From positions 251,070 to 315,069 of the forward strand of contig NZ_JAPVBI010000003.1 in NCBI RefSeq assembly GCF_026967925.1: a stretch of 64,000 nucleotides of DNA. The letters run 5' to 3'. Of the stretch, positions 1 through 64,000 are shown piece by piece. Each line of letters starts with the position of its first letter. Within the stretch, counting starts at the first letter, position 1. Below the pieces are notes generated by a model. The model saw only the letters and a program-made list of their open reading frames with translations. It did not search any database and was not told where the DNA came from. The stretch comes from Modestobacter sp. VKM Ac-2985. GTDB taxonomy: Bacteria > Actinomycetota > Actinomycetes > Mycobacteriales > Geodermatophilaceae. The position numbers and the translations under genes are program-made.

Positions 1-895
1 CGTAGACGACCTGCAGGGATGCGTCCCCGAGGGTGCGGCCGAGGGCATCGGCGAGCAGCGCCGGGGTGGCGGCGGACGACGCCAGCCAGGCGCTGAGCTC
101 CTGGACGTCGGACGTCCGCGCGAACCCGCCGCGCAGCATCGCCGCCGCGAAGGCGACGGGCACCCCGGCCAGCAGGACGATCTGCACCCCGACCACCTGG
201 ACGACCGAGAGCCCCGCGGGCGGACCGAGCAGCGGACCGAGCGGGGTCGCCAGGACGGCCAGCGTCCCGTAGCCGTACAGCGGCAGCAGGACCCCGCGGT
301 GGCCGGGCTCGGCGGTGCGCAGCCGGTCGACTAGCACTCCCGCGGTCACCAGCATGACGAGCATCCCCGCGCCGCGCTGGAGCCAGGTGCCGGCCTGGAG
401 CAGGTCCGCCCGCTGGCCGACGGCGAGCACGCCGTCCGGGCTGGCGCCGGGGTCGAAGAGGTAGCGCGGGGCCTCGAGGACGAGCGAGACCACGAAGGCC
501 CCCACCACCGTCAGGCGGGAGGTGCGCGAGCGGAGGCGGCCGGACGGGAAGGCGTGCAGCAGCCACACCGCCACGGCGAGCGGGGTGGTGGCCAGCACGA
601 CACCCACCGCGACCAGGACCGGCGCCGCGGTGTTGGCGAGCGCGGCCGCGAACCACGACAGCCCCCCGATGACCATGATCGGTCCGGTCCGGTTGCCCGG
701 CCTGCGCCGCCACGCCACCAGGCCTGCGGCCAGGTGGACGAGCCCCCCGGCCGGGAACGACGCGAGCAGCCACCACGGGGCCGCCCGCTGGTCGGCGAAG
801 AGCGCCAGCTCGACGCCGGCGACCAGGGCACCGGACGTGCCGATCAGCGCGAGGCTCAGCGTCAGCGGCGACCGCACCTCTCCCCCAGGCGGCAT
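1..895 (-). CDS. Sensor histidine kinase, N-terminal part (cut by window edge)
   Basis: An open frame runs from an ATG at 895 to the window edge without a stop, giving about 298 residues. It begins MPPGGEVRSPL and then has several hydrophobic segments (near residues 10-33, 41-60, 72-86, 92-115, 127-140, 180-245) separated by short Arg-rich turns. After the last membrane helix the protein enters a soluble region (LADALGRTLGDASLQVVY) that resembles the linker or GAF start of NarL-type sensor kinases with multi-helix membrane input domains. The HisKA_3 and ATPase domains would lie outside the window, so the kinase call is inference from this architecture. The partner regulator is not visible. 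A GTG at codon 7 is an alternative start. Codon use is like the neighbours. Confidence 0.6.
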   Translation of the reverse strand, partial: MPPGGEVRSPLTLSLALIGTSGALVAGVELALFADQRAAPWWLLASFPAGGLVHLAAGLVAWRRRPGNRTGPIMVIGGLSWFAAALANTAAPVLVAVGVVLATTPLAVAVWLLHAFPSGRLRSRTSRLTVVGAFVVSLVLEAPRYLFDPGASPDGVLAVGQRADLLQAGTWLQRGAGMLVMLVTAGVLVDRLRTAEPGHRGVLLPLYGYGTLAVLATPLGPLLGPPAGLSVVQVVGVQIVLLAGVPVAFAAAMLRGGFARTSDVQELSAWLASSAATPALLADALGRTLGDASLQVVY

Positions 896-1040
896 CGGGC
901 CAGCATGGCACCGGCGGGGCAGCCTCGGTGCGGCGTCGCACCGGCCACGACACCTGCGGGCACCCTGTACCCAGGTCCACGTGGGCGGGGGGCACCCAGG
1001 TCCATTGCCCGGCGGTCACGGCGTCGCCAGGGTCGCCTGC

Positions 1041-2645
1041 ATGAAGCGCCGGGCGGCTGCCCTCCCCCTGCTCGTGTCGGCCGCCGTGCTGGTCGCGTCC
1101 ACCTCGTCGGCCGGGTCCGCCGCCCGGCCGGGCGGCGAGCCGGGCATCCAGGCGCAGGTCGGTGAGCTCCCCGCGGCCGCCGCCGCGATCATGTCCCGGC
1201 CGGAGTACGACACGGCCCGGTGGCTGTACTCCGTCGCCGAGGCGGACACGGGGCGAGTCGTCCTGGCCGGCCGCGCCGGGGAGCTCGTCTTCACCGCGTC
1301 GACGGCGAAGCAGTTCACCGTCGGCACGGCCTACGCGACGCTGGGCACCGACGCCACGCTCACCACGCCGGTGTACGCGACGGCCGAGCCGGTGGGTGGC
1401 GTCGTCGCCGGGGACCTGGTGCTGGTGGCGTCCGGCGACCTCACCCTGGGCGGTCGCGGCGCCATGAGCGGCCGGGTGGACCACACGTTCACCGCCGACA
1501 CGATCGACCACGTCTACGGCGACATCGCCCCGAACGCGGCCCTCGTCCCCGACGACCCGCTGGCCGGCCTGGACGACCTCGCCCGGCAGGTCGCCGCCAC
1601 CGGCGTCACCGAGGTCGCCGGTGACGTGGTCGTCGACACCCGGCTGTGGGAGACCTTCGACGGCCAGGAGGGACCGGCCCCGTCGATCTACGTCAACGAC
1701 AACATCCTGGACATCACCGTGACGGCGGCCGGGATCGGTCAGCCCGCCGTCCTCGACCTCCGGCCGCAGACCCGGGCCGTCACCGTGGAGTCGACGGTGA
1801 CCACCACCGACGCGGCGACGCCGACGTCGCTCACCGTCGCCGCCGACCCGGGCGACCCCACCTCGGTCACGGTCGGCGGCACCATCGCGGCCGGTGAGTC
1901 CCAGCTGACCATCCACCGGGTCCCCGACGCCGCCTCCTGGGCACGCACCCTGTTGGTCGAGGCGCTCGGTCGCGCCGGGGTCACGGTCACCTCCCCCGCC
2001 GTCGGACCCAACGACCAGGCCGGGTTGCCGCCCGCCGGCTCGTACCCGGCCGGGCAGCGGGTGGCCGCCCTGACCTCCCCGCCGCTGTCGGCGCTCGGCC
2101 GGATGATCCTGGAGACCAGCTACAACACCGGGGCCAACGCCCTGATGTGCCTGCTCGCGGTGCACGGCGGGTCGACGGACTGCATCGACGGGCTGGCCGC
2201 GGTGCACCACCAGCTGGGCCTGGCCGGCGTCGACACCGACGACGTGGTGCTGTTCGACGGGCAGGGCGCCGACCCGGCGTCGACGACCCCCGAGCAGATG
2301 GTCACCTGGCTGAGGTGGGCGCAGACCCAGCCCTGGGGCGAGGAGCTCGCCGCCGGCCAGCCCGTCCTCGGGGTGAGCGGGACGCTGGCCAGCACCGGTC
2401 AGGACGGTCCCGCTTCGGGCCGGGTCGCGGCCAAGACGGGGACCAGCGTCGACGTCGACCCCACCACCGGCCGGATCTACTACAAGGTGCAGAGCCTCGC
2501 CGGGTACCTCACGACCGAGCGGGGTGAGCGGCTGGTGTTCTCGCTGTCCATGAGCGGGGCCACCTACGCCGACCTGCCGACCGGTCTGTACCAGGCGAAC
2601 GAGGACGTGGCGGCCGTCGCCGCCGCGTTCCAGCAGGCGCTGTGA
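1041..2645 (+). CDS. dacB: D-alanyl-D-alanine carboxypeptidase/endopeptidase (PBP4, peptidase S13)
   Basis: 534 residues from ATG 1041, chosen because the protein then begins with a clear signal peptide (MKRR, hydrophobic stretch to about residue 20); upstream in-frame sequence is Arg/Pro-rich and not protein-like. The three penicillin-binding motifs are in order: STAK (S87 nucleophile, K90), SYN in SYNTGANALM, and KTGTS near the C terminus. Between the first two lies the large insertion typical of class C PBP4 proteins. PBP4 enzymes trim or cleave cross-linked peptidoglycan outside the membrane. The length is slightly above the family norm of about 480. The next gene encodes another secreted penicillin-recognising enzyme, starting 86 nt downstream, so the two may be co-transcribed. 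Confidence 0.9.
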   Translation: MKRRAAALPLLVSAAVLVASTSSAGSAARPGGEPGIQAQVGELPAAAAAIMSRPEYDTARWLYSVAEADTGRVVLAGRAGELVFTASTAKQFTVGTAYATLGTDATLTTPVYATAEPVGGVVAGDLVLVASGDLTLGGRGAMSGRVDHTFTADTIDHVYGDIAPNAALVPDDPLAGLDDLARQVAATGVTEVAGDVVVDTRLWETFDGQEGPAPSIYVNDNILDITVTAAGIGQPAVLDLRPQTRAVTVESTVTTTDAATPTSLTVAADPGDPTSVTVGGTIAAGESQLTIHRVPDAASWARTLLVEALGRAGVTVTSPAVGPNDQAGLPPAGSYPAGQRVAALTSPPLSALGRMILETSYNTGANALMCLLAVHGGSTDCIDGLAAVHHQLGLAGVDTDDVVLFDGQGADPASTTPEQMVTWLRWAQTQPWGEELAAGQPVLGVSGTLASTGQDGPASGRVAAKTGTSVDVDPTTGRIYYKVQSLAGYLTTERGERLVFSLSMSGATYADLPTGLYQANEDVAAVAAAFQQAL

Positions 2646-2731
2646 CCCCGACGGTGCACCCCGGCACGCCCCCCGACACACACCACAGCCACCCGTCCAC
2701 CCCGGACCGGACACCCCTCGGAAGGTCGACC

Positions 2732-3985
2732 ATGACAGCTGCAGAGCGCTCGTGCGGGTCGCGTCGCCACCGGTCACCCGGTGCACTGGCCACCTCGATC
2801 GCGACGGCGACGGCGGTCGCGCTGCTGGTCGTGGCTCCCGCCCAGGCCCAGGCGTCACCGCACTGGGCGTGGTGGCAGGCGGAGGACCCGGCCTACGCCG
2901 CGGCGGTCCAGCCCGAACTCCGCCAGCTGATGCGGGACCTGGCGGTCACCGGCGCCGCCGTCCTCGTGCGGTCCCCCGAGCTCGGTGACTGGACCACCAC
3001 GATGGGCACCCGGACCTGGCACGGCACCGAGCCGGTCACCCTCGCCGACCACGTCCGGATCGGCAGCATCACCAAGACCTGGACCGGGACGGTGGTCCTG
3101 CAGCTGGTCGACGAGGGCCGGCTCAGCCTCGACGACCCGGTGTCGACGTACCGGCCGGACGTGCCCAACGGGGACCACATCACCATCGCCCAGTTGCTGG
3201 ACATGAGCAGCGGGCTGGCCAACTACACCACCGACCTGACGCTGAACGAGCAGCTGGACAGCAACCCCGGCCGGGTGTGGGACCCGGAGGAGCTGCTCGC
3301 CATCGGCCTGGCCATGCCGCCGGCCTTCCCCCCGGGCGGGGGCTTCCTCTACTCCAACACCAACTACGTCCTGCTGGGCCTGATCATCGAACAGCTCACC
3401 GGGGTCCCGGTGGAGCAGGCCGTCCAGGACCGGGTCCTCGACCCGTTGCGGCTGGACGAGACCTCCTTCCCGGCCCTGACCGACGCATCGATCCCCGAGC
3501 CGCACCCGCAGATGTACACGTTCGGCACCAACGTGGAGACCATCGACAGTCTCGTGCTCCCGCCGGAGGTCCAGGCCGCAGCCCGCGCCGGCACCCTCGA
3601 GCCGATGGACGTCACCGACACCAACCCCTCCTGGGCGTGGACCGCCGGCGCCGGGATCTCCACCGCCCGCGACCTCGCCGACCACGTGGAGGAACTGGTC
3701 GACGGCTGCCTGCTCAGCCCGCAGCTCCAGCAGCAGCGGCTCGACAGCGTCCAGCCGGTGGACCCCGACGATCCGGCCAGCGCCGGCTACGGGCTCGCCC
3801 TCGCCCGCTTCGGGCCCCTGTACGGACACACCGGCGAACTCCCCGGCACCAACTCCTTCATGGGCCACGACCCCGTCCGCGACATCACCGTCGTCACCTG
3901 GACCTCCACCGCCCCCGCACCCGACGGCACCGACCCCGCCGTCGAACTCGCCAAGGCGGTGGTCGACGAGCTCTACGCCGACTGA
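2732..3985 (+). CDS. Secreted serine hydrolase of the beta-lactamase/D-Ala-D-Ala carboxypeptidase class C family
   Basis: 417 residues from ATG 2732, preceded by GGAAGG; an in-frame GTG at 2642 would add 30 unstructured residues before the signal peptide. The N terminus is basic (RRHRSPG) followed by a hydrophobic segment ending at APAQAQA, a good signal-peptidase site. Family motifs (PF00144) are visible: SITK with the nucleophilic serine, YSN in the second motif, and HTG in place of KTG. Members include R61-type DD-carboxypeptidases, esterases and penicillin-binding hydrolases, and the substrate cannot be set from sequence. The gene follows the PBP4 gene on the same strand, suggesting a cell-wall role. 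Its 3' end overlaps the convergent cupin gene by 13 nt. Confidence 0.85.
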   Translation: MTAAERSCGSRRHRSPGALATSIATATAVALLVVAPAQAQASPHWAWWQAEDPAYAAAVQPELRQLMRDLAVTGAAVLVRSPELGDWTTTMGTRTWHGTEPVTLADHVRIGSITKTWTGTVVLQLVDEGRLSLDDPVSTYRPDVPNGDHITIAQLLDMSSGLANYTTDLTLNEQLDSNPGRVWDPEELLAIGLAMPPAFPPGGGFLYSNTNYVLLGLIIEQLTGVPVEQAVQDRVLDPLRLDETSFPALTDASIPEPHPQMYTFGTNVETIDSLVLPPEVQAAARAGTLEPMDVTDTNPSWAWTAGAGISTARDLADHVEELVDGCLLSPQLQQQRLDSVQPVDPDDPASAGYGLALARFGPLYGHTGELPGTNSFMGHDPVRDITVVTWTSTAPAPDGTDPAVELAKAVVDELYAD

Positions 3986-4338
3986 CCGCCCTGCAGGTGG
4001 CGGACGACCTCCTCGAGCTGGCTGGTCGGCGACACGTCGAGGTACTCGCAGTCCTCGAGCGCCTCCGGGGCGTGCCCGGGTGCCCAGTAGAAGGCCTGCC
4101 CTGCCTCGTAGGTCGAGTCGCCGTCCGCGGTGTGCATGACCAGCCGGCCGGAGATCATGTACCCCCAGTGCGGGCAGGGGCAGAGGTCGCCCGGGAGGCC
4201 GGCCAGGCCCGGCCGGAGGTCTGCTCCGGCCGGCAGCCGGACCCAGGCGACGTTGTTCTCCCCGGCCCGGTCGGTCCGGAACTCCACACCTCCGCCCTCG
4301 ATGGCCATGGGCAGGTCCGTTCGGTCGATGACGCGCAT
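3973..4338 (-). CDS. Small cupin-domain protein
   Basis: 121 residues from ATG 4338, preceded by CGAGGAGACG as ribosome-binding site. The single domain matches small cupins: a PHWGYMISGR segment (His plus Gly of cupin motif 1) and GQAFYWAPGHAPEA (motif 2). The first motif keeps only one clear metal-type histidine, so metal binding is uncertain. It starts 37 nt after the stop of the upstream FAD-dependent oxidoreductase on the same strand, so the two probably form an operon; a role in handling the oxidase product is possible but not shown. The divergent LuxR regulator at 5919 is the likely controller. The 3' end overlaps the preceding serine hydrolase gene on the other strand. Confidence 0.75.
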   Translation of the reverse strand: MRVIDRTDLPMAIEGGGVEFRTDRAGENNVAWVRLPAGADLRPGLAGLPGDLCPCPHWGYMISGRLVMHTADGDSTYEAGQAFYWAPGHAPEALEDCEYLDVSPTSQLEEVVRHLQGGQSA

Positions 4339-4375
4339 CTCGTCTCCTCGGTCCGGGTGCCGCGGCGGCACCGGG

Positions 4376-5746
4376 TCAGGGCTGGATGTTCTGGTTGAGG
4401 TGGAACAGGTTGTCCGGGTCGTAGCGCCGCTTCACCTCCCGCAGGCGCGCGTGGTTGGCGCCGTAGTTGGCACCGGCGCGCGGCTGGTCGTCGGCCGAGG
4501 CGAAGTTGACGTAGCCGCCCTCCTCGGAGTGCGGCGCGATCGCCGCGTGGTAGTCGCGGACCCAGGCGGTGTTGCGCTCGTTGTCCGCGGGATCGGGCCA
4601 CATGCCGGCGATCACCGGCGCGAACGAGGCGTCGCGGTGCCCGAACGCCGTGGCGTCGGCCGCCACGTCGTGGACGGCCCCGTTGATCGGGTAGAGGTGC
4701 ACGGTCGAGTTCACGGTGGGCACCTTCGGCCCGTGCTCCATGTGCGCGGCGATCGCGTCGTCGGTCAGTTCGCGGACGAAGGCGGCCTTCCAGTGGTGCT
4801 GCAGCCCCGCAGGCACCAGGCCGTCGAAGGCACTGTTCAGCGCGGCGTAGGGCATCGGGCCGACGTGCTCAGCCACCGGACGGGCGACCTGCCGGAGACC
4901 GTCGAGGACCTGCTCCCCCTCCGCCGCGGAGCCGGTCCAGCAGGACACGACGGCGACGAACGGCTCCCCCACCCGGTCCTCCGGCACGAACGGCAACGGC
5001 GGCGCGATCTGGAAGGCCGGGAAGCCGCCGTACTCCCGCGGCGCCGTCCGGATGAAGTCCCGGAAGTGGGCAAGGACCGCCGGCCCGTCGGCCAGCTCGA
5101 AGAACATCGGCCCGCCGAGGACGGTGGTCACCGGGTGCAACCGGAAGGTGAACCGGGTGACCACGCCGAAGTTCCCGCCACCGCCCTGGAGCGCCCAGAA
5201 CAGGTCGGGGTGCTCCGAGGCGCTCGCGGTCACGACCGTCCCGTCAGCCGTCACCACCTCCGCCGAGAGCAGGTTGTCGCAGGAGAGCCCGTATCCGCGT
5301 GCCAGGTAGCCGATGCCGCCGCCGAGGGTCAGGCCGCCGACGCCGGTGGTGGAGACGATCCCGCCGGTCGTCGCCAGGCCGTGCGCGGCGGTGACGTCGT
5401 TGAACCGGCCCCAGGTGGCGCCGCCCCCGACGGTGGCCGTGCGCCTCTCGTCGTCGACGTCCACCGCCTGCATGCCCGACAGGTCCGCCACGACGGCGTC
5501 GTCCGCGGTGCCGAAGCCGGGCACACTGTGGCCTCCGCCGCGCACGGCCAACGGACTGCCGCTCTCGGCCGCGCAACGCACGGTCGCCACCACGTCGGCG
5601 GTGCCCACGCAGCGGACCACCACCGCGGGGTGCGCGTCGATCATCGCGTTGTAGACGTGCCGGGCCTCCTCGTAGGCCTCGTCCCCCGGCCGGACGACGC
5701 GTCCGTCCACCTGTGTCGTCAGGCTGTCGAGTGCTGGCACGGCCAT
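4376..5746 (-). CDS. FAD-dependent oxidoreductase, berberine-bridge-enzyme type
   Basis: 456 residues from ATG 5746 with GAGGGGGA just upstream. The N-terminal PP-loop FAD domain contains RGGGHS, whose histidine is the usual covalent 8-alpha FAD attachment point, followed by TTGVGGLTLGGG and YGLSCDN. The C terminus (PRAGANYGANHARLREVKRRYDPDNLFHLNQNI) is the BBE domain. The position that carries the second, 6-S-cysteinyl link in bicovalent family members is Gly in VGGLTLGGG, so a monocovalent flavin is expected. These enzymes oxidise alcohols, sugars or amine rings with O2; the substrate is unknown. It heads a probable two-gene operon with the cupin and is divergent from a large LuxR regulator, with 172 nt of shared upstream DNA. 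Confidence 0.88.
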   Translation of the reverse strand: MAVPALDSLTTQVDGRVVRPGDEAYEEARHVYNAMIDAHPAVVVRCVGTADVVATVRCAAESGSPLAVRGGGHSVPGFGTADDAVVADLSGMQAVDVDDERRTATVGGGATWGRFNDVTAAHGLATTGGIVSTTGVGGLTLGGGIGYLARGYGLSCDNLLSAEVVTADGTVVTASASEHPDLFWALQGGGGNFGVVTRFTFRLHPVTTVLGGPMFFELADGPAVLAHFRDFIRTAPREYGGFPAFQIAPPLPFVPEDRVGEPFVAVVSCWTGSAAEGEQVLDGLRQVARPVAEHVGPMPYAALNSAFDGLVPAGLQHHWKAAFVRELTDDAIAAHMEHGPKVPTVNSTVHLYPINGAVHDVAADATAFGHRDASFAPVIAGMWPDPADNERNTAWVRDYHAAIAPHSEEGGYVNFASADDQPRAGANYGANHARLREVKRRYDPDNLFHLNQNIQP

Positions 5747-5918
5747 GGCTCCCCCTCGGGGCTGGATGCCGGTGCGCCGCGGGATCGCGGTGTGCACCCG
5801 ACGCTAGGAGCGGCGGGACGAGGCGCACATGACCAGATGTGCGTGACTGTGTCCGCCGGCCGACCATGGTCAGTTCTGGTCATCGACGCCGGGACCGGGC
5901 AGGGCTAGCGTCGGCTCC

Positions 5919-8810
5919 GTGTCCGGCTGGGCGCCACCACCGCTCCCGGCGCGCTGGTCCGCACCCGCGCGCCCGCCCTTCGTCGGCCGATGGGCCGAGC
6001 TCAGCGCCTTCGAGGAGGTCTGGTCGGCGGTCCGGGCCGGGAGCCGGCAGGTGGTCTTCGTGGGTGGGGAGCCGGGTGCCGGGAAGTCCCGGCTGCTGGC
6101 CGAGGTGGCGACGACGCTGCACGGACACGGGGCGGCCGTGCTGGTCGGCACGTGCGCGGCGGAGTTCGGGCCGCCCTACCAGCCCTTCGGCGCACCGCTC
6201 GAGGCGCTGCTGGGCACCCGGACCGAGCCCCGCCACGCCGAGCGGCTGTCGACCCTGGCCGGACGGGGCCCGCCGGGCGACGCCGACGCGCCCTCCCACG
6301 AACACCGGCGGACGCTGTACGACGCGGCGGTGGACGCGGTCTGCGACGTCACCGCCCGCCAGCCGCTGGTCCTGGCGCTGGAGGACCTCCACCTCGCCGG
6401 CCCGTCCGCGCTGCAGCTGCTCACCCACCTCGTCGAGCAGACCGCGGACTGCCCGATGCTCGTGCTCGCCACCCACCGCACGACGGCGCCGGACCGTTCC
6501 GCCGGCCTGGTCCGCACCGTTGCGCAGCTGCACCGGCTCGACGGCGTCCGTCGACTGGACCTGGCCGGCCTGGCCGCCGAGGACATCGCCGAGTACCTGG
6601 TGGCGGAAGGCCGGCTCTCCCCGCGCGCCGCACGGCGGGCCGCGACGGTGCTGCGGGACCAGACCGGTGGGAACCCGTTCTTCCTCCGTGAGCTGGTGCG
6701 CGACCACTCCACGCGAGGCGGCCTCCTCCCCGGCACGGCGGCGAGGAAGGCGCCGGCCTCGGTCCGCGACACGATCCTCGACCGGCTGGAGCAGCTGACG
6801 GCGCCCGAGCGCCAGACCGTCGAGCTGGCCGCCGTCGTGGGCGAGGACGTCGACGTCGCGACGGTGCTCGCGGCAGCCGAGTGGGGCCGGGAGACCACGC
6901 TGGCGGCACTGGACCAGGCCGTCGCGTTCGGACTGCTCGAGCCCGTGCCCCCGACGGACGACGTGCTCAGGTTCCCGCACGCGCTGTCCCGCCAGGCCGT
7001 GCTGGACCTGATGCCGGCCTCCCGCCGGCTCAACCTGCACGCGGAGGTCGCGCGTGCAGTCGAGTGCACGGCGCCCGGTTCCGAGCGGCGGACCCAGCAG
7101 CTGGCCTTCCACTATGCGCAGTCGCAGGCCCTCGGCCACGCCGGGAAAGCGGTGCAGTACCTCACCGCGGCCGCCCGTGCCGCTGCGCGGAGCCTGGCCC
7201 ACGAGGACGCCGCTGGTTGGTTCGAACAGGCCGCCGGCCTCGTCGCCGACGGCCCCGAGCGCAGTCGGCTGGTGCTGGCGGCCGCCGACAGCCACCTCCT
7301 GGCCGGTGACTTCGCCCGCGCCCGGGCTCTCGCCGAACAGGTGGCCGCCGGGGAGGTGGACGCCGACGCACGGCTGAACGGTGCCGTCCTCTTCGAGGAC
7401 GCCTCCTGGCGGCCCGGCCTGCCCGGGCACCGGGCGGTGCAGCTGCTGGCCGACGCCCTGGCCGGGATCGAGCCGGACCCGGCCGATCCCGGGTACGTCC
7501 GGGGCCTGGCCAGTCTGGGCCGGGCCCTGGCGTTCACCGGCGCCACGGAACAGGCCGGTTCCCTCGGCCGGCGCGCGATCGCGCTGGCCCGGGCCCTCGG
7601 GGACGACGGGCTGCTCGCCGACGCGCTGCAGGCCAGCCTCTGGAACGGGCTGCGCCCGCAGGATGCACCGGACAAGTTCGACCGCGCCGGGGAGCTGTCC
7701 CGGCTGGCCCACCGGACCGGGGCGATGGGGCACCTGGGCCCGGCGGCCTACTACCGGGGGGTCATCTCCTATCTGCAGGGTGAGCCGGTGGCCCTCGCAG
7801 AGGCCCATGACGACCTGATCCGGATGGCCCGGGCCACGGGGCAGACCTTCTTCGACTACATGGCCGGGTGCATGAGCTACGCGCGGCAGTTCGTCGCCGG
7901 GGACTTCGCCGCGGCACAGCGCACCTGCGACGTCCTGCTGGACCTGGGCACCTCGTTCGGCAGCGATGACACCGAGGGCCCGTGTGCGGTGCAGAGCTAC
8001 ATGGTCCGCAGGGAGAGCGGGACCGTCGAGCGGGTGCGTGCGCTGATCACCGGCGACGAGCGCCCGGAGGACCACTGGGCGCCCGGCCTGCTGGCCCTCT
8101 ACACGGAGCTGGAGCTGGCCAGGCCTGCGGCGCGCCTGCTCGCCTGGCTGCTCGACGGCCGCCTGGCCCGGCACCAGGACTCCGCCCAGTGGCCCTGCGT
8201 CCTGGTCTACGCGACCGAGGCGGCGCTGTTCCTGGAGGACGAGGGGGCCGCGCGGACGCTGCGGCCGCTGCTGGCCGAGTACACCGGCACGAACCTCGTC
8301 GCCGGGCAGTTCGTCGCCGTGTTCGGCAGCGCCGACCGCTACCTCGGTGCCCTGGACTCGTTGCTGGGCGAGGCGGGAGCGGCGGACCTGCTGGCCTCCG
8401 CCCTGGGGATGGACGTCCGGATGGACGCGACCCTGCACGAGGTGCACACCCTCGTGGCGCTGGTGGAGCACGCGCGCCGGACCGCCGCGGACCCCCAGCA
8501 GCTGGCGGAGCTCACCGGACGGGCCCGGCAGCTGGCCGTACCGCTCGGACTCCGCCGGGCGCTGCGGCTCCTCGGCGGACCGGGGTCACCGGGACCGACG
8601 CGATGTCCCGGTGACCTGACACCGCGGGAGACCGAGGTGCTGCGACTGCTCGGCGAGGGCCTGCTCAACCGGGAGATCGCCCAGCGGCTGGTGATCAGCG
8701 AGAACACCGCCGCCAACCACGTGCGCAGCATCCTGGCGAAGACCCACTCCGGGAACCGGACGCAGGCAGCCATGTTCGCCGCCGCCCACGGGCTGCTCGA
8801 CCAGCGGTGA
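5919..8810 (+). CDS. Large ATP-binding LuxR-family (LAL) transcriptional regulator
   Basis: 963 residues from GTG 5919. The layout is typical of LAL regulators. An AAA/STAND ATPase comes first, with Walker A ([10 protein letters not shown], residues 49-58) and Walker B (LVLALEDLH, about 151-159). A long helical, tetratricopeptide-like middle follows. The C-terminal LuxR helix-turn-helix starts at [15 protein letters not shown] and contains [19 protein letters not shown]. Such proteins act as ATP-dependent, inducer-responsive activators. It is divergent from the BBE oxidase-cupin pair, the natural candidate target. No membrane segment is present. A shorter start is possible because the first 18 residues are Pro/Ala-rich. 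Confidence 0.9.
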
Positions 8811-8828
8811 GTGAGGCAACCGGGGCGG

Positions 8829-9098
8829 TCACAGCGGCGCGGTCGTGCCGTCGGGCCGCACCGTCGCCGCCATCTCGACGATCACGTCGGCCGGGAGCCC
8901 GGCGCGGACGGCGGCGCGTCGGATCGCCTCGGCCGAGGGGGCCTCGTAGAGGCAGTACGTCTTGCGCTTGTCGGCGGACAGGAAGGAGTACAGCCACTCG
9001 ACGCCCTCATCGGCGTTGATCCGGTTGACGCCGTCCACCTCGTCGACGCTGAGTTCCAGGTCGTCGGCGTACCGGCGCTCGATCATGAAGACGGGCAT
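8829..9098 (-). CDS. DUF4242 family small protein
   Basis: 89 residues from ATG 9098, preceded by GAAGGG. The sequence starts MPVFMIERRYADDLEL and contains EGVEWLYSFLSADKRKTYCLYEAP and a C-terminal PADVIVEMAATVRPDG. This is the pattern of DUF4242 proteins, a ferredoxin-like alpha/beta family whose Streptomyces member SCO4226 binds nickel. Its role here is unknown. It lies 128 nt downstream of tctA on the same strand and converges with the LuxR gene (18 nt gap), so read-through from the tct operon is possible. Confidence 0.75.
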   Translation of the reverse strand: MPVFMIERRYADDLELSVDEVDGVNRINADEGVEWLYSFLSADKRKTYCLYEAPSAEAIRRAAVRAGLPADVIVEMAATVRPDGTTAPL

Positions 9099-9226
9099 CG
9101 GCCGACCCTTCGACGGGGGTGCGACCGTACCCGCCGCAGAGGCGGTGGGACCAGCCTGCGCCCGCCGTTCGTCTGGGGGGGCACGGCGGCTCACCGGCGG
9201 TTGGTGCGGCCCGAGAGGGCCCGGGC

Positions 9227-10732
9227 TCAGACGTCCGCGCGACGCCGTTCGGTCAGCCGCCGCCAGGCCGACCAGATCAGGCCGAGGACCAGGAGCAGGT
9301 AGAGCACGATGGTGATCGGGCTGCTCACCAGCACGGCCGGGTCGTTCTGCGAGTTGGCCATCGCATCGCGCAGCGAGTACTCCGCCAGCGGGCCGAGGAT
9401 CACCGCGATCAGCACCGGGGCGATCGGGATGTCGTAGAGCCGCATCGCCAGCCCGAGCACGCCGATCGCCAGCATGATGACCAGGTCGATGATGCTGGCC
9501 CCGGCCGCGTACACACCGAAGGACGCGAAGACCGCGATGCCGGCGTACAGGTAGGACTTCGGCACCCGCAGCAGCTGCGCCCACAGCGGGGCGAACGGCA
9601 GGTTCAGCACCAGCAGCACGAGCATCGCCAGGAAGAATCCGGCGAGCAGCGCCCAGACGATGTCGCCACTGCGCTCGAACAGCAGCGGGCCGGGCTGCAG
9701 CCCGTACTGCTGGAAGGCGGCCAGGAGCAGCGCGGCGGTGGCCGACGTCGGCAGGCCGAGCGCGAGCAGGGCGCCCATCGCGGTGCCGGCGGTGGCGTTG
9801 CCGGCGGCCTCCGGGCCGGCGACGCCCTGGATGGCGCCGCGGCCGAACATCGGCTTGGGGCGCCGGCGGTCCAGCCGGCGCTCGGTGCCGTAGGCCAGGA
9901 AGGTCGGCACCTCCGCGCCGCCGGCCGGGATGACGCCGAACGGCACGCCGTACGCCGTCCCGCGCAGCCACGCCGGCAGGGCCGAGCGGAACTCGGCCCG
10001 GGACAGCCAGGGCCGCCCGCTGGGGAGCACCGTGTCCTGGTCACCGGGCCCGCCCGCCCGGGCGGCCTGGTGGAACACCTCACCCAGCGCCAGGAGCGCG
10101 ACGGTGATGACGACGATCGGGATGCCGTCCAGCAGCGCCGGGTAGCCGAAGGAGAACCGCGCCGTCCCGGTCGGCTGGTCGATGCCGACCATGGCCAGCA
10201 CCAGGCCGATGGCCAGCGCCGCGAGACCGCGGACCGCCGAGTCGGCGACGACGGCGGAGATCGCGATGAAGGCGAGGACGGCGAGCGCGAAGAACTCCGC
10301 CGGCCCGAATCTCGTCGCCAGATCGGCGAGGGCCGGTGCGAAGAAGACGACGAGCACGGAGGCGACCACGCCCCCGAGGAAGGCACCGATCGCGGCGGTG
10401 GCGAGGGCCTGCGCGGCCCGGCCGTCCAGCGCCATCCGGTGGCCCTCGAAGGTGCTCGCGATCGCCGTCGAGTTCCCCGGGGTGTTCATCAGGATCCCGG
10501 AGATCGAGTCGCCGAAGAGGCCACCGAAGTAGATGCCGGTGAACATGATCAGCGCGTTCGTCGGCTCCAGCACGAAGGTCAGCGGCAGCAGGAGGGCGAC
10601 CGCCATCGCCGAGCCCAGGCCGGGGAGCACCCCGACCGCCGTCCCGAGCAGTGCACCGATCACCACGAACAGCAGCGCGGAGGGGGTGAGGATCGCCGCG
10701 AACCCGTCGAACAGGTTGGACAGCTGGTCCAC
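9227..10732 (-). CDS. tctA: Tripartite tricarboxylate transporter, large permease TctA
   Basis: 501 residues from GTG 10732, starting at the end of tctB (3 nt after its stop). Strongly hydrophobic with about 11-12 membrane helices. The family hallmarks are present: GVLPGLGSAMAVALLLPLT near the N terminus, FGGLFGDSISGILMNTPGNS, and the second-half repeat with GVPFGVIPAGGAEVPTFLAYGTER. TctA is the large channel-forming subunit that moves a carboxylate delivered by the periplasmic-type binding protein, driven by an ion gradient. It is the last gene of tctC-tctB-tctA. Substrates of this family range from citrate to terephthalate and glutamate, and cannot be assigned here. Confidence 0.93.
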   Translation of the reverse strand: MDQLSNLFDGFAAILTPSALLFVVIGALLGTAVGVLPGLGSAMAVALLLPLTFVLEPTNALIMFTGIYFGGLFGDSISGILMNTPGNSTAIASTFEGHRMALDGRAAQALATAAIGAFLGGVVASVLVVFFAPALADLATRFGPAEFFALAVLAFIAISAVVADSAVRGLAALAIGLVLAMVGIDQPTGTARFSFGYPALLDGIPIVVITVALLALGEVFHQAARAGGPGDQDTVLPSGRPWLSRAEFRSALPAWLRGTAYGVPFGVIPAGGAEVPTFLAYGTERRLDRRRPKPMFGRGAIQGVAGPEAAGNATAGTAMGALLALGLPTSATAALLLAAFQQYGLQPGPLLFERSGDIVWALLAGFFLAMLVLLVLNLPFAPLWAQLLRVPKSYLYAGIAVFASFGVYAAGASIIDLVIMLAIGVLGLAMRLYDIPIAPVLIAVILGPLAEYSLRDAMANSQNDPAVLVSSPITIVLYLLLVLGLIWSAWRRLTERRRADV

Positions 10733-10735
10733 GGC

Positions 10736-11311
10736 TCAGAACCCCCCGACGAAGCCGGCGGGGAGCGAGATCCCGAGCAGGCCGCTGAACACGATCTGGA
10801 TGACAGACGCCAGCCCGAGCCCGGCCAGCAGGATCGTCACGTAGCTGCGGTTGCCCAGCGCCATCGCGATGGCGGTGAACAGCAGCGTGGCCGACAGGAT
10901 CCAGCCGAGCCATGGCAGCACCGCGATGAACACGATCACCCCGCCCACCGCGACCGCGACGGCCGTGGCGTTGACCGCGTCGGGCTCGGCCGCGTCCGCG
11001 GCGTCCGGGGATCCGGTGGCCGCCGGCGTCCGGGCCCCGAACACCGGCTCGTACTCCGGCCGGGGCCGGAGGATGTCGACGGCGAGCAGGGCCGCGATCA
11101 CGAAGCAGATCACCGCGACCGCCCAGGGCATCACGGTCGGGCCGAAGAGCCCGGCGTCCCCGACGACGTCCATCGTGGAGGTGCCGACCACCAGGAAGAC
11201 GCCGAGCACGACGAGGAACGCCGGGATGACCAGCGCCCCCGCGGACAGGTGGGCGGGCCGCGGGCGACGCCGCGTCGTGCTGCCGGCCGCGGGCTGCCCG
11301 GCCTCGCTCAC
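10736..11311 (-). CDS. tctB: Tripartite tricarboxylate transporter, small permease TctB
   Basis: 191 residues. The GTG start at 11311 overlaps the tctC stop (GTGA), a translationally coupled arrangement. The protein has a cytoplasmic Pro/Arg-rich start and four predicted membrane helices in two pairs (around residues 28-50, 60-80, 118-140, 147-180), separated by an acidic Ala/Asp-rich linker (SPDAADAAEPDA). This is the usual size and form of TctB. Its function is to support TctA; it has no known catalytic motif. Identification rests as much on position between tctC and tctA as on sequence. Confidence 0.85.
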   Translation of the reverse strand: MSEAGQPAAGSTTRRRPRPAHLSAGALVIPAFLVVLGVFLVVGTSTMDVVGDAGLFGPTVMPWAVAVICFVIAALLAVDILRPRPEYEPVFGARTPAATGSPDAADAAEPDAVNATAVAVAVGGVIVFIAVLPWLGWILSATLLFTAIAMALGNRSYVTILLAGLGLASVIQIVFSGLLGISLPAGFVGGF

Positions 11312-12306
11312 GACAGCTCCAGCTCGTCGAGGAGGGCGTCGATCCGGTCCTGCTCCTGGACGAGGAACTCCTCGAACTCCTCGCCGTAGAGCTCGCTGCG
11401 CACCCAGCGGTTCCGGTCGACCGCCTCGGCCCAGGACTCGGTCTGCACCATCTCGCGCGTGATCTGCTCGAGCTCGTCGCGCTCCTCGTCGGTGATCCCG
11501 TCGGGGGCGACGAGACCGCGCCAGTTGACCAGGTCGACCTCCGGCAGCCCGAGCTCCTCCATGGTGGGCGCGTCGACCCCCTCCAGGCGCTCGGGGGCCA
11601 CGACGGCCAGCACCCGCAGCTGGCCGCTCTCGATCAGGTCGCGGAAGTCGTTGTACCCGCTGATCCCGACGCCGACGGTGCCGGCCGCGGTCGACAGCAG
11701 GCTGAGGGTGAGCTCCCCGCCACCGGGGTGCGCCGTGTACTGCACCTGCTCGACCGGGATCCCGCTGGCCTGGGCGATCTGCGCGGCCACCATGTGGTCG
11801 ATCCCGCCGGCCGAGCCGCCGCCGATGGGGAGCGCGGCCGGGTCGGCGGCCCACGCCTGCAGGAAGTCGTCGAAGGTCTCGAACGGCGAGTCCGCCGGGA
11901 CGGCGATGACCTCGAAGTCCTCGGCCAGGCGGGCGATCGGCGTGGTGTCCTGCAGGTCGATGTCGCCGCCGGCCTGGCTGATCCCGCCGAGCATCACCGT
12001 GCCGGTCACCATCATCGTGGTGCCCTCGCCGTCGAGGCCGACCAGTTGGCTGAGCCCGATGGTGCCGCCCGCCCCGGGGATGTTGACCACCTGGACGGTG
12101 TTCACGATCGAGTCGGTGCGCATGGCCTGCTGGGCCTCGCGGGCGACGAGGTCCCACCCGCCGCCGGCTCCGGCCGGGGCCACCAGGGTCAGGCTGGAGC
12201 GAGCGGCCTGCCCCTCCCCTGACCGGGCGGCATCGGTGAAGGCCGTCAGGGCGAGCGCGGCGACGACCACGCCGCCCAGCGTCGAGAGGATCCGCCTGCG
12301 TGGCAT
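11308..12306 (-). CDS. tctC: Tripartite tricarboxylate transporter substrate-binding protein TctC (Bug family)
   Basis: 332 residues from ATG 12306. A twin-arginine-containing basic start (MPRRR) and hydrophobic segment form a secretion signal; no lipobox cysteine follows, so in this Gram-positive cell it may stay anchored by the uncleaved signal or be free at the surface. Bug-family features are visible: LTLVAPAGAGGGWDLVAR near the mature N terminus, NIPGAGGTIGLSQLV, and GGGSAGGIDHM in the middle. The protein captures a carboxylate (typically through two water molecules) for TctAB. It is the first gene of the operon, 131 nt from a divergent universal stress protein gene. Confidence 0.9.
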   Translation of the reverse strand: MPRRRILSTLGGVVVAALALTAFTDAARSGEGQAARSSLTLVAPAGAGGGWDLVAREAQQAMRTDSIVNTVQVVNIPGAGGTIGLSQLVGLDGEGTTMMVTGTVMLGGISQAGGDIDLQDTTPIARLAEDFEVIAVPADSPFETFDDFLQAWAADPAALPIGGGSAGGIDHMVAAQIAQASGIPVEQVQYTAHPGGGELTLSLLSTAAGTVGVGISGYNDFRDLIESGQLRVLAVVAPERLEGVDAPTMEELGLPEVDLVNWRGLVAPDGITDEERDELEQITREMVQTESWAEAVDRNRWVRSELYGEEFEEFLVQEQDRIDALLDELELS

Positions 12307-12437
12307 GACCAGAGACGGTAGCCCCCGCGGCGCCACCCCGTCCGGGCACTCGGCGGGCGCGCGGGAGCCGTTGCTCCGCCGCTCGGTCCGCGCGCCTAGG
12401 GTGGACACCGTCCGTGTGCGGCCTGACCGGGAGCGAC

Positions 12438-12860
12438 ATGACGATCTGCGTGGCCTTCTCCTCCAGTCCCGAGGGTGTCGCCGCCCTGGCGCTGGCGGTC
12501 CGGGAGTCCCGTCTGCGCCGGGCGCCGCTGGTGGCCCTCGCCACCGCGAAGCAGGAGCGCTTCGACGACGACCACGACCACGAGGGCGACGAGCACGCGC
12601 TGCACCGGGAGATCGAGCGGCGGCTGGCCGAGCTCCGGCTCGACGACGACCCCGAGACCCAGGTGCGCGTCATCGACGACGGCGGGGACGCCGCCGAGGC
12701 GATCATCGACCTGGCCGCGAGCGTGGACGCCGAACTCCTCGTCCTCGGCGTGAAGCGGCGCAGCCCGATGGGGAAGCTGCTCACCGGCAGCACCGCCCAG
12801 CGGATCATCCTGGACTCGCCGATCCCGGTGCTCGTCGCGCACGCGGCCCGCCCGGCGTAG
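12438..12860 (+). CDS. Universal stress protein (single UspA domain)
   Basis: 140 residues from ATG 12438. It begins MTICVAFSSSPEG, the first strand and loop of the UspA fold, and ends with the nucleotide-binding segment LGVKRRSPMGKLLTGSTAQRI (G-x2-like loop plus GST) followed by SPIPVLVAHA. ATP binding is therefore likely. An acidic/His-rich insert (DDDHDHEGDEH, residues 38-49) is unusual and could bind metal, which is only a suggestion. It is divergent from tctC. The cellular partner is unknown. Confidence 0.85.
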   Translation: MTICVAFSSSPEGVAALALAVRESRLRRAPLVALATAKQERFDDDHDHEGDEHALHREIERRLAELRLDDDPETQVRVIDDGGDAAEAIIDLAASVDAELLVLGVKRRSPMGKLLTGSTAQRIILDSPIPVLVAHAARPA

Positions 12861-12975
12861 GAGGGGCTCCGCACGACTCCCCGGACCCGGTGACCCGGGC
12901 CCTTCCGGTCGCCGACGGGCGGTGAACGGAGGACCGTGGTGCCTCATCGTCGCCCCGGGGCCGGACGGAGGTCGC

Positions 12976-13944
12976 ATGGGACAGGTGCACCTGCTGGCCA
13001 CGGGCGGCACCATCGCCAGCCGCCAGGGGCCGGACGGGCTCGCGGCGGTCACCCCCGCCGCCGAGCTGCTCGCCTCCGCCGACGCCCCGGCGGGCGTGTC
13101 CGTGACGACCAGCGACCTCGGCACCGTCGCCAGCTTCGCCCTCACGACGTCGGACCTGCAGGGCCTGGTGGCCGCGGCCCGCCGCTGTCTCGCGGACGGC
13201 GTCGACGGCGTCGTGGTCACCCACGGCACGGACACGATGGAGGAGTCGGCGTACCTCGCCGACCTGGTCCACGACGATCCGCGCCCGATCGTCTTCACCG
13301 GAGCGCAACGCCCGTTCGACAGCCCCGCCCCCGACGGTCCGCAGAACCTCGCCGACGCGCTGCGGGTCGCGGGCTCCCCCGCCGCCCGGCACCTCGGGGT
13401 CCTGGTGTGCTTCGACGGCCTCGCCTTCGCCGCCCGCGGGGTGCGCAAGGTCGACACCCTGCGCAGCGGTGCCTTCGGGGCTCCCGGGCGAGGGCCGGCG
13501 CTCCGGCTGGCCGGGGACGCAGTCCGGCCGCTGGCCCGGCCCGCCCGGCCCGCGCCGCTCCCGCTGGACCTGCGGGCGGAGCTGCCCCGGGTCGACGTCG
13601 TCGCGTGTCACCTCGGCGCGGACGCGGCCCTGCTGCACGCCGCGGTCGCCGCCGGCGCCACCGGGCTGGTCCTGCAGGCGCTCGGCGCCGGCAACGTCCC
13701 ACCGGCGATCGCCGAGGCGACCGAGGACCTGGTCGCCCGCGGGGTCCCCGTCCTCGTCTGCTCCCGGGTGCCGTCCGGTCCCGTCGCACCGCTGTACGCG
13801 GCCGGAGGGGCCCGGCTGGCCCGAGGCGGGGCCGTGTTCGCCGGCGACCTGAGCCCGTGGCAGGGGCGGCTGCTGCTGGCTGCGGCCCTCGCCGTCGCTC
13901 CCGACGACGCACGGCGGGTGCTGGCCCAGCACCTCGCCGTCTGA
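12976..13944 (+). CDS. L-asparaginase family amidohydrolase
   Basis: 322 residues from ATG 12976, with GGAGG five bases upstream. The two catalytic threonine motifs of the asparaginase fold are intact: [11 protein letters not shown] near the N terminus and [13 protein letters not shown] in the middle. No signal peptide, so a cytoplasmic enzyme. Its reaction is expected to be hydrolysis of L-asparagine (or a related amide) to aspartate and ammonia. It is followed 50 nt later by the deacetylase/imidase-type gene on the same strand and lies near a carboxylate transporter, which suggests use of amides as nitrogen and carbon source. Asparaginase-like enzymes on other amides cannot be excluded. Confidence 0.88.
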
Positions 13945-13994
13945 GAGCACCGCCCCGGTCCCCAGGGCGGCCTACCCGAAGGAGCGCGACGACG

Positions 13995-14888
13995 ATGAGC
14001 AAGGAGATCTTCGTGGCCTTCGGCGTCGACATCGACGCCGTCGGCGGCTGGCTCGGCTCGTACGGCGGGGAGGACTCCCCCGACGACATCTCCCGCGGTG
14101 TGTTCGCCGGTGAGGTGGGTGTCCCGCGCATCCTGGAGCTGTTCCGGCGGTACGGCCTGACCCAGACGTTCTTCTGGCCGGGGCACTCGATCGAGACGTT
14201 CCCGGAGCAGTTCGACGCCTGCGTCGCCGCCGGGCACGAGATCGGTGTGCACGGCTACAGCCACGAGAACCCGATCGCGATGAGCCGGGAGCAGGAGCAG
14301 GCGGTGCTCGACCGCTGCATCGCGCTGATCGAGGAGCGGACCGGGCGGCGTCCCACCGGCTACGTCGCCCCCTGGTGGGAGTTCAGCGGCGTCACCAACG
14401 AACTGCTGCTCGAACGCGGCATCAAGTACGACCACTCGCTGATGCACCGGGACTTCGAGCCCTACCACGTCCGGGTGGGCGACACCTGGACGAAGATCGA
14501 CTACTCGGCGTCGGCGGAGAGCTGGATGGAGCCGCTGGTCCGCGGCGAGGAGACCGACCTGGTCGAGATCCCGGCCAACTGGTACCTCGACGACCTGCCG
14601 CCGATGATGTTCGTCAAGTCCAGCCCGAACAGCCACGGCTTCGTGAACCCGCGGGACATCGAGCAGATGTGGCGGGACCAGTTCGACTGGGTGCACCGCG
14701 AGATGGACCGCGCGGCCTTCACCATGACCATCCACCCGGACGTCTCCGGACGCCCGCAGGTGCTGCTCATGCTGGAACGGCTCATCGAGCACATCAACGG
14801 GCACGAGGGCGTCCGCTGGGCGACCTTCGACCAGATCGCCGACGACTTCCTGAGCCGCTCACCCCGTGGCGGTGGCTCGGCCAGCTGA
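13995..14888 (+). CDS. Polysaccharide deacetylase/cyclic imide hydrolase-type (NodB-fold) enzyme
   Basis: 297 residues from ATG 13995, with GAAGGAG upstream. The protein shows the NodB-homology pattern with a modified active site: [11 protein letters not shown] (catalytic and metal Asp), the HGYSHE metal pair, and a final [13 protein letters not shown]. The stretch [28 protein letters not shown] is characteristic of the intracellular subfamily that includes Helicobacter PgdA (HP0310) and bacterial imidases. There is no signal peptide, so a cytoplasmic small-molecule substrate such as a cyclic imide or acetylated amine is more likely than cell wall. The asparaginase gene just upstream supports an amide/imide pathway (inference). 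Confidence 0.8.
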
Positions 14889-14960
14889 TCGGGGGCGGAC
14901 CGGTCGGTGAGCGGGTCTCCCTCGCGCACCGACCGGCCGAGCGCCCGTCGCGGCAGCCGG

Positions 14961-15140
14961 TCAGGCGGACGGCGCGACGAAGACGCAGCTCCCGGCGTGG
15001 TCCTGCGGCTCCTGGCAGACGCGACCGGTGTGCAGGTCCGTCATGCCGCAGTGGCCGGCGTCCGCGGCAGAGGAGTCGATGCTCGCGTTGTGCACGTCCA
15101 GGCGCTCGGTGTCGGCCGGTTGCGGTGCTGAGCTGGTCAT
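14961..15140 (-). CDS. Small Cys/His-rich protein (59 aa), unknown function
   Basis: ATG 15140 is preceded by CGAGGGACCC, and the frame ends at 14961. The C-terminal half reads HCGMTDLHTGRVCQEP followed by QDHAGSCVFVAP. The pattern C-x9-C...H-x3-C with adjacent histidines resembles the small zinc-ribbon-like proteins that are common but unstudied in actinomycetes. No secretion signal. It stands alone between the convergent deacetylase gene and the epimerase gene on its own strand. The call rests on the ribosome-binding site, ordered Cys/His spacing and actinobacterial codon use. Confidence 0.5.
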   Translation of the reverse strand: MTSSAPQPADTERLDVHNASIDSSAADAGHCGMTDLHTGRVCQEPQDHAGSCVFVAPSA

Positions 15141-15328
15141 GGGTCCCTCGGATCAGGTGGGGAGGAGGTGGTCCTGGTCACCGGAGGCGCGACTCGCGAC
15201 GAGACGAGGGCGGAGCCGACCGCGCGAGCATCCCGCACGGCGGGGCGCAGCGACAGGGTCGCCGGACCCTGTTCGAGATCTCCGGCTCGGCGGGCCGGCG
15301 CGGTGGCCGAGCACCCGCGACAGGACGG

Positions 15329-16237
15329 TCACGCGCGCGGCAGGAGACCCCGCCGCAGCTCGTCCATGGCCTGCTCCAGGCTCACCCGAGGCGTCCAGCC
15401 CCACGCCCGTGCGCGGTCGGTGATCAGCTGTCCCGTCCAGACCGGTTCGTCGGTCCACTCCGGCGCGATCCCCCACGCCTCGGTCACCGTGCCGAGGTAG
15501 TCGTGCCACGTCGCGGGCTCACCCGCGAGGACGACCGGGGTCGTGCCCCCGGCCACGGGGCCCCGATCCGGGTCGTCGGCGGTCGCGATGGCGCCCGTGG
15601 CGAGGTCCGCGATCACGGCCGCCAGGTCGTCCACGTGCACCCAGGCGAACGTCTTCGCCGGGTTCGCCCGGCGATCACCGTCGCGCATCGCCTGCGGTCG
15701 CAGCGTGTTCCACACCGACGTGTCGCCGGCGCCCATGATCGCCGGCGGGCGGACCAGCACGGTCGTGAGCCCGCCGACCTGCGCCAGCGCCGCGTCGGTG
15801 GCCCGCTTGGTGTCCGGGTAGTCGCCGCTCCCCTCGGGCAGGAGGGCGCCGTCCTCGGCCACGTCCCCGACGCCGGCCGAGCGGTCGTACACCCCGGCCG
15901 TGGACATGTGCACGAGCCGGGCGACGCCGGCGTCCCGCGCTGCCCGAGCGATCACGGGCGTGCCCTCGACGCCCACCCGGTGCTGGACCTCCCGGGGCGA
16001 GCCCATCGGGTGGACCGTCGTGACCACCGCGTCAGCGCCCTGGGTGACCTCGCGGGCGAGCTCCTCGTCGGTGGGGTCGCCGACGGATTCGGTGACCCCG
16101 TCGAGCACGGGCGCGCTGCCGGCCCGGCGGACGACCGCGCGCACCTGCGCCGACCGCGCGATGAGCGCCCGGCAGACAGCGGTGCCCACCAGTCCGTTGG
16201 CACCGGTCACCACGACGACGGGAGAGGAGGCGACCAT
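15329..16237 (-). CDS. NAD-dependent epimerase/dehydratase (extended SDR)
   Basis: 302 residues from ATG 16237; a GTG three codons earlier is equally possible. The Rossmann motif is TGANGLVGTAV at the N terminus, the substrate-side segment is VHMSTAGVYD, and the catalytic pair is in DYPDTK (YxxxK). An RPPAIMGAGD segment follows, as in sugar-nucleotide epimerases and related atypical SDRs. Substrate unknown. It is divergent from the heliorhodopsin gene with about 154 nt between the start codons, so they may share a regulatory region, but a functional link is not established. Confidence 0.85.
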   Translation of the reverse strand: MVASSPVVVVTGANGLVGTAVCRALIARSAQVRAVVRRAGSAPVLDGVTESVGDPTDEELAREVTQGADAVVTTVHPMGSPREVQHRVGVEGTPVIARAARDAGVARLVHMSTAGVYDRSAGVGDVAEDGALLPEGSGDYPDTKRATDAALAQVGGLTTVLVRPPAIMGAGDTSVWNTLRPQAMRDGDRRANPAKTFAWVHVDDLAAVIADLATGAIATADDPDRGPVAGGTTPVVLAGEPATWHDYLGTVTEAWGIAPEWTDEPVWTGQLITDRARAWGWTPRVSLEQAMDELRRGLLPRA

Positions 16238-16391
16238 GCCGCCCACCCTGCCAGCGACCGCACGACGGCGCTGTCCGGCTGCCCCCCGGTTCGCCCCCGG
16301 CTGGCGCGCTACCGTCGAGCATCAGGAGACTGATGGTCAGACCACCGCGAGGACAGCGGTCCGGCCCTTCCCCCCGAACCAGGAGGTCGTC

Positions 16392-17183
16392 GTGAGCAAG
16401 CCCGACAGTGCAGGACCGGCACCGGTCGCGACCGGGGTGGACGACGCGCTCCTGGCCGGCCTCCGGCGCTGGAACCTCGCGTTGACCGTGCTGCACGCCG
16501 CCCAGGCCGTCGCCGTCCTGCTGCTGGCCAGCAGCTTCGCCATCACCGTGACGACGTCCTTCCCGACCGGTCCGCCCGGCACGGCGGTGCCGGCGCCGGA
16601 ACCCCTGGTCGACATCGGCGTGGGGGTGGCCATCGCGGTCTTCCTCGCCCTGGCCGCGGTGGACCACCTGCTGACCGGCACCGTGCTCCGCCGGCGCTAC
16701 GAGGACGACCTGCGCGGCGGCATCAACCGGTTCCGCTGGTCGGAGTACTCGATCAGCTCGACCATCATGGTGCTGCTGATCTGCACCTACACCGGCATCA
16801 CCGGGCTCAGCGCGCTGATCGGCATCGCCGGGGCGAACGTCGCGATGATCCTGTTCGGCTGGTTGCAGGAGCGGATGAACCCGCCCGGCCGCACCCGCAC
16901 GACGATGCTGCCGTTCTGGTTCGGGTGCATCGCCGGGGCCGCGCCCTGGGTGGCGATCACCGCCAACATCGTCGGCGCCGCCCAGCTCCCGGGCTTCGTC
17001 ATCGGGATCTTCGTGTCGCTGTTCGCCTTCTTCATGAGCTTCGCGGTCAACCAGTGGCTGCAGTACCGGGAGATCGGCCCGTGGCGCAGCTACGCGTACG
17101 GCGAGAAGGCCTACCTGGTGCTGAGCCTGGTCGCCAAGAGCGTGCTCGCCTGGCAGGTCTTCGCCGGCTCGCTGGCCACCTGA
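16392..17183 (+). CDS. Heliorhodopsin
   Basis: 263 residues from GTG 16392 with AGGAGG five bases upstream. Seven membrane segments are visible. The helix C segment RWSEYSISSTIM carries the family counter-ion glutamate (E118). The last helix reads LSLVAKSVLAWQVF with the retinal lysine at K249. Histidines H35 (LTVLHAAQ) and H92 (AVDHLLTG) match the two conserved histidines inside heliorhodopsins (H23 and H80 of 48C12). The N terminus is predicted cytoplasmic, inverted relative to type 1 rhodopsins. Heliorhodopsins are not known to pump ions; signalling or enzyme-modulating roles have been proposed. No Brp/Blh gene is adjacent; retinal could come from the two Brp enzymes 8-12 kb away. A GAF-ANTAR regulator converges from the other side. 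Confidence 0.95.
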   Translation: MSKPDSAGPAPVATGVDDALLAGLRRWNLALTVLHAAQAVAVLLLASSFAITVTTSFPTGPPGTAVPAPEPLVDIGVGVAIAVFLALAAVDHLLTGTVLRRRYEDDLRGGINRFRWSEYSISSTIMVLLICTYTGITGLSALIGIAGANVAMILFGWLQERMNPPGRTRTTMLPFWFGCIAGAAPWVAITANIVGAAQLPGFVIGIFVSLFAFFMSFAVNQWLQYREIGPWRSYAYGEKAYLVLSLVAKSVLAWQVFAGSLAT

Positions 17184-17224
17184 CGCCGGCGTGTGCGGTC
17201 GGGTCCCGCATCCGCCGGGCGGAC

Positions 17225-17806
17225 TCAGCGGCGGCGCCTCGGCTGCAGGACCTCCCCGGTCCGGACGAGGTGCTCGGCGACGTCGCGCAGCTTCCGGTTG
17301 GTCGCCTGCGAGACGTGGGCCAGGTACTGGAAGGCCTGGTCCGCGGTCAGCTGCTGCCGCTCCATGAGGATGCCCTTGGCCTGGTCGATGACGGACCGGG
17401 ACCGGAGCGCCACGTCCAGGTTCTCCGCGATGTCGCGAGCGGTCTCGTGGGCGTGCATGTTGCTGATCGCGAGCGCCGCACTGCGGGTGAACCTGGCGGC
17501 GGCCGTCCGGGCGTCCTCGTCGAAGGCGCCCGCCTCGGTGGCGTAGACGTTCATCCCCCCGTGCAGCCCGTCCATCGGCAGGGGCAGCGACAAGGAGCTG
17601 AGGCTCCCTCGTTGCACTGCCCGGGCCGTGTGTCCCGGCCATCGGGTGTCGCTCCGGGCGTCGGTGATCTCGACGAGCTCGCCGCTGACAGCCGCGTGCA
17701 GGCAGGGTCCGTGGCCCCGCGCGTACTGGTCTCGTCGCTGGGGGCCAGTCCCCCGGCGTCGACACGCGCGGGGTGCCCAGCTGAGGTGCGCCGATGTCTG
17801 ATGCAC
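17225..17806 (-). CDS. GAF-ANTAR domain protein, possibly N-terminally truncated or frameshifted
   Basis: The C-terminal ANTAR domain is clear: SRSVIDQAKGILMERQQLTADQAFQYLAHVSQATNRKLRDVAEHLV. It binds RNA hairpins and acts in transcription antitermination in known members. The preceding part (QYARGHGPCLHAAVSGE through GGMNVYATEAGAFDEDART) is the second half of a GAF domain. The first half is not recognisable in the same frame; upstream residues are Arg/Pro-rich. In another frame just upstream of about 17730 the sequence reads VDAGGLAPSDET, which would join naturally to QYARGHGPC after a one-base change. So a frameshift or truncation is likely, and the start (GTG 17806 used) is a guess. The gene converges with the heliorhodopsin gene. 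Confidence 0.6.
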   Translation of the reverse strand: MHQTSAHLSWAPRACRRRGTGPQRRDQYARGHGPCLHAAVSGELVEITDARSDTRWPGHTARAVQRGSLSSLSLPLPMDGLHGGMNVYATEAGAFDEDARTAAARFTRSAALAISNMHAHETARDIAENLDVALRSRSVIDQAKGILMERQQLTADQAFQYLAHVSQATNRKLRDVAEHLVRTGEVLQPRRRR

Positions 17807-18108
17807 CCAGGCCGTCGGGACGCGCTCCCGAGACGGTCCGACGGTACCGCCGCGGGAGGTCACGTGCCGCCGCGCGATCCGCCGGCACTGCCCGGCGCCG
17901 CGACTCACCGAAGGCCGGCCGGGGAGGGGCCCGCGAGGTGAGGGCGGCCCCACCGGCAAGGCTCAACCGATGGAGCCTGACCCCGGGCCCGCTGTTCTGG
18001 AGCGTCGCTGGCTGTCCGCGACCGTACGCCTGGATCGGCCTGCCCGGGGACGTCTGGTGCGCCGAGGTCCACCGAGAGGTCCGGTCCCCCGCCGGGTGCC
18101 GGCGGTGA
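17807..18108. other. Intergenic stretch without a recognisable gene
   Basis: About 300 nt between the GAF-ANTAR gene and the LuxR-type response regulator. Frames on both strands are Arg/Pro-rich and match nothing I know; remnants of the missing GAF half may lie in the first 60 nt. No promoter or hairpin stood out. Confidence 0.4.
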
Positions 18109-18759
18109 TCAGCCGGTCATGAAGCCGCTCTCGTAGGCGGCGATGACCGCCTGCGTGCGGTCGCGCGCCCGGAGCTTGAGCAGCACGCTGCTGACGTGGG
18201 TCTTCACCGTCTCGCGGCTGAGGAACAGCTCGGTGGCGATCTCGGCGTTGGACAGCCCGCCCGCCACCAGCCGCAGCACGTCGGCCTCGCGACCGGTCAG
18301 CTCCGGCAGGGCGGCCGCCCCCCGTGCGCGGGACGGTGCGTGCGAGGCGATCAGCCGCCTGGTCAGGTCCGGGAGCACCAGTGACGTCCCCCGGGCGACG
18401 ACCCGGATGGCGTCGACGAGCTCCTCGGGGTCCGACCGCTTCAGCGCGAACCCGCTCGCCCCCGCCTGCAGCGAGCGGAACAGGTAGTCGTCGTCCTCGA
18501 ACGTGGTCAGGACCAGCACGCGGGGGCGCTGTGCGTCCCGGGCGACGAGCTCCGCGGTCGCCGCGATGCCGTCCATGTCGGGCATGCGGACGTCCATGAG
18601 GACGACGTCCGGGTCGGTGTCGGCGGCGACGGCCAGCGCCTCCCGACCGGTGCCGGCGTCGCCCACCACGATCATGTCCGGCTCGCTCTCCAGGATGACC
18701 CGCAGCCCGGACCGGACGAGCACGTCGTCGTCCACGAGCAGCAGCCGCACGGCGTTCAC
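18109..18759 (-). CDS. NarL/LiaR-family response regulator
   Basis: 216 residues. The GTG start at 18759 overlaps the kinase stop (GTGA), so translation is coupled. The receiver domain has the acidic pocket VDDD (residues 9-12), phospho-acceptor D56 in VLMDVRMP, Thr in LTTFED and Lys in ALKRSD. The C-terminal LuxR domain reads LTGREADVLRLVAGGLSNAEIATELFLSRETVKTHVSSVL. It pairs with the upstream kinase. The divergently transcribed ABC exporter directly beyond the kinase is the probable target, as in LiaRS/BceRS-like envelope-stress modules and DesKR-like systems. Confidence 0.92.
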   Translation of the reverse strand: MNAVRLLLVDDDVLVRSGLRVILESEPDMIVVGDAGTGREALAVAADTDPDVVLMDVRMPDMDGIAATAELVARDAQRPRVLVLTTFEDDDYLFRSLQAGASGFALKRSDPEELVDAIRVVARGTSLVLPDLTRRLIASHAPSRARGAAALPELTGREADVLRLVAGGLSNAEIATELFLSRETVKTHVSSVLLKLRARDRTQAVIAAYESGFMTG

Positions 18760-20171
18760 CCGGCGCCCGACAGCGGCAGGGTGACGCACAGCTCGAACCC
18801 GCCGGAGGGCGTGTGCTCGGCGCTGAGCGTCCCGCCGGCAGCGACCGCCCGCTCCCGGAGGCCCGCCAGCCCGCGTCCGCCGCCGGGCCCCGGGCGGCCG
18901 TCGAGCTGGACGACCCCCTCGTTGCACACCCGGACGACGAGGGCGCCCTCGCTGCGGACGACCTGGGCGACCGTCAACGGCGTGCCCGCGTGCCGCAGCA
19001 CGTTCGTCGTCCCCTCCTGGACCACCCGGTAGGCCAGCTCCTGGAGCTCGGCCGGCACGTCGTCGACGTCGCCGTCGACCACGAGGGCGACGGGGAGGCC
19101 GCCGTCGCGGAGACCGGCGAGCAGGTCCTCGAGGTCGTCGAGCGACGGCGCGGCGAACGGGACCGGGTCCCGGCCCCCGTCCTCCGCCCGGAGCACGGTG
19201 AGCACCCGGTCGAGCTCCGCGAGCGCGGCCCGGGTGTTGGTCTCGATGTGCCCGAGCGCCTGCCGCGCGAAGTCCGGCTGCAGCGGCCGGTCGCCTGCCG
19301 GGGTCAGCGTCCGGCGGGCGGCGGTGGCCTGCAGCAGGCTGGCGGTCAGCGCGTGGCCGATGGTGTCGTGCAGGTCGCGGGCCAGCTTGGTCCGGTCGGC
19401 CAGCCGTCGGGTGCGCTGCTGCAGCGCGGCGATCCGCTGCTCGGGCGCGGTGCCGAGCAGCCGTGGCGCCACGGAGGCCGACAGCCGCACCAGCAGGTCG
19501 ACCACGGCCAGGGTGAGCACGACGTCGGCGACCATCAGCGCGAGCAGCGGGAGTGCGTTGAGCGGGTTCCACTCGGGGTCCCAGCCGAGCGCGACGAAGA
19601 GGGCGGCACCGAAGAGGAGGGCGGCGGACGTGGCGACGCCGAAGAGCAGGCGTGCCCCCAGCCAGCCCAGGGCACGCCAGGTGTCGGGCGCGAGCACCAG
19701 CCGGCGGAGCTTGCGGACGACGCCACGCTGGTCGCGGACCCGCTCACCCTCGGGGATGTCGACCCCGAGCAGGCGGCGGGCCAGTCGGCGCTCCAGGCCG
19801 GCCAGCCCGCGGGTCACCGCGAGCACCAGCAGGACGAGCAGGATCCCGACGCCGTAGACGATGGCCACCACCGAACCGATGAGCCCCAGGTACAGCAACA
19901 GGTACAGCACACCCAGGGGCACGCTCGCCAGCGCGTAGAGGGCCCGGCCGCGCCACCCCGGGCGGGCGGCGAGCAGCAGCTCCCGCAGTCGGGTGGCGAT
20001 CCCGGTCGCCGAGCGCGGGGAGGGCGTCGGGGGCACGGCTCGATCCTGGCCCACCGCCGCGCCCGGCGACTCCCCCTCCGGCGCCCCGCTCCCCTCCCCC
20101 ACGCGGGGGAACCCGGTCGGCACCGCGGGGTGATCCGCCCGGGCCGGCCGCACCGACACGCTCCGTGTCAT
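18756..20171 (-). CDS. Sensor histidine kinase (HisKA_3 type)
   Basis: 471 residues from ATG 20171. A long cytoplasmic N-terminal stretch is followed by membrane segments in two groups (about residues 76-122 and 168-230), then the dimerisation helix with ARDLHDTIGHAL (phospho-acceptor H268) and the HATPase domain (YRVVQEGTTNVLRHAG as the N box, GGGRGLAGLRERA as the G box). This is the NarL-class kinase pattern with a membrane-embedded sensor and no extracellular domain. Such intramembrane kinases usually sense envelope stress through a partner transporter. The ABC transporter genes start only 54 nt away in the opposite direction. Confidence 0.92.
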   Translation of the reverse strand: MTRSVSVRPARADHPAVPTGFPRVGEGSGAPEGESPGAAVGQDRAVPPTPSPRSATGIATRLRELLLAARPGWRGRALYALASVPLGVLYLLLYLGLIGSVVAIVYGVGILLVLLVLAVTRGLAGLERRLARRLLGVDIPEGERVRDQRGVVRKLRRLVLAPDTWRALGWLGARLLFGVATSAALLFGAALFVALGWDPEWNPLNALPLLALMVADVVLTLAVVDLLVRLSASVAPRLLGTAPEQRIAALQQRTRRLADRTKLARDLHDTIGHALTASLLQATAARRTLTPAGDRPLQPDFARQALGHIETNTRAALAELDRVLTVLRAEDGGRDPVPFAAPSLDDLEDLLAGLRDGGLPVALVVDGDVDDVPAELQELAYRVVQEGTTNVLRHAGTPLTVAQVVRSEGALVVRVCNEGVVQLDGRPGPGGGRGLAGLRERAVAAGGTLSAEHTPSGGFELCVTLPLSGAG

Positions 20172-20225
20172 GACTGCACCCCTCCCGCGGCGGCGACGCC
20201 GGCACACCCCCGACGGGCCGCGACC

Positions 20226-21191
20226 ATGATCCAGGTGCGTGGCCTCACCAAGGAGTACGGCACCAGGTCCAGGCTGCGTGGGGCCGGCGTGGTCCGGGCC
20301 GTCGACGACCTGACCTTCGACGTCCAGCCGGGCAAGGTGACCGGCTTCCTCGGCCCGAACGGCGCGGGCAAGTCGACGACGATGCGGATGGTCCTCGGCC
20401 TCGACCGGCCCACCGCCGGCTCCGCCCTGGTGACCGGCCGCCGGTTCGCCGAACTGGCCGAGCCGCTCCGGGTGGCCGGTGCGCTGCTCGACGCCGCCGC
20501 GGTGCACCCCGGCCGCAACGGCCGCGACCACCTGCGGGTCGCCGCCCGCACGCACGGCATCCCGCTGCGCCGGGTGGACGACGTCATCGACCAGGTGGGG
20601 CTCGGCCCGGCGGCGCGGCGGCGGGTGCGCGGCTACTCCCTGGGCATGCGCCAGCGGCTCGGCATCGCCACCGCGCTGATCGGGGACCCCGCCGTCCTGC
20701 TGTTCGACGAGCCGATGAACGGCCTGGACCTCGACGGCGTCCGGTGGGTCCGCCGGCTGGTGCGCGAGCTCGCCGACGAGGGCCGGACCGTCCTGCTGTC
20801 CAGCCACCTGATGAGCGAGATGGAGCAGACGGCCGACCACCTGGTGATCATCGGCCGCGGCCGGCTGATCGCCGACGCCTCGATGCAGGAGGTGATGCGC
20901 CGGGAGGACGCGCAGCGGCAGGTCCGGGTCCGGACCCCCGCCCCCGGCGAGCTCGCCGGCGCGCTGAAGCGCCGTCGGCTGCAGGTGCACCCCACCGACG
21001 ACGGCGACCTGCTGGTCGAGGGCGCGACGGCCGAGACCGTCGGCGACGTCGCGCTCGCACTCGGCGTGGCGGTGCACCGGCTGACCGAGGAGCACTCCTC
21101 GCTCGAGCAGGTCTACCTCGACCTCACCGGTGACACCGTCCAGTACCGGGTCGCCCGTGCACCCGAGCCGGCCGAGCTGGTGCGGCGATGA
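20226..21191 (+). CDS. ABC transporter ATP-binding protein (exporter type)
   Basis: 321 residues from ATG 20226. Walker A GPNGAGKST (43-51), signature segment YSLGMRQR in place of LSGGQ, Walker B AVLLFDEPMNGLD, and the switch His in LLSSHLM. The C-terminal 90 residues are an extra domain typical of the DrrA/antibiotic-resistance subfamily of ABC-2 exporters. Its stop overlaps the start of the permease gene (ATGA), so the two are coupled. Likely role: drug, peptide or lipid export under control of the divergent two-component system. Confidence 0.92.
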   Translation: MIQVRGLTKEYGTRSRLRGAGVVRAVDDLTFDVQPGKVTGFLGPNGAGKSTTMRMVLGLDRPTAGSALVTGRRFAELAEPLRVAGALLDAAAVHPGRNGRDHLRVAARTHGIPLRRVDDVIDQVGLGPAARRRVRGYSLGMRQRLGIATALIGDPAVLLFDEPMNGLDLDGVRWVRRLVRELADEGRTVLLSSHLMSEMEQTADHLVIIGRGRLIADASMQEVMRREDAQRQVRVRTPAPGELAGALKRRRLQVHPTDDGDLLVEGATAETVGDVALALGVAVHRLTEEHSSLEQVYLDLTGDTVQYRVARAPEPAELVRR

Positions 21192-21991
21192 CCGCGGCGC
21201 AGGCCACCGACCGGACGACGGCGGCGGGCCCGGAGCCGGGGACGGCGACCCTCCTCGCCCGCACCGCCGCCGCCGAGTGGCTGCGGCTGCGCACGGTGCG
21301 GTCGACGTGGTGGTGCCTGCTCGCCGCGGCGGTGACCGTCGTGGGCATCGGGGCGACCGCGGCCTTCGACGAGGCGACCGGACCGGACACCCCGTCGGCG
21401 GCGCTGCCGGCCACCCTCGCCGGTGAGTTCGGGGTGCTGCTCGGCCAGTTCGGGCTGCTGGTGCTCGCCCTGGTCGCCGTCACGCAGGAGCACGCCAGCG
21501 GTTCGATCGGCCCGACCCTGCAGTGGACGCCGCGCCGCGGGGTGCTGCTGGCCGCCCGGGTCACCGTGCCGGTCGTGGTGGCCACGGTGGCCGGGGTGCT
21601 CCTCGCGCTGGTCACCGACGTCGCCGCCTGGCTCATCGCACCGCAGCTGACCCTCTCGGCCACCGAGCTGGCCGGCAGCCTGGGTCGGGTCGCGGCGGTG
21701 CTGGCCGCCGGCAGCGTGCTGGCCGTCGGGGTCGGCCTGCTGCTGCGCAGCACTGCGGGCGCGCTGGCCACGGTCTTCCTGCTCCAGCTGGTCCTGCCCG
21801 CCCTGCTGCCCGGGTTCGGCGTCGAGTGGATGGCCGACCTCGGTGAGCTGCTGCCGGGTACGGGGGCCGTCTGGACCCTGCTGGGCGAGCCGGACATGAC
21901 GGCAGCCCAGGCGGCGGCGCTGCTGGTCGGCTGGTCCGCCACCGCCCTGGCGGCGGGCGGCTGGTCGCTGCTGCGCCGGGACGCCTCGTAG
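21188..21991 (+). CDS. ABC transporter permease (ABC-2 type)
   Basis: 267 residues from ATG 21188. After a soluble N-terminal stretch ending in AAAEWLRLRTVRSTWW (a common start of actinobacterial ABC-2 permeases) there are about six membrane helices, with the loop GQFGLLVLALVAVTQEHASGSI and TLQWTPRRG typical of this family. It partners the upstream ATPase. Substrate unknown; identification of the ATPase/permease pair is firm, the transport direction (export) follows from the subfamily. Confidence 0.85.
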   Translation: MTAAQATDRTTAAGPEPGTATLLARTAAAEWLRLRTVRSTWWCLLAAAVTVVGIGATAAFDEATGPDTPSAALPATLAGEFGVLLGQFGLLVLALVAVTQEHASGSIGPTLQWTPRRGVLLAARVTVPVVVATVAGVLLALVTDVAAWLIAPQLTLSATELAGSLGRVAAVLAAGSVLAVGVGLLLRSTAGALATVFLLQLVLPALLPGFGVEWMADLGELLPGTGAVWTLLGEPDMTAAQAAALLVGWSATALAAGGWSLLRRDAS

Positions 21992-22002
21992 GTCGGGTCG
22001 GG

Positions 22003-22164
22003 TCAGGCGGGTGGGCCGTCGGCGTCGTCCGGGTCTTCCTCGGGCTCGAACGTGCCGCCGGCCTCCTCCGACAGACCCAGCTCCACGCCGGGCGCGTCCT
22101 CCTCCGGTGTCGGGCCGGCATCCGGCTGGCCGGCGTCGGGGCCCGGTGCATCGGGGTTGGTCAC
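22003..22164 (-). CDS. Small acidic hypothetical protein (53 aa)
   Basis: A GTG start at 22164 is preceded by AGGAGGAGGACC. The protein is Asp/Glu/Pro/Gly-rich with no Lys or Arg (ends EPEEDPDDADGPPA), probably disordered. It lies just downstream of the gamma-glutamyltranspeptidase gene on the same strand (40 nt gap). Function unknown. The strong ribosome-binding site is the main support. Confidence 0.4.
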   Translation of the reverse strand: MTNPDAPGPDAGQPDAGPTPEEDAPGVELGLSEEAGGTFEPEEDPDDADGPPA

Positions 22165-22204
22165 GGCGGTCCTCCTCCTGTCGTCCCGGCTGTCCGGCCG
22201 GCCG

Positions 22205-24064
22205 TCATCGGTCCCCGCGTCGGGGGGCCAGGCCGGGGTCGTCCGCGCCTGGTCGCTCCGGGCGGCCGAGGACGTCGTGCACCACGCCCGCGCTGCCCCC
22301 GCCACGCCGTTCCACCTCCGCGGCGGCCAGGATCAGGCCGCCCGGCAGGTACTCGATGCCGGTGGCCGCACCGAGCTCCTCCACGACGGTGAACTCGTGC
22401 CCGAGCGCCTCGAGCTCGGGCCCGTACGCCTCGATGAAGGCCGGTTCCGCGCTCACCGTGGTGGTGTTCCGCTGGCTCGCCCGGGGGGCGGCGATCGCCT
22501 CGGCGAGGTCCATGTCCCGGTCGATGCGGTTCACCAGGGTCTGCAGCACCGTGGTGATGATCGTGCTGCCGCCCGGCGAGCCGAGGCCGAGCACCGGTTC
22601 GCCGTCCTGCAGCACGATCGTCGGCGCCATGCTGCTGCGCGGCCGCTTGCCCGGGGCCGGCAGGTTCGGCTCGGGCTGGGTGGGATCGGCCGCCGCGAAG
22701 GTGAAGTCGGTGAGCTCGTTGTTGAGGATGAACCCGCGGCCGGGCACCGTGATCCCGCTGCCGCCGGTCTGCTCGATGGTCAGCGTGTAGCTGGCGATGT
22801 TCCCCTCGGCGTCGCCGACCGTGAGGTGCGTGGTGGACGGGCCCTCGGGGCCCTCCGCCACCGTGGGCTCCCCCTCCACCGGGCACGGGCCGTACTCGCC
22901 GTCCGGGTCCCCGGCGGTCGTCGGCTTGGCCAGGGCCACCGCCGGGTCGATCGCGCACGCCCGCTCACCGGCGAAGCCGTCGGAGAGCAGCTCGGCGAGC
23001 GGCACCTGGCTGTACGCCGGGTCGCCGACGTAGGCGTTGCGGTCGGCGAAGGCCAGCGCGCTGGCCTCGAGGTAGTGGTGCAGCACCGGCACGGCGGGCA
23101 GTGCGCCGAGCGGGTACCCCTCCAGGATGTTCAGCGCCTCCGCGACGGTCGAGCCGCCGCTGGACGGCGGGGCCATGCCGTAGACCTCGAGTCCCCGGTA
23201 GTCGATCCGGGTGGGCTCGCGCAGCGGGGCGTCGTACAGCGACAGGTCGACCGCCTCGAGCAGACCCGGGCGGACCTCGGCCGCGCCTGCCGCCTCGGGC
23301 GGGTCCTGGACGGTCTGCACGACCTCTTCGGCCAGCTCGCCGACGTAGAACGGGTCCACGCCCTCGTCGGCGAGGAGGCGGTAGGTCTCCGCCAGGTCGG
23401 GGTTGGTGAAGGTGGACCCCACCTCGGGCAGGGCGCCTCCCGGCAGGAACAGCTCGGCGGTCGGTTCGAAGCGGCGGAACTTCTCCTCGTTCTCCGCGGT
23501 CTGCTGCTGGAACGTCTCGTCGACGACGAAGCCCTTCTCCGCCAGCTGGATCGCGCCCTGCAGCGTGTCCGACAGCGACCAGGTGCCGAACTCCTCCAGC
23601 GCCGTCGCCCAGGTGCGCGGCGTCCCCGGCGTGCCCACCGACAGCCCGCTCTGCACCGCCTCGGCGAACGGGAGGGGTTCACCGGCCTCGTCGAGGAAGG
23701 CGTCGGCGCCCATCGCGAGCGGCGCGGTCTCCCGGCCGTCGATCGTGGTGACCGCCCCCGTGTCGGCGTCGTAGTAGAGGAAGAACCCGCCACCGCCGAC
23801 CCCGGCCGAGTAGGGCTCGGTCACGCCCAGCGCGGCCGCCGTGGCGACGGCGGCGTCCGCGGCGTTGCCGCCGGCGGCCAGCACCTCCAGGCCCACCCGG
23901 GTGGCGTCGGGGTCGACGGTGGCGACCGCGCCGCCGGTACCGACCGCCAGTGCACGTTTCTCCGTCACGGGCTCGGGCGGAGCGGCGCTCGCCGGCCCCC
24001 CGGCCACGAGGGCGCCGGCGGTCAGCGCGGTCAGGGCGACCAGGGTGGTACGTGGACGCGACAT
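22205..24064 (-). CDS. ggt: Gamma-glutamyltranspeptidase
   Basis: 619 residues from ATG 24064, preceded by GAGGAGTCTCC. Signal peptide: MSRPRTT then a hydrophobic stretch ending near ASA (residue 27). The proenzyme's autocleavage site and nucleophile lie in GPSTTHLTVGD (T411), preceded by a large subunit with GGNAADAAVATAAALGV. The small subunit has MAPTIV and SPGGSTIITTVLQ near the substrate site. The enzyme hydrolyses or transfers gamma-glutamyl groups outside the cell. Mycothiol-using actinomycetes lack glutathione as main thiol, so peptides or scavenged glutathione are the probable substrates (inference). It runs opposite to the next gene with a 194 nt shared upstream region. Confidence 0.93.
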   Translation of the reverse strand: MSRPRTTLVALTALTAGALVAGGPASAAPPEPVTEKRALAVGTGGAVATVDPDATRVGLEVLAAGGNAADAAVATAAALGVTEPYSAGVGGGGFFLYYDADTGAVTTIDGRETAPLAMGADAFLDEAGEPLPFAEAVQSGLSVGTPGTPRTWATALEEFGTWSLSDTLQGAIQLAEKGFVVDETFQQQTAENEEKFRRFEPTAELFLPGGALPEVGSTFTNPDLAETYRLLADEGVDPFYVGELAEEVVQTVQDPPEAAGAAEVRPGLLEAVDLSLYDAPLREPTRIDYRGLEVYGMAPPSSGGSTVAEALNILEGYPLGALPAVPVLHHYLEASALAFADRNAYVGDPAYSQVPLAELLSDGFAGERACAIDPAVALAKPTTAGDPDGEYGPCPVEGEPTVAEGPEGPSTTHLTVGDAEGNIASYTLTIEQTGGSGITVPGRGFILNNELTDFTFAAADPTQPEPNLPAPGKRPRSSMAPTIVLQDGEPVLGLGSPGGSTIITTVLQTLVNRIDRDMDLAEAIAAPRASQRNTTTVSAEPAFIEAYGPELEALGHEFTVVEELGAATGIEYLPGGLILAAAEVERRGGGSAGVVHDVLGRPERPGADDPGLAPRRGDR

Positions 24065-24258
24065 GGAGACTCCTCGGGCGTCATCGATGCGCAGGGACAC
24101 ATCGGACACCTCCGGAGCTCCTCGCGCCACCCCATCGGCGAGCACCGGCCTCGGCTCCCGCGGGGCGCGCCGACGAGTGCTGCACTGCGGTGAGCGATGA
24201 GTTCCGCGCAGCCACCGAGTCGAGGAGCTGACAGCGACCGATGCGACAGGAGGCCCTC

Positions 24259-24903
24259 GTGCCCGTCACCACCCGGCAGGCCCTGTGGGCGGCCGCCCAC
24301 GCCGAACGCGCCGCCCTGGCCGGCGACCTGGCCGAGCTGGACGAGGCGCAGTGGTCCGCGCCGTCACTGTGCGGGCGGTGGAGCGTCGAGGAGGTCGTGG
24401 CCCATCTGAGCGCAGCGGCCAGCACCGGGCGGGCGCGCTGGCTGATGAGCATGATCGGCGCGCGGTTCGACGCCGACGTGCACAACGACCGCCGCCTGGC
24501 CGAGCACCGCGGCGGCACGCCCGCCGAGACGCTGCAGCGCTTTCGCACGGTCGGTGACAGCACCACCGCCCCCAGCGGGCACACCGCCGCCTGGCTCGGC
24601 GAGGTCGTGGTCCACGCCCAGGACGTTCGCCGCCCGCTCGGTCTGCCCGGCCAGCCCCCGGTGCCCGTGGTCACCGAGGTCGCCCGCTTCTACGCCGCCC
24701 GGGACTTCGCCGTGAACAGCCGCACCGCCGCCGACGGCCTGCGGCTGCAGGCCGACGACGGGCCCTTCGCCGCGGGCGCGGGTCCCCTGGTCACCGGCAC
24801 GACCCTGGCTCTGACGATGGCCATGGCCGGACGCGCGGCGTTCTGCGAGGAGCTGACCGGCCCCGGCGTGCCCGTGCTGCGCGACCGCTGCGCGCACTCC
24901 TGA
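24259..24903 (+). CDS. Maleylpyruvate isomerase family (DinB-like, mycothiol-dependent) protein
   Basis: 214 residues from GTG 24259, chosen because AGGAGG sits five bases upstream; an ATG at 24241 lacks a ribosome-binding site. The N-terminal four-helix DinB-like domain shows the family motif LCGRWSVEEVVAHLSAAAS, with a conserved His that binds metal, and AWLGEVVVHAQDVRRPLG with the second and third ligands. The C-terminal half (GLRLQADDGPFAAGAGPLVTG) is the MDMPI-type extension. Members are metal-dependent thiol transferases or isomerases using mycothiol; the specific substrate is unknown. It converges with the first Brp/Blh gene. Confidence 0.82.
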   Translation: MPVTTRQALWAAAHAERAALAGDLAELDEAQWSAPSLCGRWSVEEVVAHLSAAASTGRARWLMSMIGARFDADVHNDRRLAEHRGGTPAETLQRFRTVGDSTTAPSGHTAAWLGEVVVHAQDVRRPLGLPGQPPVPVVTEVARFYAARDFAVNSRTAADGLRLQADDGPFAAGAGPLVTGTTLALTMAMAGRAAFCEELTGPGVPVLRDRCAHS

Positions 24904-24942
24904 GCCACCCGGGTGGCCGGACACGGGCGGCCGGCTGGGCCC

Positions 24943-25923
24943 TCATCCCCCGGCCGCCGCCCGCTGGCCGGCGTGTGGCCGGCCCGCCCGCCGGTCGAGC
25001 AGTGCGACCACGGCCATGTGCGGCACCGTGAGGCCCAGCAGGACGGCCAGGGCACCGGCGGTCCAGTCGGGCCGCTGGGCGCTGAGCACCAGCAACGCGA
25101 TGCCGGTGAGGGCCACCCCGGTGGGAGCCGCGGCCGCGGCGGCGTAGCGGCGCAGCGGCGCCCCGAGCCGGCCGGCGGCGAGGTCGTCGGCGTTGCGCGG
25201 GTCGAGCACGAGCAGGCGGCCGATGTGCCGCACCGCGTGCCAGCCACCGAAGTAGACCCCGAACGCGGCAGCCGGCGGCGCGAGCGCGAAGAGCGCGGCC
25301 AGCACGCCGGCCTCGGCCGCCCACCCGGGCCGGCCCCGCGCCAGCGCGCCGAGCACCGTGCCGAGCAACGCCAGGCCGACGACCGCGAGCGCGACCTGCC
25401 GGACGCCAGGGGTCAGCAGGGCCGGCAGCTCCGGGGCCAGCGCCGCCAGCACCCGGTCCGCCTCGTCGGGCCACCGCGCGAGCGGGACCGCGACGGGGAG
25501 CCCGCCCAGGCCCACCACCGGTGCGACGTCCCGCAGGGCGGGCCGCCAGGGGGTTCCCGACCGCTCGGCCTCGAACGCCACCTCGCCCATGCCGAAGTGC
25601 ACCGCGGAGACGGCGAACAGCAGCAGCAGGCTCACCACCGGCGCCACGAGGAGGGCGCCCAGCGCCACCAGGGCCGCGGCGGCATAGCCGGTGAGCACCC
25701 CGGGCCGCAGCATCCGCCCCGGGCGGCCGGCCACCCAGTCCGGGACCAGGTGGTCGACCGCCCCGTGCGGCAACCCGACCAGCACCCCGGCGGCCAGGAT
25801 CCCCAGCGCCCACGCCGAGAGCTGCTCGGGCAGCAGCAGGGCCGCCGCGACGGCCGCGCCGACGACCCCGACCGACAGCCGGGTCGTCAGCGCGGTCACC
25901 CGCCGCGGCGCCTCTGCCGTCAC
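24943..25923 (-). CDS. blh: Brp/Blh-family beta-carotene 15,15'-dioxygenase (retinal formation), copy 1
   Basis: About 326 residues from GTG 25923, which lies 17 nt after the stop of the NDQ rhodopsin gene; an in-frame ATG at 25980 inside that gene is an alternative. The protein is hydrophobic throughout (eight or more helices) and has all family histidine motifs: LPHGAVDHLVPDWV, SAVHFGMGEV, GGWHAVRHIGR and LTVPHMAVVALLD. These histidines hold the iron in the Brp/Blh fold. Function: central cleavage of beta-carotene to two retinals in the membrane. It is cotranscribed with the sodium-type rhodopsin and presumably supplies its chromophore. No carotenoid synthesis gene is in the window. Confidence 0.92.
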   Translation of the reverse strand: MTAEAPRRVTALTTRLSVGVVGAAVAAALLLPEQLSAWALGILAAGVLVGLPHGAVDHLVPDWVAGRPGRMLRPGVLTGYAAAALVALGALLVAPVVSLLLLFAVSAVHFGMGEVAFEAERSGTPWRPALRDVAPVVGLGGLPVAVPLARWPDEADRVLAALAPELPALLTPGVRQVALAVVGLALLGTVLGALARGRPGWAAEAGVLAALFALAPPAAAFGVYFGGWHAVRHIGRLLVLDPRNADDLAAGRLGAPLRRYAAAAAAPTGVALTGIALLVLSAQRPDWTAGALAVLLGLTVPHMAVVALLDRRAGRPHAGQRAAAGG

Positions 25924-25939
25924 GACGCCGTCCGGCGGA

Positions 25940-26779
25940 TCAGGCGGCCCGGCCGGGAGCAGCCACCTCGGTGATGCCACCGCGGGGCATGGTGACGTCG
26001 GAGGCGACGGCCTCGTCGTGGCCCTCGTGCTTGCTCACCTTGCGGGCGATGACCGCCAGCAGGATCCCGTAGACCACCTTCGACGTGACGTCGGCGACGG
26101 TGTAGGTGATCTGCCGGGCGACCACGCCGTCGGCGGAGTCCCAGATCGCCGGCATCAGGTAGGCACCGGGGTAGAGCATCCAGGAGACCAGCAGCAGCCA
26201 CCACACGGCCTTGACCAGCGGGCGCACCTCAGCCGGCAGCCGGCCGACGTTGCCGTACACGGTGCGGTACACCAGCGCCAGGATGACCAGGAAGAAGACC
26301 GTGCTGATCGACCCCCAGACCCAGAAGGGGGCGCTGCGCTCGACCTCGTAGAACTGGCCGACGTAGCCGGTGTAGACCATCCCCAGCCCGGCGACGGTGA
26401 ACATGATCCAGCCGCGACGGAAGGCGGCGCCGGTCACCCCGAGCACGATCAGCATCTGCAGGAGCAGCACCGGGACGTCGATCGACCAGTTCATGTACCG
26501 GTAGCCGTTGGAGAACAACGCGTCCGTCTGGCTGAACGCCTCGCCGTCCCAGCGGAAGGCGCTCTCCCACTTCTGGGAGATGACCAGCAGCTCCAGGAAC
26601 GCCGACACCATCACGACCGCGGACAGGGTCGAGGAGAGCTGGTACCTCGGCAGGGAGTTCTTGCTGGTGAGCACGAAGTACACCAGCCCGGCCGCCATCG
26701 CGGCGTAGCCGACGGTGAAGACGTGGGACACGATCGTGTACTGGAAGAAGTCGTAGGTGAAGGTGTTCTCGACGTTCAC
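25940..26779 (-). CDS. NDQ-type (sodium-pumping class) microbial rhodopsin
   Basis: 279 residues from GTG 26779, with AGGAG five bases upstream. Seven helices. In helix C the sequence RYMNWSIDVPVLLLQM places N97, D101 and Q108 at the three positions that define sodium pumps (N112/D116/Q123 of KR2), with R94 as the usual arginine. Helix G is YTVADVTSKVVYG, with counter-ion D230 and retinal lysine K234. The N terminus (ENTFTYDFFQYTIVSH, LTSKN) also follows KR2 rather than proteorhodopsin. Expected role: light-driven outward Na+ (or H+ without Na+) transport. Helix E has Gly at the BR W138 position (G156), which could open a carotenoid antenna site. A brp/blh gene follows directly. Reports of NDQ pumps that I know of are mainly from Bacteroidota and Proteobacteria. 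Confidence 0.95.
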   Translation of the reverse strand: MNVENTFTYDFFQYTIVSHVFTVGYAAMAAGLVYFVLTSKNSLPRYQLSSTLSAVVMVSAFLELLVISQKWESAFRWDGEAFSQTDALFSNGYRYMNWSIDVPVLLLQMLIVLGVTGAAFRRGWIMFTVAGLGMVYTGYVGQFYEVERSAPFWVWGSISTVFFLVILALVYRTVYGNVGRLPAEVRPLVKAVWWLLLVSWMLYPGAYLMPAIWDSADGVVARQITYTVADVTSKVVYGILLAVIARKVSKHEGHDEAVASDVTMPRGGITEVAAPGRAA

Positions 26780-26811
26780 GCGGTCTCCTGTCGGATTGCG
26801 GCCTCGTGCCT

Positions 26812-26833
26812 CTGCTCGATCACGGACGAGCAG
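26812..26833 (-). promoter_or_regulatory. Inverted repeat in the 5' leader of the NDQ rhodopsin gene
   Basis: CTGCTCG and CGAGCAG form a 7-bp dyad with an 8-nt spacer, 32-54 nt upstream of the GTG start. It could be an RNA hairpin in the leader or a protein operator. Nothing else supports a specific regulator. Confidence 0.3.
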
Positions 26834-26923
26834 TTCTTCCCCCACCGGCAGCGCGGTGGATGCAGTGGTCGGCGCCCGAGCTGACCCGGACGCCGGGCCG
26901 ACCGGCCGGACGCTCGAGAACGG

Positions 26924-27037
26924 TCACCACCCAGGGGGGTCCTCACCGGCCAGTCGCATAGGCAGGTGGTCCAGGTCGCCGTCGCGGTCGGGCAGTTCGG
27001 CGGCCAGCGCCTCGTCGAACCGCTCGGCGAGGTCCAT
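26924..27037 (-). CDS. Possible small protein (37 aa) upstream of the NDQ rhodopsin
   Basis: ATG 27037 is preceded by AGAAGGAACC. The product (MDLAERFDEALAAELPD, then GDLDHLPMRLAGEDPPGW) is acidic and helical at its start and has no membrane segment. It ends 144 nt before the rhodopsin GTG on the same strand. It may be a leader peptide, an independent small gene, or chance. The rest of the interval from 26780 to 27307 holds only the hairpin, this frame and a DosR-like dyad. Confidence 0.35.
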   Translation of the reverse strand: MDLAERFDEALAAELPDRDGDLDHLPMRLAGEDPPGW

Positions 27038-27242
27038 CCCGGTTCCTTCTCGTCCCCTCGGGCGTGCTCACCACACTCGTCGGCGTCGACCGCCCCCGGG
27101 AGCGTGCCCGCACCCACCGGGGCGGCGGACCGAGGCCGCCGCATCTGGACCGGGCACCGCACGGGCTCGGTCTGCCGGCCGTTGCCGGGTCAGCCGTCGT
27201 CGCTGGGCACCCGGCACGGCCAGGGAACCGCTGGAGGCCGCC

Positions 27243-27256
27243 GGGACGTTGGTCCG
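27243..27256. promoter_or_regulatory. DosR/DevR-like dyad
   Basis: GGGACGTTGGTCCG, 52 nt before the start of the membrane-anchored hypothetical gene at 27308. It differs at one base from the perfect GGGAC-N4-GTCCC dyad at 48399. Assignment to a DosR-type regulator is inference from the known actinobacterial consensus. Confidence 0.4.
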
Positions 27257-27307
27257 GCAGCCGATCGTCGTCCGGACGACGGGCCCGTCGTCCCTTCGAG
27301 GAGCACC

Positions 27308-28033
27308 ATGACCACCCCGCTGCCGACCAGCCCGGCCGGCGCACTCGACGTGCGGGCCGACGACGAGCTGTCGTGGCTGCTCTCGCTCGACAGCACGGTG
27401 CTCGCCGTCCTCGGTGGCGTGTTCGTGACCTTCCTGCTGATGGCCCTGCTCGCCGGGTGGCTCGTCGTCCGACGGGTGCGGCGCAGCCCCCTGGTGGCCC
27501 GGAGCCGGGAACTCGCCTCGCGCAGCCGCGAGCTCGGCGTGCAGGGAGCCACCGCGGTCGCTGCCCGCCGCCTGCCGCCGGGCCGGCGGCGCACGGCCGC
27601 GGAGCTCCAGCTCGAGGTCGCCCGCGCCCGCGACCGGCTTCGCCGGCAGGTGGCCGCCGCCCGGGCTGCCGGTGCCCACCTCGGCGACGTGCCGGACCTG
27701 CTCCCGTCCCTGGCGGCCGAGGGCAACCGGCTCGAGCAGCGCCTGCGGCAGCGGGCCATGGACCCCGAGCCGACCGGCCGGGACGACCCGGAACCGGAGG
27801 CGCGGGCGTACCTGGAGACGGTCGCCGACGTCTGCGACGCGGTGCTCCAGGCGGAGCGGGCCGTCGCGCCGACCGGCCGGACGACGGCGGACGTCGCCGA
27901 GGCGGTCACCGCGCTGCGGGCGCACACCGCCGCCTACCAGGAGCTCACCGCCCCGCCGGCGATGCCCCCGCTGCCCCCTGCGGCCGCTGCGCCGCTGCCC
28001 ACCAGCGCCGACGTCCGTCCCCTAGGCCACTGA
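27308..28033 (+). CDS. Hypothetical single-pass membrane protein with coiled-coil region
   Basis: 241 residues from ATG 27308 with GAGGAGC upstream. One membrane helix (about residues 32-56, VLAVLGGVFVTFLLMALLAGW) follows a short outside N terminus. The cytoplasmic part is Arg/Ala/Leu-rich and likely helical or coiled coil (AAELQLEVARARDRLRRQVAAARAAG, residues 97-122), ending in a Pro-rich tail. I recognise no family. It lies between the two rhodopsin-brp pairs on the opposite strand and is preceded by a DosR-like dyad. Any link to phototrophy is unproven. Confidence 0.7.
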   Translation: MTTPLPTSPAGALDVRADDELSWLLSLDSTVLAVLGGVFVTFLLMALLAGWLVVRRVRRSPLVARSRELASRSRELGVQGATAVAARRLPPGRRRTAAELQLEVARARDRLRRQVAAARAAGAHLGDVPDLLPSLAAEGNRLEQRLRQRAMDPEPTGRDDPEPEARAYLETVADVCDAVLQAERAVAPTGRTTADVAEAVTALRAHTAAYQELTAPPAMPPLPPAAAAPLPTSADVRPLGH

Positions 28034-28345
28034 GGCGACGCGCAGCTGCCGGAGGGGGTGCTCGACCATCGCACCGGCACCGGTCAGGTCCCGACGGGGA
28101 CGGGGCCGGGGCAGTCAGCGCCGCGCGCACGGAGGCCGGGGAACGTGCGCCCACGACCGGGGCCAGGCCCACCGTCCGGTGGCTCGCGGCCGCGTTCCGT
28201 GACGCCGCCAGCGCCTGCGGGGCCATGGCGACCACGACGGTGGAGAGCCCGGCGGGGTTCCGTGCCGCGTACGTGCCAGGAGATCAGGCCGGGCCGGCAC
28301 GACGCCGACGTCCCCGGCAGTCCCGCAGTCCCGCGGTCCCGCCGG
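28034..28345. other. Intergenic stretch between convergent genes, no gene seen
   Basis: About 310 nt between the membrane-protein gene and the second brp/blh gene. Frames here are Pro/Arg-rich with no family resemblance. Near the end, the heptamer GTCCCGC-like unit is repeated three times in tandem (28319-28342). No clear terminator hairpin was found. Confidence 0.4.
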
Positions 28346-29341
28346 TCAGGGGCGGGTGCGGCCCTGCTCGGCGGCCCAGCGGTCCAGCGCCTGGACGGTC
28401 AGGACGTGCGGGAAGGTGAGCGCGACCAGGACGGCGAGCGCCGCGCTCACCGCGACCGCCGAGGCGTCCCCACCGGCGAGGACGACGACGGCCGCCAGGG
28501 TGACCAGGGTGGGCAGCGCCGCATGGGCGGCGAACCGCCGCACCGCCGACCAGGTCCCCTGCGTCGGGGACGTCGTGCGCAGCAGCGAGACCAGCCGCTC
28601 GGTGTGCCGCAGGGCGTGCCAGCCCGCGAACCACACCCCGAAGGCCACCAGCGGGGGCACCACGACGAACAGCGCGGCGACCCCGGCCAGCTCGGCCGCC
28701 TCGCGTCGCCGACCGGCCCCCACCTGGAGCCGGAGGGCGACCACCAGCACGACCAGGCAGCCCAGCCCCAGGGCGGCGCGGCCGGCGAGCGGCAGCGGCT
28801 CCTGCCAGCCAGGTGCGATGCGCCCCAGGACGTCGGCCGACGGCCCCGGCCACAGCACCAGCGGCACCGCTACCACCGCCAGGCCGTGCGCCGCCGTCGG
28901 CCACCAGTCCTGCCCCGGTCCGGGCACCTGCCGGCCGGCGTCCTCCGCGGAGACCACGACCTCGGCCCGGCCGAAGTGGACGGCCGAGGCGAGCAGGAAG
29001 ACCACGACGGTGGCCGTCGGCGCCAGCAGCAGCGCGCCCACCGCCAGCCCGGCCACCGCCGTGTAGCCGGCGAGCACCCGGGCCAGCGCCGCGGCTGCTG
29101 GCCGCCGTCCGCTGGTCCAGAACGGCACCATGTGGTCGACCGCGCCGTGCGGGACGCCCAGCACGATGCCGGCCAGCGCGACGGCGGGCGCGACCTGGGC
29201 GAGCGCCTCGGGGACGAGCAGCTGGGCGCCGAGAGCACCGACGGCCAGGGCGGGACCGACCGCCCGGACCGGCCGGCGGGGCCCCCGGGGTGGTGCGCCG
29301 GCCCGGGAGGGGGGCCGGCGCACCACCGAGGAGCCCGGCAT
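28346..29341 (-). CDS. blh: Brp/Blh-family beta-carotene 15,15'-dioxygenase (retinal formation), copy 2
   Basis: 331 residues. The ATG at 29341 overlaps the stop of the upstream rhodopsin gene by one base (TGATG), so translation is coupled. Membrane protein with the same ordered histidine motifs as copy 1: VPHGAVDHMVPFW, SAVHFGRAEV, AGWHALRHTERL and LTFPHVLTVQALD. Reaction: oxygen-dependent central cleavage of beta-carotene to retinal. The two Brp proteins differ widely outside the motifs, so they are old paralogues or independent acquisitions, not a recent duplication. This copy belongs to the proton-pump rhodopsin operon and probably to the CarH regulon. Confidence 0.93.
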   Translation of the reverse strand: MPGSSVVRRPPSRAGAPPRGPRRPVRAVGPALAVGALGAQLLVPEALAQVAPAVALAGIVLGVPHGAVDHMVPFWTSGRRPAAAALARVLAGYTAVAGLAVGALLLAPTATVVVFLLASAVHFGRAEVVVSAEDAGRQVPGPGQDWWPTAAHGLAVVAVPLVLWPGPSADVLGRIAPGWQEPLPLAGRAALGLGCLVVLVVALRLQVGAGRRREAAELAGVAALFVVVPPLVAFGVWFAGWHALRHTERLVSLLRTTSPTQGTWSAVRRFAAHAALPTLVTLAAVVVLAGGDASAVAVSAALAVLVALTFPHVLTVQALDRWAAEQGRTRP

Positions 29342-30252
29342 CAGCTGGTCCGGCTGGCCCGTGCGCCGTTCCCGGTCGGGGCCCCCGCCGTGGTCAGGAC
29401 CTCGTCCCCGGCGTGCGCCCCGTCCCCTGCTGCGGTCGCGGGTACCGAGTGGTCGTCGTCGTAGGACGGATCGGCCAGCCGGCTCTTCACCCGGGCCACC
29501 TTGTAGATGGCCAGGCCGTAGGCGGCCTTGGCGAAGATGTCGGCGAGGGAGTAGCCGACCTGCTTGAGCACGAAGCCACCCTCACCGCCGAAGAAGTCCC
29601 CGCCCAGGATCGGGAACAGGTAGGCGATCGGGTAGACGCCCCAGAGCCCGACGAGGGCGAGCCGCAGCATCTTGATGGTGTGCACCACCTCCGGTGGCTG
29701 CCGGTCCAGCGACCGGGACAGCTCCACGAAGAGCACGTACAGCAGGTAGAGGAACGGGATCGTCGACAGCGTGCCCCACAGCAGCCGGGGGCCGACCTCG
29801 TTGGCCAGCTCGCCCGGGTAGCCCAGCGCGATCATCAGCGCCGATGCCGGGATCAGCTTGACGAGCAGCTTCTTCGCCGCCGCCCGCCCGAGGGCCATCA
29901 CCGCGACCGTCTCGAAGAGGAGCAGCGGGACGGTGAGCAACCAGTCGACGTAGCGGTAGCCCTCGTTGAACTCGACGTTGGACAGCTGGTGCGGGGCGTC
30001 GATGGTCGCCCCGGCCGGGTAGCTCTCCTGGAAGTTGTTGAAGATCCGGAAGTAGTGGTACGCGGCGATCCCACAGACGATCGCGGAGACCACCACCGCA
30101 TTGCGGTACTGGCGGATGACCTGCCGCTGGGAGACCAGCAGGTACAGCGAGGTGAACAGCAGACAGGCGATGGCGAGCGAGAACAGGTTGTAGACCGTGG
30201 AGTAGTTCGTCGCGGAGAGCGACGGGATGTTGACGGCAGCTGCCTGGACCAT
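29341..30252 (-). CDS. DTE-type proton-pumping rhodopsin (xanthorhodopsin/actinorhodopsin-like)
   Basis: 303 residues from ATG 30252, with GAAGGGG upstream. Seven helices and a C-terminal tail of about 45 residues. Helix B has H66 (AYHYFRI), the partner of the counter-ion in proteorhodopsins. Helix C is RYVDWLLTVPLLLFE: D103 proton acceptor, T107, E114 proton donor. L111 at the proteorhodopsin-105 position suggests green absorption. Helix G is YSLADIFAKAAYG with D238 and retinal lysine K242. In helix E, LLWGTLSTIPF has G160 where bacteriorhodopsin has W138; this Gly creates the carotenoid antenna pocket in xanthorhodopsin. Expected role: light-driven outward H+ pumping. It is coupled to brp/blh copy 2 and lies downstream of a CarH-type light sensor. 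Confidence 0.95.
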   Translation of the reverse strand: MVQAAAVNIPSLSATNYSTVYNLFSLAIACLLFTSLYLLVSQRQVIRQYRNAVVVSAIVCGIAAYHYFRIFNNFQESYPAGATIDAPHQLSNVEFNEGYRYVDWLLTVPLLLFETVAVMALGRAAAKKLLVKLIPASALMIALGYPGELANEVGPRLLWGTLSTIPFLYLLYVLFVELSRSLDRQPPEVVHTIKMLRLALVGLWGVYPIAYLFPILGGDFFGGEGGFVLKQVGYSLADIFAKAAYGLAIYKVARVKSRLADPSYDDDHSVPATAAGDGAHAGDEVLTTAGAPTGNGARASRTS

Positions 30253-30298
30253 CGGGACCCCTTCGAGGGTGACCGCGCCCCGTCGGTCGGCGGGCCGC

Positions 30299-30312
30299 AA
30301 CCGTTTCCGGTT
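30299..30312 (-). promoter_or_regulatory. Inverted repeat in the rhodopsin promoter region (candidate CarH operator)
   Basis: AACCG-N4-CGGTT is a perfect dyad, 47-60 nt upstream of the proton-pump start codon and 6 nt beyond the predicted -10 element, i.e. over the expected transcription start. A repressor bound here would block initiation. Assignment to the adjacent CarH-like protein is inference from position. Confidence 0.4.
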
Positions 30313-30318
30313 GGGGCG

Positions 30319-30347
30319 GGTCTACGCCTTTCCGTTGTCCTGGTCGA
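30319..30347 (-). promoter_or_regulatory. Putative promoter of the proton-pump rhodopsin gene
   Basis: On the minus strand TCGACC (30342-30347) and TAGACC (30319-30324) are separated by 17 bp, matching actinobacterial housekeeping-type -35/-10 spacing. It lies between the CarH-like stop and the rhodopsin start, so rhodopsin-brp can be transcribed separately from the regulator genes. Confidence 0.4.
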
Positions 30348-30359
30348 GTTGCACAGGTT

Positions 30360-31319
30360 TCAGCGCGGTGTGGCGGCCAGCAGGTCGACGGCGTCGGCGA
30401 GGCTCTCGGACACCACCACCCGCCGGTCGAGGACGCCGTGGGCCCATCCGGGGCCGCCGGCGACCAGTGCGCGCGGGGCCCGGGAGGTGGGCAGCGCGTC
30501 GACCGGGAACTGCTGCCCGGTCTGCTCCGCGGACTGCGGCGGTCGCTGGCTCCAGATGAAGACCCCCGAGGCGCCGGTCCGGCGGACGGCGGACACCAGC
30601 GCGGACACCGGGAGCTGCCCCAGCACCTGCGCCGGCGTGCGACGCTCGGCGAGCGCGGCGGCGAGCACGTGCAACGGCAGCACGTGCCAGTCGCCGGGCG
30701 GGGAGGTCAGCAGCACGATCCGCCCCGGGTCGGGCTTGCGCTGGCAGGCCCGGTGGGCGCGCAGGGTCTCGGTGACCGCCTCGCTGAGCAGGTGCTCCAC
30801 GTCGATGCCCGCCCCGGTCTGCTCCCACCGGAGCCCGGCCGCGACCAGGACCGGTCGCAGCACGGTGTCCCAGGTGGCGATGGTCCCCCGCTCCACCAAC
30901 AGGTCTCCGAGGATCGCGTGCACGGCGCCCGCGTCCAGGCGGGCCGCGGCCCGGGCCAGCCCGCGGGCCTCCGGCGGCGCGTCGGGGAGTGCCAGCACGG
31001 TCCCACCGGCGCCGGCCCGGCGTCCGCCGACGGCCGGTGCGGCGGGCTGGTCGCCGTCCCGGGGCGAGGAGTCACCCGTGAGGACTCGGCGGGCGGCCTC
31101 GGCGGGGGCCACCCCGGAGGCCACGAGCCGCTGCATGAGGACCAGCCGGGTCATGTCCTCGTCGTCGTACCTGCGGTGCCCACCGGAGGTGCGCCCGCTG
31201 GGCGCCAGCCCGTAGCGACGACCCCAGCTGCGCAACGTCTCGGGTGCCACCCCGAGCCGGGCGGCCGCGGCACCCACGCCCAGCGGTGCTGTCGAACCGG
31301 TCGATCGCCCGTCGGCCAC
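30360..31319 (-). CDS. CarH/LitR-type MerR regulator with B12-binding photosensory domain
   Basis: 319 residues from GTG 31319. The N-terminal MerR helix-turn-helix reads GVGAAAARLGVAPETLRSWGRRYGL with the wing GRTSGGHRRYDDEDM. After an Ala/Gly-rich linker comes the four-helix light-sensing bundle with W165-x9-E175-H176, the Wx9EH signature of CarH. The cobalamin domain has D210-W211-H212, the DxH lower ligand at the expected 37-residue distance, then SALVSAV and AGGPGWA. CarH dimers or tetramers with adenosylcobalamin repress in the dark and release DNA in light. The residue after the Trp is Glu, not the His132 of Thermus CarH. It starts 6 nt after the MarR stop and is followed by the proton-pump rhodopsin operon. 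Confidence 0.88.
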   Translation of the reverse strand: MADGRSTGSTAPLGVGAAAARLGVAPETLRSWGRRYGLAPSGRTSGGHRRYDDEDMTRLVLMQRLVASGVAPAEAARRVLTGDSSPRDGDQPAAPAVGGRRAGAGGTVLALPDAPPEARGLARAAARLDAGAVHAILGDLLVERGTIATWDTVLRPVLVAAGLRWEQTGAGIDVEHLLSEAVTETLRAHRACQRKPDPGRIVLLTSPPGDWHVLPLHVLAAALAERRTPAQVLGQLPVSALVSAVRRTGASGVFIWSQRPPQSAEQTGQQFPVDALPTSRAPRALVAGGPGWAHGVLDRRVVVSESLADAVDLLAATPR

Positions 31320-31325
31320 ACCCCA

Positions 31326-31793
31326 TCATGCGGGGCGTTCGCCGTCCGGGGCGGTGGACGCACTCTCTGCGGCAGCGCCGGGGCCGGGAGCCAGCACCTT
31401 CGCCAGCAGCACGGACAGCTGCCGCTGCTCCTCCCCCGTCAGGTGACCGAGCCGGTCGTCGGGGAAGCCGAAGGCACGCCGGACGGCGCGGTGCTCGCGT
31501 CTCCCGGCCGGGGTGATCGAGACCCGCTTGACCCGCCGGTCCGCCGGATCGGGCAGCCGGGTCACCAGCCCGCGGGCCTCCAGCCGGGCGACGAGCTGGG
31601 TGACGTTCGACGGGTCGCAGAGCAGCTCGACGGCGAGGTCGCCCATCGCCCTGGTGCCCTGGGTCAGCTCGCCGAGCAGGCAGGCCTGCGCAGCGCTCAA
31701 CCCGACCGCCTGCGCCGCGCGGTCGTACGCCGCGTCGTAGGCGTACACGAAGTCCCACACCTGCTGCTGCAGCGTGCTCGCGTCGTCTGCCAC
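31326..31793 (-). CDS. MarR-family transcriptional regulator
   Basis: 155 residues from GTG 31793. Winged-helix core: LSAAQACLLGELTQGTRAMGDLAVELLCDPSNVTQLVARLEARGLVTRLPDPADRRVKRVSITPAG, with the DRR wing motif. MarR proteins bind short palindromes as dimers and often respond to phenolic or oxidative signals. Two matching palindromes lie in the divergent interval with the NmrA-type reductase gene, so it probably controls both directions. The CarH-like gene follows after 6 nt, so the B12 photoreceptor is likely expressed with it. Confidence 0.9.
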   Translation of the reverse strand: MADDASTLQQQVWDFVYAYDAAYDRAAQAVGLSAAQACLLGELTQGTRAMGDLAVELLCDPSNVTQLVARLEARGLVTRLPDPADRRVKRVSITPAGRREHRAVRRAFGFPDDRLGHLTGEEQRQLSVLLAKVLAPGPGAAAESASTAPDGERPA

Positions 31794-31805
31794 GGCGCGA
31801 AGGTT

Positions 31806-31822
31806 ACTTGATGGACTCAAGT
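31806..31822. promoter_or_regulatory. MarR-type operator 1
   Basis: ACTTGA-N5-TCAAGT is a perfect 6+6 dyad, 13 nt from the MarR start codon. With the second copy 27 nt away it forms a paired operator in the divergent promoter region. Low GC inside a GC-rich genome makes chance unlikely. Confidence 0.65.
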
Positions 31823-31848
31823 AGCCGTGCCACCATGACGGCAAGAAC

Positions 31849-31861
31849 TTGAGTGGCTCAA
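31849..31861. promoter_or_regulatory. MarR-type operator 2
   Basis: TTGAGTGGCTCAA, a 13-bp palindrome sharing the CTTGA and TCAA half-sites with operator 1, located just upstream of the GGAGGAGG ribosome-binding site of the NmrA-type gene. Repression of that gene by the divergent MarR protein is the simplest reading. Confidence 0.6.
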
Positions 31862-31880
31862 TCAATCGGAGGAGGTCCCC

Positions 31881-32750
31881 ATGGCGGTCGAACACGGCGG
31901 AACGACGACGACCCGCGTCCTGGTCACCGGGGTGCGCGGGAAGACCGGCGCCCCGCTGGCGGAGCTGCTCGTCGCCCGGCCGGGCGTCGAGGTGCTCGGC
32001 GGCAGCAGCAACCCGGAGACGGTGGACGTCGCCGGGGTCCGGCCGACCGAGTTCTCCTGGGACCGGCCGGCCGGCTGGTCGGCGGCGATCGGCGGCGTCG
32101 ACGCGCTCTACCTCGTCCGGCCGGATCGCGCGGACGCGCCGGAGCTGATCGGAGCGCTCCTGGAGGTGACGCCACCCCGGGCGCACGTCGTCCTGCTGTC
32201 CGAGCAGGACGCCGACCACACCGGGCCGGCCGGGTGGGCGCCGCGGGCCGAACGCGCGGTGCGCACCGGCGGCCACAGCTGGACGGTGCTGCGCCCGAGC
32301 TGGTTCATGCAGGTGCTCACCGACCCACGCTTCTACCTCGACCAGCTCACCGGCACCGGTGAGCTGCCGTTCGCCAGTGGGGGCGCGAGCCTTGCGTGGA
32401 TCGATGCCCGGGACATCGCCGCCGTGGCCGAGCGTGCGCTGCTCGAGGAGGGGCACGACGGTCAGGTGTACGAGCTCACCGGTCCGGCCGCGCTCTCGCT
32501 GTCCCGCACCGCGGAGCTGATCTCCCGGGCCACCGGGCGCCCCATGGCCCACCGGGAGATCACCGTCGCCGAGGCGCTGGCCGGGACCGAGGGCTTCGAG
32601 CGGGAGATCACCGCGGTGACGTTCGAGCGCGTGCAGGCCGGCAGCTTCGCCGTCGTGACCGACGCCGTCCAGCACGTGACCGGACGGCCGGCGCGGTCAT
32701 TGGAGGCGTTCCTGGCCGACTACGGGCCGTCCCTGACGGTCCCGAGCTGA
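31881..32750 (+). CDS. NmrA/QOR2-like NAD(P)-binding oxidoreductase
   Basis: 289 residues from ATG 31881, with GGAGGAGG upstream. Starts with the dinucleotide-binding strand and loop VLVTGVRGKTGAPLAELL, followed by a typical atypical-SDR pattern (VDALYLVRPDR, VLLSEQDADH, LRPSWFMQVL). It lacks the YxxxK catalytic pair, as NmrA-like members do. Such proteins are redox sensors or quinone/azo reductases, often next to MarR or TetR regulators. The divergent MarR gene with twin operators suggests induction by an electrophile or quinone (inference). A strong hairpin ends the transcript at 32799. Confidence 0.85.
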   Translation: MAVEHGGTTTTRVLVTGVRGKTGAPLAELLVARPGVEVLGGSSNPETVDVAGVRPTEFSWDRPAGWSAAIGGVDALYLVRPDRADAPELIGALLEVTPPRAHVVLLSEQDADHTGPAGWAPRAERAVRTGGHSWTVLRPSWFMQVLTDPRFYLDQLTGTGELPFASGGASLAWIDARDIAAVAERALLEEGHDGQVYELTGPAALSLSRTAELISRATGRPMAHREITVAEALAGTEGFEREITAVTFERVQAGSFAVVTDAVQHVTGRPARSLEAFLADYGPSLTVPS

Positions 32751-32798
32751 CGCCGGCCGACCCACGTCCTCGGGTGACTGCGCGCCCGCGGACACGGA

Positions 32799-32831
32799 CC
32801 AGCCCCCACGGTGTGACGCCGTGGGGGCTGG
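32799..32831. terminator. Bidirectional terminator hairpin
   Basis: A perfect 13-bp stem (CCAGCCCCCACGG with its complement) around a 7-nt loop, 49 nt after the NmrA-type gene and before the convergent 27-residue peptide gene. No U-tract, as is usual in GC-rich actinobacteria. Confidence 0.7.
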
Positions 32832-32883
32832 TGCGCGGTGCCCGCGGGCACCGCCTCCGACCGGCTCAGGCCGGTCGAGTGGG

Positions 32884-32967
32884 TCACTTCGTGCGACGGC
32901 TGCCGGTGAGGCGGCTGAGCAGCTTCTTGAGCAGGTTGGCCTTGATCAGTCCGGACACGATCCCCAT
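32884..32967 (-). CDS. Small cationic amphipathic peptide (27 aa)
   Basis: ATG 32967 is preceded by CGGAGGAGGAACC, an unusually strong ribosome-binding site. The product MGIVSGLIKANLLKKLLSRL followed by TGSRRTK has hydrophobic residues at i, i+3/4, i+7 and six to seven positive charges, an amphipathic helix resembling phenol-soluble modulins or type I toxin peptides. The gene ends 53 nt before a strong hairpin. No antitoxin or exporter is evident. The call rests on the ribosome-binding site and the helix pattern. Confidence 0.5.
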   Translation of the reverse strand: MGIVSGLIKANLLKKLLSRLTGSRRTK

Positions 32968-33049
32968 GTCGGTTCCTCCTCCGGGTCGGTTGGACCAGGC
33001 CGTACCCAGCGACTGCGCAGTCCATGTACGAGCCGGCACAGCCGCGAGG

Positions 33050-34615
33050 TCAGGCGCGGACCCGGTTCCGCGGTCGCCGACCGCCGGCGAACCACCGTTC
33101 GACCCGGCGCCAGCGGTTGGGGGTCTTCTCGCGGTCCAGCACCTCGGACTCGGCGAGCGCCCGGTCGACCGGACCGAGCTCGGGCGGCTCGAAGGGCACC
33201 ACCGATCGACCGGTCGGCCGGCGCAGCCGCTCGATGCCCTGCACCAGCGAGCCGGTGTCGGCGACAGCGGCGGCGACGTCGTCCGGCGTGCACCCGAGGT
33301 GCTCGGCGAGCAGCCGGTCACGGAAGGCGAGGATGGTCGCGGCCACCCGGTCGTCGCCCGGCCGGCCCTCCACCGCCTCGATCGCCAGGTCGCACTCGGT
33401 GTCCAGGCCCATCGACCGGTTGTTCACGTTGCTGGAGCCCAGGCGCAGCAGCCGGTCGTCGATGACGGCGACCTTGGCGTGCACGTAGATCGGCTCGCGC
33501 TGCTCGGTCACCGGGCAGTAGAGCCGGAACCGGTCGTGCACGTCGGCCTCGCGGACGATCTCCAGCACCCGGGCGCGCGCGGTGCCCATCGCCTTCTCCG
33601 ACAGCCAGCCGTCGGCGGTCCACGGGTTGAGCACGACGACCTCCGGGCCGTCGGGCTCACGCAGCCGCTCGGCGATCGCCTCGGCGATCCGGCGGCTGGC
33701 GAAGTACTGGCTCTCCACGTAGATCGACCGGCGGGCCGCGGCGATGCCGGCCAGCCACAGCAGCTCGATCTCGTGCACCAGGTCCACGCCGTCGTGCTCG
33801 GGCCGCGTGCGGGCGATGGCGACGTCCACGTCGGTGAGGAGCGGCTCGACCTCCTCGGGCCAGCACGTCCGCTCCTCGGTCAGCGGCTCCAGGCGCTCCC
33901 CGGTGCCGCTCTCCCACCGGGTGCGGGCGAGCTCGGCGACGGCTCGGGCAGCGGGCCCGGTCAGCATGCTCGTCGCGTCGTGCCACGGTCCGGCCGGCCG
34001 CCCCTCGGCCCGGCCCGGCGCCGGGGAACGCCGGTGCGGGTTGACGTCGGAGTGGTCGGGGGTGTCCCACCGGTCCGCCGTGACGTCGATGCCGCCGGTG
34101 AAGGCCAGGCAGTCGTCGATGACCACGATCTTCTGGTGGTGTGCGCCGCCGACCGGGTGATGGGTGTCGATGGCGAGGGTGAGGCGGTCGGAGGTGCGCC
34201 GGTCCAGCAGCACGATGGGCTGCAGTCCCCGACCGAGCGCGCGGAGCATCCCGAGGTCCCACTGGAGGACGCCGATCTCCAGCTGCGGGTTCTGCGCCAC
34301 CGCCCGTTCCAGCACGGCGCCGAGCCGGTCGTCCTTCGGCCGGCCGCCGGCGAGCGGGTCCAGCCGGATGCGCGGGTCGAAGTCCCAGCCGATGAACAGC
34401 ACCCGCCGCTGCGCGCGCAGCACGGCACGCTTGAGGGTGGCGAAGTACTCGGCCGCGTCGACGAAGACGGCGAAGCGGTCGGCCCGCTCGATCCGCCAGC
34501 AGGTCTCCCCGGGGATCAACAGTCGTGCGCCCTCCACCGGCAGGCCGCCCTCGCTGCGGGAGGCCGGGAGTCCGGGGTCGGTGTCGGAGCCGGTCGTCGC
34601 CTGGCCGTCGTGCAT
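33050..34615 (-). CDS. Phospholipase D-family protein (cardiolipin synthase-like)
   Basis: 521 residues from ATG 34615. Two HKD catalytic motifs are complete: H160-x-K162-x4-D167 in AHHQKIVVIDD and H379-x-K381-x4-D386 in VHAKVAVIDD, each followed by the GSSNVNNRS/FTGGID type segment. No N-terminal membrane helices, unlike classical Cls, so it resembles the soluble PLD-like proteins of high-GC actinobacteria and plant-type phospholipase D. It would exchange or hydrolyse phosphodiesters of phospholipids. No operon partner; the upstream gene is divergent. Confidence 0.88.
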   Translation of the reverse strand: MHDGQATTGSDTDPGLPASRSEGGLPVEGARLLIPGETCWRIERADRFAVFVDAAEYFATLKRAVLRAQRRVLFIGWDFDPRIRLDPLAGGRPKDDRLGAVLERAVAQNPQLEIGVLQWDLGMLRALGRGLQPIVLLDRRTSDRLTLAIDTHHPVGGAHHQKIVVIDDCLAFTGGIDVTADRWDTPDHSDVNPHRRSPAPGRAEGRPAGPWHDATSMLTGPAARAVAELARTRWESGTGERLEPLTEERTCWPEEVEPLLTDVDVAIARTRPEHDGVDLVHEIELLWLAGIAAARRSIYVESQYFASRRIAEAIAERLREPDGPEVVVLNPWTADGWLSEKAMGTARARVLEIVREADVHDRFRLYCPVTEQREPIYVHAKVAVIDDRLLRLGSSNVNNRSMGLDTECDLAIEAVEGRPGDDRVAATILAFRDRLLAEHLGCTPDDVAAAVADTGSLVQGIERLRRPTGRSVVPFEPPELGPVDRALAESEVLDREKTPNRWRRVERWFAGGRRPRNRVRA

Positions 34616-34815
34616 CACGTCCGGAGTGTGCCCGTCTCCGTGGGTCGCACCAAGAACCGACTCCCTCGAACCGGGGACACGGCCGCGCAGCGCCGCCGTC
34701 CCCCAGCGACAGAACTCAGCTGCTGACCGGCCCGGCGGCTGGGAGGGTGCTCTCGACCGGACCCGACCGGCTGCGGCGGGACCGTGGACCACACCGGCAG
34801 AGGCAGGGAGGACGG

Positions 34816-35205
34816 ATGGACGGGAACACCGACTCCACCGACGACGCGCGGTCGCTGCGTGCGGCGCTGCGCACGGAGCTCGTCGCCGCGATGAGGTCGC
34901 GCCGGGCCGACGCCGTCGCCGCGTTGCGCAGCGCCCTGGCGGCGATCGACAACGCCGAGGCCGTCGTCGCGCCGGGGACCGCGACCGGAGCCACGAACGC
35001 ACACCTCGCCGGCACCCGGATCGGGGTCGGTTCCACCGAGGCGGACCGCCGCGCCCTGTCGATCGGCGACGTCCGCGCCCTCCTGCGCGCAGAGATCATG
35101 GACCGCCGGACCGAGGCCGACCGTTACGACGGCCTCGGGCAGCACGAGGCCGCCGGCCGGCTACGGCGCGAGGCCGAGGTGCTCGACCACCACGCCGACG
35201 GGTGA
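34816..35205 (+). CDS. GatB/YqeY-domain-like protein
   Basis: 129 residues from ATG 34816 with GGGAGGAC upstream. The N-terminal part LRTELVAAMRSRRADAVAALRSALAAIDNAEAV matches the start of YqeY proteins (tail domain of GatB), and the C-terminal helical part has RALLRAEIMDRRTEADRYDGLGQHEAAGRLRREAEVL. YqeY proteins may interact with tRNA; the function is unknown. It is shorter than the roughly 150-residue norm. It stands alone between genes on the opposite strand. Confidence 0.7.
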   Translation: MDGNTDSTDDARSLRAALRTELVAAMRSRRADAVAALRSALAAIDNAEAVVAPGTATGATNAHLAGTRIGVGSTEADRRALSIGDVRALLRAEIMDRRTEADRYDGLGQHEAAGRLRREAEVLDHHADG

Positions 35206-35331
35206 CTGCACCGCTCCCTGTCGCCGCCCGGGTCAGCCTGCGGCGGGCCGGACGACCTCGGCGATCCGTCGTTCGGCGGTCGCGTCGAGCCCGGTGACTC
35301 GCCGGTGCCCCGCTGCCCGGCTGACCGGTCG

Positions 35332-35736
35332 TCAGCGGCGGGCGAGGACGGCCAGGGCCACCGCGCACCCCCACCCGGTCGCCACCACCGGGGTCTCGAC
35401 CGGGTCGAACCCGCCGGGGCTGACCCGGAGGCGGGTGCAGCGCTCGCTCAGGTAGCCGAACGTCAGCCCGGCGCCGAGCCACCGGAGCACCCAGCGGGCC
35501 CGGTCGTCCGGCCCGCGGAGCAGCCGGGCGGTCGCCCAGACCTGCGGCCCGAGCAGGTACGGCGGTGCACTGAAGGCCGTGCCGAACCAGAGCCAGTCAC
35601 GGACGACGTGGTCCGGGCTCCCGGTCAGGAACGGGACGTCGAAGTGCCGGCGCCGCCGCAGCGCGACGACGTGACCGGCCAGCTGGGCGGCCAACTGGGC
35701 CGCCGACACGGCGACGAGTGTGGAGCGGGGCACCAT
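35332..35736 (-). CDS. Hypothetical membrane protein
   Basis: 134 residues starting MVPRSTLVAVSAAQLAAQ. Three or so hydrophobic segments (residues 5-25, 48-66, 108-130) with Arg-rich turns. HFDVPFLTGSPDHVVRDWLWFGTAFSAPPY is a distinctive central stretch, but I do not recognise a family. It is preceded on the other side of 28 nt by the VOC gene stop, same strand, so it may be the last gene of the AraC-VOC unit. Confidence 0.6.
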   Translation of the reverse strand: MVPRSTLVAVSAAQLAAQLAGHVVALRRRRHFDVPFLTGSPDHVVRDWLWFGTAFSAPPYLLGPQVWATARLLRGPDDRARWVLRWLGAGLTFGYLSERCTRLRVSPGGFDPVETPVVATGWGCAVALAVLARR

Positions 35737-35764
35737 GCCACCGCACCGTAGGGCCCCGGCGGAA

Positions 35765-36175
35765 TCAGGTCAGCTGGTTGATCCGGATCAGGTTGCCCGT
35801 CGGGTCGCGGAACGCGCAGTCGCGGACCCCGTAGTCCTGGTCCGTCGGCTCCTGCAGCACCTCGGCGCCACTGGCCGCGATCGTGCCGAAGGTGCCGTCG
35901 AGGTCGTCGGTGGCCAGGGTGATCGCGGCGTAGTTGCCCTTGGCGATCAGCTCGAGGACCGTGCGGCGCTCCTCGTCGGTGATGGTCGGGTCGACGGCCG
36001 GCGGGTGCAGGACGATGGAGGTCTGCGGCTGGTCGGGTGGGCCCACGGTGACCCAGCGCATGTCCTCGTAGCCGACGTCCTTGCGGACCTCGAAACCGAG
36101 GACGTCGCGGTAGAAGGCCACCGAGGCCTCCGGGTCGGTGTGCGGCAGGAACGCGTAGTGGATGGTCAGGTTCAT
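35765..36175 (-). CDS. VOC-family (glyoxalase/bleomycin-resistance fold) protein
   Basis: 136 residues from ATG 36175, overlapping the AraC-type stop by four bases (ATGA). Two beta-alpha-beta-beta-beta repeats are visible: MNLTIHYAFLPHTDPEASVAFYRDVLGFEV and NYAAITLATDDLDGTFGTI, ending DPTGNLIRINQL. This PhnB/glyoxalase-like type binds a metal or small molecule; the substrate is unknown. Translation is coupled to the AraC regulator, which probably autoregulates the pair. Confidence 0.85.
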   Translation of the reverse strand: MNLTIHYAFLPHTDPEASVAFYRDVLGFEVRKDVGYEDMRWVTVGPPDQPQTSIVLHPPAVDPTITDEERRTVLELIAKGNYAAITLATDDLDGTFGTIAASGAEVLQEPTDQDYGVRDCAFRDPTGNLIRINQLT

Positions 36176-36630
36176 GGCCCCGACGCTAGGGCCGGCACCG
36201 GCGCCCGGGCTTCTCGATTCCTGACCGGTCTGGTCGCCTGCTTGGCCAGGCACGGCGGGATCCCCGCGCTCCCCCGGGCGGCCTGCTCGCGGTAGACGCT
36301 CGGGGGCATCCCGACCAGTTCGGTGAAGCGGGTGCTGAAGGTGCCCAGCGACCCGCAGCCGACGGCGAAGCAGACGTCGGTCACGCTGAGGTCCCCGCGC
36401 CGCAGCAGCGTCATCGCGCGCTCGATCCGTCGGGTCATCAGGTAGGCGTACGGCGACTCCCCGTACGCCCGCTTGAACTCCCGGCTCAGGTGCCCGGCCG
36501 ACACGTGCACCCCACGGGCGAGCGCGGCGACGTCCAGCGGCTGTGCGTACTCGCGGTCGATCCGGTCCCGCACCCGGCGCAGCAGCACCAGGTCGCTCAG
36601 GCGCTGCTCCGAGTCGGGTCCACCGGCCAC
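36172..36630 (-). CDS. AraC-family transcriptional regulator (DNA-binding domain only)
   Basis: 152 residues from GTG 36630 (upstream starts would add Arg-rich sequence). Two helix-turn-helix motifs: LDVAALARGVHVSAGHLSREFKRAYGESPYAYLM and LSVTDVCFAVGCGSLGTFSTRFTELVGMPPSVYRE. There is no ligand-binding N-terminal domain, a form often seen paired with VOC proteins as here. It is coupled to the VOC gene. Confidence 0.88.
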   Translation of the reverse strand: MAGGPDSEQRLSDLVLLRRVRDRIDREYAQPLDVAALARGVHVSAGHLSREFKRAYGESPYAYLMTRRIERAMTLLRRGDLSVTDVCFAVGCGSLGTFSTRFTELVGMPPSVYREQAARGSAGIPPCLAKQATRPVRNREARAPVPALASGP

Positions 36631-36732
36631 GTGCGCGAGCGTAGGGAGGCACCCCGGTCGCACGACAGCCCTTCGCGCGCGGGAGTGCCCGGCCGGTGCG
36701 GTCACCGAGGCGCACGCTGGTAGAACCGACCG

Positions 36733-37380
36733 GTGAGCACCGAGGCGACACTGCTGCTCACCCTCGACCTCGTCGGCACGTTCGCCTTCGCGCTGAACGG
36801 TGCGCTGACCGCGCTGCGGGTGACCCGGCTCGACATCGTCGGCGTCATCACGCTGGGGATGACCACGGCCCTCGGCGGCGGGATCATCCGGGACGTCCTG
36901 CTCGGCGCCCTGCCGCCGGCGACGTTCAGCGACTGGCGATACCTGGCGGTGGCCGCCGGCGGCGGGCTGGTCGCCTTCGTCCTCGGGCCCGGGCTGGACC
37001 GGCTGAACACCCCGATCACGGTGCTCGACGCCGCGGGGCTGAGCCTGTTCGCGGTCACCGGCGCCAGCAAGGCCCTCGCCCTCGGCCTCGGCCCGACGCA
37101 GGCGGTGCTGCTCGGCGCGCTCACCGGGGTGGGCGGGGGAACACTGCGCGACGTCCTGATCGGCCAGGTCCCGTCGATCTTCCGCAGTGGCCTGTACGCG
37201 ATCCCGGCGCTGATCGGCGCCACCGTCACCGTGGTGGCCCTCGAGCTCGACGTCTACGGGGCCGCTGCGGCCGTCGGCGCGGCGACCGTGTGCTTCACCG
37301 TCCGGATGCTCGGTGTCCGCTTCGGCTGGAACGCCCCGATGCCCCGGACACCGCGCGCCCGCCGGCCGGACGGCGCCTGA
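36733..37380 (+). CDS. TRIC-type cation channel (UPF0126/YadS family)
   Basis: 215 residues from GTG 36733. Two homologous three-helix halves with the characteristic glycine hinge motifs ALGGGIIRDVLLGALPP and GVGGGTLRDVLIGQVPSIF, which define prokaryotic TRIC channels. Trimers form K+-permeable pores in the membrane; the physiological role in bacteria is little known. A loop between helices 1 and 2 has DIVGVITLGMTTALGGG. It is divergent from the AraC gene and not linked to the amine oxidase gene (180 nt gap). Confidence 0.9.
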   Translation: MSTEATLLLTLDLVGTFAFALNGALTALRVTRLDIVGVITLGMTTALGGGIIRDVLLGALPPATFSDWRYLAVAAGGGLVAFVLGPGLDRLNTPITVLDAAGLSLFAVTGASKALALGLGPTQAVLLGALTGVGGGTLRDVLIGQVPSIFRSGLYAIPALIGATVTVVALELDVYGAAAAVGAATVCFTVRMLGVRFGWNAPMPRTPRARRPDGA

Positions 37381-37437
37381 CCGTCCGCCCGCAGGGGCGA
37401 CCCGGCTCGGACCTCCCCGCGGAGGAAGTTGACCTGA

Positions 37438-37472
37438 ACGTCACACAAGGGTCTTCCGCTGAAACGTGACGT
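37438..37472. promoter_or_regulatory. Inverted repeat upstream of the amine oxidase gene
   Basis: ACGTCAC and GTGACGT, 7-bp half-sites 21 nt apart, about 90-120 nt before the amine oxidase start and just after a TTGACC. It could be an operator for the TetR regulator encoded at the end of the cluster. Evidence is only the symmetry and position. Confidence 0.3.
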
Positions 37473-37560
37473 GGGGCACGCTGTCCGGCACATCGCGCGG
37501 ACGACCTCGTTGCCGCGCACCCGCATTCGTCAACATCCGTAGACGTTCCGAGGTGCAGCC

Positions 37561-39522
37561 ATGACCACCACCCAGCTCCAGCTGACCCATCCCCTGGACC
37601 CCGTCCAGGCCGCGGAGATCGAGGAGGTCCGGCGGATCACCACCGCGGCCGGCCTGGTCGTCGACAGCACCCGCTTCGTCTACGTCGGCCTCCAGGAGCC
37701 GCCGAAGGCCGAGGTGCTGGCCCACCGCCCCGGGGAGCCGGTCACCCGGCGCTTCCGGGTCCTGCTGCTGGACCTGGCCTCGCAGGTCTCCCGGGACGTC
37801 GTGGTCGACGCCACCGCCGGTGAGGTCGTCACGGCGGTCGAGCTGGACACCGCCACCTCCGGTCAGCTCCCGGTGCTGGACGAGGAGTTCGAGCTCGTCG
37901 AGCAGCTGCTGTCCACCGACGAGCGGTGGCTGGCTGCCCTGGCCGCCCGCGACCTGGACGTCGCCCAGGTCCGGGTGGCCCCGCTGTCGGCCGGCGCGTA
38001 CGAGGAGTACCCGGACGAGGCGGGGCGCCGCGTCCTGCGCGGGCTGGCCTTCTGGCAGGAGACGCCGACGGACTCCGCCTGGGCGCACCCGATCGACGGG
38101 CTGGTCGCCTACGTCGACACGATCAACCGGGTCGTCGACCAGGTCATCGACACCGGCGCCGTCCCGGTGCCCACCGGCTCGGGCAACTACGACGACCCGG
38201 CGGTCAGCGGCCCACCGCGGACCACCCAGAAGCCGATCGAGATCACCCAGCCCGAGGGGTCGAGCCTGTCCCTGGAGGGCAACGTGCTCAGCTGGGAGAA
38301 GTGGTCCCTGCGAGTCGGCTTCGACACCCGCGAGGGCCTCGTGCTGCACCAGATCGGGTTCGACGAGGGCGCCGGGGTCCGGCCGATCGTCTACCGCGCC
38401 TCGATCGCCGAGATGGTCGTCCCCTACGCCGACCCCAACCCGGTGCGCTCCTGGCAGAACTACTTCGACACCGGCGAGTACCTGGTCGGCCGCTACGCCA
38501 ACGCCCTCGAGCTCGGCTGCGACTGCCTCGGCGACATCACCTACCTGGACGCGGTCATCGCCGACGAGCAGGGCAACCCCCGAACCCTGCCCAACGCGGT
38601 CTGCATCCACGAGGAGGACTACGGGATCCTCTGGAAGCACACCGACCTGTGGAGCGGCTCGCAGCAGACCCGCCGGCAGCGGCGGCTGGTGGTCTCCTTC
38701 TTCACCACCGTGGGCAACTACGACTACGGCTTCTACTGGTACCTCTACCTCGACGGCACCATCGAGTTCGAGGCCAAGGCCACCGGCGTCGTCTTCACCT
38801 CCGCCCACGCCGGCGACGAGTACCCCTACGCCTCGCAGATCGCGCCGGGGCTGGGCGCCCCGCTGCACCAGCACCTGTTCAGCGCCCGCCTGGACATGAC
38901 GGTCGACGGCGTCGCCAACCGGGTCGACGAGGTCGAGGTCGTCCGGGTGCCGATGGGGCCGGAGAACCAGCGCGGCAACGCGTTCACCACCTCCTGCACC
39001 ACCCTGGCCACCGAGTCCGCGGCCCAGCGCGACGCCTCCCCGGCCACCGACCGGGTCTGGCACGTCGTCAACCCCGAGCGGCTCAACCACGTCGGCCAGC
39101 CCGTCGGGTACGCCCTGTACCCGGAGGGGCTGCCGACCCTGCTGTCGGACCCGGGGTCCTCGATCGCCCGGCGGGCGGCCTTCGCCACCCGGCACCTGTG
39201 GGTGACCCGCTACGACCCCGCCGAGCGCTACTCGGCCGGGGACTTCGTCAACCAGCACAGCGGGGGCTCCGGGCTGCCCGAGTACGCCGCGGCCGACCGC
39301 GACATCGACGGCCAGGACCTGGTGGTGTGGCACACCTTCGGGCTCACCCACGTGCCCCGGCCGGAGGACTGGCCGATCATGCCGGTGGACTACACCGGGT
39401 TCCGGCTCAAGCCGTTCGGCTTCTTCGACCGGAACCCGACCCTCGACGTGCCGGCCTCGACCTCCGCGCACTGCGCGGGCGGCGCCGCCTCCTGCTCGAC
39501 CACGGAGGCCTCCGGTGAGTGA
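37561..39522 (+). CDS. Copper-containing primary amine oxidase
   Basis: 653 residues from ATG 37561. The topaquinone precursor is Y387 in [12 protein letters not shown] (NYD/EY motif). Catalytic base D303 lies in YFDTGEY. Copper ligands H436 and H438 are in [11 protein letters not shown], with the third His in [15 protein letters not shown]. Two small N-terminal domains precede the large catalytic domain, as in Arthrobacter enzymes; length is normal. Reaction: primary amine + O2 + water to aldehyde, ammonia and H2O2. No signal peptide. The stop overlaps the APC permease start, so amine uptake and oxidation are coupled; the substrate (tyramine, phenethylamine, histamine or similar) cannot be told. 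Confidence 0.95.
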
Positions 39523-41086
39523 GCGCCCGAACTCCGCGGCCGGCGCGACCGCGCTGACCTCCCCCGGCGAGCCGGCCGGTCGGGGCAGCGACGGCGAGCA
39601 GCTGAGGTCCGGCCGGCTCGGCGTCCTCGGCATCGTCTTCTTCGTCGTCGCCGCCGCGGCCCCGCTGGTCGGCATGACCGGTGCCGTGCCGGTGGCCATC
39701 GCGGCCGGCAACGGCGCCGGCGCCCCGGGCGCCTACGTCGCCGTCGGGGTCGTCCTCATGGTGTTCGCCTCCGCCTTCTCGGCGATGAGCCGGGTGGTGA
39801 CCAACACCGGGGCGTTCTTCGCCTACGTCGGCCGCGGCCTGGGCCTGTCCGCCGGCGTCGGCTCGGCGTTCGTCTCGGTGTTCGCCTACCTGACCATCCA
39901 GCTGGCGGTCTACGGCTTCTTCGGCGGCCTGATGGCCGGGCAGATGGACGCCACCTTCGGCATCGACGCCCCCTGGTGGCTGTGGACGCTCGCCGCCTGG
40001 GCGCTGGTGCTCGCCCTCTCGGTGGTCAGCGTCGACGTCGGCGCCAAGGTCCTCGGCACGCTCATGGTGCTGGAGCTGCTCAGCCTGGCCGTCGTCGCCG
40101 TCGCCGTCATGCTCGAGGGCGGCGGCCCCGACGGGGCGAACCTCGTCGAGTCCTTCGCCCCGCAGAACGTCTTCGTCGGCGGCCTGGCCGGCTCGGCCGG
40201 GATCGCGCTGGCCTTCGCGTTCGCCTCCTACATCGGCTTCGAGGCCACCGCGATCTACGGCGAGGAGAGCAAGGACCCCGAGCGCACCGTGCCGCGGGCC
40301 ACCTACGCCGCGGTGGGGCTGATCACCGTCATCTTCGCGGCGGCCTCCTGGGCCGTGGTGAGCGGACTGGGCACCGACGACGTCGTCGCCCGGGTGCTCG
40401 AGGAGTCCTCGGTCGACGGTGTGCCGCTGGCCGATCCCGCGGCGGTGCTGTTCTCCGTCGCCGCCACGTACGTCGGTGACTGGCTGGCCACGGTGATGAG
40501 CTGGCTGGTGCTCTCCAGCCTGTTCGCCGGGCTGCTGGCCTTCCAGAACTGCAGCGCCCGCTACTTCTTCTCCCTGGGCCGGGCCGCGGTCTTCCCCGGG
40601 GCGCTGCAGGACACCAACCGGCACGGCGCCCCCGGCATCGGGGCGATCGTGACCAGCGTCCTCACCGGAGCGGTCATCGTGGTCTTCGCCCTGGCCGGCC
40701 TGGACCCGGTGCTCAACCTCTTCTACTGGTCCTCCGGGATGGCGGTCATCTCCGTCGTGCTGGTGGAGATCCTCGTCTGCCTGGCCGTCCTGGTGCACTT
40801 CCGCGGGACGGCGCGCGGGGGCCACTGGTGGTCGACGCTGGCTGCACCGGTGCTGGCCGCCCTCGGCCTGGCCACCGGGCTCTACCTGCTGATCGGCCGG
40901 TTCGGCCTGCTGGCCGGCACCGTCCCCGAGGGCGTGGACCCGACCGTGACGGCCTGGCAGCTCAGCGCCACCGGCTGGACGCTGGTGCTGCTGCCCTTCG
41001 TGCTGTTCCTGGTCGGGCTGGTGGTCGGCACGGTGCTCTCGCGGAACGTCGACCAGCGACCGGCACTGCGCGACGTCGTGGGCTGA
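39515..41086 (+). CDS. APC-superfamily amino acid/amine permease
   Basis: 523 residues from GTG 39515, overlapping the amine oxidase gene by 8 nt. Twelve or so membrane helices. The helix 1 motif [32 protein letters not shown] and the helix 6 region [36 protein letters not shown] are typical of actinobacterial APC transporters clustered with amine oxidases. It probably imports the amine oxidised by the upstream enzyme. Confidence 0.9.
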
Positions 41087-41089
41087 GCC

Positions 41090-41614
41090 GTGACCGCTCA
41101 TCTGGTGGTCTGCGGCGCGGGCGCCGGGCTGGCGATGATCGGGCACTTCCCGCACCGGCCGCCGCTGTGGGTGCCGCACGCCCTGGGGCTGGTGGCGATG
41201 GTGGTGGCCTGGCTGCCCGCCGCCCGCCCGCTGGGCGAGCCGCTGGCGCTGCTCGCGCTGGCGGCGCTGCTGGCCTGGCAGCTGTGCCACGCCCGGACGC
41301 CGGCCGCCCGCTGGTCCGGGGCGGTCGACACCGCGGCGATGGCCGCGCTCATCGCGCTCGCCGGTGTCGGCCCGACGGCGGCGGGCGGTGTCCACGGCGC
41401 CCACCACACCGGCACCGAGGGCACGCTCCCCTACGCCGTCGCCGTCCTGGTGGTCTGGCTCGCCGTGCGGCACGTCACCCGCGAGGGCGGGCCGCACGAC
41501 CACCGCGCCGACCGGGACGACGCCGTCCCGGAACGCGCAGGCCGGGCGCTGGGGGCACTGCGGTTCACCGGGGGGCTGGTGATGCTGTCGGGGATGACCG
41601 CGATGCTCGTCTGA
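41090..41614 (+). CDS. DUF5134-like small membrane protein
   Basis: 174 residues, start GTG 41090, three bases after the permease stop. Several short hydrophobic segments separated by His-rich loops (HFPHRPP, GGVHGAHHTG, EGGPHDHRADRDD). Such His-rich five-helix proteins of actinobacteria are annotated DUF5134 and have been suggested to bind copper; next to a copper amine oxidase this is attractive but unproven. It belongs to the amine oxidase operon. Confidence 0.6.
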   Translation: MTAHLVVCGAGAGLAMIGHFPHRPPLWVPHALGLVAMVVAWLPAARPLGEPLALLALAALLAWQLCHARTPAARWSGAVDTAAMAALIALAGVGPTAAGGVHGAHHTGTEGTLPYAVAVLVVWLAVRHVTREGGPHDHRADRDDAVPERAGRALGALRFTGGLVMLSGMTAMLV

Positions 41615-41639
41615 GCACCCCCGTCTGCCGAGGAGCCCC

Positions 41640-42242
41640 GTGCCCAAGATCGTCGACCACGCCGCCCGCCGCACCGAGATCATCGAGGCGGTGTGGTCGC
41701 TGATCGTCCGCAAGGGCTTCATCGCGGTCACCATGCGCGAGCTGGCCGCGGAGGCGGGGTACGCCAACGGTGCGCTGGCCCGCTACTTCCCGGACAAGGA
41801 CGCCGTGCTCCGGGCGGCGTTCCAGCGGGCCTTCGACGCGACGAACGAGCGGGCCCGCGCCGCGATCGGCGACCGCGGCGGGCTCACCGCGTTCCGGCTG
41901 CTGTGCCTGGAGATCATGCCGCTGGACGAGGTCCGGCTCGCCGAGGCCCGGGTGGTCATCGGCTTCTGGGACTACGCCGCCGGCCAGCCGGAGCTCGTGG
42001 AGTTCTACGACAGCGCCATGGAGACCTGGCGCGCGGAGATGCGGATGTACCTGGGCCAGGCCCAGGTCGGCGGCGAACTCGCACCGGGCCGCCCGCACGA
42101 CCGGATCGTCGACGCGGTGCTCGCCCTGACCATGGGGATGCAGATCAACGCCTGCTTCTCCCCCCGCCACAACACCCCCGAACGCCAGACGGCCGTCCTG
42201 GAGGACTTCCTCACCACCATCGGCCGCCCGGCGTCCTCCTGA
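41640..42242 (+). CDS. TetR-family transcriptional regulator (BetI-like)
   Basis: 200 residues from GTG 41640. N-terminal helix-turn-helix: IIEAVWSLIVRKGFIAVTMRELAAEAGYANGALARYFPDKDAVLRAAF. The C-terminal ligand domain resembles BetI/TetR_C6 (FWDYAAGQPELVEFYDSAMETWRAEM). It closes the amine oxidase-permease-membrane protein cluster with short gaps, so it is likely the local repressor responding to an amine or aldehyde. A strong hairpin follows the stop. Confidence 0.9.
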   Translation: MPKIVDHAARRTEIIEAVWSLIVRKGFIAVTMRELAAEAGYANGALARYFPDKDAVLRAAFQRAFDATNERARAAIGDRGGLTAFRLLCLEIMPLDEVRLAEARVVIGFWDYAAGQPELVEFYDSAMETWRAEMRMYLGQAQVGGELAPGRPHDRIVDAVLALTMGMQINACFSPRHNTPERQTAVLEDFLTTIGRPASS

Positions 42243-42252
42243 GCCGCCACGA

Positions 42253-42280
42253 CCCCGGCACCCCACGCGGGGGGCCGGGG
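42253..42280. terminator. Terminator hairpin between convergent genes
   Basis: CCCCGGC pairs with GCCGGGG, with an inner CCCC/GGGG extension and small loop. It lies between the TetR gene and the convergent alcohol dehydrogenase gene, so it may serve both. Confidence 0.6.
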
Positions 42281-42297
42281 AGGTGGTGTCCGGCGCG

Positions 42298-43422
42298 TCA
42301 GTCGAAGACGATGACGCCGCGGATGTTCTTCCCGGCGTGCATGTCCTCATAGGCCTCGGCGACCTGGTCCAGCGTGTACTCCCGGGTGACCAGCTCGTCG
42401 AGCTTGAGCTGACCGGCCTGGTACATCCGCAGCAGCGCCGGGATGTCGTGCCGCGGGTTGGACTCGCCGAACAGCGACCCCTGCAGCCGCTTCTGCATGA
42501 GCGTGAGGTCGCCGAGGGCGATCGGGGCGCCGGTGGCGGTGACGTCACCGAGCCCGGTCAGCACGACGGTGCCGGCCTTGCGGACCGCGGCCAGGGCCTG
42601 CGCCACGTGCTCGCCCTGCACCACCCCGACGGTGATGATGACGGCGTCGGCGCCCTGCCCGTTGGTGATCGACCGGGCGTGCTCGGTCGCCTCCTCGATG
42701 CCGGCGAAGGCGTGCGTGGCGCCGAACTCCGCCGCCTTCTCCCGCTTGAACGGTGCCGGGTCGACGGCGATGACCGTGCTGGCCCCGGCGTGCACCGCCC
42801 CCTGCAGCGCGTTGGCCCCGATGCCGCCGATGCCCATCACGATCACCGTCGCCCCGGGCTTGATGTTGGCCGAGCGGACCGCGGACCCCCAGCCGGTGGG
42901 CACCCCGCAGCCCACCAGTGCGGCGGCCTTGAGCGGGACGTCCTTGCTGATCTTCACCACGGAGTCGACCGAGGCGGTCGTGTACTCGCTGAAGGTGGAG
43001 ATGCCGCACTGCTGACCGACCGGGTTGCCGTCCTCGCTCATCCGGAAGCTGGTCGGGTCGTCGGCCCGGGCACCGGTGAGCAGGGAGGCCCCGAGGTCGC
43101 AGAGGTTGCTCTGCCCCTGGGCGCACGGCTCGCAGTGCCCGCAGGCGGGCAGGAACGAGAAGACCACGTGGTCGCCGACCTCGTAGCCGGGGGTGTTCGG
43201 CCCGACGGCGGTGACCACGCCGGCGCCCTCGTGCCCGCCGACGTAGGGGTAGATCGCGACCGGCACGTCCCCGGTGGCGACGTGGTCGTCGGAGTGGCAC
43301 AGGCCCGAGGCGGCGAGCTTGACCGTCACCTCGCCCTGGCGCGGGTCGTCGAGCTCGACGGTGGCCGTCTCGTAGGTGCCGGGGGCCTTGCGGACGAGCG
43401 AGACGCGGGTGGTGACGGGCAC
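42298..43422 (-). CDS. NDMA-dependent-type zinc alcohol dehydrogenase (MDR family)
   Basis: 374 residues from GTG 43422 with GAGAGGAGC upstream. Catalytic zinc ligands in ASGLCHSDDH and VGGHEGAGVV; the structural zinc lobe has CGHCEPCAQGQSNLC. The Rossmann motif is VMGIGGIGANALQGAV. The long insertion after the structural zinc (GASLLTGARADDPTSFRMSEDG) matches the actinobacterial NDMA/mycofactocin-associated class, which keeps NADH bound and uses an external electron carrier. No mycofactocin genes are in the window. An amine-derived aldehyde from the neighbouring oxidase is a possible substrate (inference). Confidence 0.85.
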   Translation of the reverse strand: MPVTTRVSLVRKAPGTYETATVELDDPRQGEVTVKLAASGLCHSDDHVATGDVPVAIYPYVGGHEGAGVVTAVGPNTPGYEVGDHVVFSFLPACGHCEPCAQGQSNLCDLGASLLTGARADDPTSFRMSEDGNPVGQQCGISTFSEYTTASVDSVVKISKDVPLKAAALVGCGVPTGWGSAVRSANIKPGATVIVMGIGGIGANALQGAVHAGASTVIAVDPAPFKREKAAEFGATHAFAGIEEATEHARSITNGQGADAVIITVGVVQGEHVAQALAAVRKAGTVVLTGLGDVTATGAPIALGDLTLMQKRLQGSLFGESNPRHDIPALLRMYQAGQLKLDELVTREYTLDQVAEAYEDMHAGKNIRGVIVFD

Positions 43423-43578
43423 GGGTGCTCCTCTCCGAGCAGGGACGGTGCGGAGCGGGCCCGGGGCCTCCCGGGCGCCGGTCACTCCTCCCCGGTGGTT
43501 CCCGACCGATCGGTCAGGAATGCCCGCAGCCTACGGGGCGGGAGTGGTGCACGTCACTCCCACGACTGCGCTGCCGGC

Positions 43579-43872
43579 TCAGCCCGTCGGTGGACGGCCG
43601 AAGATCGCCAGCAGCTCGTCCACCTCGTGCGTCTCCGTCGCGGGGTGCCGGAACGGCTGGTGCGGCTGCACGGCGTAGTGGGTGCGCCGCCCGACCCGCG
43701 TCCGCAGGACGTAGCCGTCGTCCTCCAGGTCGCGGAGGATCGCCAGCGCAGCGCGGGTCGAGATGCCCACCTGCGTGGCGATCTCCGCGACCCGGAGGTC
43801 GGGAGCGCTCGCGACGGCCAGCAGGACGTGCCCGTGGTTGGTCAGGAACGTCCACCGCCGCGCACCGGTCAT
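43579..43872 (-). CDS. Winged-helix transcriptional regulator (ArsR/MarR-like)
   Basis: 97 residues from ATG 43872, overlapping the TerC stop by four bases. The helix-turn-helix reads FLTNHGHVLLAVASAPDLRVAEIATQVGISTRAALAILRDLEDDGYVLRTRVGRRTHYAV, the form of small ArsR-like regulators lacking metal cysteines. It is co-translated with TerC and may regulate it or act more widely. Confidence 0.82.
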   Translation of the reverse strand: MTGARRWTFLTNHGHVLLAVASAPDLRVAEIATQVGISTRAALAILRDLEDDGYVLRTRVGRRTHYAVQPHQPFRHPATETHEVDELLAIFGRPPTG

Positions 43873-44918
43873 CGCTGCTCGCTCTCCTCCCCCGCCGTCC
43901 CGACCCGCTGCGGCGGCCGCTGCCAGGTCGGCTCCAGCGCCGCCGTCTCCTCGGCCGAGGCGACCCGGAAGGGAGCTGCGGCGCCCGCGGCCACCGGCGC
44001 CCGGCCCTGGCCGCGCGTCGCCCGCAGGCTGGCCACGACCGAGACCCCGATGATCGTGGCGACGACGGCCAGCGAGATCGTCGTCGGCACGTAGAACAGG
44101 TCGACCTTCAGCATCATCTTGATGCCGACCCAGACCAGCACCAGCGCCAGCCCGGCCTTCAGGTACACGAACCGGTGGATCAGGTCGGCGAGCAGGAAGT
44201 ACATCGCACGCAGCCCGAGGACGGCGAAGGCGTTGGCGGTGAACACCAGGAACGGCTCGTCGGTGACCGCGAAGATCGCCGGGATCGAGTCGATCGCGAA
44301 GACCACGTCGGTGGCCTCGATGACCACGAGCACGGCGAGCAGGGGCGTGGCGACGAGCCGCCCGGCGACCCGCACCACCAACCGCTGGCCGTGGTAGGCG
44401 TCGGTCATGGGCACGAACCGGCGGAAGACGCGCAGCGCCCGGGACCGCTCCGGGTCCATGTCCTCGTTGCGGTGCCGGGCCATCCGCACCCCGGTGACCA
44501 GCAGCAACGCGGCGAACAGGTACAGCACCCAGCTGAAGTTGGCGATGAGCACCGACCCGGCGGCGATGAACACCCCGCGGAACACCAGGGCCCCGAGGAC
44601 GCCGAGGAACAGCACCCGGTGCTGGTACTCCCGCGGCACGGCGAACCAGCTCAGCACGATCGCCCAGACGAACACGTTGTCCACGGCGAGGGACTTCTCG
44701 ATCAGGTAGCCGGCGAAGTACTGCTGGCCGTACTCGCTGCCGGCCTGCCACCAGACGACGGCGCCGAACGCGACGCCGAGCGCCACCCACACCACCGACC
44801 AGCCGGCCGCCTCCCGCACGCCGATCACGTGCGCGTGCCGGTGGGCGAACAGGTCCACGGCGAGCATGACGAGGATGACCGCCAGCACGGCCAGCCAGAT
44901 CCACAGGGGGACGTTCAC
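43869..44918 (-). CDS. TerC-family integral membrane protein (Alx/MeeY-like metal exporter)
   Basis: 349 residues from GTG 44918. Nine or so helices. Family signatures: EKSLAVDNVFVWAIVLSWF and IEATDVVFAIDSIPAIFAVT, with the acidic residues thought to bind Mn2+. The C-terminal tail is soluble. TerC/Alx proteins export manganese and help load Mn into secreted enzymes. The start codon's ribosome-binding site (GGGAGG) sits inside a hairpin at the end of a probable Mn2+ riboswitch, which fits Mn-dependent expression. The small wHTH regulator is coupled downstream. Confidence 0.92.
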   Translation of the reverse strand: MNVPLWIWLAVLAVILVMLAVDLFAHRHAHVIGVREAAGWSVVWVALGVAFGAVVWWQAGSEYGQQYFAGYLIEKSLAVDNVFVWAIVLSWFAVPREYQHRVLFLGVLGALVFRGVFIAAGSVLIANFSWVLYLFAALLLVTGVRMARHRNEDMDPERSRALRVFRRFVPMTDAYHGQRLVVRVAGRLVATPLLAVLVVIEATDVVFAIDSIPAIFAVTDEPFLVFTANAFAVLGLRAMYFLLADLIHRFVYLKAGLALVLVWVGIKMMLKVDLFYVPTTISLAVVATIIGVSVVASLRATRGQGRAPVAAGAAAPFRVASAEETAALEPTWQRPPQRVGTAGEESEQR

Positions 44919-44923
44919 AGGGC

Positions 44924-44951
44924 ACCTCCCGGTCAGGTTGCGACCGGAGGT
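44924..44951 (-). promoter_or_regulatory. Hairpin sequestering the TerC ribosome-binding site
   Basis: ACCTCCGGTC pairs with GACCGGGAGGT (one bulge) across a 7-nt loop, and the 3' arm contains the GGGAGG in front of the TerC GTG. It can act as the expression platform of the riboswitch: when formed, translation is blocked. Confidence 0.6.
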
Positions 44952-45055
44952 CTCCCCTGCTCCCGGACACCCGCCCGGGAACCCCAGCCCGCCGGGCCTC
45001 GAGGGCCGTACTGACGACGAACTGGCGTGGGGTACTCCCCTCCACGACGAGGACC
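44935..45055 (-). ncRNA. Probable yybP-ykoY (manganese) riboswitch upstream of TerC
   Basis: The TerC leader carries GGAGGGGAGTACCCC at 45028-45042 (minus strand), the conserved 5' loop element of yybP-ykoY riboswitches, and ends in a hairpin masking the ribosome-binding site. These riboswitches sit before TerC-family genes in many bacteria and bind Mn2+. I matched the sequence by memory of the conserved loop; a covariance search is needed, and the exact ends are approximate. Confidence 0.6.
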
Positions 45056-45056
45056 A

Positions 45057-45072
45057 GTGAAGCAGGCTTCAC
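45057..45072. promoter_or_regulatory. Palindrome between the stress-protein gene and the TerC leader
   Basis: GTGAAGC-AG-GCTTCAC, a perfect 7-bp dyad with 2-nt spacer. Read with flanks it has AGGTGAAGCCT, reminiscent of DtxR/MntR-type boxes, which would fit a manganese gene. It could also be a short terminator for the stress-protein gene. Confidence 0.35.
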
Positions 45073-45090
45073 CTGTTGCGGCAAGGCCGG

Positions 45091-46041
45091 TCAGCTGCCG
45101 GCGTCCGCCAGCGCCGGCTGCGGCACGGCCGCCTCGTCCCCCGGGTGGACGACCATCACCGGGCAGGGGCCGTGCACCACGCAGTGCAGGGCGACCGAGC
45201 CGAGCAGCATCCCCGACAGCCGGCTGCGGCTCCGGCTGCCGACCACCAGGAGTGCCGCGCCGGCCGCGCGCTGGACGAGCGCGTCCCCCGCCGGGCCCTG
45301 CACGGTCAGGATGGAGAGGGGCAGCCGCGGCTCCGGGCCGAGCACCTCGGTGACCATCTCCTGCGCCTGGCGCGCTGCCGCGTCGCGGAGGTCGGTCGCC
45401 GACTCCATCTGCAGCACGGCGCCGTAGCTCCAGTAGGTCGGCATCCGCCAGGCCGCGACGCCCTCGACCTCGGCGCCCAGCTCGGCCGCCATGGCGGCGG
45501 CGTGCACCAGGGCGGCCCGGGACGGCGCCGACCCGTCCAGCCCCACCACCACGCGGGCGGGGCCCGCCGGCTCCTGCGGGTGGACGACGACGACCGGGCA
45601 CGACGCGTGCGCAGAGCAGTGCAGCGCCACCGACCCGAGCAACGTGCTGCGCACGGCGCCCCGGCCGCGGCTGCCGACGACGAGCAGGTCCGCCCCCTCG
45701 GCCACCAGGAGCAGGTGCTCGGCCGGCGAGCCCGGGACGACGATCACCTCGACGGGTACGTCGGCGTCGGTCGAGGTGTGCTGTCGGGCCTCCTCGACGA
45801 GGGCGCGCGTCCGGGCGTCGGCGTCCGCCCGCAGGGTGTCGACCCGGGTCGGGTCGGCCACCTGGGCGTCGGCCCACCACAGGTCCACCGGGAACGCGGA
45901 CACGACCTGCAACACCGCACCCCGGCGCCGGGCCGTCGCCAGCGCCCAGGTCAGCGCCTCCCGCGCCCCCGCCGACCCGTCGACGCCGACCACCACCCGC
46001 GGCCGGCGACCGCCCCCGACCTGCTCCGTTGCCTGCTCCAC
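45091..46041 (-). CDS. Tandem-domain universal stress protein
   Basis: 316 residues from GTG 46041 with GAGGAGGCC upstream. Two UspA domains: residues about 14-160 (VVVGVDGSAGAREAL ... VVGSRGRGAVRSTLLGSVALHCSAHASCPVVVVHP) and about 165-305 (VVVGLDGSAPSRAAL ... VVGSRSRSRLSGMLLGSVALHCVVHGPCPVMVVHP). Both carry the G-x2-G-x9-G-S ATP-binding loop. This is the architecture of mycobacterial DosR-regulon stress proteins. The divergent CBS gene shares a 195-nt upstream region holding a DosR-like dyad. Expected function is survival in hypoxia or dormancy. Confidence 0.93.
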   Translation of the reverse strand: MEQATEQVGGGRRPRVVVGVDGSAGAREALTWALATARRRGAVLQVVSAFPVDLWWADAQVADPTRVDTLRADADARTRALVEEARQHTSTDADVPVEVIVVPGSPAEHLLLVAEGADLLVVGSRGRGAVRSTLLGSVALHCSAHASCPVVVVHPQEPAGPARVVVGLDGSAPSRAALVHAAAMAAELGAEVEGVAAWRMPTYWSYGAVLQMESATDLRDAAARQAQEMVTEVLGPEPRLPLSILTVQGPAGDALVQRAAGAALLVVGSRSRSRLSGMLLGSVALHCVVHGPCPVMVVHPGDEAAVPQPALADAGS

Positions 46042-46114
46042 CGCGGCCTCCTCGTCGTCCGGTCCGGCGGTCCTGCCGGGCTCGACCCGACGATCACCCG
46101 GTGCCGGCGGAAGT

Positions 46115-46134
46115 GGGGACGGGCGCACGTCCCC
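46115..46134. promoter_or_regulatory. Inverted repeat GGGGAC-N8-GTCCCC
   Basis: A perfect 6-bp dyad in the divergent region between the stress-protein and CBS genes, next to the DosR-like dyad at 46142. The wider spacing differs from the DosR box, so it may be a second operator or chance. Confidence 0.3.
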
Positions 46135-46141
46135 GGCTGCG

Positions 46142-46155
46142 GGGCACAAGGTCCC
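46142..46155. promoter_or_regulatory. DosR/DevR-like dyad
   Basis: Read on the minus strand: GGGACCTTGTGCCC, matching GGGAC-N4-GTCCC with one swapped pair. It is about 100 nt from the start of the tandem stress protein and 82 nt from the CBS gene, so it could serve both directions. Confidence 0.45.
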
Positions 46156-46236
46156 GGCCGGCACCCGCACCGGACCCTGCCGCGACCCCGGTGGCAGCTC
46201 TACCGTCGGGGGTGCTGCCGACGACGAGGAGGGGCC

Positions 46237-46893
46237 GTGCAGGTCAGAGACGTGATGACGCGCGAGGTGGTCACCGTGGGGCCGGACACCTCGGCCAAGT
46301 ACGCCGCCGAGGTCATGGCCGACCGGGGGTTCGCCGCCCTGCCGGTGGTCGACGGGGACGGTGTGCTGATCGGCATCGTCGCCGAGGCCGACGTGCTGCG
46401 CGACCGGCTGCCCGCCGATCCCCGGCTGCACCTGCGCCGGACGCCGGTGCCCGAGGCGCCACCTGCCCTGCTCGTCCGCGGCGTGATGACCACGTCGGTC
46501 CGCACCGTGCCGGCGACCGCCGACGTGGCCGACGTCGCCCGGCTGTTCGTGGACGCCCGGCTGCGCAGCGCCCCCGTGCTGGGCGGGGAGCGGCTGGTCG
46601 GCATCATCAGCCGCCGGGACCTGCTGCGCACCCTGGTCCGCCCCGACGGGGAGATCCGGGCCGACCTGCTCCGCCTGGTGGAGGGCTACACCTCCGAGCC
46701 CGGCGGCTGGGAGGTGCAGGTGTCCGACGGCGTCGCGACCGTCCACCGGTCCGGCGTCGTCACCGTCGACCCCGGGGAACGGGAGGCCCTGGACTCCGCG
46801 GTGTCCACGCTCGCCCGGACCGTCCCCGGCGTCGTGGCCGTACGCGTGCTCACCGACGTGCCCGGCTCCCCGGGCAGCGCCACCCCGGAGTGA
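46237..46893 (+). CDS. CBS-pair protein with C-terminal BON-like domain
   Basis: 218 residues from GTG 46237. Two CBS motifs: VRDVMTREVVTVGPDTSAKYAAEVMADRGFAALPVVDGDGVLIGIV and VRGVMTTSVRTVPATADVADVARLFVDARLRSAPVLGGERLVGIISRRDLL. The C-terminal WEVQVSDGVATVHRSGVVTVDPGEREALDSAVSTLARTVPGVVAVRV is a BON-type domain. CBS pairs bind adenosine nucleotides. Similar CBS proteins (such as Rv2626c, hypoxic response protein 1) belong to the DosR regulon. It is divergent from the tandem stress protein. Confidence 0.9.
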   Translation: MQVRDVMTREVVTVGPDTSAKYAAEVMADRGFAALPVVDGDGVLIGIVAEADVLRDRLPADPRLHLRRTPVPEAPPALLVRGVMTTSVRTVPATADVADVARLFVDARLRSAPVLGGERLVGIISRRDLLRTLVRPDGEIRADLLRLVEGYTSEPGGWEVQVSDGVATVHRSGVVTVDPGEREALDSAVSTLARTVPGVVAVRVLTDVPGSPGSATPE

Positions 46894-46916
46894 CCCGGGA
46901 CAGCCTGCCGGCGCCG

Positions 46917-46930
46917 GGGCCGAAGGTCCC
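46917..46930. promoter_or_regulatory. DosR/DevR-like dyad
   Basis: On the minus strand GGGACCTTCGGCCC. It lies between the CBS stop and the flavodoxin start (about 95 nt upstream of the latter). Confidence 0.4.
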
Positions 46931-47025
46931 GGGCAGGCAGGACCCGGGACCCCGGCGCCCAGCGCCCCGGTGCACCGACGCTGACGGGAGCACACCGGTC
47001 AGGTCGCGAGCCGAGAGGGACGACG

Positions 47026-47577
47026 ATGAGCACACCCCCACCGCGGTTGCTGGTGACCGCCGCCAGCCGACACGGCTCCACCGCCGAGATCGCCGGCGCG
47101 GTCGCCCGTGACCTGCAGGAGTCCGCGGCCGGTCGGCGCTGCGGGCTCACCGCGGTCGCCGTCCCGGTGGAGCGCGACCCCGACCCGTCCGGCTACGACG
47201 CGGTCGTGCTGGGCAGCGGGGTCTACGCCGGCCGGTGGCTGGAGTCCGCCCGGCACTACGCCGCCGCGCACGCCACGGCGCTGCGGGGCCGGCCGGTCTG
47301 GTTGCTGAGCAGCGGGCCCATCGGCGCACCGCCCTTCCCGCCGGACGAGCCGCACGACGCCGACCCGATCCGGTCGTCCCTGCGTGCCCGGGGGCACCGG
47401 GTCTTCCCGGGGCGGCTGGACCCGCACCTCCTGGGGATCGGCGAGCGGGCGATGGTCAGGGCCATGCGCGCCCCGGTCGGCGACTTCCGGGACTGGGCGG
47501 CCGTGCGGGCGTGGGCCGAGGAGATCGCCGAGGAGCTGGCCGCCCGGTCGCCCGCCCCGTCCGCCCCCCGGCCCTGA
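47026..47577 (+). CDS. Flavodoxin-domain protein (protoporphyrinogen oxidase HemG-like)
   Basis: 183 residues from ATG 47026 preceded by GAGAGGGACG. The FMN phosphate loop is AASRHGSTAEIA, and the isoalloxazine loop region reads VVLGSGVYAGRWLESARHY, as in the flavodoxin domain proteins found in actinobacterial dormancy regulons and HemG-like proteins. Expected to bind FMN and transfer electrons. It lies in the stress island with a DosR-like dyad upstream and ends at a very strong bidirectional terminator. Confidence 0.85.
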   Translation: MSTPPPRLLVTAASRHGSTAEIAGAVARDLQESAAGRRCGLTAVAVPVERDPDPSGYDAVVLGSGVYAGRWLESARHYAAAHATALRGRPVWLLSSGPIGAPPFPPDEPHDADPIRSSLRARGHRVFPGRLDPHLLGIGERAMVRAMRAPVGDFRDWAAVRAWAEEIAEELAARSPAPSAPRP

Positions 47578-47580
47578 CCC

Positions 47581-47624
47581 GCGTCCGGTCAGGAGCGGCG
47601 GGCCGGCCGCTCCTGACCGGACGC
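47581..47624. terminator. Very strong bidirectional terminator overlapping a stop codon
   Basis: A perfect 19-bp stem (GCGTCCGGTCAGGAGCGGC with its complement) and 6-nt loop begins 4 nt after the flavodoxin stop. It includes the stop and last codons of the convergent membrane-linked stress protein, so the last residues of that protein are dictated by the hairpin. Confidence 0.85.
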
Positions 47625-48257
47625 GGTCCGCTCCGCCTGGACGGCCGCGTCGGGCGCGACCACCACCGGGACGGCGGCCTCGTGCGCCAGCCGCGCGGCG
47701 ACGCTGCCCATCAAGCGGCGGGAGAACCCCCGCCCGCGACGGCCGAGCACGAGGACGTCGGCGGCCTCGGCGGAGGCGACCTCCTGCAGCACCCGCGCGG
47801 GCTGCCCGCAGCCGATCTCGAGCACAGCCCCCTCGGGCAGCCAGCCCGCCCGGTCCGCGAGCAGGTCGTGGGCGGCCCGGCGCCGGGGGTCGTCGGGGAA
47901 CTCGCCCTCGTCCGGGTCCAGCACGCTCACCAGGACGAACGTCGCCCCGCCGCCGGCGAACAGCCGCCCGGCCGCCCGTACCGCCTGGTCGGACTCGGTG
48001 GAGCCGTCCACCCCGACGACGACGGTCAGCCGGTCCGGGTCACCGTCCGGGCGCCCGCCGCCGCCACGCTCCAGCACCGCGACGTCCCGGCGGGCACGCT
48101 CGGCCGCGATCGGGATGAACAGCGGGCCCAGGACGGCGCCCATCACGTACCACCCCCCGGCGCGGTACCCCTGCCGGGCGAGCAGCACCACCACGGCGGC
48201 GAGGCCGGTGAGGACCCAGAGTGCGATGACGACGGCGACGTAGGCGACGGTGTCCAC
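47589..48257 (-). CDS. Universal stress protein fused to an N-terminal membrane segment
   Basis: 222 residues from GTG 48257. Residues 4-30 (VAYVAVVIALWVLTGLAAVVVLLA) form one membrane helix, with a second hydrophobic stretch GWYVMGAVLGPLFIPIA (35-51). A UspA domain follows (LTVVVGVDGSTESDQAVRAA ... LVLGRRGRGFSRRLMGSVAARLAHEAAVPVVV), with the ATP loop intact. This tethers the stress domain to the membrane, probably facing the cytoplasm. It ends inside the terminator hairpin shared with flavodoxin. The upstream region is the duplicated DosR-like/alcohol-dehydrogenase promoter block. Confidence 0.85.
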   Translation of the reverse strand: MDTVAYVAVVIALWVLTGLAAVVVLLARQGYRAGGWYVMGAVLGPLFIPIAAERARRDVAVLERGGGGRPDGDPDRLTVVVGVDGSTESDQAVRAAGRLFAGGGATFVLVSVLDPDEGEFPDDPRRRAAHDLLADRAGWLPEGAVLEIGCGQPARVLQEVASAEAADVLVLGRRGRGFSRRLMGSVAARLAHEAAVPVVVAPDAAVQAERTASGQERPARRS

Positions 48258-48315
48258 GAGTGCTCCGTTCGGCGTGCAGTGGGTGCCCGGTGCGGCGCTC
48301 CGGGCGCGGCTCGCT

Positions 48316-48510
48316 CCGGACGGCGGCGACGGCCGCCCGCACCTCCCACGGTCGCCGCGCCGGGCACCCGGCGCAGGAGGCCCTCGTCCTGCCGGTCCGG
48401 GACGTTGGTCCCTGCCCGGCGGTGCTGCGTACCGTGATCGTCGACGGCACAGCACCCCACCGTCGAAGCGGCGCACGCCAGGAGAGCCGCCGTCGTCACC
48501 GAGCGACGGG
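48316..48510 (+). repeat. Duplicated promoter block, copy A
   Basis: About 195 bp align with 52206-52405 with few gaps. Shared landmarks in order: CGGACGGCGGCG, GCCGCCCGCAC, CGGGCAC, CTCGTCCTGCC, GGGACGTTGG, CTGCCCGGCGG, CCGTGATCGTCGAC, CACCGTCGAA and GCCGCCGTCGTCACCGAG. The block contains the DosR-like dyad and the alcohol dehydrogenase start region. Confidence 0.85.
48399..48412. promoter_or_regulatory. DosR/DevR-like dyad (perfect)
   Basis: GGGACGTTGGTCCC: perfect 5-bp half-sites with a 4-nt spacer, the form of actinobacterial DosR/DevR boxes. It is 142 nt upstream of the membrane-linked stress protein start (minus strand) and in front of the broken alcohol dehydrogenase start (plus strand). 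Confidence 0.55.
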
Positions 48511-48568
48511 GCCCTGCCCGAGGGCGATCGAGGTCGCCCGGGTCGCACCGGCCGAGACCGTCGCCGTC
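48480..48568 (+). pseudogene. Remnant of a zinc alcohol dehydrogenase gene
   Basis: The region matches the intact gene at 52377 in two pieces. Piece 1 (48480-48503) aligns with the start codon region, but ATG has become AGG; the following GCCGCCGTCGTCACCGAG is identical. Piece 2 (48524-48568) matches 52842-52886 at 41 of 45 bases without gaps and would encode AIEVARVAPAETVAV versus AIKVAGVAPAETVAV. About 440 bp between the two pieces are deleted, and nothing after piece 2 matches. It is a decayed copy left by duplication. Confidence 0.85.
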
Positions 48569-48608
48569 GCTCACCACCCACCAGTCCTGGCGCCGCAAGG
48601 CGGCTGGG

Positions 48609-51227
48609 TCACTCGGCGGGGACGTCGGGCGGGATCCGCTTCGGCCCGGCCTCGGCCGGCCGCGGCCGGTCCTGTGGGTGCAGCCGGACGGCGATGAGAG
48701 CCACGTCGTCGTCTGGTGTGCCCGGGAGCATGCGGGCGAGGACCGTGTCGCACAGCTCGTCGAGGTCTGAGCCGGCGAGTTCGACCAGGACTGCCCGCAG
48801 CTGTGCGGTGCCGGTGTCGAGGTCCTGGTCTCGACGCTCGACCAGCCCGTCGGTGTACAGCAGGAGGACGCTGTCCCGCCCGACCTCGACCTGCGACTCC
48901 CGTCGCGCGGTGGACGGGTCGACGCCCAGCATCAGGTCAGCGCGGTCGTGGGCCAGGGTCTCCACGCGCCCGTCTGGATGGATCACCATCGGTGGCGGAT
49001 GCCCGGCGTTGGACCAGCGCACCCGGGTCGTGCCGGCTCCCCGTTCCTGGTCCGTCTGCTCCAGCCTGGCGACCGCAGCGGTGGCCAGGATGTGTGACTG
49101 CAGGGTCTCCATCACCTGGTCGGCCTGGCTCAGCACCGTGGCAGGTCCGTCGTGGTCATGGGCGCCCAGGGTGCGCACGATGGTGCGCAGCTGCCCCATC
49201 GCCGCCGCCGCCTCAGTGTCGTGGCCGGCGACGTCCCCGATGGCGAGCACCACCGCCCCGTCGGGTTGGAGGAACGCGTCATAGAAGTCCCCACCGACCT
49301 GCGCGGCCTGGGAAGCCGGCACGTAACGCACCACGATCTGCCCGTGGTCGGGCTGCGGGGGTGCGGTGAGCAGGGACCGCTGCAGTCCCTCGGCCACGTC
49401 ACGCTGCTGCCGGTACAGCCGGGCGTTGTCCAGCACCAGACCGGCGCGGTCGGCGATGTTCCGCGCGGTGACCAGGTCCTCGGGGGCGAACGCGCCACGG
49501 GCGGTGCCGTTGGCCAGGGTGAGCAGCCCCACCGGGCCGTCGCGCCCGGGCAACGGCAGGACGGCGACGGCCTCGGGGGCCAGGTCGGCGAGCAGGTCAC
49601 GCACCGGGCCGGCAGTGATCATCGGCAGCACCTGCGCGGTCGCACCGGAGTCGACGAGCTGCATCTGCCCGCTGGTCAGCGCGCGGACGAGGACGGAGTC
49701 GTCATCCAGCGAGCTCGACCACGCCTCGGCGTAGGCGGAGGTGGTGTCCCGACGATCGGGGTCGGTGTGCCAGCACGCCGCCGTGCGCATCCCGCGACGG
49801 GAGCCGGCGGCCCGGTCGTCCTCGCTGCTGGTCACGATGCACCAGTCGGCGACCGCTGGGACGACCAGTTGCGCCAGCCGCTGCGCGGCGTCGTCGCCGT
49901 CCAGGGTCGCCGACAGGTCCTCGGTGATGCGGGACAGCAGCTGCTCCCGGGCAGCCACCTGCTCGGCCTGCTGCTGGGCCACCACGCGGGAGGTGATGTC
50001 GACGAAGTGCAGCACCAGGCCCGACGGGCTGGGCACCGCTCTCACCTCCACCCAGATGTTCAGCGGTCTGGGGTAGTGGGCATCGAAGACGACCGGCTGT
50101 CCGGTGGCCGCGGCGGTCCGGTAGTTCCGGTCGAAGACGCTCCCCACCCCGGCGGGGAACACCTCCCACATGTTCTGACCGAGCATCTGCCGCCGCGGGA
50201 GGCCGAGGATGCGCTCGGCCTCACGATTGACGTGGGTCATCACCCAGTCGGTGTCCAGTGCGATGAACCCGACAGCCATCTCGTCCACGATCTGCGCCGC
50301 CCGCTCCTGCGGCTCGCGGGTCGAGGTGCTGTCGTGCACCACGCCGACCAGCCGCCGACCCGACTCCCCGTCGTCACCGACCACCTCGCCGCGGGCGGCG
50401 ACCCACCGGTGCGAGCCGTCGGCCAGGGCGATGCGGTACTCCGCTTCGTACGTGCCGCCGGCCTCGACGGCGTGCCGCACCCGGGCGACGACGTCGTCGA
50501 CGTCGTCGGGGTGGACGTGGGCGTAGACGTCATCCGGGCGACCGGAGAACGAGGCCCGGTCCATCCCCGACAGCTCCAGCAGGCGGTCGTCGACGGTCAG
50601 TGCACCGGAACCCAGGTCCAAGGCGAAGGTGCCCACCTGTCCGGCGTCCAGAGCCAGCGTCCACACCGACCGGTCGGCGTCCTGCTCCGCCCGGAGCTCC
50701 CGCGCCTCGGCCGCGGCCACCGCGGTGCGGTGCTGGGCCTGGCGCAGCTGCAGCTCCGAGCTGCACGCCCCGGCCAGGTCGGTGAGCACCGCCAGGTCCT
50801 CATCCGTCCAGGTACGTGGCTCGCTGTCGATGGCGCACAACGACCCCACGACCACACCGTCGGCGTCGGTCAGCGGGATCCCGGCGTAGGCGATGACGTG
50901 GAGGTCGGGGATCGCCAGGTTGTCCGCGACCAGCGGGTCGATGCGAGCGTCGGCGATCACCAGCGGCTCGCCCGATCGGACCACGTGCTGGCAGAACGAG
51001 TGGCTCAGCGGAGTGCATCGCGTCGATTGCCACGGTTCGGGCAGCCCGATCGCTCCGGGGAACACCTGCTCGTGCGCCGACACCATCGTGACCAGCGAGA
51101 CCGGCACGCCCAGCTGCCGGCGGACCAGCCGGGCGAACCGCTCGAACGCCGGATCAGATGCCGCAGGCAGGGAGGAGGTCAGAGGCAGCGAGCCGGTCAC
51201 GCGTCCCCTTCGCGGGCGGACACCCAT
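48609..51227 (-). CDS. PAS/GAF sensor PP2C-type phosphatase (SpoIIE/RsbU-like)
   Basis: 872 residues from ATG 51227 (an internal GTG ten codons later is possible). Domain order: GAF (about 20-165, with PLSHSFCQHVVRSGEPLVIADAR), PAS (about 195-310, ending EYRIALADGSHRWVAARG), a second PAS (about 320-430), a second GAF (about 455-620) and the SpoIIE phosphatase (about 640-860, with VGGDFYDAFLQPDG, AIGDVAGHDTEAAAAMGQLR and SNAGHPPPMVI). The metal-binding Asp residues of the PP2C fold are present. It should dephosphorylate an anti-anti-sigma factor. The anti-sigma kinase gene is directly upstream; no STAS or sigma gene is in the window. Confidence 0.92.
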   Translation of the reverse strand: MGVRPRRGRVTGSLPLTSSLPAASDPAFERFARLVRRQLGVPVSLVTMVSAHEQVFPGAIGLPEPWQSTRCTPLSHSFCQHVVRSGEPLVIADARIDPLVADNLAIPDLHVIAYAGIPLTDADGVVVGSLCAIDSEPRTWTDEDLAVLTDLAGACSSELQLRQAQHRTAVAAAEARELRAEQDADRSVWTLALDAGQVGTFALDLGSGALTVDDRLLELSGMDRASFSGRPDDVYAHVHPDDVDDVVARVRHAVEAGGTYEAEYRIALADGSHRWVAARGEVVGDDGESGRRLVGVVHDSTSTREPQERAAQIVDEMAVGFIALDTDWVMTHVNREAERILGLPRRQMLGQNMWEVFPAGVGSVFDRNYRTAAATGQPVVFDAHYPRPLNIWVEVRAVPSPSGLVLHFVDITSRVVAQQQAEQVAAREQLLSRITEDLSATLDGDDAAQRLAQLVVPAVADWCIVTSSEDDRAAGSRRGMRTAACWHTDPDRRDTTSAYAEAWSSSLDDDSVLVRALTSGQMQLVDSGATAQVLPMITAGPVRDLLADLAPEAVAVLPLPGRDGPVGLLTLANGTARGAFAPEDLVTARNIADRAGLVLDNARLYRQQRDVAEGLQRSLLTAPPQPDHGQIVVRYVPASQAAQVGGDFYDAFLQPDGAVVLAIGDVAGHDTEAAAAMGQLRTIVRTLGAHDHDGPATVLSQADQVMETLQSHILATAAVARLEQTDQERGAGTTRVRWSNAGHPPPMVIHPDGRVETLAHDRADLMLGVDPSTARRESQVEVGRDSVLLLYTDGLVERRDQDLDTGTAQLRAVLVELAGSDLDELCDTVLARMLPGTPDDDVALIAVRLHPQDRPRPAEAGPKRIPPDVPAE

Positions 51228-51387
51228 CAGCCGACGTCCCGTTCACTTGGCTGTGACGTTACCGGCACGATCAAGCCGCTGGACCGTCGGTCAGCAGGGG
51301 ACTGGCCGAGGGCTCCGTGGTCCTGGGTGGCGGCCGTTTGCGCTTTCGGCCTCATGGACGGCGGTGCTGGGCCCGCCGTCCATGACC

Positions 51388-51927
51388 TCAGGCGGCGGTG
51401 TCCACGGTCACGTAGGCCCACACGTGCTTGCGGTCTGCCGTGACCGACCAGCCGTAGTCACCGCACAGTCGAGAGATGAGGTGCAGGCCGAGGCCACCGA
51501 AGGCCGGGTCCCGGTCCACCGCCGGGGTCGGCGCATGGTCAGGCGCGGCGTCGGTGACGTCGATCAGCCAGCCGTTGCCTGCGGCAGTGACCGCTGCCTG
51601 AACCGGCGGCTGCCCGTGTCTGAAGCCATTGGACGCGAGTTCCTCGTAGGCCAGCAGCAGGCACTCGACGTCCTCGGCGATGTCACCCGGTGGCACGCCC
51701 GCGCCCAGGACATTGGCTCGAAGGTCCATCCGCGAGCGGGTCAGGTCGGCGACCTGGTGCAGGTCCCAGGCCCACGGCGGTAGTTGATCTCGGAGAGGAT
51801 CCGGGAGTGCTCGTTCCGACCAGACCGGTGCATCCATGTGTCCACGCGCTCCAGATCCCACGACGTGGTGGGAGTTCATCCGACGAGAGAGCCAGTCCAA
51901 GCTCCCCGAGCCGTAGGCTTGACTCAT
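51388..51927 (-). CDS. Anti-sigma-type ATP-binding kinase (RsbW/HATPase_c_2)
   Basis: 179 residues from ATG 51927. The GHKL fold is visible: LLLAYEELASNGFRHGQPPV (N box), WLIDVTDAAPDHAPTP (G1, DxxP-like) and DPAFGGLGLHLISRLCGDYGWSV (G2). The first 45 residues are extra. RsbW-type proteins bind a sigma factor or phosphorylate an anti-anti-sigma factor. It lies 160 nt upstream of the SpoIIE phosphatase on the same strand, forming a partner-switching pair. The output sigma factor must be elsewhere. Confidence 0.88.
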   Translation of the reverse strand: MSQAYGSGSLDWLSRRMNSHHVVGSGARGHMDAPVWSERALPDPLRDQLPPWAWDLHQVADLTRSRMDLRANVLGAGVPPGDIAEDVECLLLAYEELASNGFRHGQPPVQAAVTAAGNGWLIDVTDAAPDHAPTPAVDRDPAFGGLGLHLISRLCGDYGWSVTADRKHVWAYVTVDTAA

Positions 51928-52205
51928 CGGCTGCTCGCCGTCGGTAGCTGCGACGTTACGCCTTTCTGCTCTGGGTGGCCCGCCGCATCGGATCGACCAC
52001 CGGTCACTCGGACCCATCCAGAACGCCGACGCGGTCCCCGACTCCATGAGAGGGCAGAACCGTGCCGGCGCATCCGGCATGCCGACCTCCGTACCGCGTC
52101 GCGGAGTCCAGCCCGGGCCACCAGCAGTCCAGCCGTCGCCGACAGGCTGAGGAAGGACACCGCAGCCAGGTCGAAGTCCACCGCCGGCGCTCTCATCCGC
52201 GAGTC

Positions 52206-52405
52206 GGGCCGGACGGCGGCGGGCGCGCTGCCGCCCGCACCCCCAGGCTCCCCGCCCCAGGGCCCGGGCACAGGGGGCACTCGTCCTGCCTGCCTGGGAC
52301 GTTGGCCCCTGCCCGGCGGCGCTGCGGGCCGTGATCGTCGACCCCACAACGCCCCACCGTCGAAACGGAGAACGCCATGAAGGCCGCCGTCGTCACCGAG
52401 CTCGG
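52206..52405 (+). repeat. Duplicated promoter block, copy B (in front of the intact alcohol dehydrogenase)
   Basis: Homologous to 48316-48510; see the shared landmarks there. Upstream of it (51928-52205) I see no intact gene. A short minus-strand frame starting at 52181 (VDFDLAAVSFLSLSATAGLL) resembles in place and character the membrane segment of the stress protein that abuts copy A, so it may be its degraded counterpart; this part is weak. Confidence 0.8.
52296..52309. promoter_or_regulatory. DosR/DevR-like dyad
   Basis: GGGACGTTGGCCCC, one base from the perfect dyad at 48399, 68 nt upstream of the alcohol dehydrogenase start. Confidence 0.5.
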
Positions 52406-53387
52406 TGCCCCCCTCCAGGTGCAGGACGTGCCCGTCCCGCAGCCGGGGCCGGGGCAGGTGCTGGTCCGGATGGAGGCCAGCGGGCTCTGCCACACCGACA
52501 TCCACGCCGCCCGCGGGGACTGGCCGGTCAAGCCCACTCCCCCGTTCATCCCCGGGCACGAGGGCATCGGCGTCGTGGAGGAGGTCGGCGCGGGCGTGAC
52601 CTCTCGGGCCATCGGTGACCGCGTCGCGATCGCCTGGCTGGGGTCGGCCTGCGGGCACTGCCGGCACTGCATCGGCGGCTGGGAGACCCTGTGCGAGTCC
52701 CAGCAGAACTCCGGCTACTCCGTCGACGGGGCGCTGGCCGAGTACGCCGTCGTCGCCGCCGACTTCGCCACCCCCGTCCCCGAGGGTGTCTCCAGCCTCG
52801 ACGCCGCGCCGTTGACCTGCGCCGGCGTCACCACCTACAAGGCGATCAAGGTCGCCGGCGTCGCGCCGGCCGAGACCGTCGCCGTCTTCGGCATCGGCGG
52901 ACTCGGACACCTGGCCCTGCAGTACGCCCGGATCGCCGGCGGCTTCGTCATCGCCGTCGACGTCCAGGACGACAAGCTGCAGATGGCCCGCGAGCTCGGC
53001 GCCGACGAGGTCGTCAACGCCGCCACCACCGACCCCGTCGCCGCGATCCAGGCCCTCGGCGGCGCCGACGTCGCCGTCGCCCTCGCCGCCGCACCGGCCT
53101 CCTTCGACCAGGCCTATCGGTCGCTGCGGCGCGGCGGCCGGCTGGTCTGCGTGGCCCTGCCGGCCGACGGCACCATGCAGCTGCCCATCTTCGACACCGT
53201 GCTCGCCGGCAAGTCCGTCATCGGCTCCATCGTCGGCACCCGCAACGACCTCGCCGACGTCTTCGCCCTGCACGCCGCCGGCCGCACGACGGTCGTCACC
53301 GCCGACCGCAAGCTCGACGACGTCAACGAGGCGATGGCCGACGTGCTCTCCGGGCACGTCCCCGCCCGCATCGTCTTCCAGTTCTGA
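52377..53387 (+). CDS. adhP: Zinc-dependent alcohol dehydrogenase (AdhP-like)
   Basis: 336 residues from ATG 52377 with CGGAGAAC upstream. Catalytic zinc site: C in ASGLCHTDIH and H-E in IPGHEGIGVV. Structural zinc cysteines: ACGHCRHCIGGWETLC. Coenzyme motif: VFGIGGLGHLALQYAR. Length and motifs match AdhP/AdhA-type NAD-dependent ethanol dehydrogenases. In a dormancy setting it could reoxidise NADH by reducing acetaldehyde. A DosR-like dyad sits in its promoter, and a broken copy of its 5' end lies 3.9 kb upstream. Confidence 0.95.
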   Translation: MKAAVVTELGAPLQVQDVPVPQPGPGQVLVRMEASGLCHTDIHAARGDWPVKPTPPFIPGHEGIGVVEEVGAGVTSRAIGDRVAIAWLGSACGHCRHCIGGWETLCESQQNSGYSVDGALAEYAVVAADFATPVPEGVSSLDAAPLTCAGVTTYKAIKVAGVAPAETVAVFGIGGLGHLALQYARIAGGFVIAVDVQDDKLQMARELGADEVVNAATTDPVAAIQALGGADVAVALAAAPASFDQAYRSLRRGGRLVCVALPADGTMQLPIFDTVLAGKSVIGSIVGTRNDLADVFALHAAGRTTVVTADRKLDDVNEAMADVLSGHVPARIVFQF

Positions 53388-53423
53388 CCCGCGGCTCCCC
53401 CGCCGGGCGCCGTCGGGCGCCGG

Positions 53424-53975
53424 TCAGTCGCTCAGCAGTCGGCGCACGGATGCCCGGACCGACCACCGGGCCACCCGCAGTGGGACGGCGGCCGCCGCGA
53501 CCGCCAGGTGGGCACCCCACCGCAGCAGGTCGCCGTACTCGGCCGGGGGCGCGTGCCGGGTCGGCGCAGGCGGGGGTGCCGGGGACGACGCGGGGGCGGC
53601 AGCGGGCGCCGGGGCAGCCGGCCGTTCGGGGACGAGCAGGTCGAACGCCGTCCGCCGCCGCGGGTCCCGGAGGGAGGCGAACGACGGGATCGTCGGCGCG
53701 TCCGGCGACTCCTCCTCGACCGGCTCGGGCAGGGGCTGGACCTGCTCCTGCGCGGCGCGGCCGGAGCCGGTGGACGGTTCGGGCACGACGGCGCGGATCG
53801 CGGCGATCGACCCGGGACCCAGTCCGGCGATCCCGGCCAGCTCCGACCGCGTGAGCGCCGCCAGGTCGGCGACGCTGTCGACCCCCGCCCGGTTGAGCGC
53901 GGTCACCGCCCGGGGAGGCAGGCCCAGCTCGCGGACGGTGCTCCCGGGCACATCGCGCGATGACCTGTTCGACAT
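53424..53975 (-). CDS. Helix-hairpin-helix (RNA polymerase alpha-CTD-like) domain protein
   Basis: 183 residues from ATG 53975. Residues 15-66 (VRELGLPPRAVTALNRAGVDSVADLAALTRSELAGIAGLGPGSIAAI) form the fold found in the RNA polymerase alpha C-terminal domain and related HhH DNA-binding proteins. The rest is a Pro/Ala/Glu-rich linker and a C-terminal Arg/Ala-rich amphipathic helix (GAHLAVAAAAVPLRVARWSVRASVRRLL). It may bind DNA or RNA polymerase; the partner is unknown. It converges with the alcohol dehydrogenase gene. Confidence 0.7.
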   Translation of the reverse strand: MSNRSSRDVPGSTVRELGLPPRAVTALNRAGVDSVADLAALTRSELAGIAGLGPGSIAAIRAVVPEPSTGSGRAAQEQVQPLPEPVEEESPDAPTIPSFASLRDPRRRTAFDLLVPERPAAPAPAAAPASSPAPPPAPTRHAPPAEYGDLLRWGAHLAVAAAAVPLRVARWSVRASVRRLLSD

Positions 53976-54091
53976 GGGCCCAACGTATCGCCCACACCTC
54001 CCGAGGGCGGCGGCACGGCAGGCGGGACCCCGCCACAGCGGGGGTTCGTCTCCGGATCGCCGTCCGGGCGGTGTCCTGTCACCCTGTCCCG

Positions 54092-54799
54092 GTGACCCGG
54101 GTCGAGCGCGAGACCGTCCAGCGGACCGCGAGCGTGCGGTCCTACGCCGGCCACTCCGTGCACGCCGCACCGGGGGTGCACGAGTACGCGGTGACCCTGG
54201 TGCAGGCCGCCCTCCCGCAGGGCGGCCGGGTGCTGGAGGTCGGGGCCGGGTGCGGCGCGCTGGCGCTGCGGCTGAGGGACGCCGGCTTCGACGTGGTGCC
54301 GACCGACCTCGAGCCGCCGCACGACTGGATCACCCGGCTGGACCTGGACCACCCCGAGCTGACCGAGGAGACCCGGGGTCCCTTCGACATCGTCGTCTGC
54401 GTCGAGACGCTGGAGCACGTGGAGAACCCGCGGCAGGTGCTCCGGTCGATCCGGTCGATGCTGCGGGTCGGGGACCGGCTGCTGGTCAGCACCCCGAACG
54501 TCACGCACCCGCACTCGCTGCTGAAGACGGTGCTGCGGGGCGCGCCGGTGTTCTTCGGGCCCGGGCACTACTACCAGCCCGGACACATCACCCTGCTCCC
54601 CGACTGGATGCTGACCGAGCACGTCCGGCAGGCCGGGTTCGACCAGCTGGAGGTCCGGACCGCCGGCTCGATGGAGTACCACGGGCTCCGCCGCCTGGCC
54701 CACCGGGTGGAGCTGGCCCTCCTCCGGCTCGTCGGACTCCGGGCGCACCCCGCGGACGGCGAGGGCGTCTGCGTGTTCGTCACCGCGGTCGCCGTCTGA
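54092..54799 (+). CDS. Class I SAM-dependent methyltransferase
   Basis: 235 residues from GTG 54092. Motif I is VLEVGAGCGALALRL, the acidic residue after strand 2 is in VPTDLEPP, and the post-I/motif IV region is FDIVVCVETLEHVENPRQVLRSI, the Methyltransf_11/23 pattern. The substrate is unknown. It is divergent from the HhH gene (116 nt apart) and 119 nt before the FAD oxidase gene, so it is probably a separate transcription unit. Confidence 0.85.
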   Translation: MTRVERETVQRTASVRSYAGHSVHAAPGVHEYAVTLVQAALPQGGRVLEVGAGCGALALRLRDAGFDVVPTDLEPPHDWITRLDLDHPELTEETRGPFDIVVCVETLEHVENPRQVLRSIRSMLRVGDRLLVSTPNVTHPHSLLKTVLRGAPVFFGPGHYYQPGHITLLPDWMLTEHVRQAGFDQLEVRTAGSMEYHGLRRLAHRVELALLRLVGLRAHPADGEGVCVFVTAVAV

Positions 54800-54918
54800 C
54801 GTCCCGGGGGGTCGGCCGGGCGCCGGCTGGCTGCTGTCCCAGGCCCGTGGCGCACCCGGACGCAGACCCGTAACACCGCCGACCTCCGGGTGAGACGCCC
54901 GGCCGCGATCCTCGGCCG

Positions 54919-56319
54919 GTGACCCTCACCGACCTCGGCTCCGAGAACCCGCTCCAGGCCTTCGACGGCCTCCTGGGCGCCGGGCGGGTGATCCCCGGCG
55001 GGACGGAGGCCAGCGCCTACCTGCGCGACTTCTCCTGGTACTCCCCCGTCCTGGAGAACGCGCTCGCCGACACCACGGTGGACGCGGTCCTCCGGCCGAC
55101 GTCGGTCGAGGAGCTGCGCGCCTGCGTGGCCACCGCCGCCCGGCTCGGCGTGCCAGTGACCGTCCGCGGCGCCGGCACCGGCAACTACGGGCAGTCGCTG
55201 CCGCTGCAGCGCGGGGTGGTCATCGACGTCCGCGACGTCGCCGGCGTCCTGGAGGTCGCCCCCGGCCGGGTCTCCGTGCTCCCCGGCACGGTGGTGAAGG
55301 ACGCCGAGGACGCCGCGCTGGCCACCGGGCAGGAGCTGGCGGTCATGCCCAGCACCTACCGGATCTCCACCACCTCCGGGTTCGTCTCCGGCGGCTCGGG
55401 CGGCATCGGCGCCGCCGCGAACGGTGACCTGTGGGACGACAACATCCTGGCGGTCGAGCTGCTCACCGTGGAGGAGGAGCCACGCACGGTGCGGCTCGAG
55501 GGCGACGACGTCCGGCCGGTGCTGCACACCTACGGCACGATCGGCGTGCTCACCCGCGTGGAGATGCGCCTGGTCCCCGCACACGACTACACGCCGGTGA
55601 TCGTCGCCTTCCGGGACTTCCCGACCCTGGCCGCCTTCGCCTTCGACCTGGTCGCCGGTGACCTGCACGTCCGGCTCTGCTCGGTGCACGAGGCGGCCGG
55701 TGCGGCGATGCTGACCCCGATCGCCTCGCTCTACGAGGCCGGTGAGGACGTCGCCCTGCTCTGGGTGGACAGCGGCGACGTCCCCGCCCTCCGGGACCGG
55801 GTGGCCGCAGCGGGCGGTCGGGCGATCGACTGGACCGCCAAGCCGCACATCAGCCAGTTCCCGTTCAGCCACACCATCCTGTGGGCCCGCAAGGCCGAGC
55901 CGACGTCGTCCTGGCTGCAGTGCGAGTACGCCAGCGACCGGGCCGGGTTCCTGACCCAGGTCGCCGCGCTGCGCGACCGGTACCCCGGGGTGTTCCTCCA
56001 GCACGTGGAGTTCGCGACCTCCGCCGGGCGCACCCGGCCGCTGGGCATCACCCCGCTGGTCGGCCTCGGCGACCACGAGGAGTCGCTGGAGGAGCTGATC
56101 ACGTTCTGCCGTGACCTCGGGCTGATCGTGATGAACCCGCACAGCTACGTGGTGGAGGAGGGCGGCTTCGTCGGGGACACCGCACAGGTGGTGGCGCTGA
56201 AGACCTCCTGCGACCCGTTCGGCCTGCTCAACCCGGGCAAGCTCGGCGACAGCTTCTTCACCTCCCGGGGGCTCACCCCGCCGAGCACCCGGGCGGCCGC
56301 GACGCGCCGCGGCCGGTGA
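54919..56319 (+). CDS. FAD-binding oxidase/dehydrogenase (GlcD/D-lactate dehydrogenase type)
   Basis: 466 residues from GTG 54919. PCMH-type FAD domain: VDAVLRPTSVEELRACVATAARLGVPVTVRGAGTGNYGQ and SGFVSGGSGGIG. It lacks the RxGGHS histidine, so FAD is probably non-covalent. The C terminus CDPFGLLNPGKLGDSFF is the usual FAD-linked oxidase end. Likely oxidises a 2-hydroxy acid or similar. Its neighbours are a creatininase-family hydrolase and two amidohydrolases, so a role in breakdown of an N-heterocycle is plausible but unproven. A hairpin ends it against the convergent hydrolase gene. Confidence 0.85.
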   Translation: MTLTDLGSENPLQAFDGLLGAGRVIPGGTEASAYLRDFSWYSPVLENALADTTVDAVLRPTSVEELRACVATAARLGVPVTVRGAGTGNYGQSLPLQRGVVIDVRDVAGVLEVAPGRVSVLPGTVVKDAEDAALATGQELAVMPSTYRISTTSGFVSGGSGGIGAAANGDLWDDNILAVELLTVEEEPRTVRLEGDDVRPVLHTYGTIGVLTRVEMRLVPAHDYTPVIVAFRDFPTLAAFAFDLVAGDLHVRLCSVHEAAGAAMLTPIASLYEAGEDVALLWVDSGDVPALRDRVAAAGGRAIDWTAKPHISQFPFSHTILWARKAEPTSSWLQCEYASDRAGFLTQVAALRDRYPGVFLQHVEFATSAGRTRPLGITPLVGLGDHEESLEELITFCRDLGLIVMNPHSYVVEEGGFVGDTAQVVALKTSCDPFGLLNPGKLGDSFFTSRGLTPPSTRAAATRRGR

Positions 56320-56329
56320 GGCCCGGGTC

Positions 56330-56352
56330 GGCGCACCCACGGGGGGTGCGCC
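56330..56352. terminator. Bidirectional terminator hairpin
   Basis: GGCGCACCC pairs with GGGTGCGCC around a 5-nt loop, extendable by GGGTC/GGCCC. It lies between the convergent FAD oxidase and creatininase-family genes. Confidence 0.65.
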
Positions 56353-56359
56353 GGCCCGC

Positions 56360-57142
56360 TCAGGCTGCCGGCGGGGTGGGGTCGAACCGCGCCACCTCGG
56401 CCAGCGCCTCCCCCAGGTAGGCCAGCATCCCCTCGACCCGCTCGGCCCCGGCTTCGGCGGTGGCCCCGCTGGCGTCCCCGATCACCCCGGCCGGGCCGAA
56501 GTCGTCGGAGGACCAGCCGAAGGAGACCGAGCCGCCGAACCGGACGTGCCGGTAGCCGGCCAGGTGTTCGGGCACCCAGCGGCCGGCCTGCGTCATGTCC
56601 ACCAGGTCCGGTCGCAGGTGCAGCATCACCGACGTCTCGTCGAAGCCACCGTGCACGCCCATCCCGAGCTCGCCGGCCGGGCTCTGCCCGCCCTGGTCGG
56701 CCGGTAGCCGCGGGTGCACGGTGAAGGTGCGCAGCCCGGTCTCCAGCCGGATGTCCCGGGCGGCGACCTGCAGCAGCGCGGAGTTGCCGCCGTGGCCGTT
56801 GAGGAACACCAGCCGGCGGGCCGGCGTCATGGCGACGCTGCGGCCCAGGTCGTGCAGCACCGCGGTGAGGGTGGCCGCCGACAGCCAGAAGGTGCCGGCC
56901 GACCAGGCGTGCTCGTTGGACTTGGTGTACGCCAGCGGCGGCAGCAGCCACAGGTCGAGCTCGTCGCCGAACCGCGCCACCGCGCGCTCGGCCAGCGACG
57001 CGGCGGTGATCAGGTCGGTGGCGACGGGCAGGTGCGGGCCGTGCTGCTCGATCGCGCCGACGGGCAGCACGAGCACGCTGTCCGGGCCGAGGGAGTCGCG
57101 GAGGACGGGGGCGGTGAGCTCGGTGAGCAGGCGGACGGTCAC
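56360..57142 (-). CDS. Creatininase-family amidohydrolase
   Basis: 260 residues from GTG 57142. Metal-binding signatures: VGAIEQHGPHLPVATD (Glu, His, Asp), NGHGGNSALL and HGGFDETSVML. These are the hallmarks of the creatininase fold, shared by creatinine amidohydrolase, FAPy deformylase and MftE. FAPy deformylase-type members act on opened purine or pyrimidine rings, which would fit the deaminases nearby. No mycofactocin genes are adjacent, so MftE is unlikely. It is divergent from the 8-oxoguanine deaminase-type gene (91 nt). Confidence 0.88.
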   Translation of the reverse strand: MTVRLLTELTAPVLRDSLGPDSVLVLPVGAIEQHGPHLPVATDLITAASLAERAVARFGDELDLWLLPPLAYTKSNEHAWSAGTFWLSAATLTAVLHDLGRSVAMTPARRLVFLNGHGGNSALLQVAARDIRLETGLRTFTVHPRLPADQGGQSPAGELGMGVHGGFDETSVMLHLRPDLVDMTQAGRWVPEHLAGYRHVRFGGSVSFGWSSDDFGPAGVIGDASGATAEAGAERVEGMLAYLGEALAEVARFDPTPPAA

Positions 57143-57233
57143 GGCCGCACGGTAGGGACGCCGCGTTGCCGCCGTGTGTCGCAGCGGCGACGGCCGGAAC
57201 CTGACCGGAACACCGGCCTGCCAGGGTCGGCCC

Positions 57234-58538
57234 GTGCTGAGCGTGCGAGGAGCAGTGGCGGTCGTGACCGGCGCCGGGGACGAGGTCCCCGCCGACGTGG
57301 TGTGCGGGGACGACGGTCGGGTCACCTCGTTGGAGGCCGCCGCGGACGCCGAGGTGCTCGACGCGTCGGGCTGCGTCGTCACCCCCGGCCTGGTCAACGC
57401 CCACCACCACCTGCTGCAGACCGCGTTCCGCACGCTGCCGGGCACCCGCGGCGTCCCGATGGCGCAGTGGCTGCCGACCATGGCCGCCGGTTACGCCGCC
57501 GTCGGGGTGGACGACGAGCTGGTCCACGCGGCGGCCGCGGCCGGGCTCGCCGAGGCGCTGCTGTGCGGGGTGACCACCGTCGCCGACCACCACCTCACCT
57601 GGCCCGCGCGCACCGACGACGGGGTGGGCCTGGCCTCCGCTGCGGCGACCGCCGCCCGTGAGCTGGGCGCTCGCCTGGTCTTCGTCCGCGGCAGCGCCCG
57701 GGACGACCCGGAGACCGCGGCCGCCTCCGCCGCAGCGATCGCCGCCGCGCTCGTGCCGCACGGCGGGGTGACCGACGACGGGGTGCTGCAGGTCGCCGTC
57801 GGCCCCGCGGGCGTGCACAGCGACGGGGAGCGGACCTTCGCCCTGCTGGCGGAGGTGGCGGCGGCGCACGGGCTGCGGCGGCGCACCCAGGCCAACGAGC
57901 AGGTCGACGTGGTGGTCGCCCAGGAGCGCCACGGCCGCCGCCCGCTCCAACTGCTCGACGAGTGGGGCTGGCTGGCGCCGGACGTGACCCTGGCCCACCT
58001 CTGCGGCATCACCGACACCGAGGTCACCCGGCTGGCCGCCGCCGGGGTGACCGCCACCCACGCGCCGGGCTGCGACCTCCCGATGGGCTGGGGCGTGGCG
58101 CCGATGACGGCGCTGGCCGACGCCGGGGTGCCGGTCGGGCTGGGCACCAGCGGCGGTGGGTCCAACGACGCCGGCCACCTGCTGGCCGACGCCCGGCTGG
58201 CGCTGCAGGTGGCGCCGCTGGCCGGCCGCCCGGTCAGCGCCCGCGAGGTGCTGGGGTGGGCCACCCGCGGCTCCGCCGACGGGCTGGGCCGGGCCGACCT
58301 CGGCCGGCTGGCCGTCGGCGCCCGCGCCGACCTGGTCTGCTGGGACGTCACCGGGGTCGCCGACGCCGGGGTGGCCGACCCGGTGGCCGGGCTGCTGTGG
58401 GCCTCCCCCGGCCGGCGGCCCCGGCACGTGGTCGTCGGCGGCCGGGTGGTGGTGCGCGACGGGGTGCTGCAGACCGTGCCCGAGGACGACGTCAGCGCCC
58501 GGCTGCGGGACCTGCTCACCGCCCGGCGGCCCCGGTGA
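57234..58538 (+). CDS. Amidohydrolase, 8-oxoguanine deaminase/TrzN-like
   Basis: 434 residues from GTG 57234. Amidohydrolase barrel with VTPGLVNAHHHLLQT (first metal His pair), then the His in VAHL/LAHLCGITDTE and THAPGCDLPMGWGVAPM, and GLGTSGGGSNDAGHLL, where family members have the catalytic Asp two residues later. The sequence FRTLPGTRGVPMAQWLPTM is reminiscent of 8-oxoguanine deaminases. Substrate is an aminated purine or triazine (inference). Its stop overlaps the next GTG start (GTGA). Confidence 0.82.
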   Translation: MLSVRGAVAVVTGAGDEVPADVVCGDDGRVTSLEAAADAEVLDASGCVVTPGLVNAHHHLLQTAFRTLPGTRGVPMAQWLPTMAAGYAAVGVDDELVHAAAAAGLAEALLCGVTTVADHHLTWPARTDDGVGLASAAATAARELGARLVFVRGSARDDPETAAASAAAIAAALVPHGGVTDDGVLQVAVGPAGVHSDGERTFALLAEVAAAHGLRRRTQANEQVDVVVAQERHGRRPLQLLDEWGWLAPDVTLAHLCGITDTEVTRLAAAGVTATHAPGCDLPMGWGVAPMTALADAGVPVGLGTSGGGSNDAGHLLADARLALQVAPLAGRPVSAREVLGWATRGSADGLGRADLGRLAVGARADLVCWDVTGVADAGVADPVAGLLWASPGRRPRHVVVGGRVVVRDGVLQTVPEDDVSARLRDLLTARRPR

Positions 58539-58951
58539 GCGGGCCGCTGTCCGGCGCCGTGTTGGACCACGTCGGCACTGAGGAGCCCGACATCGACGCC
58601 CGGGTGGCGTTCCTCGTCGACGTCCTCGGCTTCCGGGTGCTGCGCTGGGGCACCCACGTGCTCACCGGCCTGCGGATCGCGATGGTCGCCGATCCGCAGG
58701 GCACCAAGCTGGAGCTGATGGAGGTCACCGAGCGGACCGGGGAGCTGGACCACGTGGCCTACCGGGTCCCCGACGTGGACGCCGCGCACGCCGTCCTGCT
58801 GGCCGCCGGCTGCACCGAGCTGCGGGCGCCGTTCGAGATCCCGGCGGCGCAGGCCCGCTCGTCGCTGCTGCACGAGGCGGCCGGGCACCAGCTCCAGCTG
58901 ATCGCCTACCGCCCCGGCTCCCCGGACCTCGCCGTCCCCACCTGTCCCTGA
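58535..58951 (+). CDS. VOC-family protein
   Basis: 138 residues from GTG 58535, coupled to the deaminase stop. Two half-repeats: VLDHVGTEEPDIDARVAFLVDVLGFRVLRWG and LDHVAYRVPDVDAAHAVLLAAG, with GTKLELMEV and GHQLQLIAY as the metal-site strands. Methylmalonyl-CoA epimerase/glyoxalase-like fold; the substrate is unknown. Co-translation with a deaminase suggests action on a ring-opened or keto product. Confidence 0.82.
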   Translation: MSGPLSGAVLDHVGTEEPDIDARVAFLVDVLGFRVLRWGTHVLTGLRIAMVADPQGTKLELMEVTERTGELDHVAYRVPDVDAAHAVLLAAGCTELRAPFEIPAAQARSSLLHEAAGHQLQLIAYRPGSPDLAVPTCP

Positions 58952-59053
58952 CGGCGCCACCACCCTCCAACCACCACAATGGCCATCCCGGTGGCTGGCT
59001 CGGCGGAACACGGGCGTCACGACCCGGCAACGTCCGGCAGGGATCGTCCGCCC

Positions 59054-60439
59054 GTGACCCGTCTGCTCGTGCACAACGCCGTCCTGCTCACCCTCGACCC
59101 CGACCGTCCCGACCCCTTCCGCGGCTGGTTCACCGTCGGCGACGACGGCCGGCTCACCGCCGTCGAGCCCGGCGACCCGCCGGTGGAGCTGCTCGCCGGG
59201 CTGACCGGGGACCAGGTACTGGACGGCGGCGGGGCGCTGGTCGGCCCCGGCTTCGTCTCCGCGCACAGCCACCTGTTCACGTCCGGCTTCCGCGGGATCG
59301 CCAAGGACGAGTCGCTGTACGGCTGGCTGGAGCAGATGCTCGGCTACACCGCCGCGGCGACCACCGAGGACGTCTACTGGATGACCCGGCACGGCGCCCA
59401 GGACTTCCTGCGCAACGGGATCACCACCGCCTTCGACTTCACCGACACCGGGCTGACCTTCGAGAAGGAGTCCGCCGGCGTCTCCCGGTACGGCACCGAG
59501 CTGCCCGACACCGCCTACCAGCACGCCCAGCTGCGCGGGAAGGTCGACGCCGGCCTGCGGCACGTGCACAGCGTGATGCTGGCCCAGGGGGACGTCGCGC
59601 CGGCCCTCGCCCTGGCCCAGCTGGACGAGGTGGTGGCTGCGGCCTCGACGGTCGACCCGTCGCTGCACCTCGGCGTCGCGCTCAGCGGCACCGTGCAGTG
59701 GGCCGACGCCCCCGCGGCCGCCGCGCTGGAGGTGGCGGCGATGCGCCGGCACGGGCTGCTCAACCAGCCGCACTTCCTGGAGACGCCGTACGAGGTCGAG
59801 CTGCAGCGGTCCAAGTTCGCCTGGTACGCCGACGCCGGCGCGCTGGGGCCGGACCTGGTGTTCGGGCACTTCATCCAGACCAGCGACGAGATCATCGCCG
59901 CGGCGGCCGCCGCCGGCTGCGGGATGAGCTGGCAGCCGATGAGCAACGGCCGGCTGGCCTCCGGGGTGGCGCGCATCCCGCGGATCCGGGAGCTCGGGAT
60001 GCGGGTCGGGATGGGGCTGGACGACCAGTCGTGCACCGACGTCAGCGACCCGTTCGCCAACCTGCGCACCGGGCTGGCGCTGATCCGGGCCACCCACCAG
60101 GACCCCGCCGCGCTCCCGGTGCGGGACGTGCTGGAGCTGCACACCCGCGGCTCGGCCGAGGTGCTCGGGATCGACGACCGGGTGGGCACGCTGCGGGTGG
60201 GCCGCTACGCGGACTTCCTGGTGGTCGACCCACGGGACCCGGACACCGGGCCGGTCTGGGACACCTACGGCACCTACGTGCTCGCCTGCTCGCTGCGCAA
60301 CCTCAAGCAGGTCTGGGTCGGTGGCCGGCTGGTCGCCGAGGGCACCCGGCTGGCCGACCCGGACGCCGGAGAGGTGTCCGACCAGCTGCACGAGCGGATG
60401 GCCCGGCTGCGTCACGAGGTCGACGGCCCCGCCTCCTGA
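59054..60439 (+). CDS. Amidohydrolase, guanine/S-adenosylhomocysteine deaminase-like
   Basis: 461 residues from GTG 59054. First metal motif VGPGFVSAHSHLFTSGFRG, where the second His of the usual HxH is retained (H-S-H). HFIQTSDEIIAAAAAAGCGMSWQPMSNGRLASG holds the third His region, and MGLDDQSCTDVSDPFANLRTGLAL the catalytic Asp. The C-terminal VGTLRVGRYADFLVVD is the composite-domain return. Distantly like atrazine chlorohydrolase/SAH deaminases. Acts on an unknown aminated ring. A 17-bp terminator hairpin follows. Confidence 0.83.
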   Translation: MTRLLVHNAVLLTLDPDRPDPFRGWFTVGDDGRLTAVEPGDPPVELLAGLTGDQVLDGGGALVGPGFVSAHSHLFTSGFRGIAKDESLYGWLEQMLGYTAAATTEDVYWMTRHGAQDFLRNGITTAFDFTDTGLTFEKESAGVSRYGTELPDTAYQHAQLRGKVDAGLRHVHSVMLAQGDVAPALALAQLDEVVAAASTVDPSLHLGVALSGTVQWADAPAAAALEVAAMRRHGLLNQPHFLETPYEVELQRSKFAWYADAGALGPDLVFGHFIQTSDEIIAAAAAAGCGMSWQPMSNGRLASGVARIPRIRELGMRVGMGLDDQSCTDVSDPFANLRTGLALIRATHQDPAALPVRDVLELHTRGSAEVLGIDDRVGTLRVGRYADFLVVDPRDPDTGPVWDTYGTYVLACSLRNLKQVWVGGRLVAEGTRLADPDAGEVSDQLHERMARLRHEVDGPAS

Positions 60440-60452
60440 CCCCGGACGCGCG

Positions 60453-60489
60453 CCGGCGCCGGCAGCCTCGAGGAGGCTGCCGGCGCCGG
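60453..60489. terminator. Strong bidirectional terminator
   Basis: A perfect 17-bp stem (CCGGCGCCGGCAGCCTC with its complement) and 3-nt loop between the convergent amidohydrolase and binding-protein genes. Confidence 0.8.
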
Positions 60490-60497
60490 GCCCGTCG

Positions 60498-61664
60498 TCA
60501 GGAGCCGATCGACGTGTCGATGAACTCGTTGGTCGCGATGTCCTCGGGGGTGAGGCCCTCGGCCGGCGGGGTGCCCTGCTCGGTGAAGATCGGCGTGGTC
60601 TGCTCGATCAGCGTCTGCAGCCGCTCGGTGTCGAAGTTGCCGTGCGTGTCGTCCGGGCCGTTGCCGACCAGCTCCAGCTCGGCCATCGTCTGCACGCCGT
60701 ACTCGGCCACCTCCATCGAGTACTGCCAGCCGGTGTCGTACTGCTCGACCAGCTCGACGATCAGCTCGTTGGCCGTCGCGGGGTCGGCGACGTAGTCCAG
60801 GTCGGCCTGCTGCATGACCGGGATGAGCTCGGTGAAACAGCCCGACAGGTCCTCCAGCTGGTCCGCGCGCGCCGACAGCGAGGAGGCGTAGACCTCGAAG
60901 CCGGCGTCGTGGATCAGCTGGTACTCCACCGGCTTGCCCCAGGCATCGACCTCGTCCTCGTAGATGAACGGCTCGGCGCTGGCGTAGCCCTGCTGGGCGT
61001 CCTCGCCACCGGCGGCGACGAAGGCCGCCGGGGTGCCGTCGTAGCTGCCGTCCAGCTGCTCCTCGCTGAGGATGCCCGCGCCGGTCAGGTAGTCCATGTA
61101 CGCGGAACCCTCGAAGTACCGGACGGTCGCACCGGCCTCCCCGAGGTCGGCGATGCTGGTGACGTCGGGGTACGCCTCCGGGTCCCACATGATCATCTGC
61201 GGGGAGATGTCCAGCTGGGCCAGCACGCCGACGGTCGGCTGGGTGTCCGAGAGCTGGATCGCCTCGTCGGTGTCGACGTAGCCGAGGGTGATCGCGTCGT
61301 CGGAGTACATCTGCGCGCTGACCGCCTGGAAGCCGATCGCCGGCCCACCCGAACGGATCTCGACATTGACACCGGTGCTGTCGCCGGCGCTGTCCACCAG
61401 CGTGCCGCTGACCGACTTGGCGCCGGCGTCGATCTCGGGGTCCTCCCCGAGCAGCTGGTAGATGCCGCCGTGCTCGGCCTCGGGGTTCCAGTCCGTCTGG
61501 ATGACCACCGTGTCCGGGCAGCCGGCGGCGGCCAGGTCGGTGCTCCCGACCTCCCCGGCCGGGGCCGCGCCGGCGGAGTCCTCGCTCTCGCCGCCGCAGG
61601 CGGTCAGTCCGAGGGCGGCGATGCTGATGGCCGCGAGGCCGATCGTGGTCCGGGTCCTGCGCAC
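60498..61664 (-). CDS. ABC transporter substrate-binding lipoprotein (NMT1/ThiY-like)
   Basis: 388 residues from GTG 61664 with AGGAGATC upstream. Lipoprotein signal: basic start RRTRTT, hydrophobic segment, lipobox LTACG (Cys23). The mature protein has IQTDWNPEAEHGGIYQLLGE, RSGGPAIGFQAVSAQMYSD and LDISPQMIMWDPEAYPDV, the NMT1/SsuA-like type 2 periplasmic-binding fold. Such proteins bring sulfonates, nitrate, thiamine precursors or pyrimidines to the membrane. It is the third gene of an importer cluster after the permease; the neighbouring deaminases make a nucleobase or pyrimidine ligand likely (inference). Confidence 0.9.
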   Translation of the reverse strand: MRRTRTTIGLAAISIAALGLTACGGESEDSAGAAPAGEVGSTDLAAAGCPDTVVIQTDWNPEAEHGGIYQLLGEDPEIDAGAKSVSGTLVDSAGDSTGVNVEIRSGGPAIGFQAVSAQMYSDDAITLGYVDTDEAIQLSDTQPTVGVLAQLDISPQMIMWDPEAYPDVTSIADLGEAGATVRYFEGSAYMDYLTGAGILSEEQLDGSYDGTPAAFVAAGGEDAQQGYASAEPFIYEDEVDAWGKPVEYQLIHDAGFEVYASSLSARADQLEDLSGCFTELIPVMQQADLDYVADPATANELIVELVEQYDTGWQYSMEVAEYGVQTMAELELVGNGPDDTHGNFDTERLQTLIEQTTPIFTEQGTPPAEGLTPEDIATNEFIDTSIGS

Positions 61665-61771
61665 GCGATCTCCTAGGTCAGAGCGGACGACGTCCCGGGT
61701 CGGGGCGTCGCAGGTCACGGCGCCGCGGGGAGGCGGCGTCGACGGGTGGGGGTGTGGGGAGGCGGCCGGCC

Positions 61772-62692
61772 TCAGCCGGCGTCGCGCGCCTGGTCGTACC
61801 AGCGGCCGACGGCGAGCTTCCCGAGCCAGCCGAACAGCAGGAAGACGGCGATGCCCAGGCCCGCGGCGACCAGGATCGAGGCGAACAGCTCCGCGCCCTG
61901 CAGCCGGGAGCGGAAGTTGTCCAGCACGATGCCCAGCCCCGGGGTGCCCTGCTTGAAGAAGATGTCGCCGACGATCGCGCCGACCACCGAGAGCCCGGCG
62001 GAGATCCGGAACCCGGCGAACACCGCCGGCATCGCGGCCGGGAACTGCAGCTTGACCAGCCGGGTGAACCGGCCGGCGCCGTGCAGGTCGAACAGCTCGT
62101 GCATGCCCCGGTCGACCGACTGCAGGCCGAAGAGCGTGTTGGAGACGATCGGGAACAGCGCGATCAGCACGCAGACGATGACCCGGGAGAGGAACCCGAA
62201 GCCGAACCAGAAGCCGATCAGCGGCACCAGCGCCAGGATCGGGATGCACTGCAGGGCGACCGCGTAGGGGAACAGCGACCGCTCGGCGGCCTTGGCCTGG
62301 CTCATCAGCACCGCCCAGGCAATGCCGATGGCGATCGCGATCGCCAGCCCGGTGAAGGACACGACGACCGTGTTCCACAGCGCCTCGCCGATCCGCGCCA
62401 TGGTGGGGCCGTCGAGGAACGCCTCGGTGACCACGTCCTGCGGGGGCGGCATGAGGAAGCGGCGATCGGGGTCGAGCACCAGGTAGGTGATCGCGTACCA
62501 GATGCCGAGCAGCACGAGGAGGACCCCGACCGGCAGCAGCGCGTTGGCCAGGGACGTGCGGCGGCGGCGGACCAGCGGCGCGGCGCCACCCCCGGACAGC
62601 ACCCCCTCGGACGACGTCGCCGGGGGCGTCTGCACGGTGCTGCTCACGCCGGTCTCCTCGGTGCTGGTCGGGCGGTGGTCGACGGCGGTCAC
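61772..62692 (-). CDS. ABC transporter permease (NitT/TauT type)
   Basis: 306 residues from GTG 62692, overlapping the ATPase stop. After a 45-residue cytoplasmic start there are six helices, with the EAA-like loop ELFDLHGAGRFTRLVKLQFPAAMPAVFAG that contacts the ATPase. The pattern RFLMPPPQDVVTEAF and ALQCIPILALVPLIGFWFGFGFLSR is that of SsuC/ThiX-type permeases. Partner of the ATPase and lipoprotein encoded alongside. Confidence 0.92.
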   Translation of the reverse strand: MTAVDHRPTSTEETGVSSTVQTPPATSSEGVLSGGGAAPLVRRRRTSLANALLPVGVLLVLLGIWYAITYLVLDPDRRFLMPPPQDVVTEAFLDGPTMARIGEALWNTVVVSFTGLAIAIAIGIAWAVLMSQAKAAERSLFPYAVALQCIPILALVPLIGFWFGFGFLSRVIVCVLIALFPIVSNTLFGLQSVDRGMHELFDLHGAGRFTRLVKLQFPAAMPAVFAGFRISAGLSVVGAIVGDIFFKQGTPGLGIVLDNFRSRLQGAELFASILVAAGLGIAVFLLFGWLGKLAVGRWYDQARDAG

Positions 62693-63501
62693 GAGTGGCC
62701 TGCCCGCAGCGCGTGCGAGACCTGGCCGGCGAGCGCGGCGAACTCCGGGGTGAACCGGAGCTCCGGGGTGCGGTCGGGCCCGAACGGCACGTCGAAGGAG
62801 TCGACGATGTGGCCGGGCCGGCCGCTCATCACCAGCACCCGGGTGGACAGGTAGACCGCCTCGCTCACCGAGTGGGTGATGAACAGCGCCCCGAAGCCCT
62901 TGCTGGTGAAGAGCCGGATCAGCTCGTCGTTGAGGCGCTCGCGGGTGATCTCGTCCAGGGCGCCGAACGGCTCGTCGAAGAGGAAGAGGTCGGGGTCCAG
63001 GGTGAGCGAGCGGGCCAGGGAGGCGCGCATCTTCATCCCGCCGGACAGTGCCCGGGGCAGCTTCTTCTCGTGGCCCTTCAGGCCGACCAGGTCGATGGCG
63101 TCCCGGGAGGCCTGGTTGGTGGCGGTCGAGCTCATCCCGTGCAGCTCGGCGAGCAGCTGCACGTTCTTCAGCACCGTCCGCCAGGGCAGCAGGGTGGCGT
63201 CCTGGAAGACGTAGCCGATCCGCTCGGCGTCCATCTGCACCGTGCCCGAGGTCGCCGGGGACAGCCCTGAGGCGATCCGCAGCAGCGTGCTCTTGCCGCA
63301 GCCGGACGGGCCGACGACCGTGACGAACTCGCCGCGCCGGACGTCGAGGTCGACCCCTTCCAGGGCGACCGTGCCGTCGGGGAAGGCCTTCGCGACGTCA
63401 CGGAAGTGCAGCACCCGGGTGCCGGCAGTGGGGCCGCCGGTGGCCGGGGCACGGGTGGCCGCGGCACCGATCGACGGGGCGCTGGTCGACAAGGCGCTCA
63501 A
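62689..63501 (-). CDS. ABC transporter ATP-binding protein (NitT/TauT type)
   Basis: About 270 residues. The start is uncertain: TTG 63501 has GGAG eight bases upstream, and earlier in-frame sequence is Arg/Pro-rich. Walker A GPSGCGKSTLL, Q loop YVFQDATLLPW, signature LSGGMKMRASLARSL, Walker B LFLFDEPFGALDE and switch His FITHSVSEAV are all intact. Strongly like SsuB/ThiZ ATPases. Energises import with the permease and the lipoprotein; the stop overlaps the permease start. Confidence 0.92.
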   Translation of the reverse strand: MSALSTSAPSIGAAATRAPATGGPTAGTRVLHFRDVAKAFPDGTVALEGVDLDVRRGEFVTVVGPSGCGKSTLLRIASGLSPATSGTVQMDAERIGYVFQDATLLPWRTVLKNVQLLAELHGMSSTATNQASRDAIDLVGLKGHEKKLPRALSGGMKMRASLARSLTLDPDLFLFDEPFGALDEITRERLNDELIRLFTSKGFGALFITHSVSEAVYLSTRVLVMSGRPGHIVDSFDVPFGPDRTPELRFTPEFAALAGQVSHALRAGHS

Positions 63502-63619
63502 GGGGCTGCTCCGGAGGGCTCGGGGGCGGCCTGACGGCCGGCCCGGGGTGCGACCAGGCCACCCTCCGTGCCCCGTGTTTCCGGCGCGTGTGCCGGTCGT
63601 GAACGGCGCCCTCCGTCGG

Positions 63620-64000
63620 TCACGAGTTGGCCACACCGGCGGCCACCAGACCCGGCAGGGAGCGCACCACCCGGGTCGTGGCGAGCACCCGGTCACCGGA
63701 GACGGCCACCCGCGCGGTGCCCGCGCCGGCGACGGCGGCGTCCAGGCTCTCCGCGGCGATGGCGACGAACTCGGCCGCCGACCCCTCGGCCACCCGCGGC
63801 ACCGGCAGCCCCATGCAGGCCCGGGCACCGGCGCTGACGGCGTGCCAGGCCTCGCGGGTGGACAGGTGCCCGGCGGTGACCAGCAACGAGGCCGCCTCGC
63901 AGGCGTCGGCCCGGCCCATCGGGTTGAACGGGTCGCGGAGGTTGTCCCCGCCCGCGCCGAGGACAGCCCCGGCGTCGAGCAGCTCCCGGACGGCGGTCAG
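63620..64000 (-). CDS. Cytosine deaminase-like amidohydrolase, C-terminal part (cut by window edge)
   Basis: The frame is open to the window edge and ends at 63620, giving 126 residues. It contains LGAGGDNLRDPFNPMGRADACEAASLLVTAGHL, which includes the catalytic Asp motif of cytosine deaminases (G-x-DN-x-RDPFNP-x-GRAD). The C-terminal end (RVAVSGDRVLATTRVVRSLPGL) is the returning composite domain. Cytosine deaminase converts cytosine to uracil, and this subfamily also takes other aminated pyrimidines. The gene reads into the ABC importer (118 nt gap), implying uptake and deamination of a pyrimidine-like compound. Confidence 0.75.
   Translation of the reverse strand: MTAVRELLDAGAVLGAGGDNLRDPFNPMGRADACEAASLLVTAGHLSTREAWHAVSAGARACMGLPVPRVAEGSAAEFVAIAAESLDAAVAGAGTARVAVSGDRVLATTRVVRSLPGLVAAGVANS

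Follow-up and report, generated by a model that had tools for sequence, protein, structure and literature searches.

Do three rhodopsins of different types that lie within 14 kb of one actinobacterial chromosome form a single phototrophy region, or do separate light-protein units lie side by side? This question is raised by the window, i.e. the whole 64,000-nucleotide stretch of Modestobacter sp. VKM Ac-2985 that was analysed. Comparative analyses make it probable that there are three separate units (an NDQ rhodopsin with a Blh gene; a DTE rhodopsin with another Blh gene and a CarH-like regulator; and a heliorhodopsin, HeR), and that an ancestral island running from the NDQ gene to HeR was joined by a DTE cassette that has different locations in related genomes.

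Gene content of the locus

The features that bear on this question are the following.

16437..17183, + strand: heliorhodopsin HeR (PF18761, NF038020, counterion Glu and retinal Lys; a longer start at 16392 is possible)
17225..17959, - strand: GAF-ANTAR protein, convergent with HeR (PF03861, 1.1e-21; PF13185; gene caller start 17593)
18109..18759, - strand: LuxR-type response regulator (PF00072, PF00196)
18756..20153, - strand: sensor histidine kinase (PF13796, PF07730)
20226..21191, + strand: ABC exporter ATPase (PF00005; best NCBIfam drrA, below its cut-off)
21188..21991, + strand: putative ABC exporter membrane subunit (assigned from its overlap with the ATPase gene; without family match)
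22205..24064, - strand: gamma-glutamyltransferase (PF01019, 3.5e-149; TIGR00066 above cut-off)
24943..25899, - strand: Blh-type beta-carotene 15,15'-dioxygenase of the NDQ unit (PF15461, 4.2e-43; TIGR03753 above cut-off; start uncertain, 25980 possible)
25940..26779, - strand: NDQ rhodopsin, predicted light-driven Na+ pump (motif, KR2 alignment, tree)
27308..28033, + strand: conserved gene lying between the NDQ and DTE units (no more than 5 kb from NDQ in five island relatives)
28346..29341, - strand: Blh-type dioxygenase of the DTE unit (PF15461, 1e-43; TIGR03753 above cut-off; start overlaps the DTE stop)
29341..30252, - strand: DTE rhodopsin of the xanthorhodopsin/Gloeobacter type, predicted to pump H+ outward (PF01036; PDB 6nwd; tree)
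30346..30358, - strand: conserved motif upstream of DTE, ACYTGYRCAACTT, one mismatch (candidate operator/promoter element)
30360..31277, - strand: MerR/B12-binding regulator, CarH-like (PF13411, PF02607; PDB 3whp and 5c8d, CarH)
31326..31793, - strand: MarR-family regulator flanking the cassette (PF12802)

The HeR, NDQ and DTE genes are full length by appearance and are not chance open reading frames. Exactly two PF01036 matches and one HeR match are present in the whole genome, and all lie inside the window. Family models, motifs and alignments agree on the three types that an earlier note on this DNA had assigned at these coordinates, and its observation that each pump has a retinal-forming enzyme to itself also holds: a Blh gene follows each of the pump genes, and both Blh genes score above the TIGR03753 cut-off of 95.25 (156.2 and 151.4 bits). 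However, its description of a dedicated phototrophy region does not fit the arrangement: 8.8 kb separate HeR from the NDQ gene, which is on the other strand, and this interval holds a two-component system, an ABC exporter, a gamma-glutamyltransferase and a mycothiol-isomerase-like gene; moreover, the DTE gene belongs to a separate cassette that has its own CarH-like regulator and lies elsewhere in relatives. A single operon of HeR, NDQ and DTE is ruled out by the strands and the intervening genes, and the three units would probably be transcribed separately. The LuxR-type response regulator between HeR and NDQ is also found in the island of five other Modestobacter genomes. The gene at 27308..28033 has no family match in Pfam or NCBIfam, and scanning the window for Rfam families and tRNAs gave no matches.

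Predicted functions of the three rhodopsins

Alignment with KR2 equates N97, D101 and Q108 of the NDQ protein with the KR2 motif N112/D116/Q123, and K234 with the Schiff-base K255. D251, S70, R109, Q157 and R243 of KR2 are likewise kept (as D230, S59, R94, Q142 and R222, respectively), and functional roles are presumed for these equivalents and for that of the Schiff-base Lys. In a rhodopsin tree of 108 rows, 59 of them in the NDQ clade (quick search, SH-aLRT without bootstrap, 8qle on a long branch), the protein falls in one clade with KR2 (4xtl), 8qle and 8jh0 (SH-aLRT 99). The latter two are presumably ErNaR and IaNaR, both Na+ pumps. Their PDB titles read 'Bacteriorhodopsin-like protein' and 'Xanthorhodopsin', respectively. 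The earlier note had staked its sodium-pump assignment on the protein's place relative to this clade, and the protein lies within it. From motif and phylogeny, it is predicted to be a light-driven Na+ pump of the KR2 type; a chloride pump is ruled out by the NDQ (not NTQ) motif and the clade. KR2 D102, N61 and G263 are replaced by A87, S50 and A242, and thus the protein does not share the inter-protomer Na+ site of KR2, and its affinity for Na+ could differ. The D102 position carries Glu in 8qle, and the protomer-interface site is taken here to be a specialisation and not a family-defining feature. KR2-type proteins can pump H+ without Na+. The NDQ motif and the helix G Asp and Lys are common to KR2 and the window protein, but here the host is an actinobacterium and a Blh gene follows. 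An NDQ protein of Robiginitalea (Bacteroidota) is 49% identical to that of the window. For the NDQ genes, dN/dS values of 0.10-0.26 in eight comparisons show purifying selection, and no clear shared motif was found when their upstream regions were compared by eye. Together, the NDQ rhodopsin and its Blh would constitute an outward light-driven Na+ pump with its own retinal-making enzyme.

The DTE protein is predicted to be an outward H+ pump. Its D103, T107 and E114 correspond to D121, T125 and E132 of Gloeobacter rhodopsin (GR), and K242 to K257; its closest PDB match is GR (6nwd), and in the 108-row tree it clusters with GR, XR (reference 3ddl) and Kin4B8 (support 96). In common with the Gloeobacter rhodopsin and xanthorhodopsin pumps, it has the DTE motif, the His (His66, equivalent to GR H87) and the fenestration Gly (Gly160, equivalent to GR G178), and it may possibly use a carotenoid antenna. 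The NDQ protein likewise has Gly at the fenestration position (G156). Purifying selection is also indicated for the DTE genes (dN/dS 0.24-0.26, from two comparisons only). Unlike GR and XR, the window DTE gene lies between a CarH-like regulator gene and a Blh gene in a conserved three-gene cassette. Its gene order is the same in all nine family genomes that have this DTE type, and the cassettes stand in several genomic settings. The cassette flanks are alike in genomes G052 and G062, and partly so in G079 and G084.

The cassette regulator keeps W151-x9-E161-H162 and H198 in alignment with Thermus CarH; W-x9-E-H together with the lower-ligand His is taken to be the signature of B12-dependent CarH/LitR proteins. 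Its score of 74.2 bits against the CarH equivalog NF052513 is under the cut-off of 400, and therefore it is named CarH-like only. The motif upstream of DTE is exact in seven of the nine cassettes and occurs nowhere else among the 218 loci compared. With up to two mismatches allowed, it is not rare, since it has three matches in the window and shuffled sequences have a mean of 1.1, with 10 of 100 reaching three. The ACYTGYRCAACT site is a candidate target of the CarH-like protein. If this protein acts as an adenosylcobalamin light regulator, then the three genes of the cassette (regulator, DTE rhodopsin and second Blh) could together make up a light-inducible unit for outward H+ pumping.

HeR matches PF18761 with E=1.4e-99 and NF038020 with 278.5 bits (cut-off 100), and its counterion Glu and retinal Lys (E118 and K249 when numbered from the start at 16392) line up with those of the PDB heliorhodopsin 9ljj; the gene caller preferred the start at 16437 (GTG, 248 aa). 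Thus, in family membership and in these two residues it is like the actinobacterial HeRs 48C12, AbHeR and OcHeR, but unlike them it has no close same-strand neighbour and is convergent with the next gene. Purifying selection is again indicated (dN/dS 0.10-0.38 in seven comparisons), whereas in M. caceresii the HeR gene is broken into two frames and is therefore either dispensable or mis-sequenced there. On its opposite strand, the window HeR would be a non-pumping photosensor. Most HeRs are regarded as sensors, although a viral HeR is described that moves protons (PMC9448325). Two-component and ABC genes lie nearby, as they do for other HeRs in the available parts of PMC8612252 and PMC11109279; the NDQ pump, to which the window HeR is linked, is absent from the ten same-operon neighbour classes in the available part of the latter.

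With two Blh genes and a lycopene cyclase gene present in the genome, retinal could be made. An RPE65-type carotenoid oxygenase, as another source of retinal, was found in none of seven genomes. A strict rule of one Blh for each pump is ruled out by VKM Ac-2984 (G102), in which the NDQ-linked Blh is absent and one Blh lies elsewhere, and by G092, in which NDQ and HeR are present with zero Blh matches.

Distribution of the units and alternative readings

NDQ, the window's DTE type and HeR occur together in only one of 112 family genomes, that of the window. Six Modestobacter genomes have the NDQ-HeR island in common, and it is probably ancestral to them. The DTE cassette is found in nine of the 112 genomes at several sites, and lies at other places in the eight relatives. 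Sister strain VKM Ac-2982 (G101) holds a cassette remnant in two stretches: one of 126 bp matches the 3' end of Blh (96%), and one of 438 bp (87%) takes in the beginning of the MerR gene, to about 250 bp, together with sequence preceding it. The cassette probably came to adjoin the NDQ unit and was later mostly deleted in the sister strain.

These distributions make it unlikely that the locus evolved as an integrated whole for using light energy through both Na+ and H+. It is true that a span of 5.3 kb holds two Blh genes and two pumps whose predicted ions differ, and that related strains come from salt crusts (PMC10190537), as the window organism, a soil bacterium of the desert, presumably does; however, both the cassettes and their distributions are separate, an opposite-strand gene (27308-28033) sits between the pump units, and the set is complete in a single family genome. 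A better candidate, although one still held to be improbable on balance, is that the proximity of the three genes reflects an accident of insertion site together with a common need for retinal, with nothing joint beyond the chromophore pool. The unrelated genes between HeR and NDQ, the scattered places of the DTE cassette, the single family genome with all three types, the G101 remnant as the only trace of a cassette there, and the loss of the NDQ-linked Blh where another Blh exists (G102) are all consistent with such an accident. Retinal alone is nevertheless a poor explanation of the company of NDQ and HeR, because HeR is rare in family genomes with the two DTE types (3/9 and 3/40), and it hardly accounts for complete co-occurrence within the genus or for a second NDQ-HeR adjacency in Micromonosporaceae.

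This company could also mean that NDQ and HeR are functional partners, with HeR sensing light and tuning the Na+ pump or the cell's response to light-driven Na+ export, selection keeping both together and the DTE cassette incidental; this is regarded as doubtful. Within Modestobacter, the genomes with NDQ and those with HeR are one identical set, seven of 23, and in each of them the two genes are convergent and share a contig; in G092 they are 51 bp apart and are the sole island genes of the window in the 20 kb examined. Similarly, in Verrucosispora sioxanthis the two genes share a strand, with HeR 107 bp downstream of NDQ, which is the closest such pair on one strand. In raw counts that ignore kinship, HeR is present in 12 of 16 NDQ genomes of the order sample versus 14 of 381 non-NDQ genomes (and in 5 of 46 genomes with other type-1 rhodopsins), and in 10/11 versus 99/385 genomes of the phylum sample. 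For genomes without a match the search listings are incomplete, and the order sample includes Modestobacter, the seven linked genomes of which supply 7 of the 12. Three genomes were dropped from the NDQ counts by motif (G673, Ser-Thr-Gln; G584, DTE; G243, Asn-Thr-Gln), and all three carry HeR. Against a partnership, the pairs in five f16 genomes (Micromonospora by tree place) are unlinked, being on different contigs in four and 2 Mb apart in one; NDQ is present without HeR in two Blastococcus genomes; the HeR gene of M. caceresii is split; and in Luna-1 actinobacteria, too, HeR often accompanies other type-1 rhodopsins (57% of genomes, in the available part of PMC12422013). Little weight is given to the broader proposal that actinobacterial Na+-pumping rhodopsins and HeR are a recurring functional pair, in which HeR senses for or modulates the pump, and which was united at least twice (in the Modestobacter island and in Verrucosispora sioxanthis).

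Relation to known rhodopsin systems

The protein parts of the locus belong to known families, and the unusual thing is their grouping. Rhodopsins of cultivated Geodermatophilaceae are reportedly already in print (Tarlachkov et al. 2020, Bioinformatics 36:1668). Rhodopsin genes of the same family, and probably of the same strain set, have been reported without types or loci (PMC10190537). The earlier note knew of no described locus with all three types, and neither such a locus nor an NDQ-HeR pairing was found among the matches listed in a limited literature search, the coverage of which lay mostly outside subscription journals.

If both pumps work, then a soil actinobacterium would charge Na+ and H+ gradients separately by light; in the light, the cell would export both ions, which would suit a salt-crust habitat. 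The company of HeR with NDQ, which is tight in Modestobacter and Verrucosispora sioxanthis, provides a concrete pair to test; were the pairing true, HeR would gain a testable partner in energy metabolism. The CarH-like/DTE/Blh cassette with its common upstream motif likewise lends itself to testing whether a rhodopsin pump is under B12-dependent control by light.

Several rhodopsin kinds in one bacterium are described, in the available parts of PMC10308929 and PMC12422013, for Nonlabens marinus, Dokdonia eikasta and Gillisia limnaea, and for Luna-1 actinobacteria with two to three. In those sets, H+ pumps occur beside Na+ or Cl- pumps, or HeR beside actinorhodopsin, whereas the window holds NDQ, DTE and HeR genes within 14 kb.

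Three rhodopsins in one cluster

The cluster of three rhodopsins in the window is real and unusual, and each of its members is well classified. Gene calling and HMM scans bore out all three types that the earlier note had read from the sequence, namely a heliorhodopsin (HeR), a KR2-type rhodopsin (NDQ, a predicted Na+ pump) and a xanthorhodopsin/Gloeobacter-type rhodopsin (XR/GR; DTE, a predicted H+ pump). Its claim that each pump has its own retinal-forming enzyme also held, with one Blh gene after NDQ and a second after DTE.

Genes of the cluster (first five entries from gene calling and HMM scans)
16437–17183 (start at 16392 also possible), + strand: heliorhodopsin
24943–25899, − strand: Blh-type beta-carotene dioxygenase after NDQ
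25940–26779, − strand: NDQ rhodopsin
28346–29341, − strand: second Blh, after DTE
29341–30252, − strand: DTE rhodopsin
30360–31277, − strand (as DTE): MerR/B12-binding regulator, upstream of DTE

VKM Ac-2985 is a Modestobacter sp. from Karakum Desert salt crust, with a reported genome of 4.72 Mb in 9 scaffolds (PMC10190537). Across the whole genome (4,716,754 bp, 9 contigs), PF01036 (type-1 rhodopsin) and HeR profiles gave no match beyond the NDQ, DTE and HeR genes. A complete tripartite tricarboxylate transporter (TctA, TctB and TctC; 9227–12270), presumably of the Na+- or H+-coupled type, lies about 4 kb from HeR.

The best solved chains for the NDQ protein are 8jh0 and 8qle, which we take to be IaNaR and ErNaR, and KR2 4xtl, the only one of the three that the PDB labels a sodium pump. 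By residue map, KR2 N112, D116 and Q123 are kept (N97, D101 and Q108), as are S70, R109, Q157, R243, D251 and K255 (S59, R94, Q142, R222, D230 and K234), and D102, N61 and G263 are replaced (A87, S50 and A242). In a 108-row rhodopsin tree (quick search, SH-aLRT support only), the protein falls inside a clade of 59 rows that also holds 4xtl, 8jh0 and 8qle (SH-aLRT 99; 8qle is a long branch), which upholds its assignment to the sodium-pump clade. Inside that clade it forms one group with NDQ proteins of other Geodermatophilaceae, Pseudokineococcus and Micromonosporaceae (support 99). Its nearest NDQ relatives with a name are Modestobacter and Blastococcus. The kept residues and the shared clade make Na+ pumping by this protein a well-supported prediction from sequence. 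Among other loci, one actinobacterial rhodopsin (L184, genome G673) has a Ser-Thr-Gln motif, of which we know of no earlier case. Another (L144, genome G243) has Asn-Thr-Gln, a chloride-pump motif (PMC9728251).

The best structure match of the DTE protein is Gloeobacter rhodopsin (GR) 6nwd, of which D121, T125, E132, H87, G178 and K257 correspond to D103, T107, E114, H66, G160 and K242. The glycine equivalent to GR G178 is the one that lets XR/GR take a carotenoid antenna, and the window NDQ protein has it as well (G156). Binding of the carotenoid salinixanthin by an Na+ pump has been described (PMC10026069). A second, distant DTE clade of Geodermatophilaceae takes up 13 of the 108 tree rows, and 40/112 family genomes carry a PF01036 gene outside both NDQ and the window's DTE type (13 read as sequences, the rest classed by profile score alone).

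The window HeR exceeds the Pfam and NCBIfam models, and in the alignment with PDB heliorhodopsin 9ljj, which scores nearly equally with 48C12 (6su3), its Glu counterion and its retinal Lys fall at the matching positions. The next gene downstream, a GAF-ANTAR gene, is convergent; past it come a two-component system and an ABC exporter, neither in one operon with HeR. Elsewhere, HeRs have been tied to two-component genes (PMC8612252) and one HeR to a multidrug ABC transporter (PMC11109279).

NDQ and HeR within and beyond Modestobacter

The cluster is composed of an NDQ...HeR island, shared with five other Modestobacter genomes, and a cassette of a CarH-like regulator, DTE and Blh. The earlier proposal of a phototrophy region is partly supported: the three rhodopsins are clustered, but island and cassette are distributed separately. 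The recurrent company of NDQ and HeR is the most interesting lead, and among the matches listed in a limited literature search there was no account of an NDQ, DTE and HeR locus, nor of an NDQ–HeR pair. Tarlachkov's 2020 study is said to list NDQ and DTE types for Geodermatophilaceae. Rhodopsins of this family are already published (Tarlachkov 2020), Nonlabens marinus is one of the marine bacteria known to have several pumps in one genome (PMC10308929), Luna-1 actinobacteria carry HeR and actinorhodopsin with at most three genes (PMC12422013), and Antarctic desert communities have XR- and NaR-type rhodopsins (PMC9728251).

The island is also present in five relatives (G101, VKM Ac-2982; G102, VKM Ac-2984; G086, M. 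caceresii; G090; and G103), where NDQ and HeR are convergent and 4.9–12.5 kb apart, with two-component and ABC genes in between. In G092 (L052 9551–11233) the two are convergent and 51 bp apart, with no other island genes within the 20 kb examined. Across the 23 genus genomes, five of them just 67–80% complete, NDQ and HeR co-occur in the identical seven (HeR in two frames in G086). HeR lies in two adjacent pieces in M. caceresii (L049 3741–4486) and in G158 (G158:C1:405338–406050), through either decay or sequencing error. Between the two pump units of the window, 27308–28033 encodes a conserved protein that matches nothing in Pfam or NCBIfam and lies at most 5 kb from NDQ in 5/5 island relatives. 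Directly upstream of NDQ, G103 and M. caceresii have a further group of genes for a response regulator, a 419-aa protein and an ABC ATPase (L048 14546–18208 and L126 1914–5538), which resembles the set between HeR and NDQ (44% identity for the response regulator and 35% for the ATPase).

In an order sample of 397 genomes including Modestobacter, with NDQ confirmed by motif, HeR was present in 12 of the 16 NDQ genomes versus 14/381 without NDQ (Fisher p = 6e-13) and 5/46 of the latter in which a BLAST search with the NDQ protein detected a type-1 rhodopsin of another kind (p = 3e-6); both tests ignore kinship, and the counts include split or fragmentary HeRs (G086, G158, G006). In a phylum sample of 396 genomes (NDQ search threshold E 1e-30), the figures were 10/11 versus 99/385 (p = 2e-5, kinship ignored), HeR being common anyway in some families. 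Among the 40 genomes behind 55 named NDQ loci, 23 have HeR: 22/32 actinobacterial (one a fragment), 1/1 Chloroflexota, and 0/7 cyanobacterial, planctomycete and Bacteroidota. This count leaves out 15 loci, 4 from Modestobacter (already known) and 11 from Bacteroidota/Balneolota/Rhodothermota, and the order, phylum and named-loci samples overlap and all take no account of kinship.

HeR stands in the NDQ flank at 4/55 named loci, many flanks being short: three from Modestobacter and one from Verrucosispora sioxanthis CWR15 (L075 10001–11703). There HeR follows NDQ by 107 bp on the same strand, possibly as an operon, with Blh on the opposite side. This HeR shares a clade with those of genomes in the group f16. 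Five f16 genomes of the order sample, which are Micromonospora by their tree place beside named members, have both genes; in four of them the two are on separate contigs, and in the fifth they are 2 Mb apart.

Retinal supply and the DTE cassette

Lycopene cyclase is present in 9/9 Modestobacter genomes examined, of PF05834 type (E < 1e-48) in six (G000, the genome of the window, G086, G090, G100, G101 and G103) and of PF18916 type in the other three (G092, G093 and G102). RPE65-type oxygenases were absent from the seven genomes searched. Blh occurs in 31/52 rhodopsin-bearing family genomes versus 2/60 without type-1 rhodopsin, and all five HeR-only family genomes (G001, G006, with a fragmentary HeR, G014, G059 and G074) lack both Blh and type-1 rhodopsin. 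G092 (99% complete), with NDQ, HeR and lycopene cyclase, gave no match to Blh or RPE65.

The family set comprises 112 genomes, 96 with at least 90% completeness and at most 5% contamination. The order CarH-like gene, DTE, Blh is found in 9/9 family genomes with the window's DTE type, with a gap of 102–128 bp before DTE; the cassette surroundings vary among genome groups, being alike in G052/G062 and partly alike in G079/G084. A motif before DTE, ACYTGYRCAACT (30346–30358 in the window), is exact in 7/9 cassettes and altered in the other two, and among the 218 loci compared it was not found outside this position. Its 13-base form, with up to two mismatches, has 3 matches in the window versus 1.1 expected by chance, and therefore motif specificity rests on between-genome comparison.

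PDB matches of the regulator include Thermus CarH (3whp, 5c8d), and the W-x9-E-H motif and His ligand are retained. It falls below the CarH equivalog cut-off (74.2 bits versus 400) and is therefore named CarH-like. By analogy, DTE–Blh would be repressed in the dark and expressed in the light through this regulator.

At the window's cassette site, DTE is missing from all five island relatives, and in G103 the two genes flanking the cassette adjoin each other. In VKM Ac-2982, 126 bp of the Blh end (96%) are joined to a 438-bp stretch (87%) that takes in roughly the initial 250 bp of the MerR gene together with the sequence preceding it; some of this last stretch recurs about 1.5 kb on. This is most simply read as a cassette that once stood at this site and was then mostly deleted; a transferred fragment might also have left such a remnant. 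NDQ, the window's DTE type and HeR occur together in only one of the 112 family genomes, that of the window, and G102, G052 and G062 each carry a trio of rhodopsin genes in other combinations.
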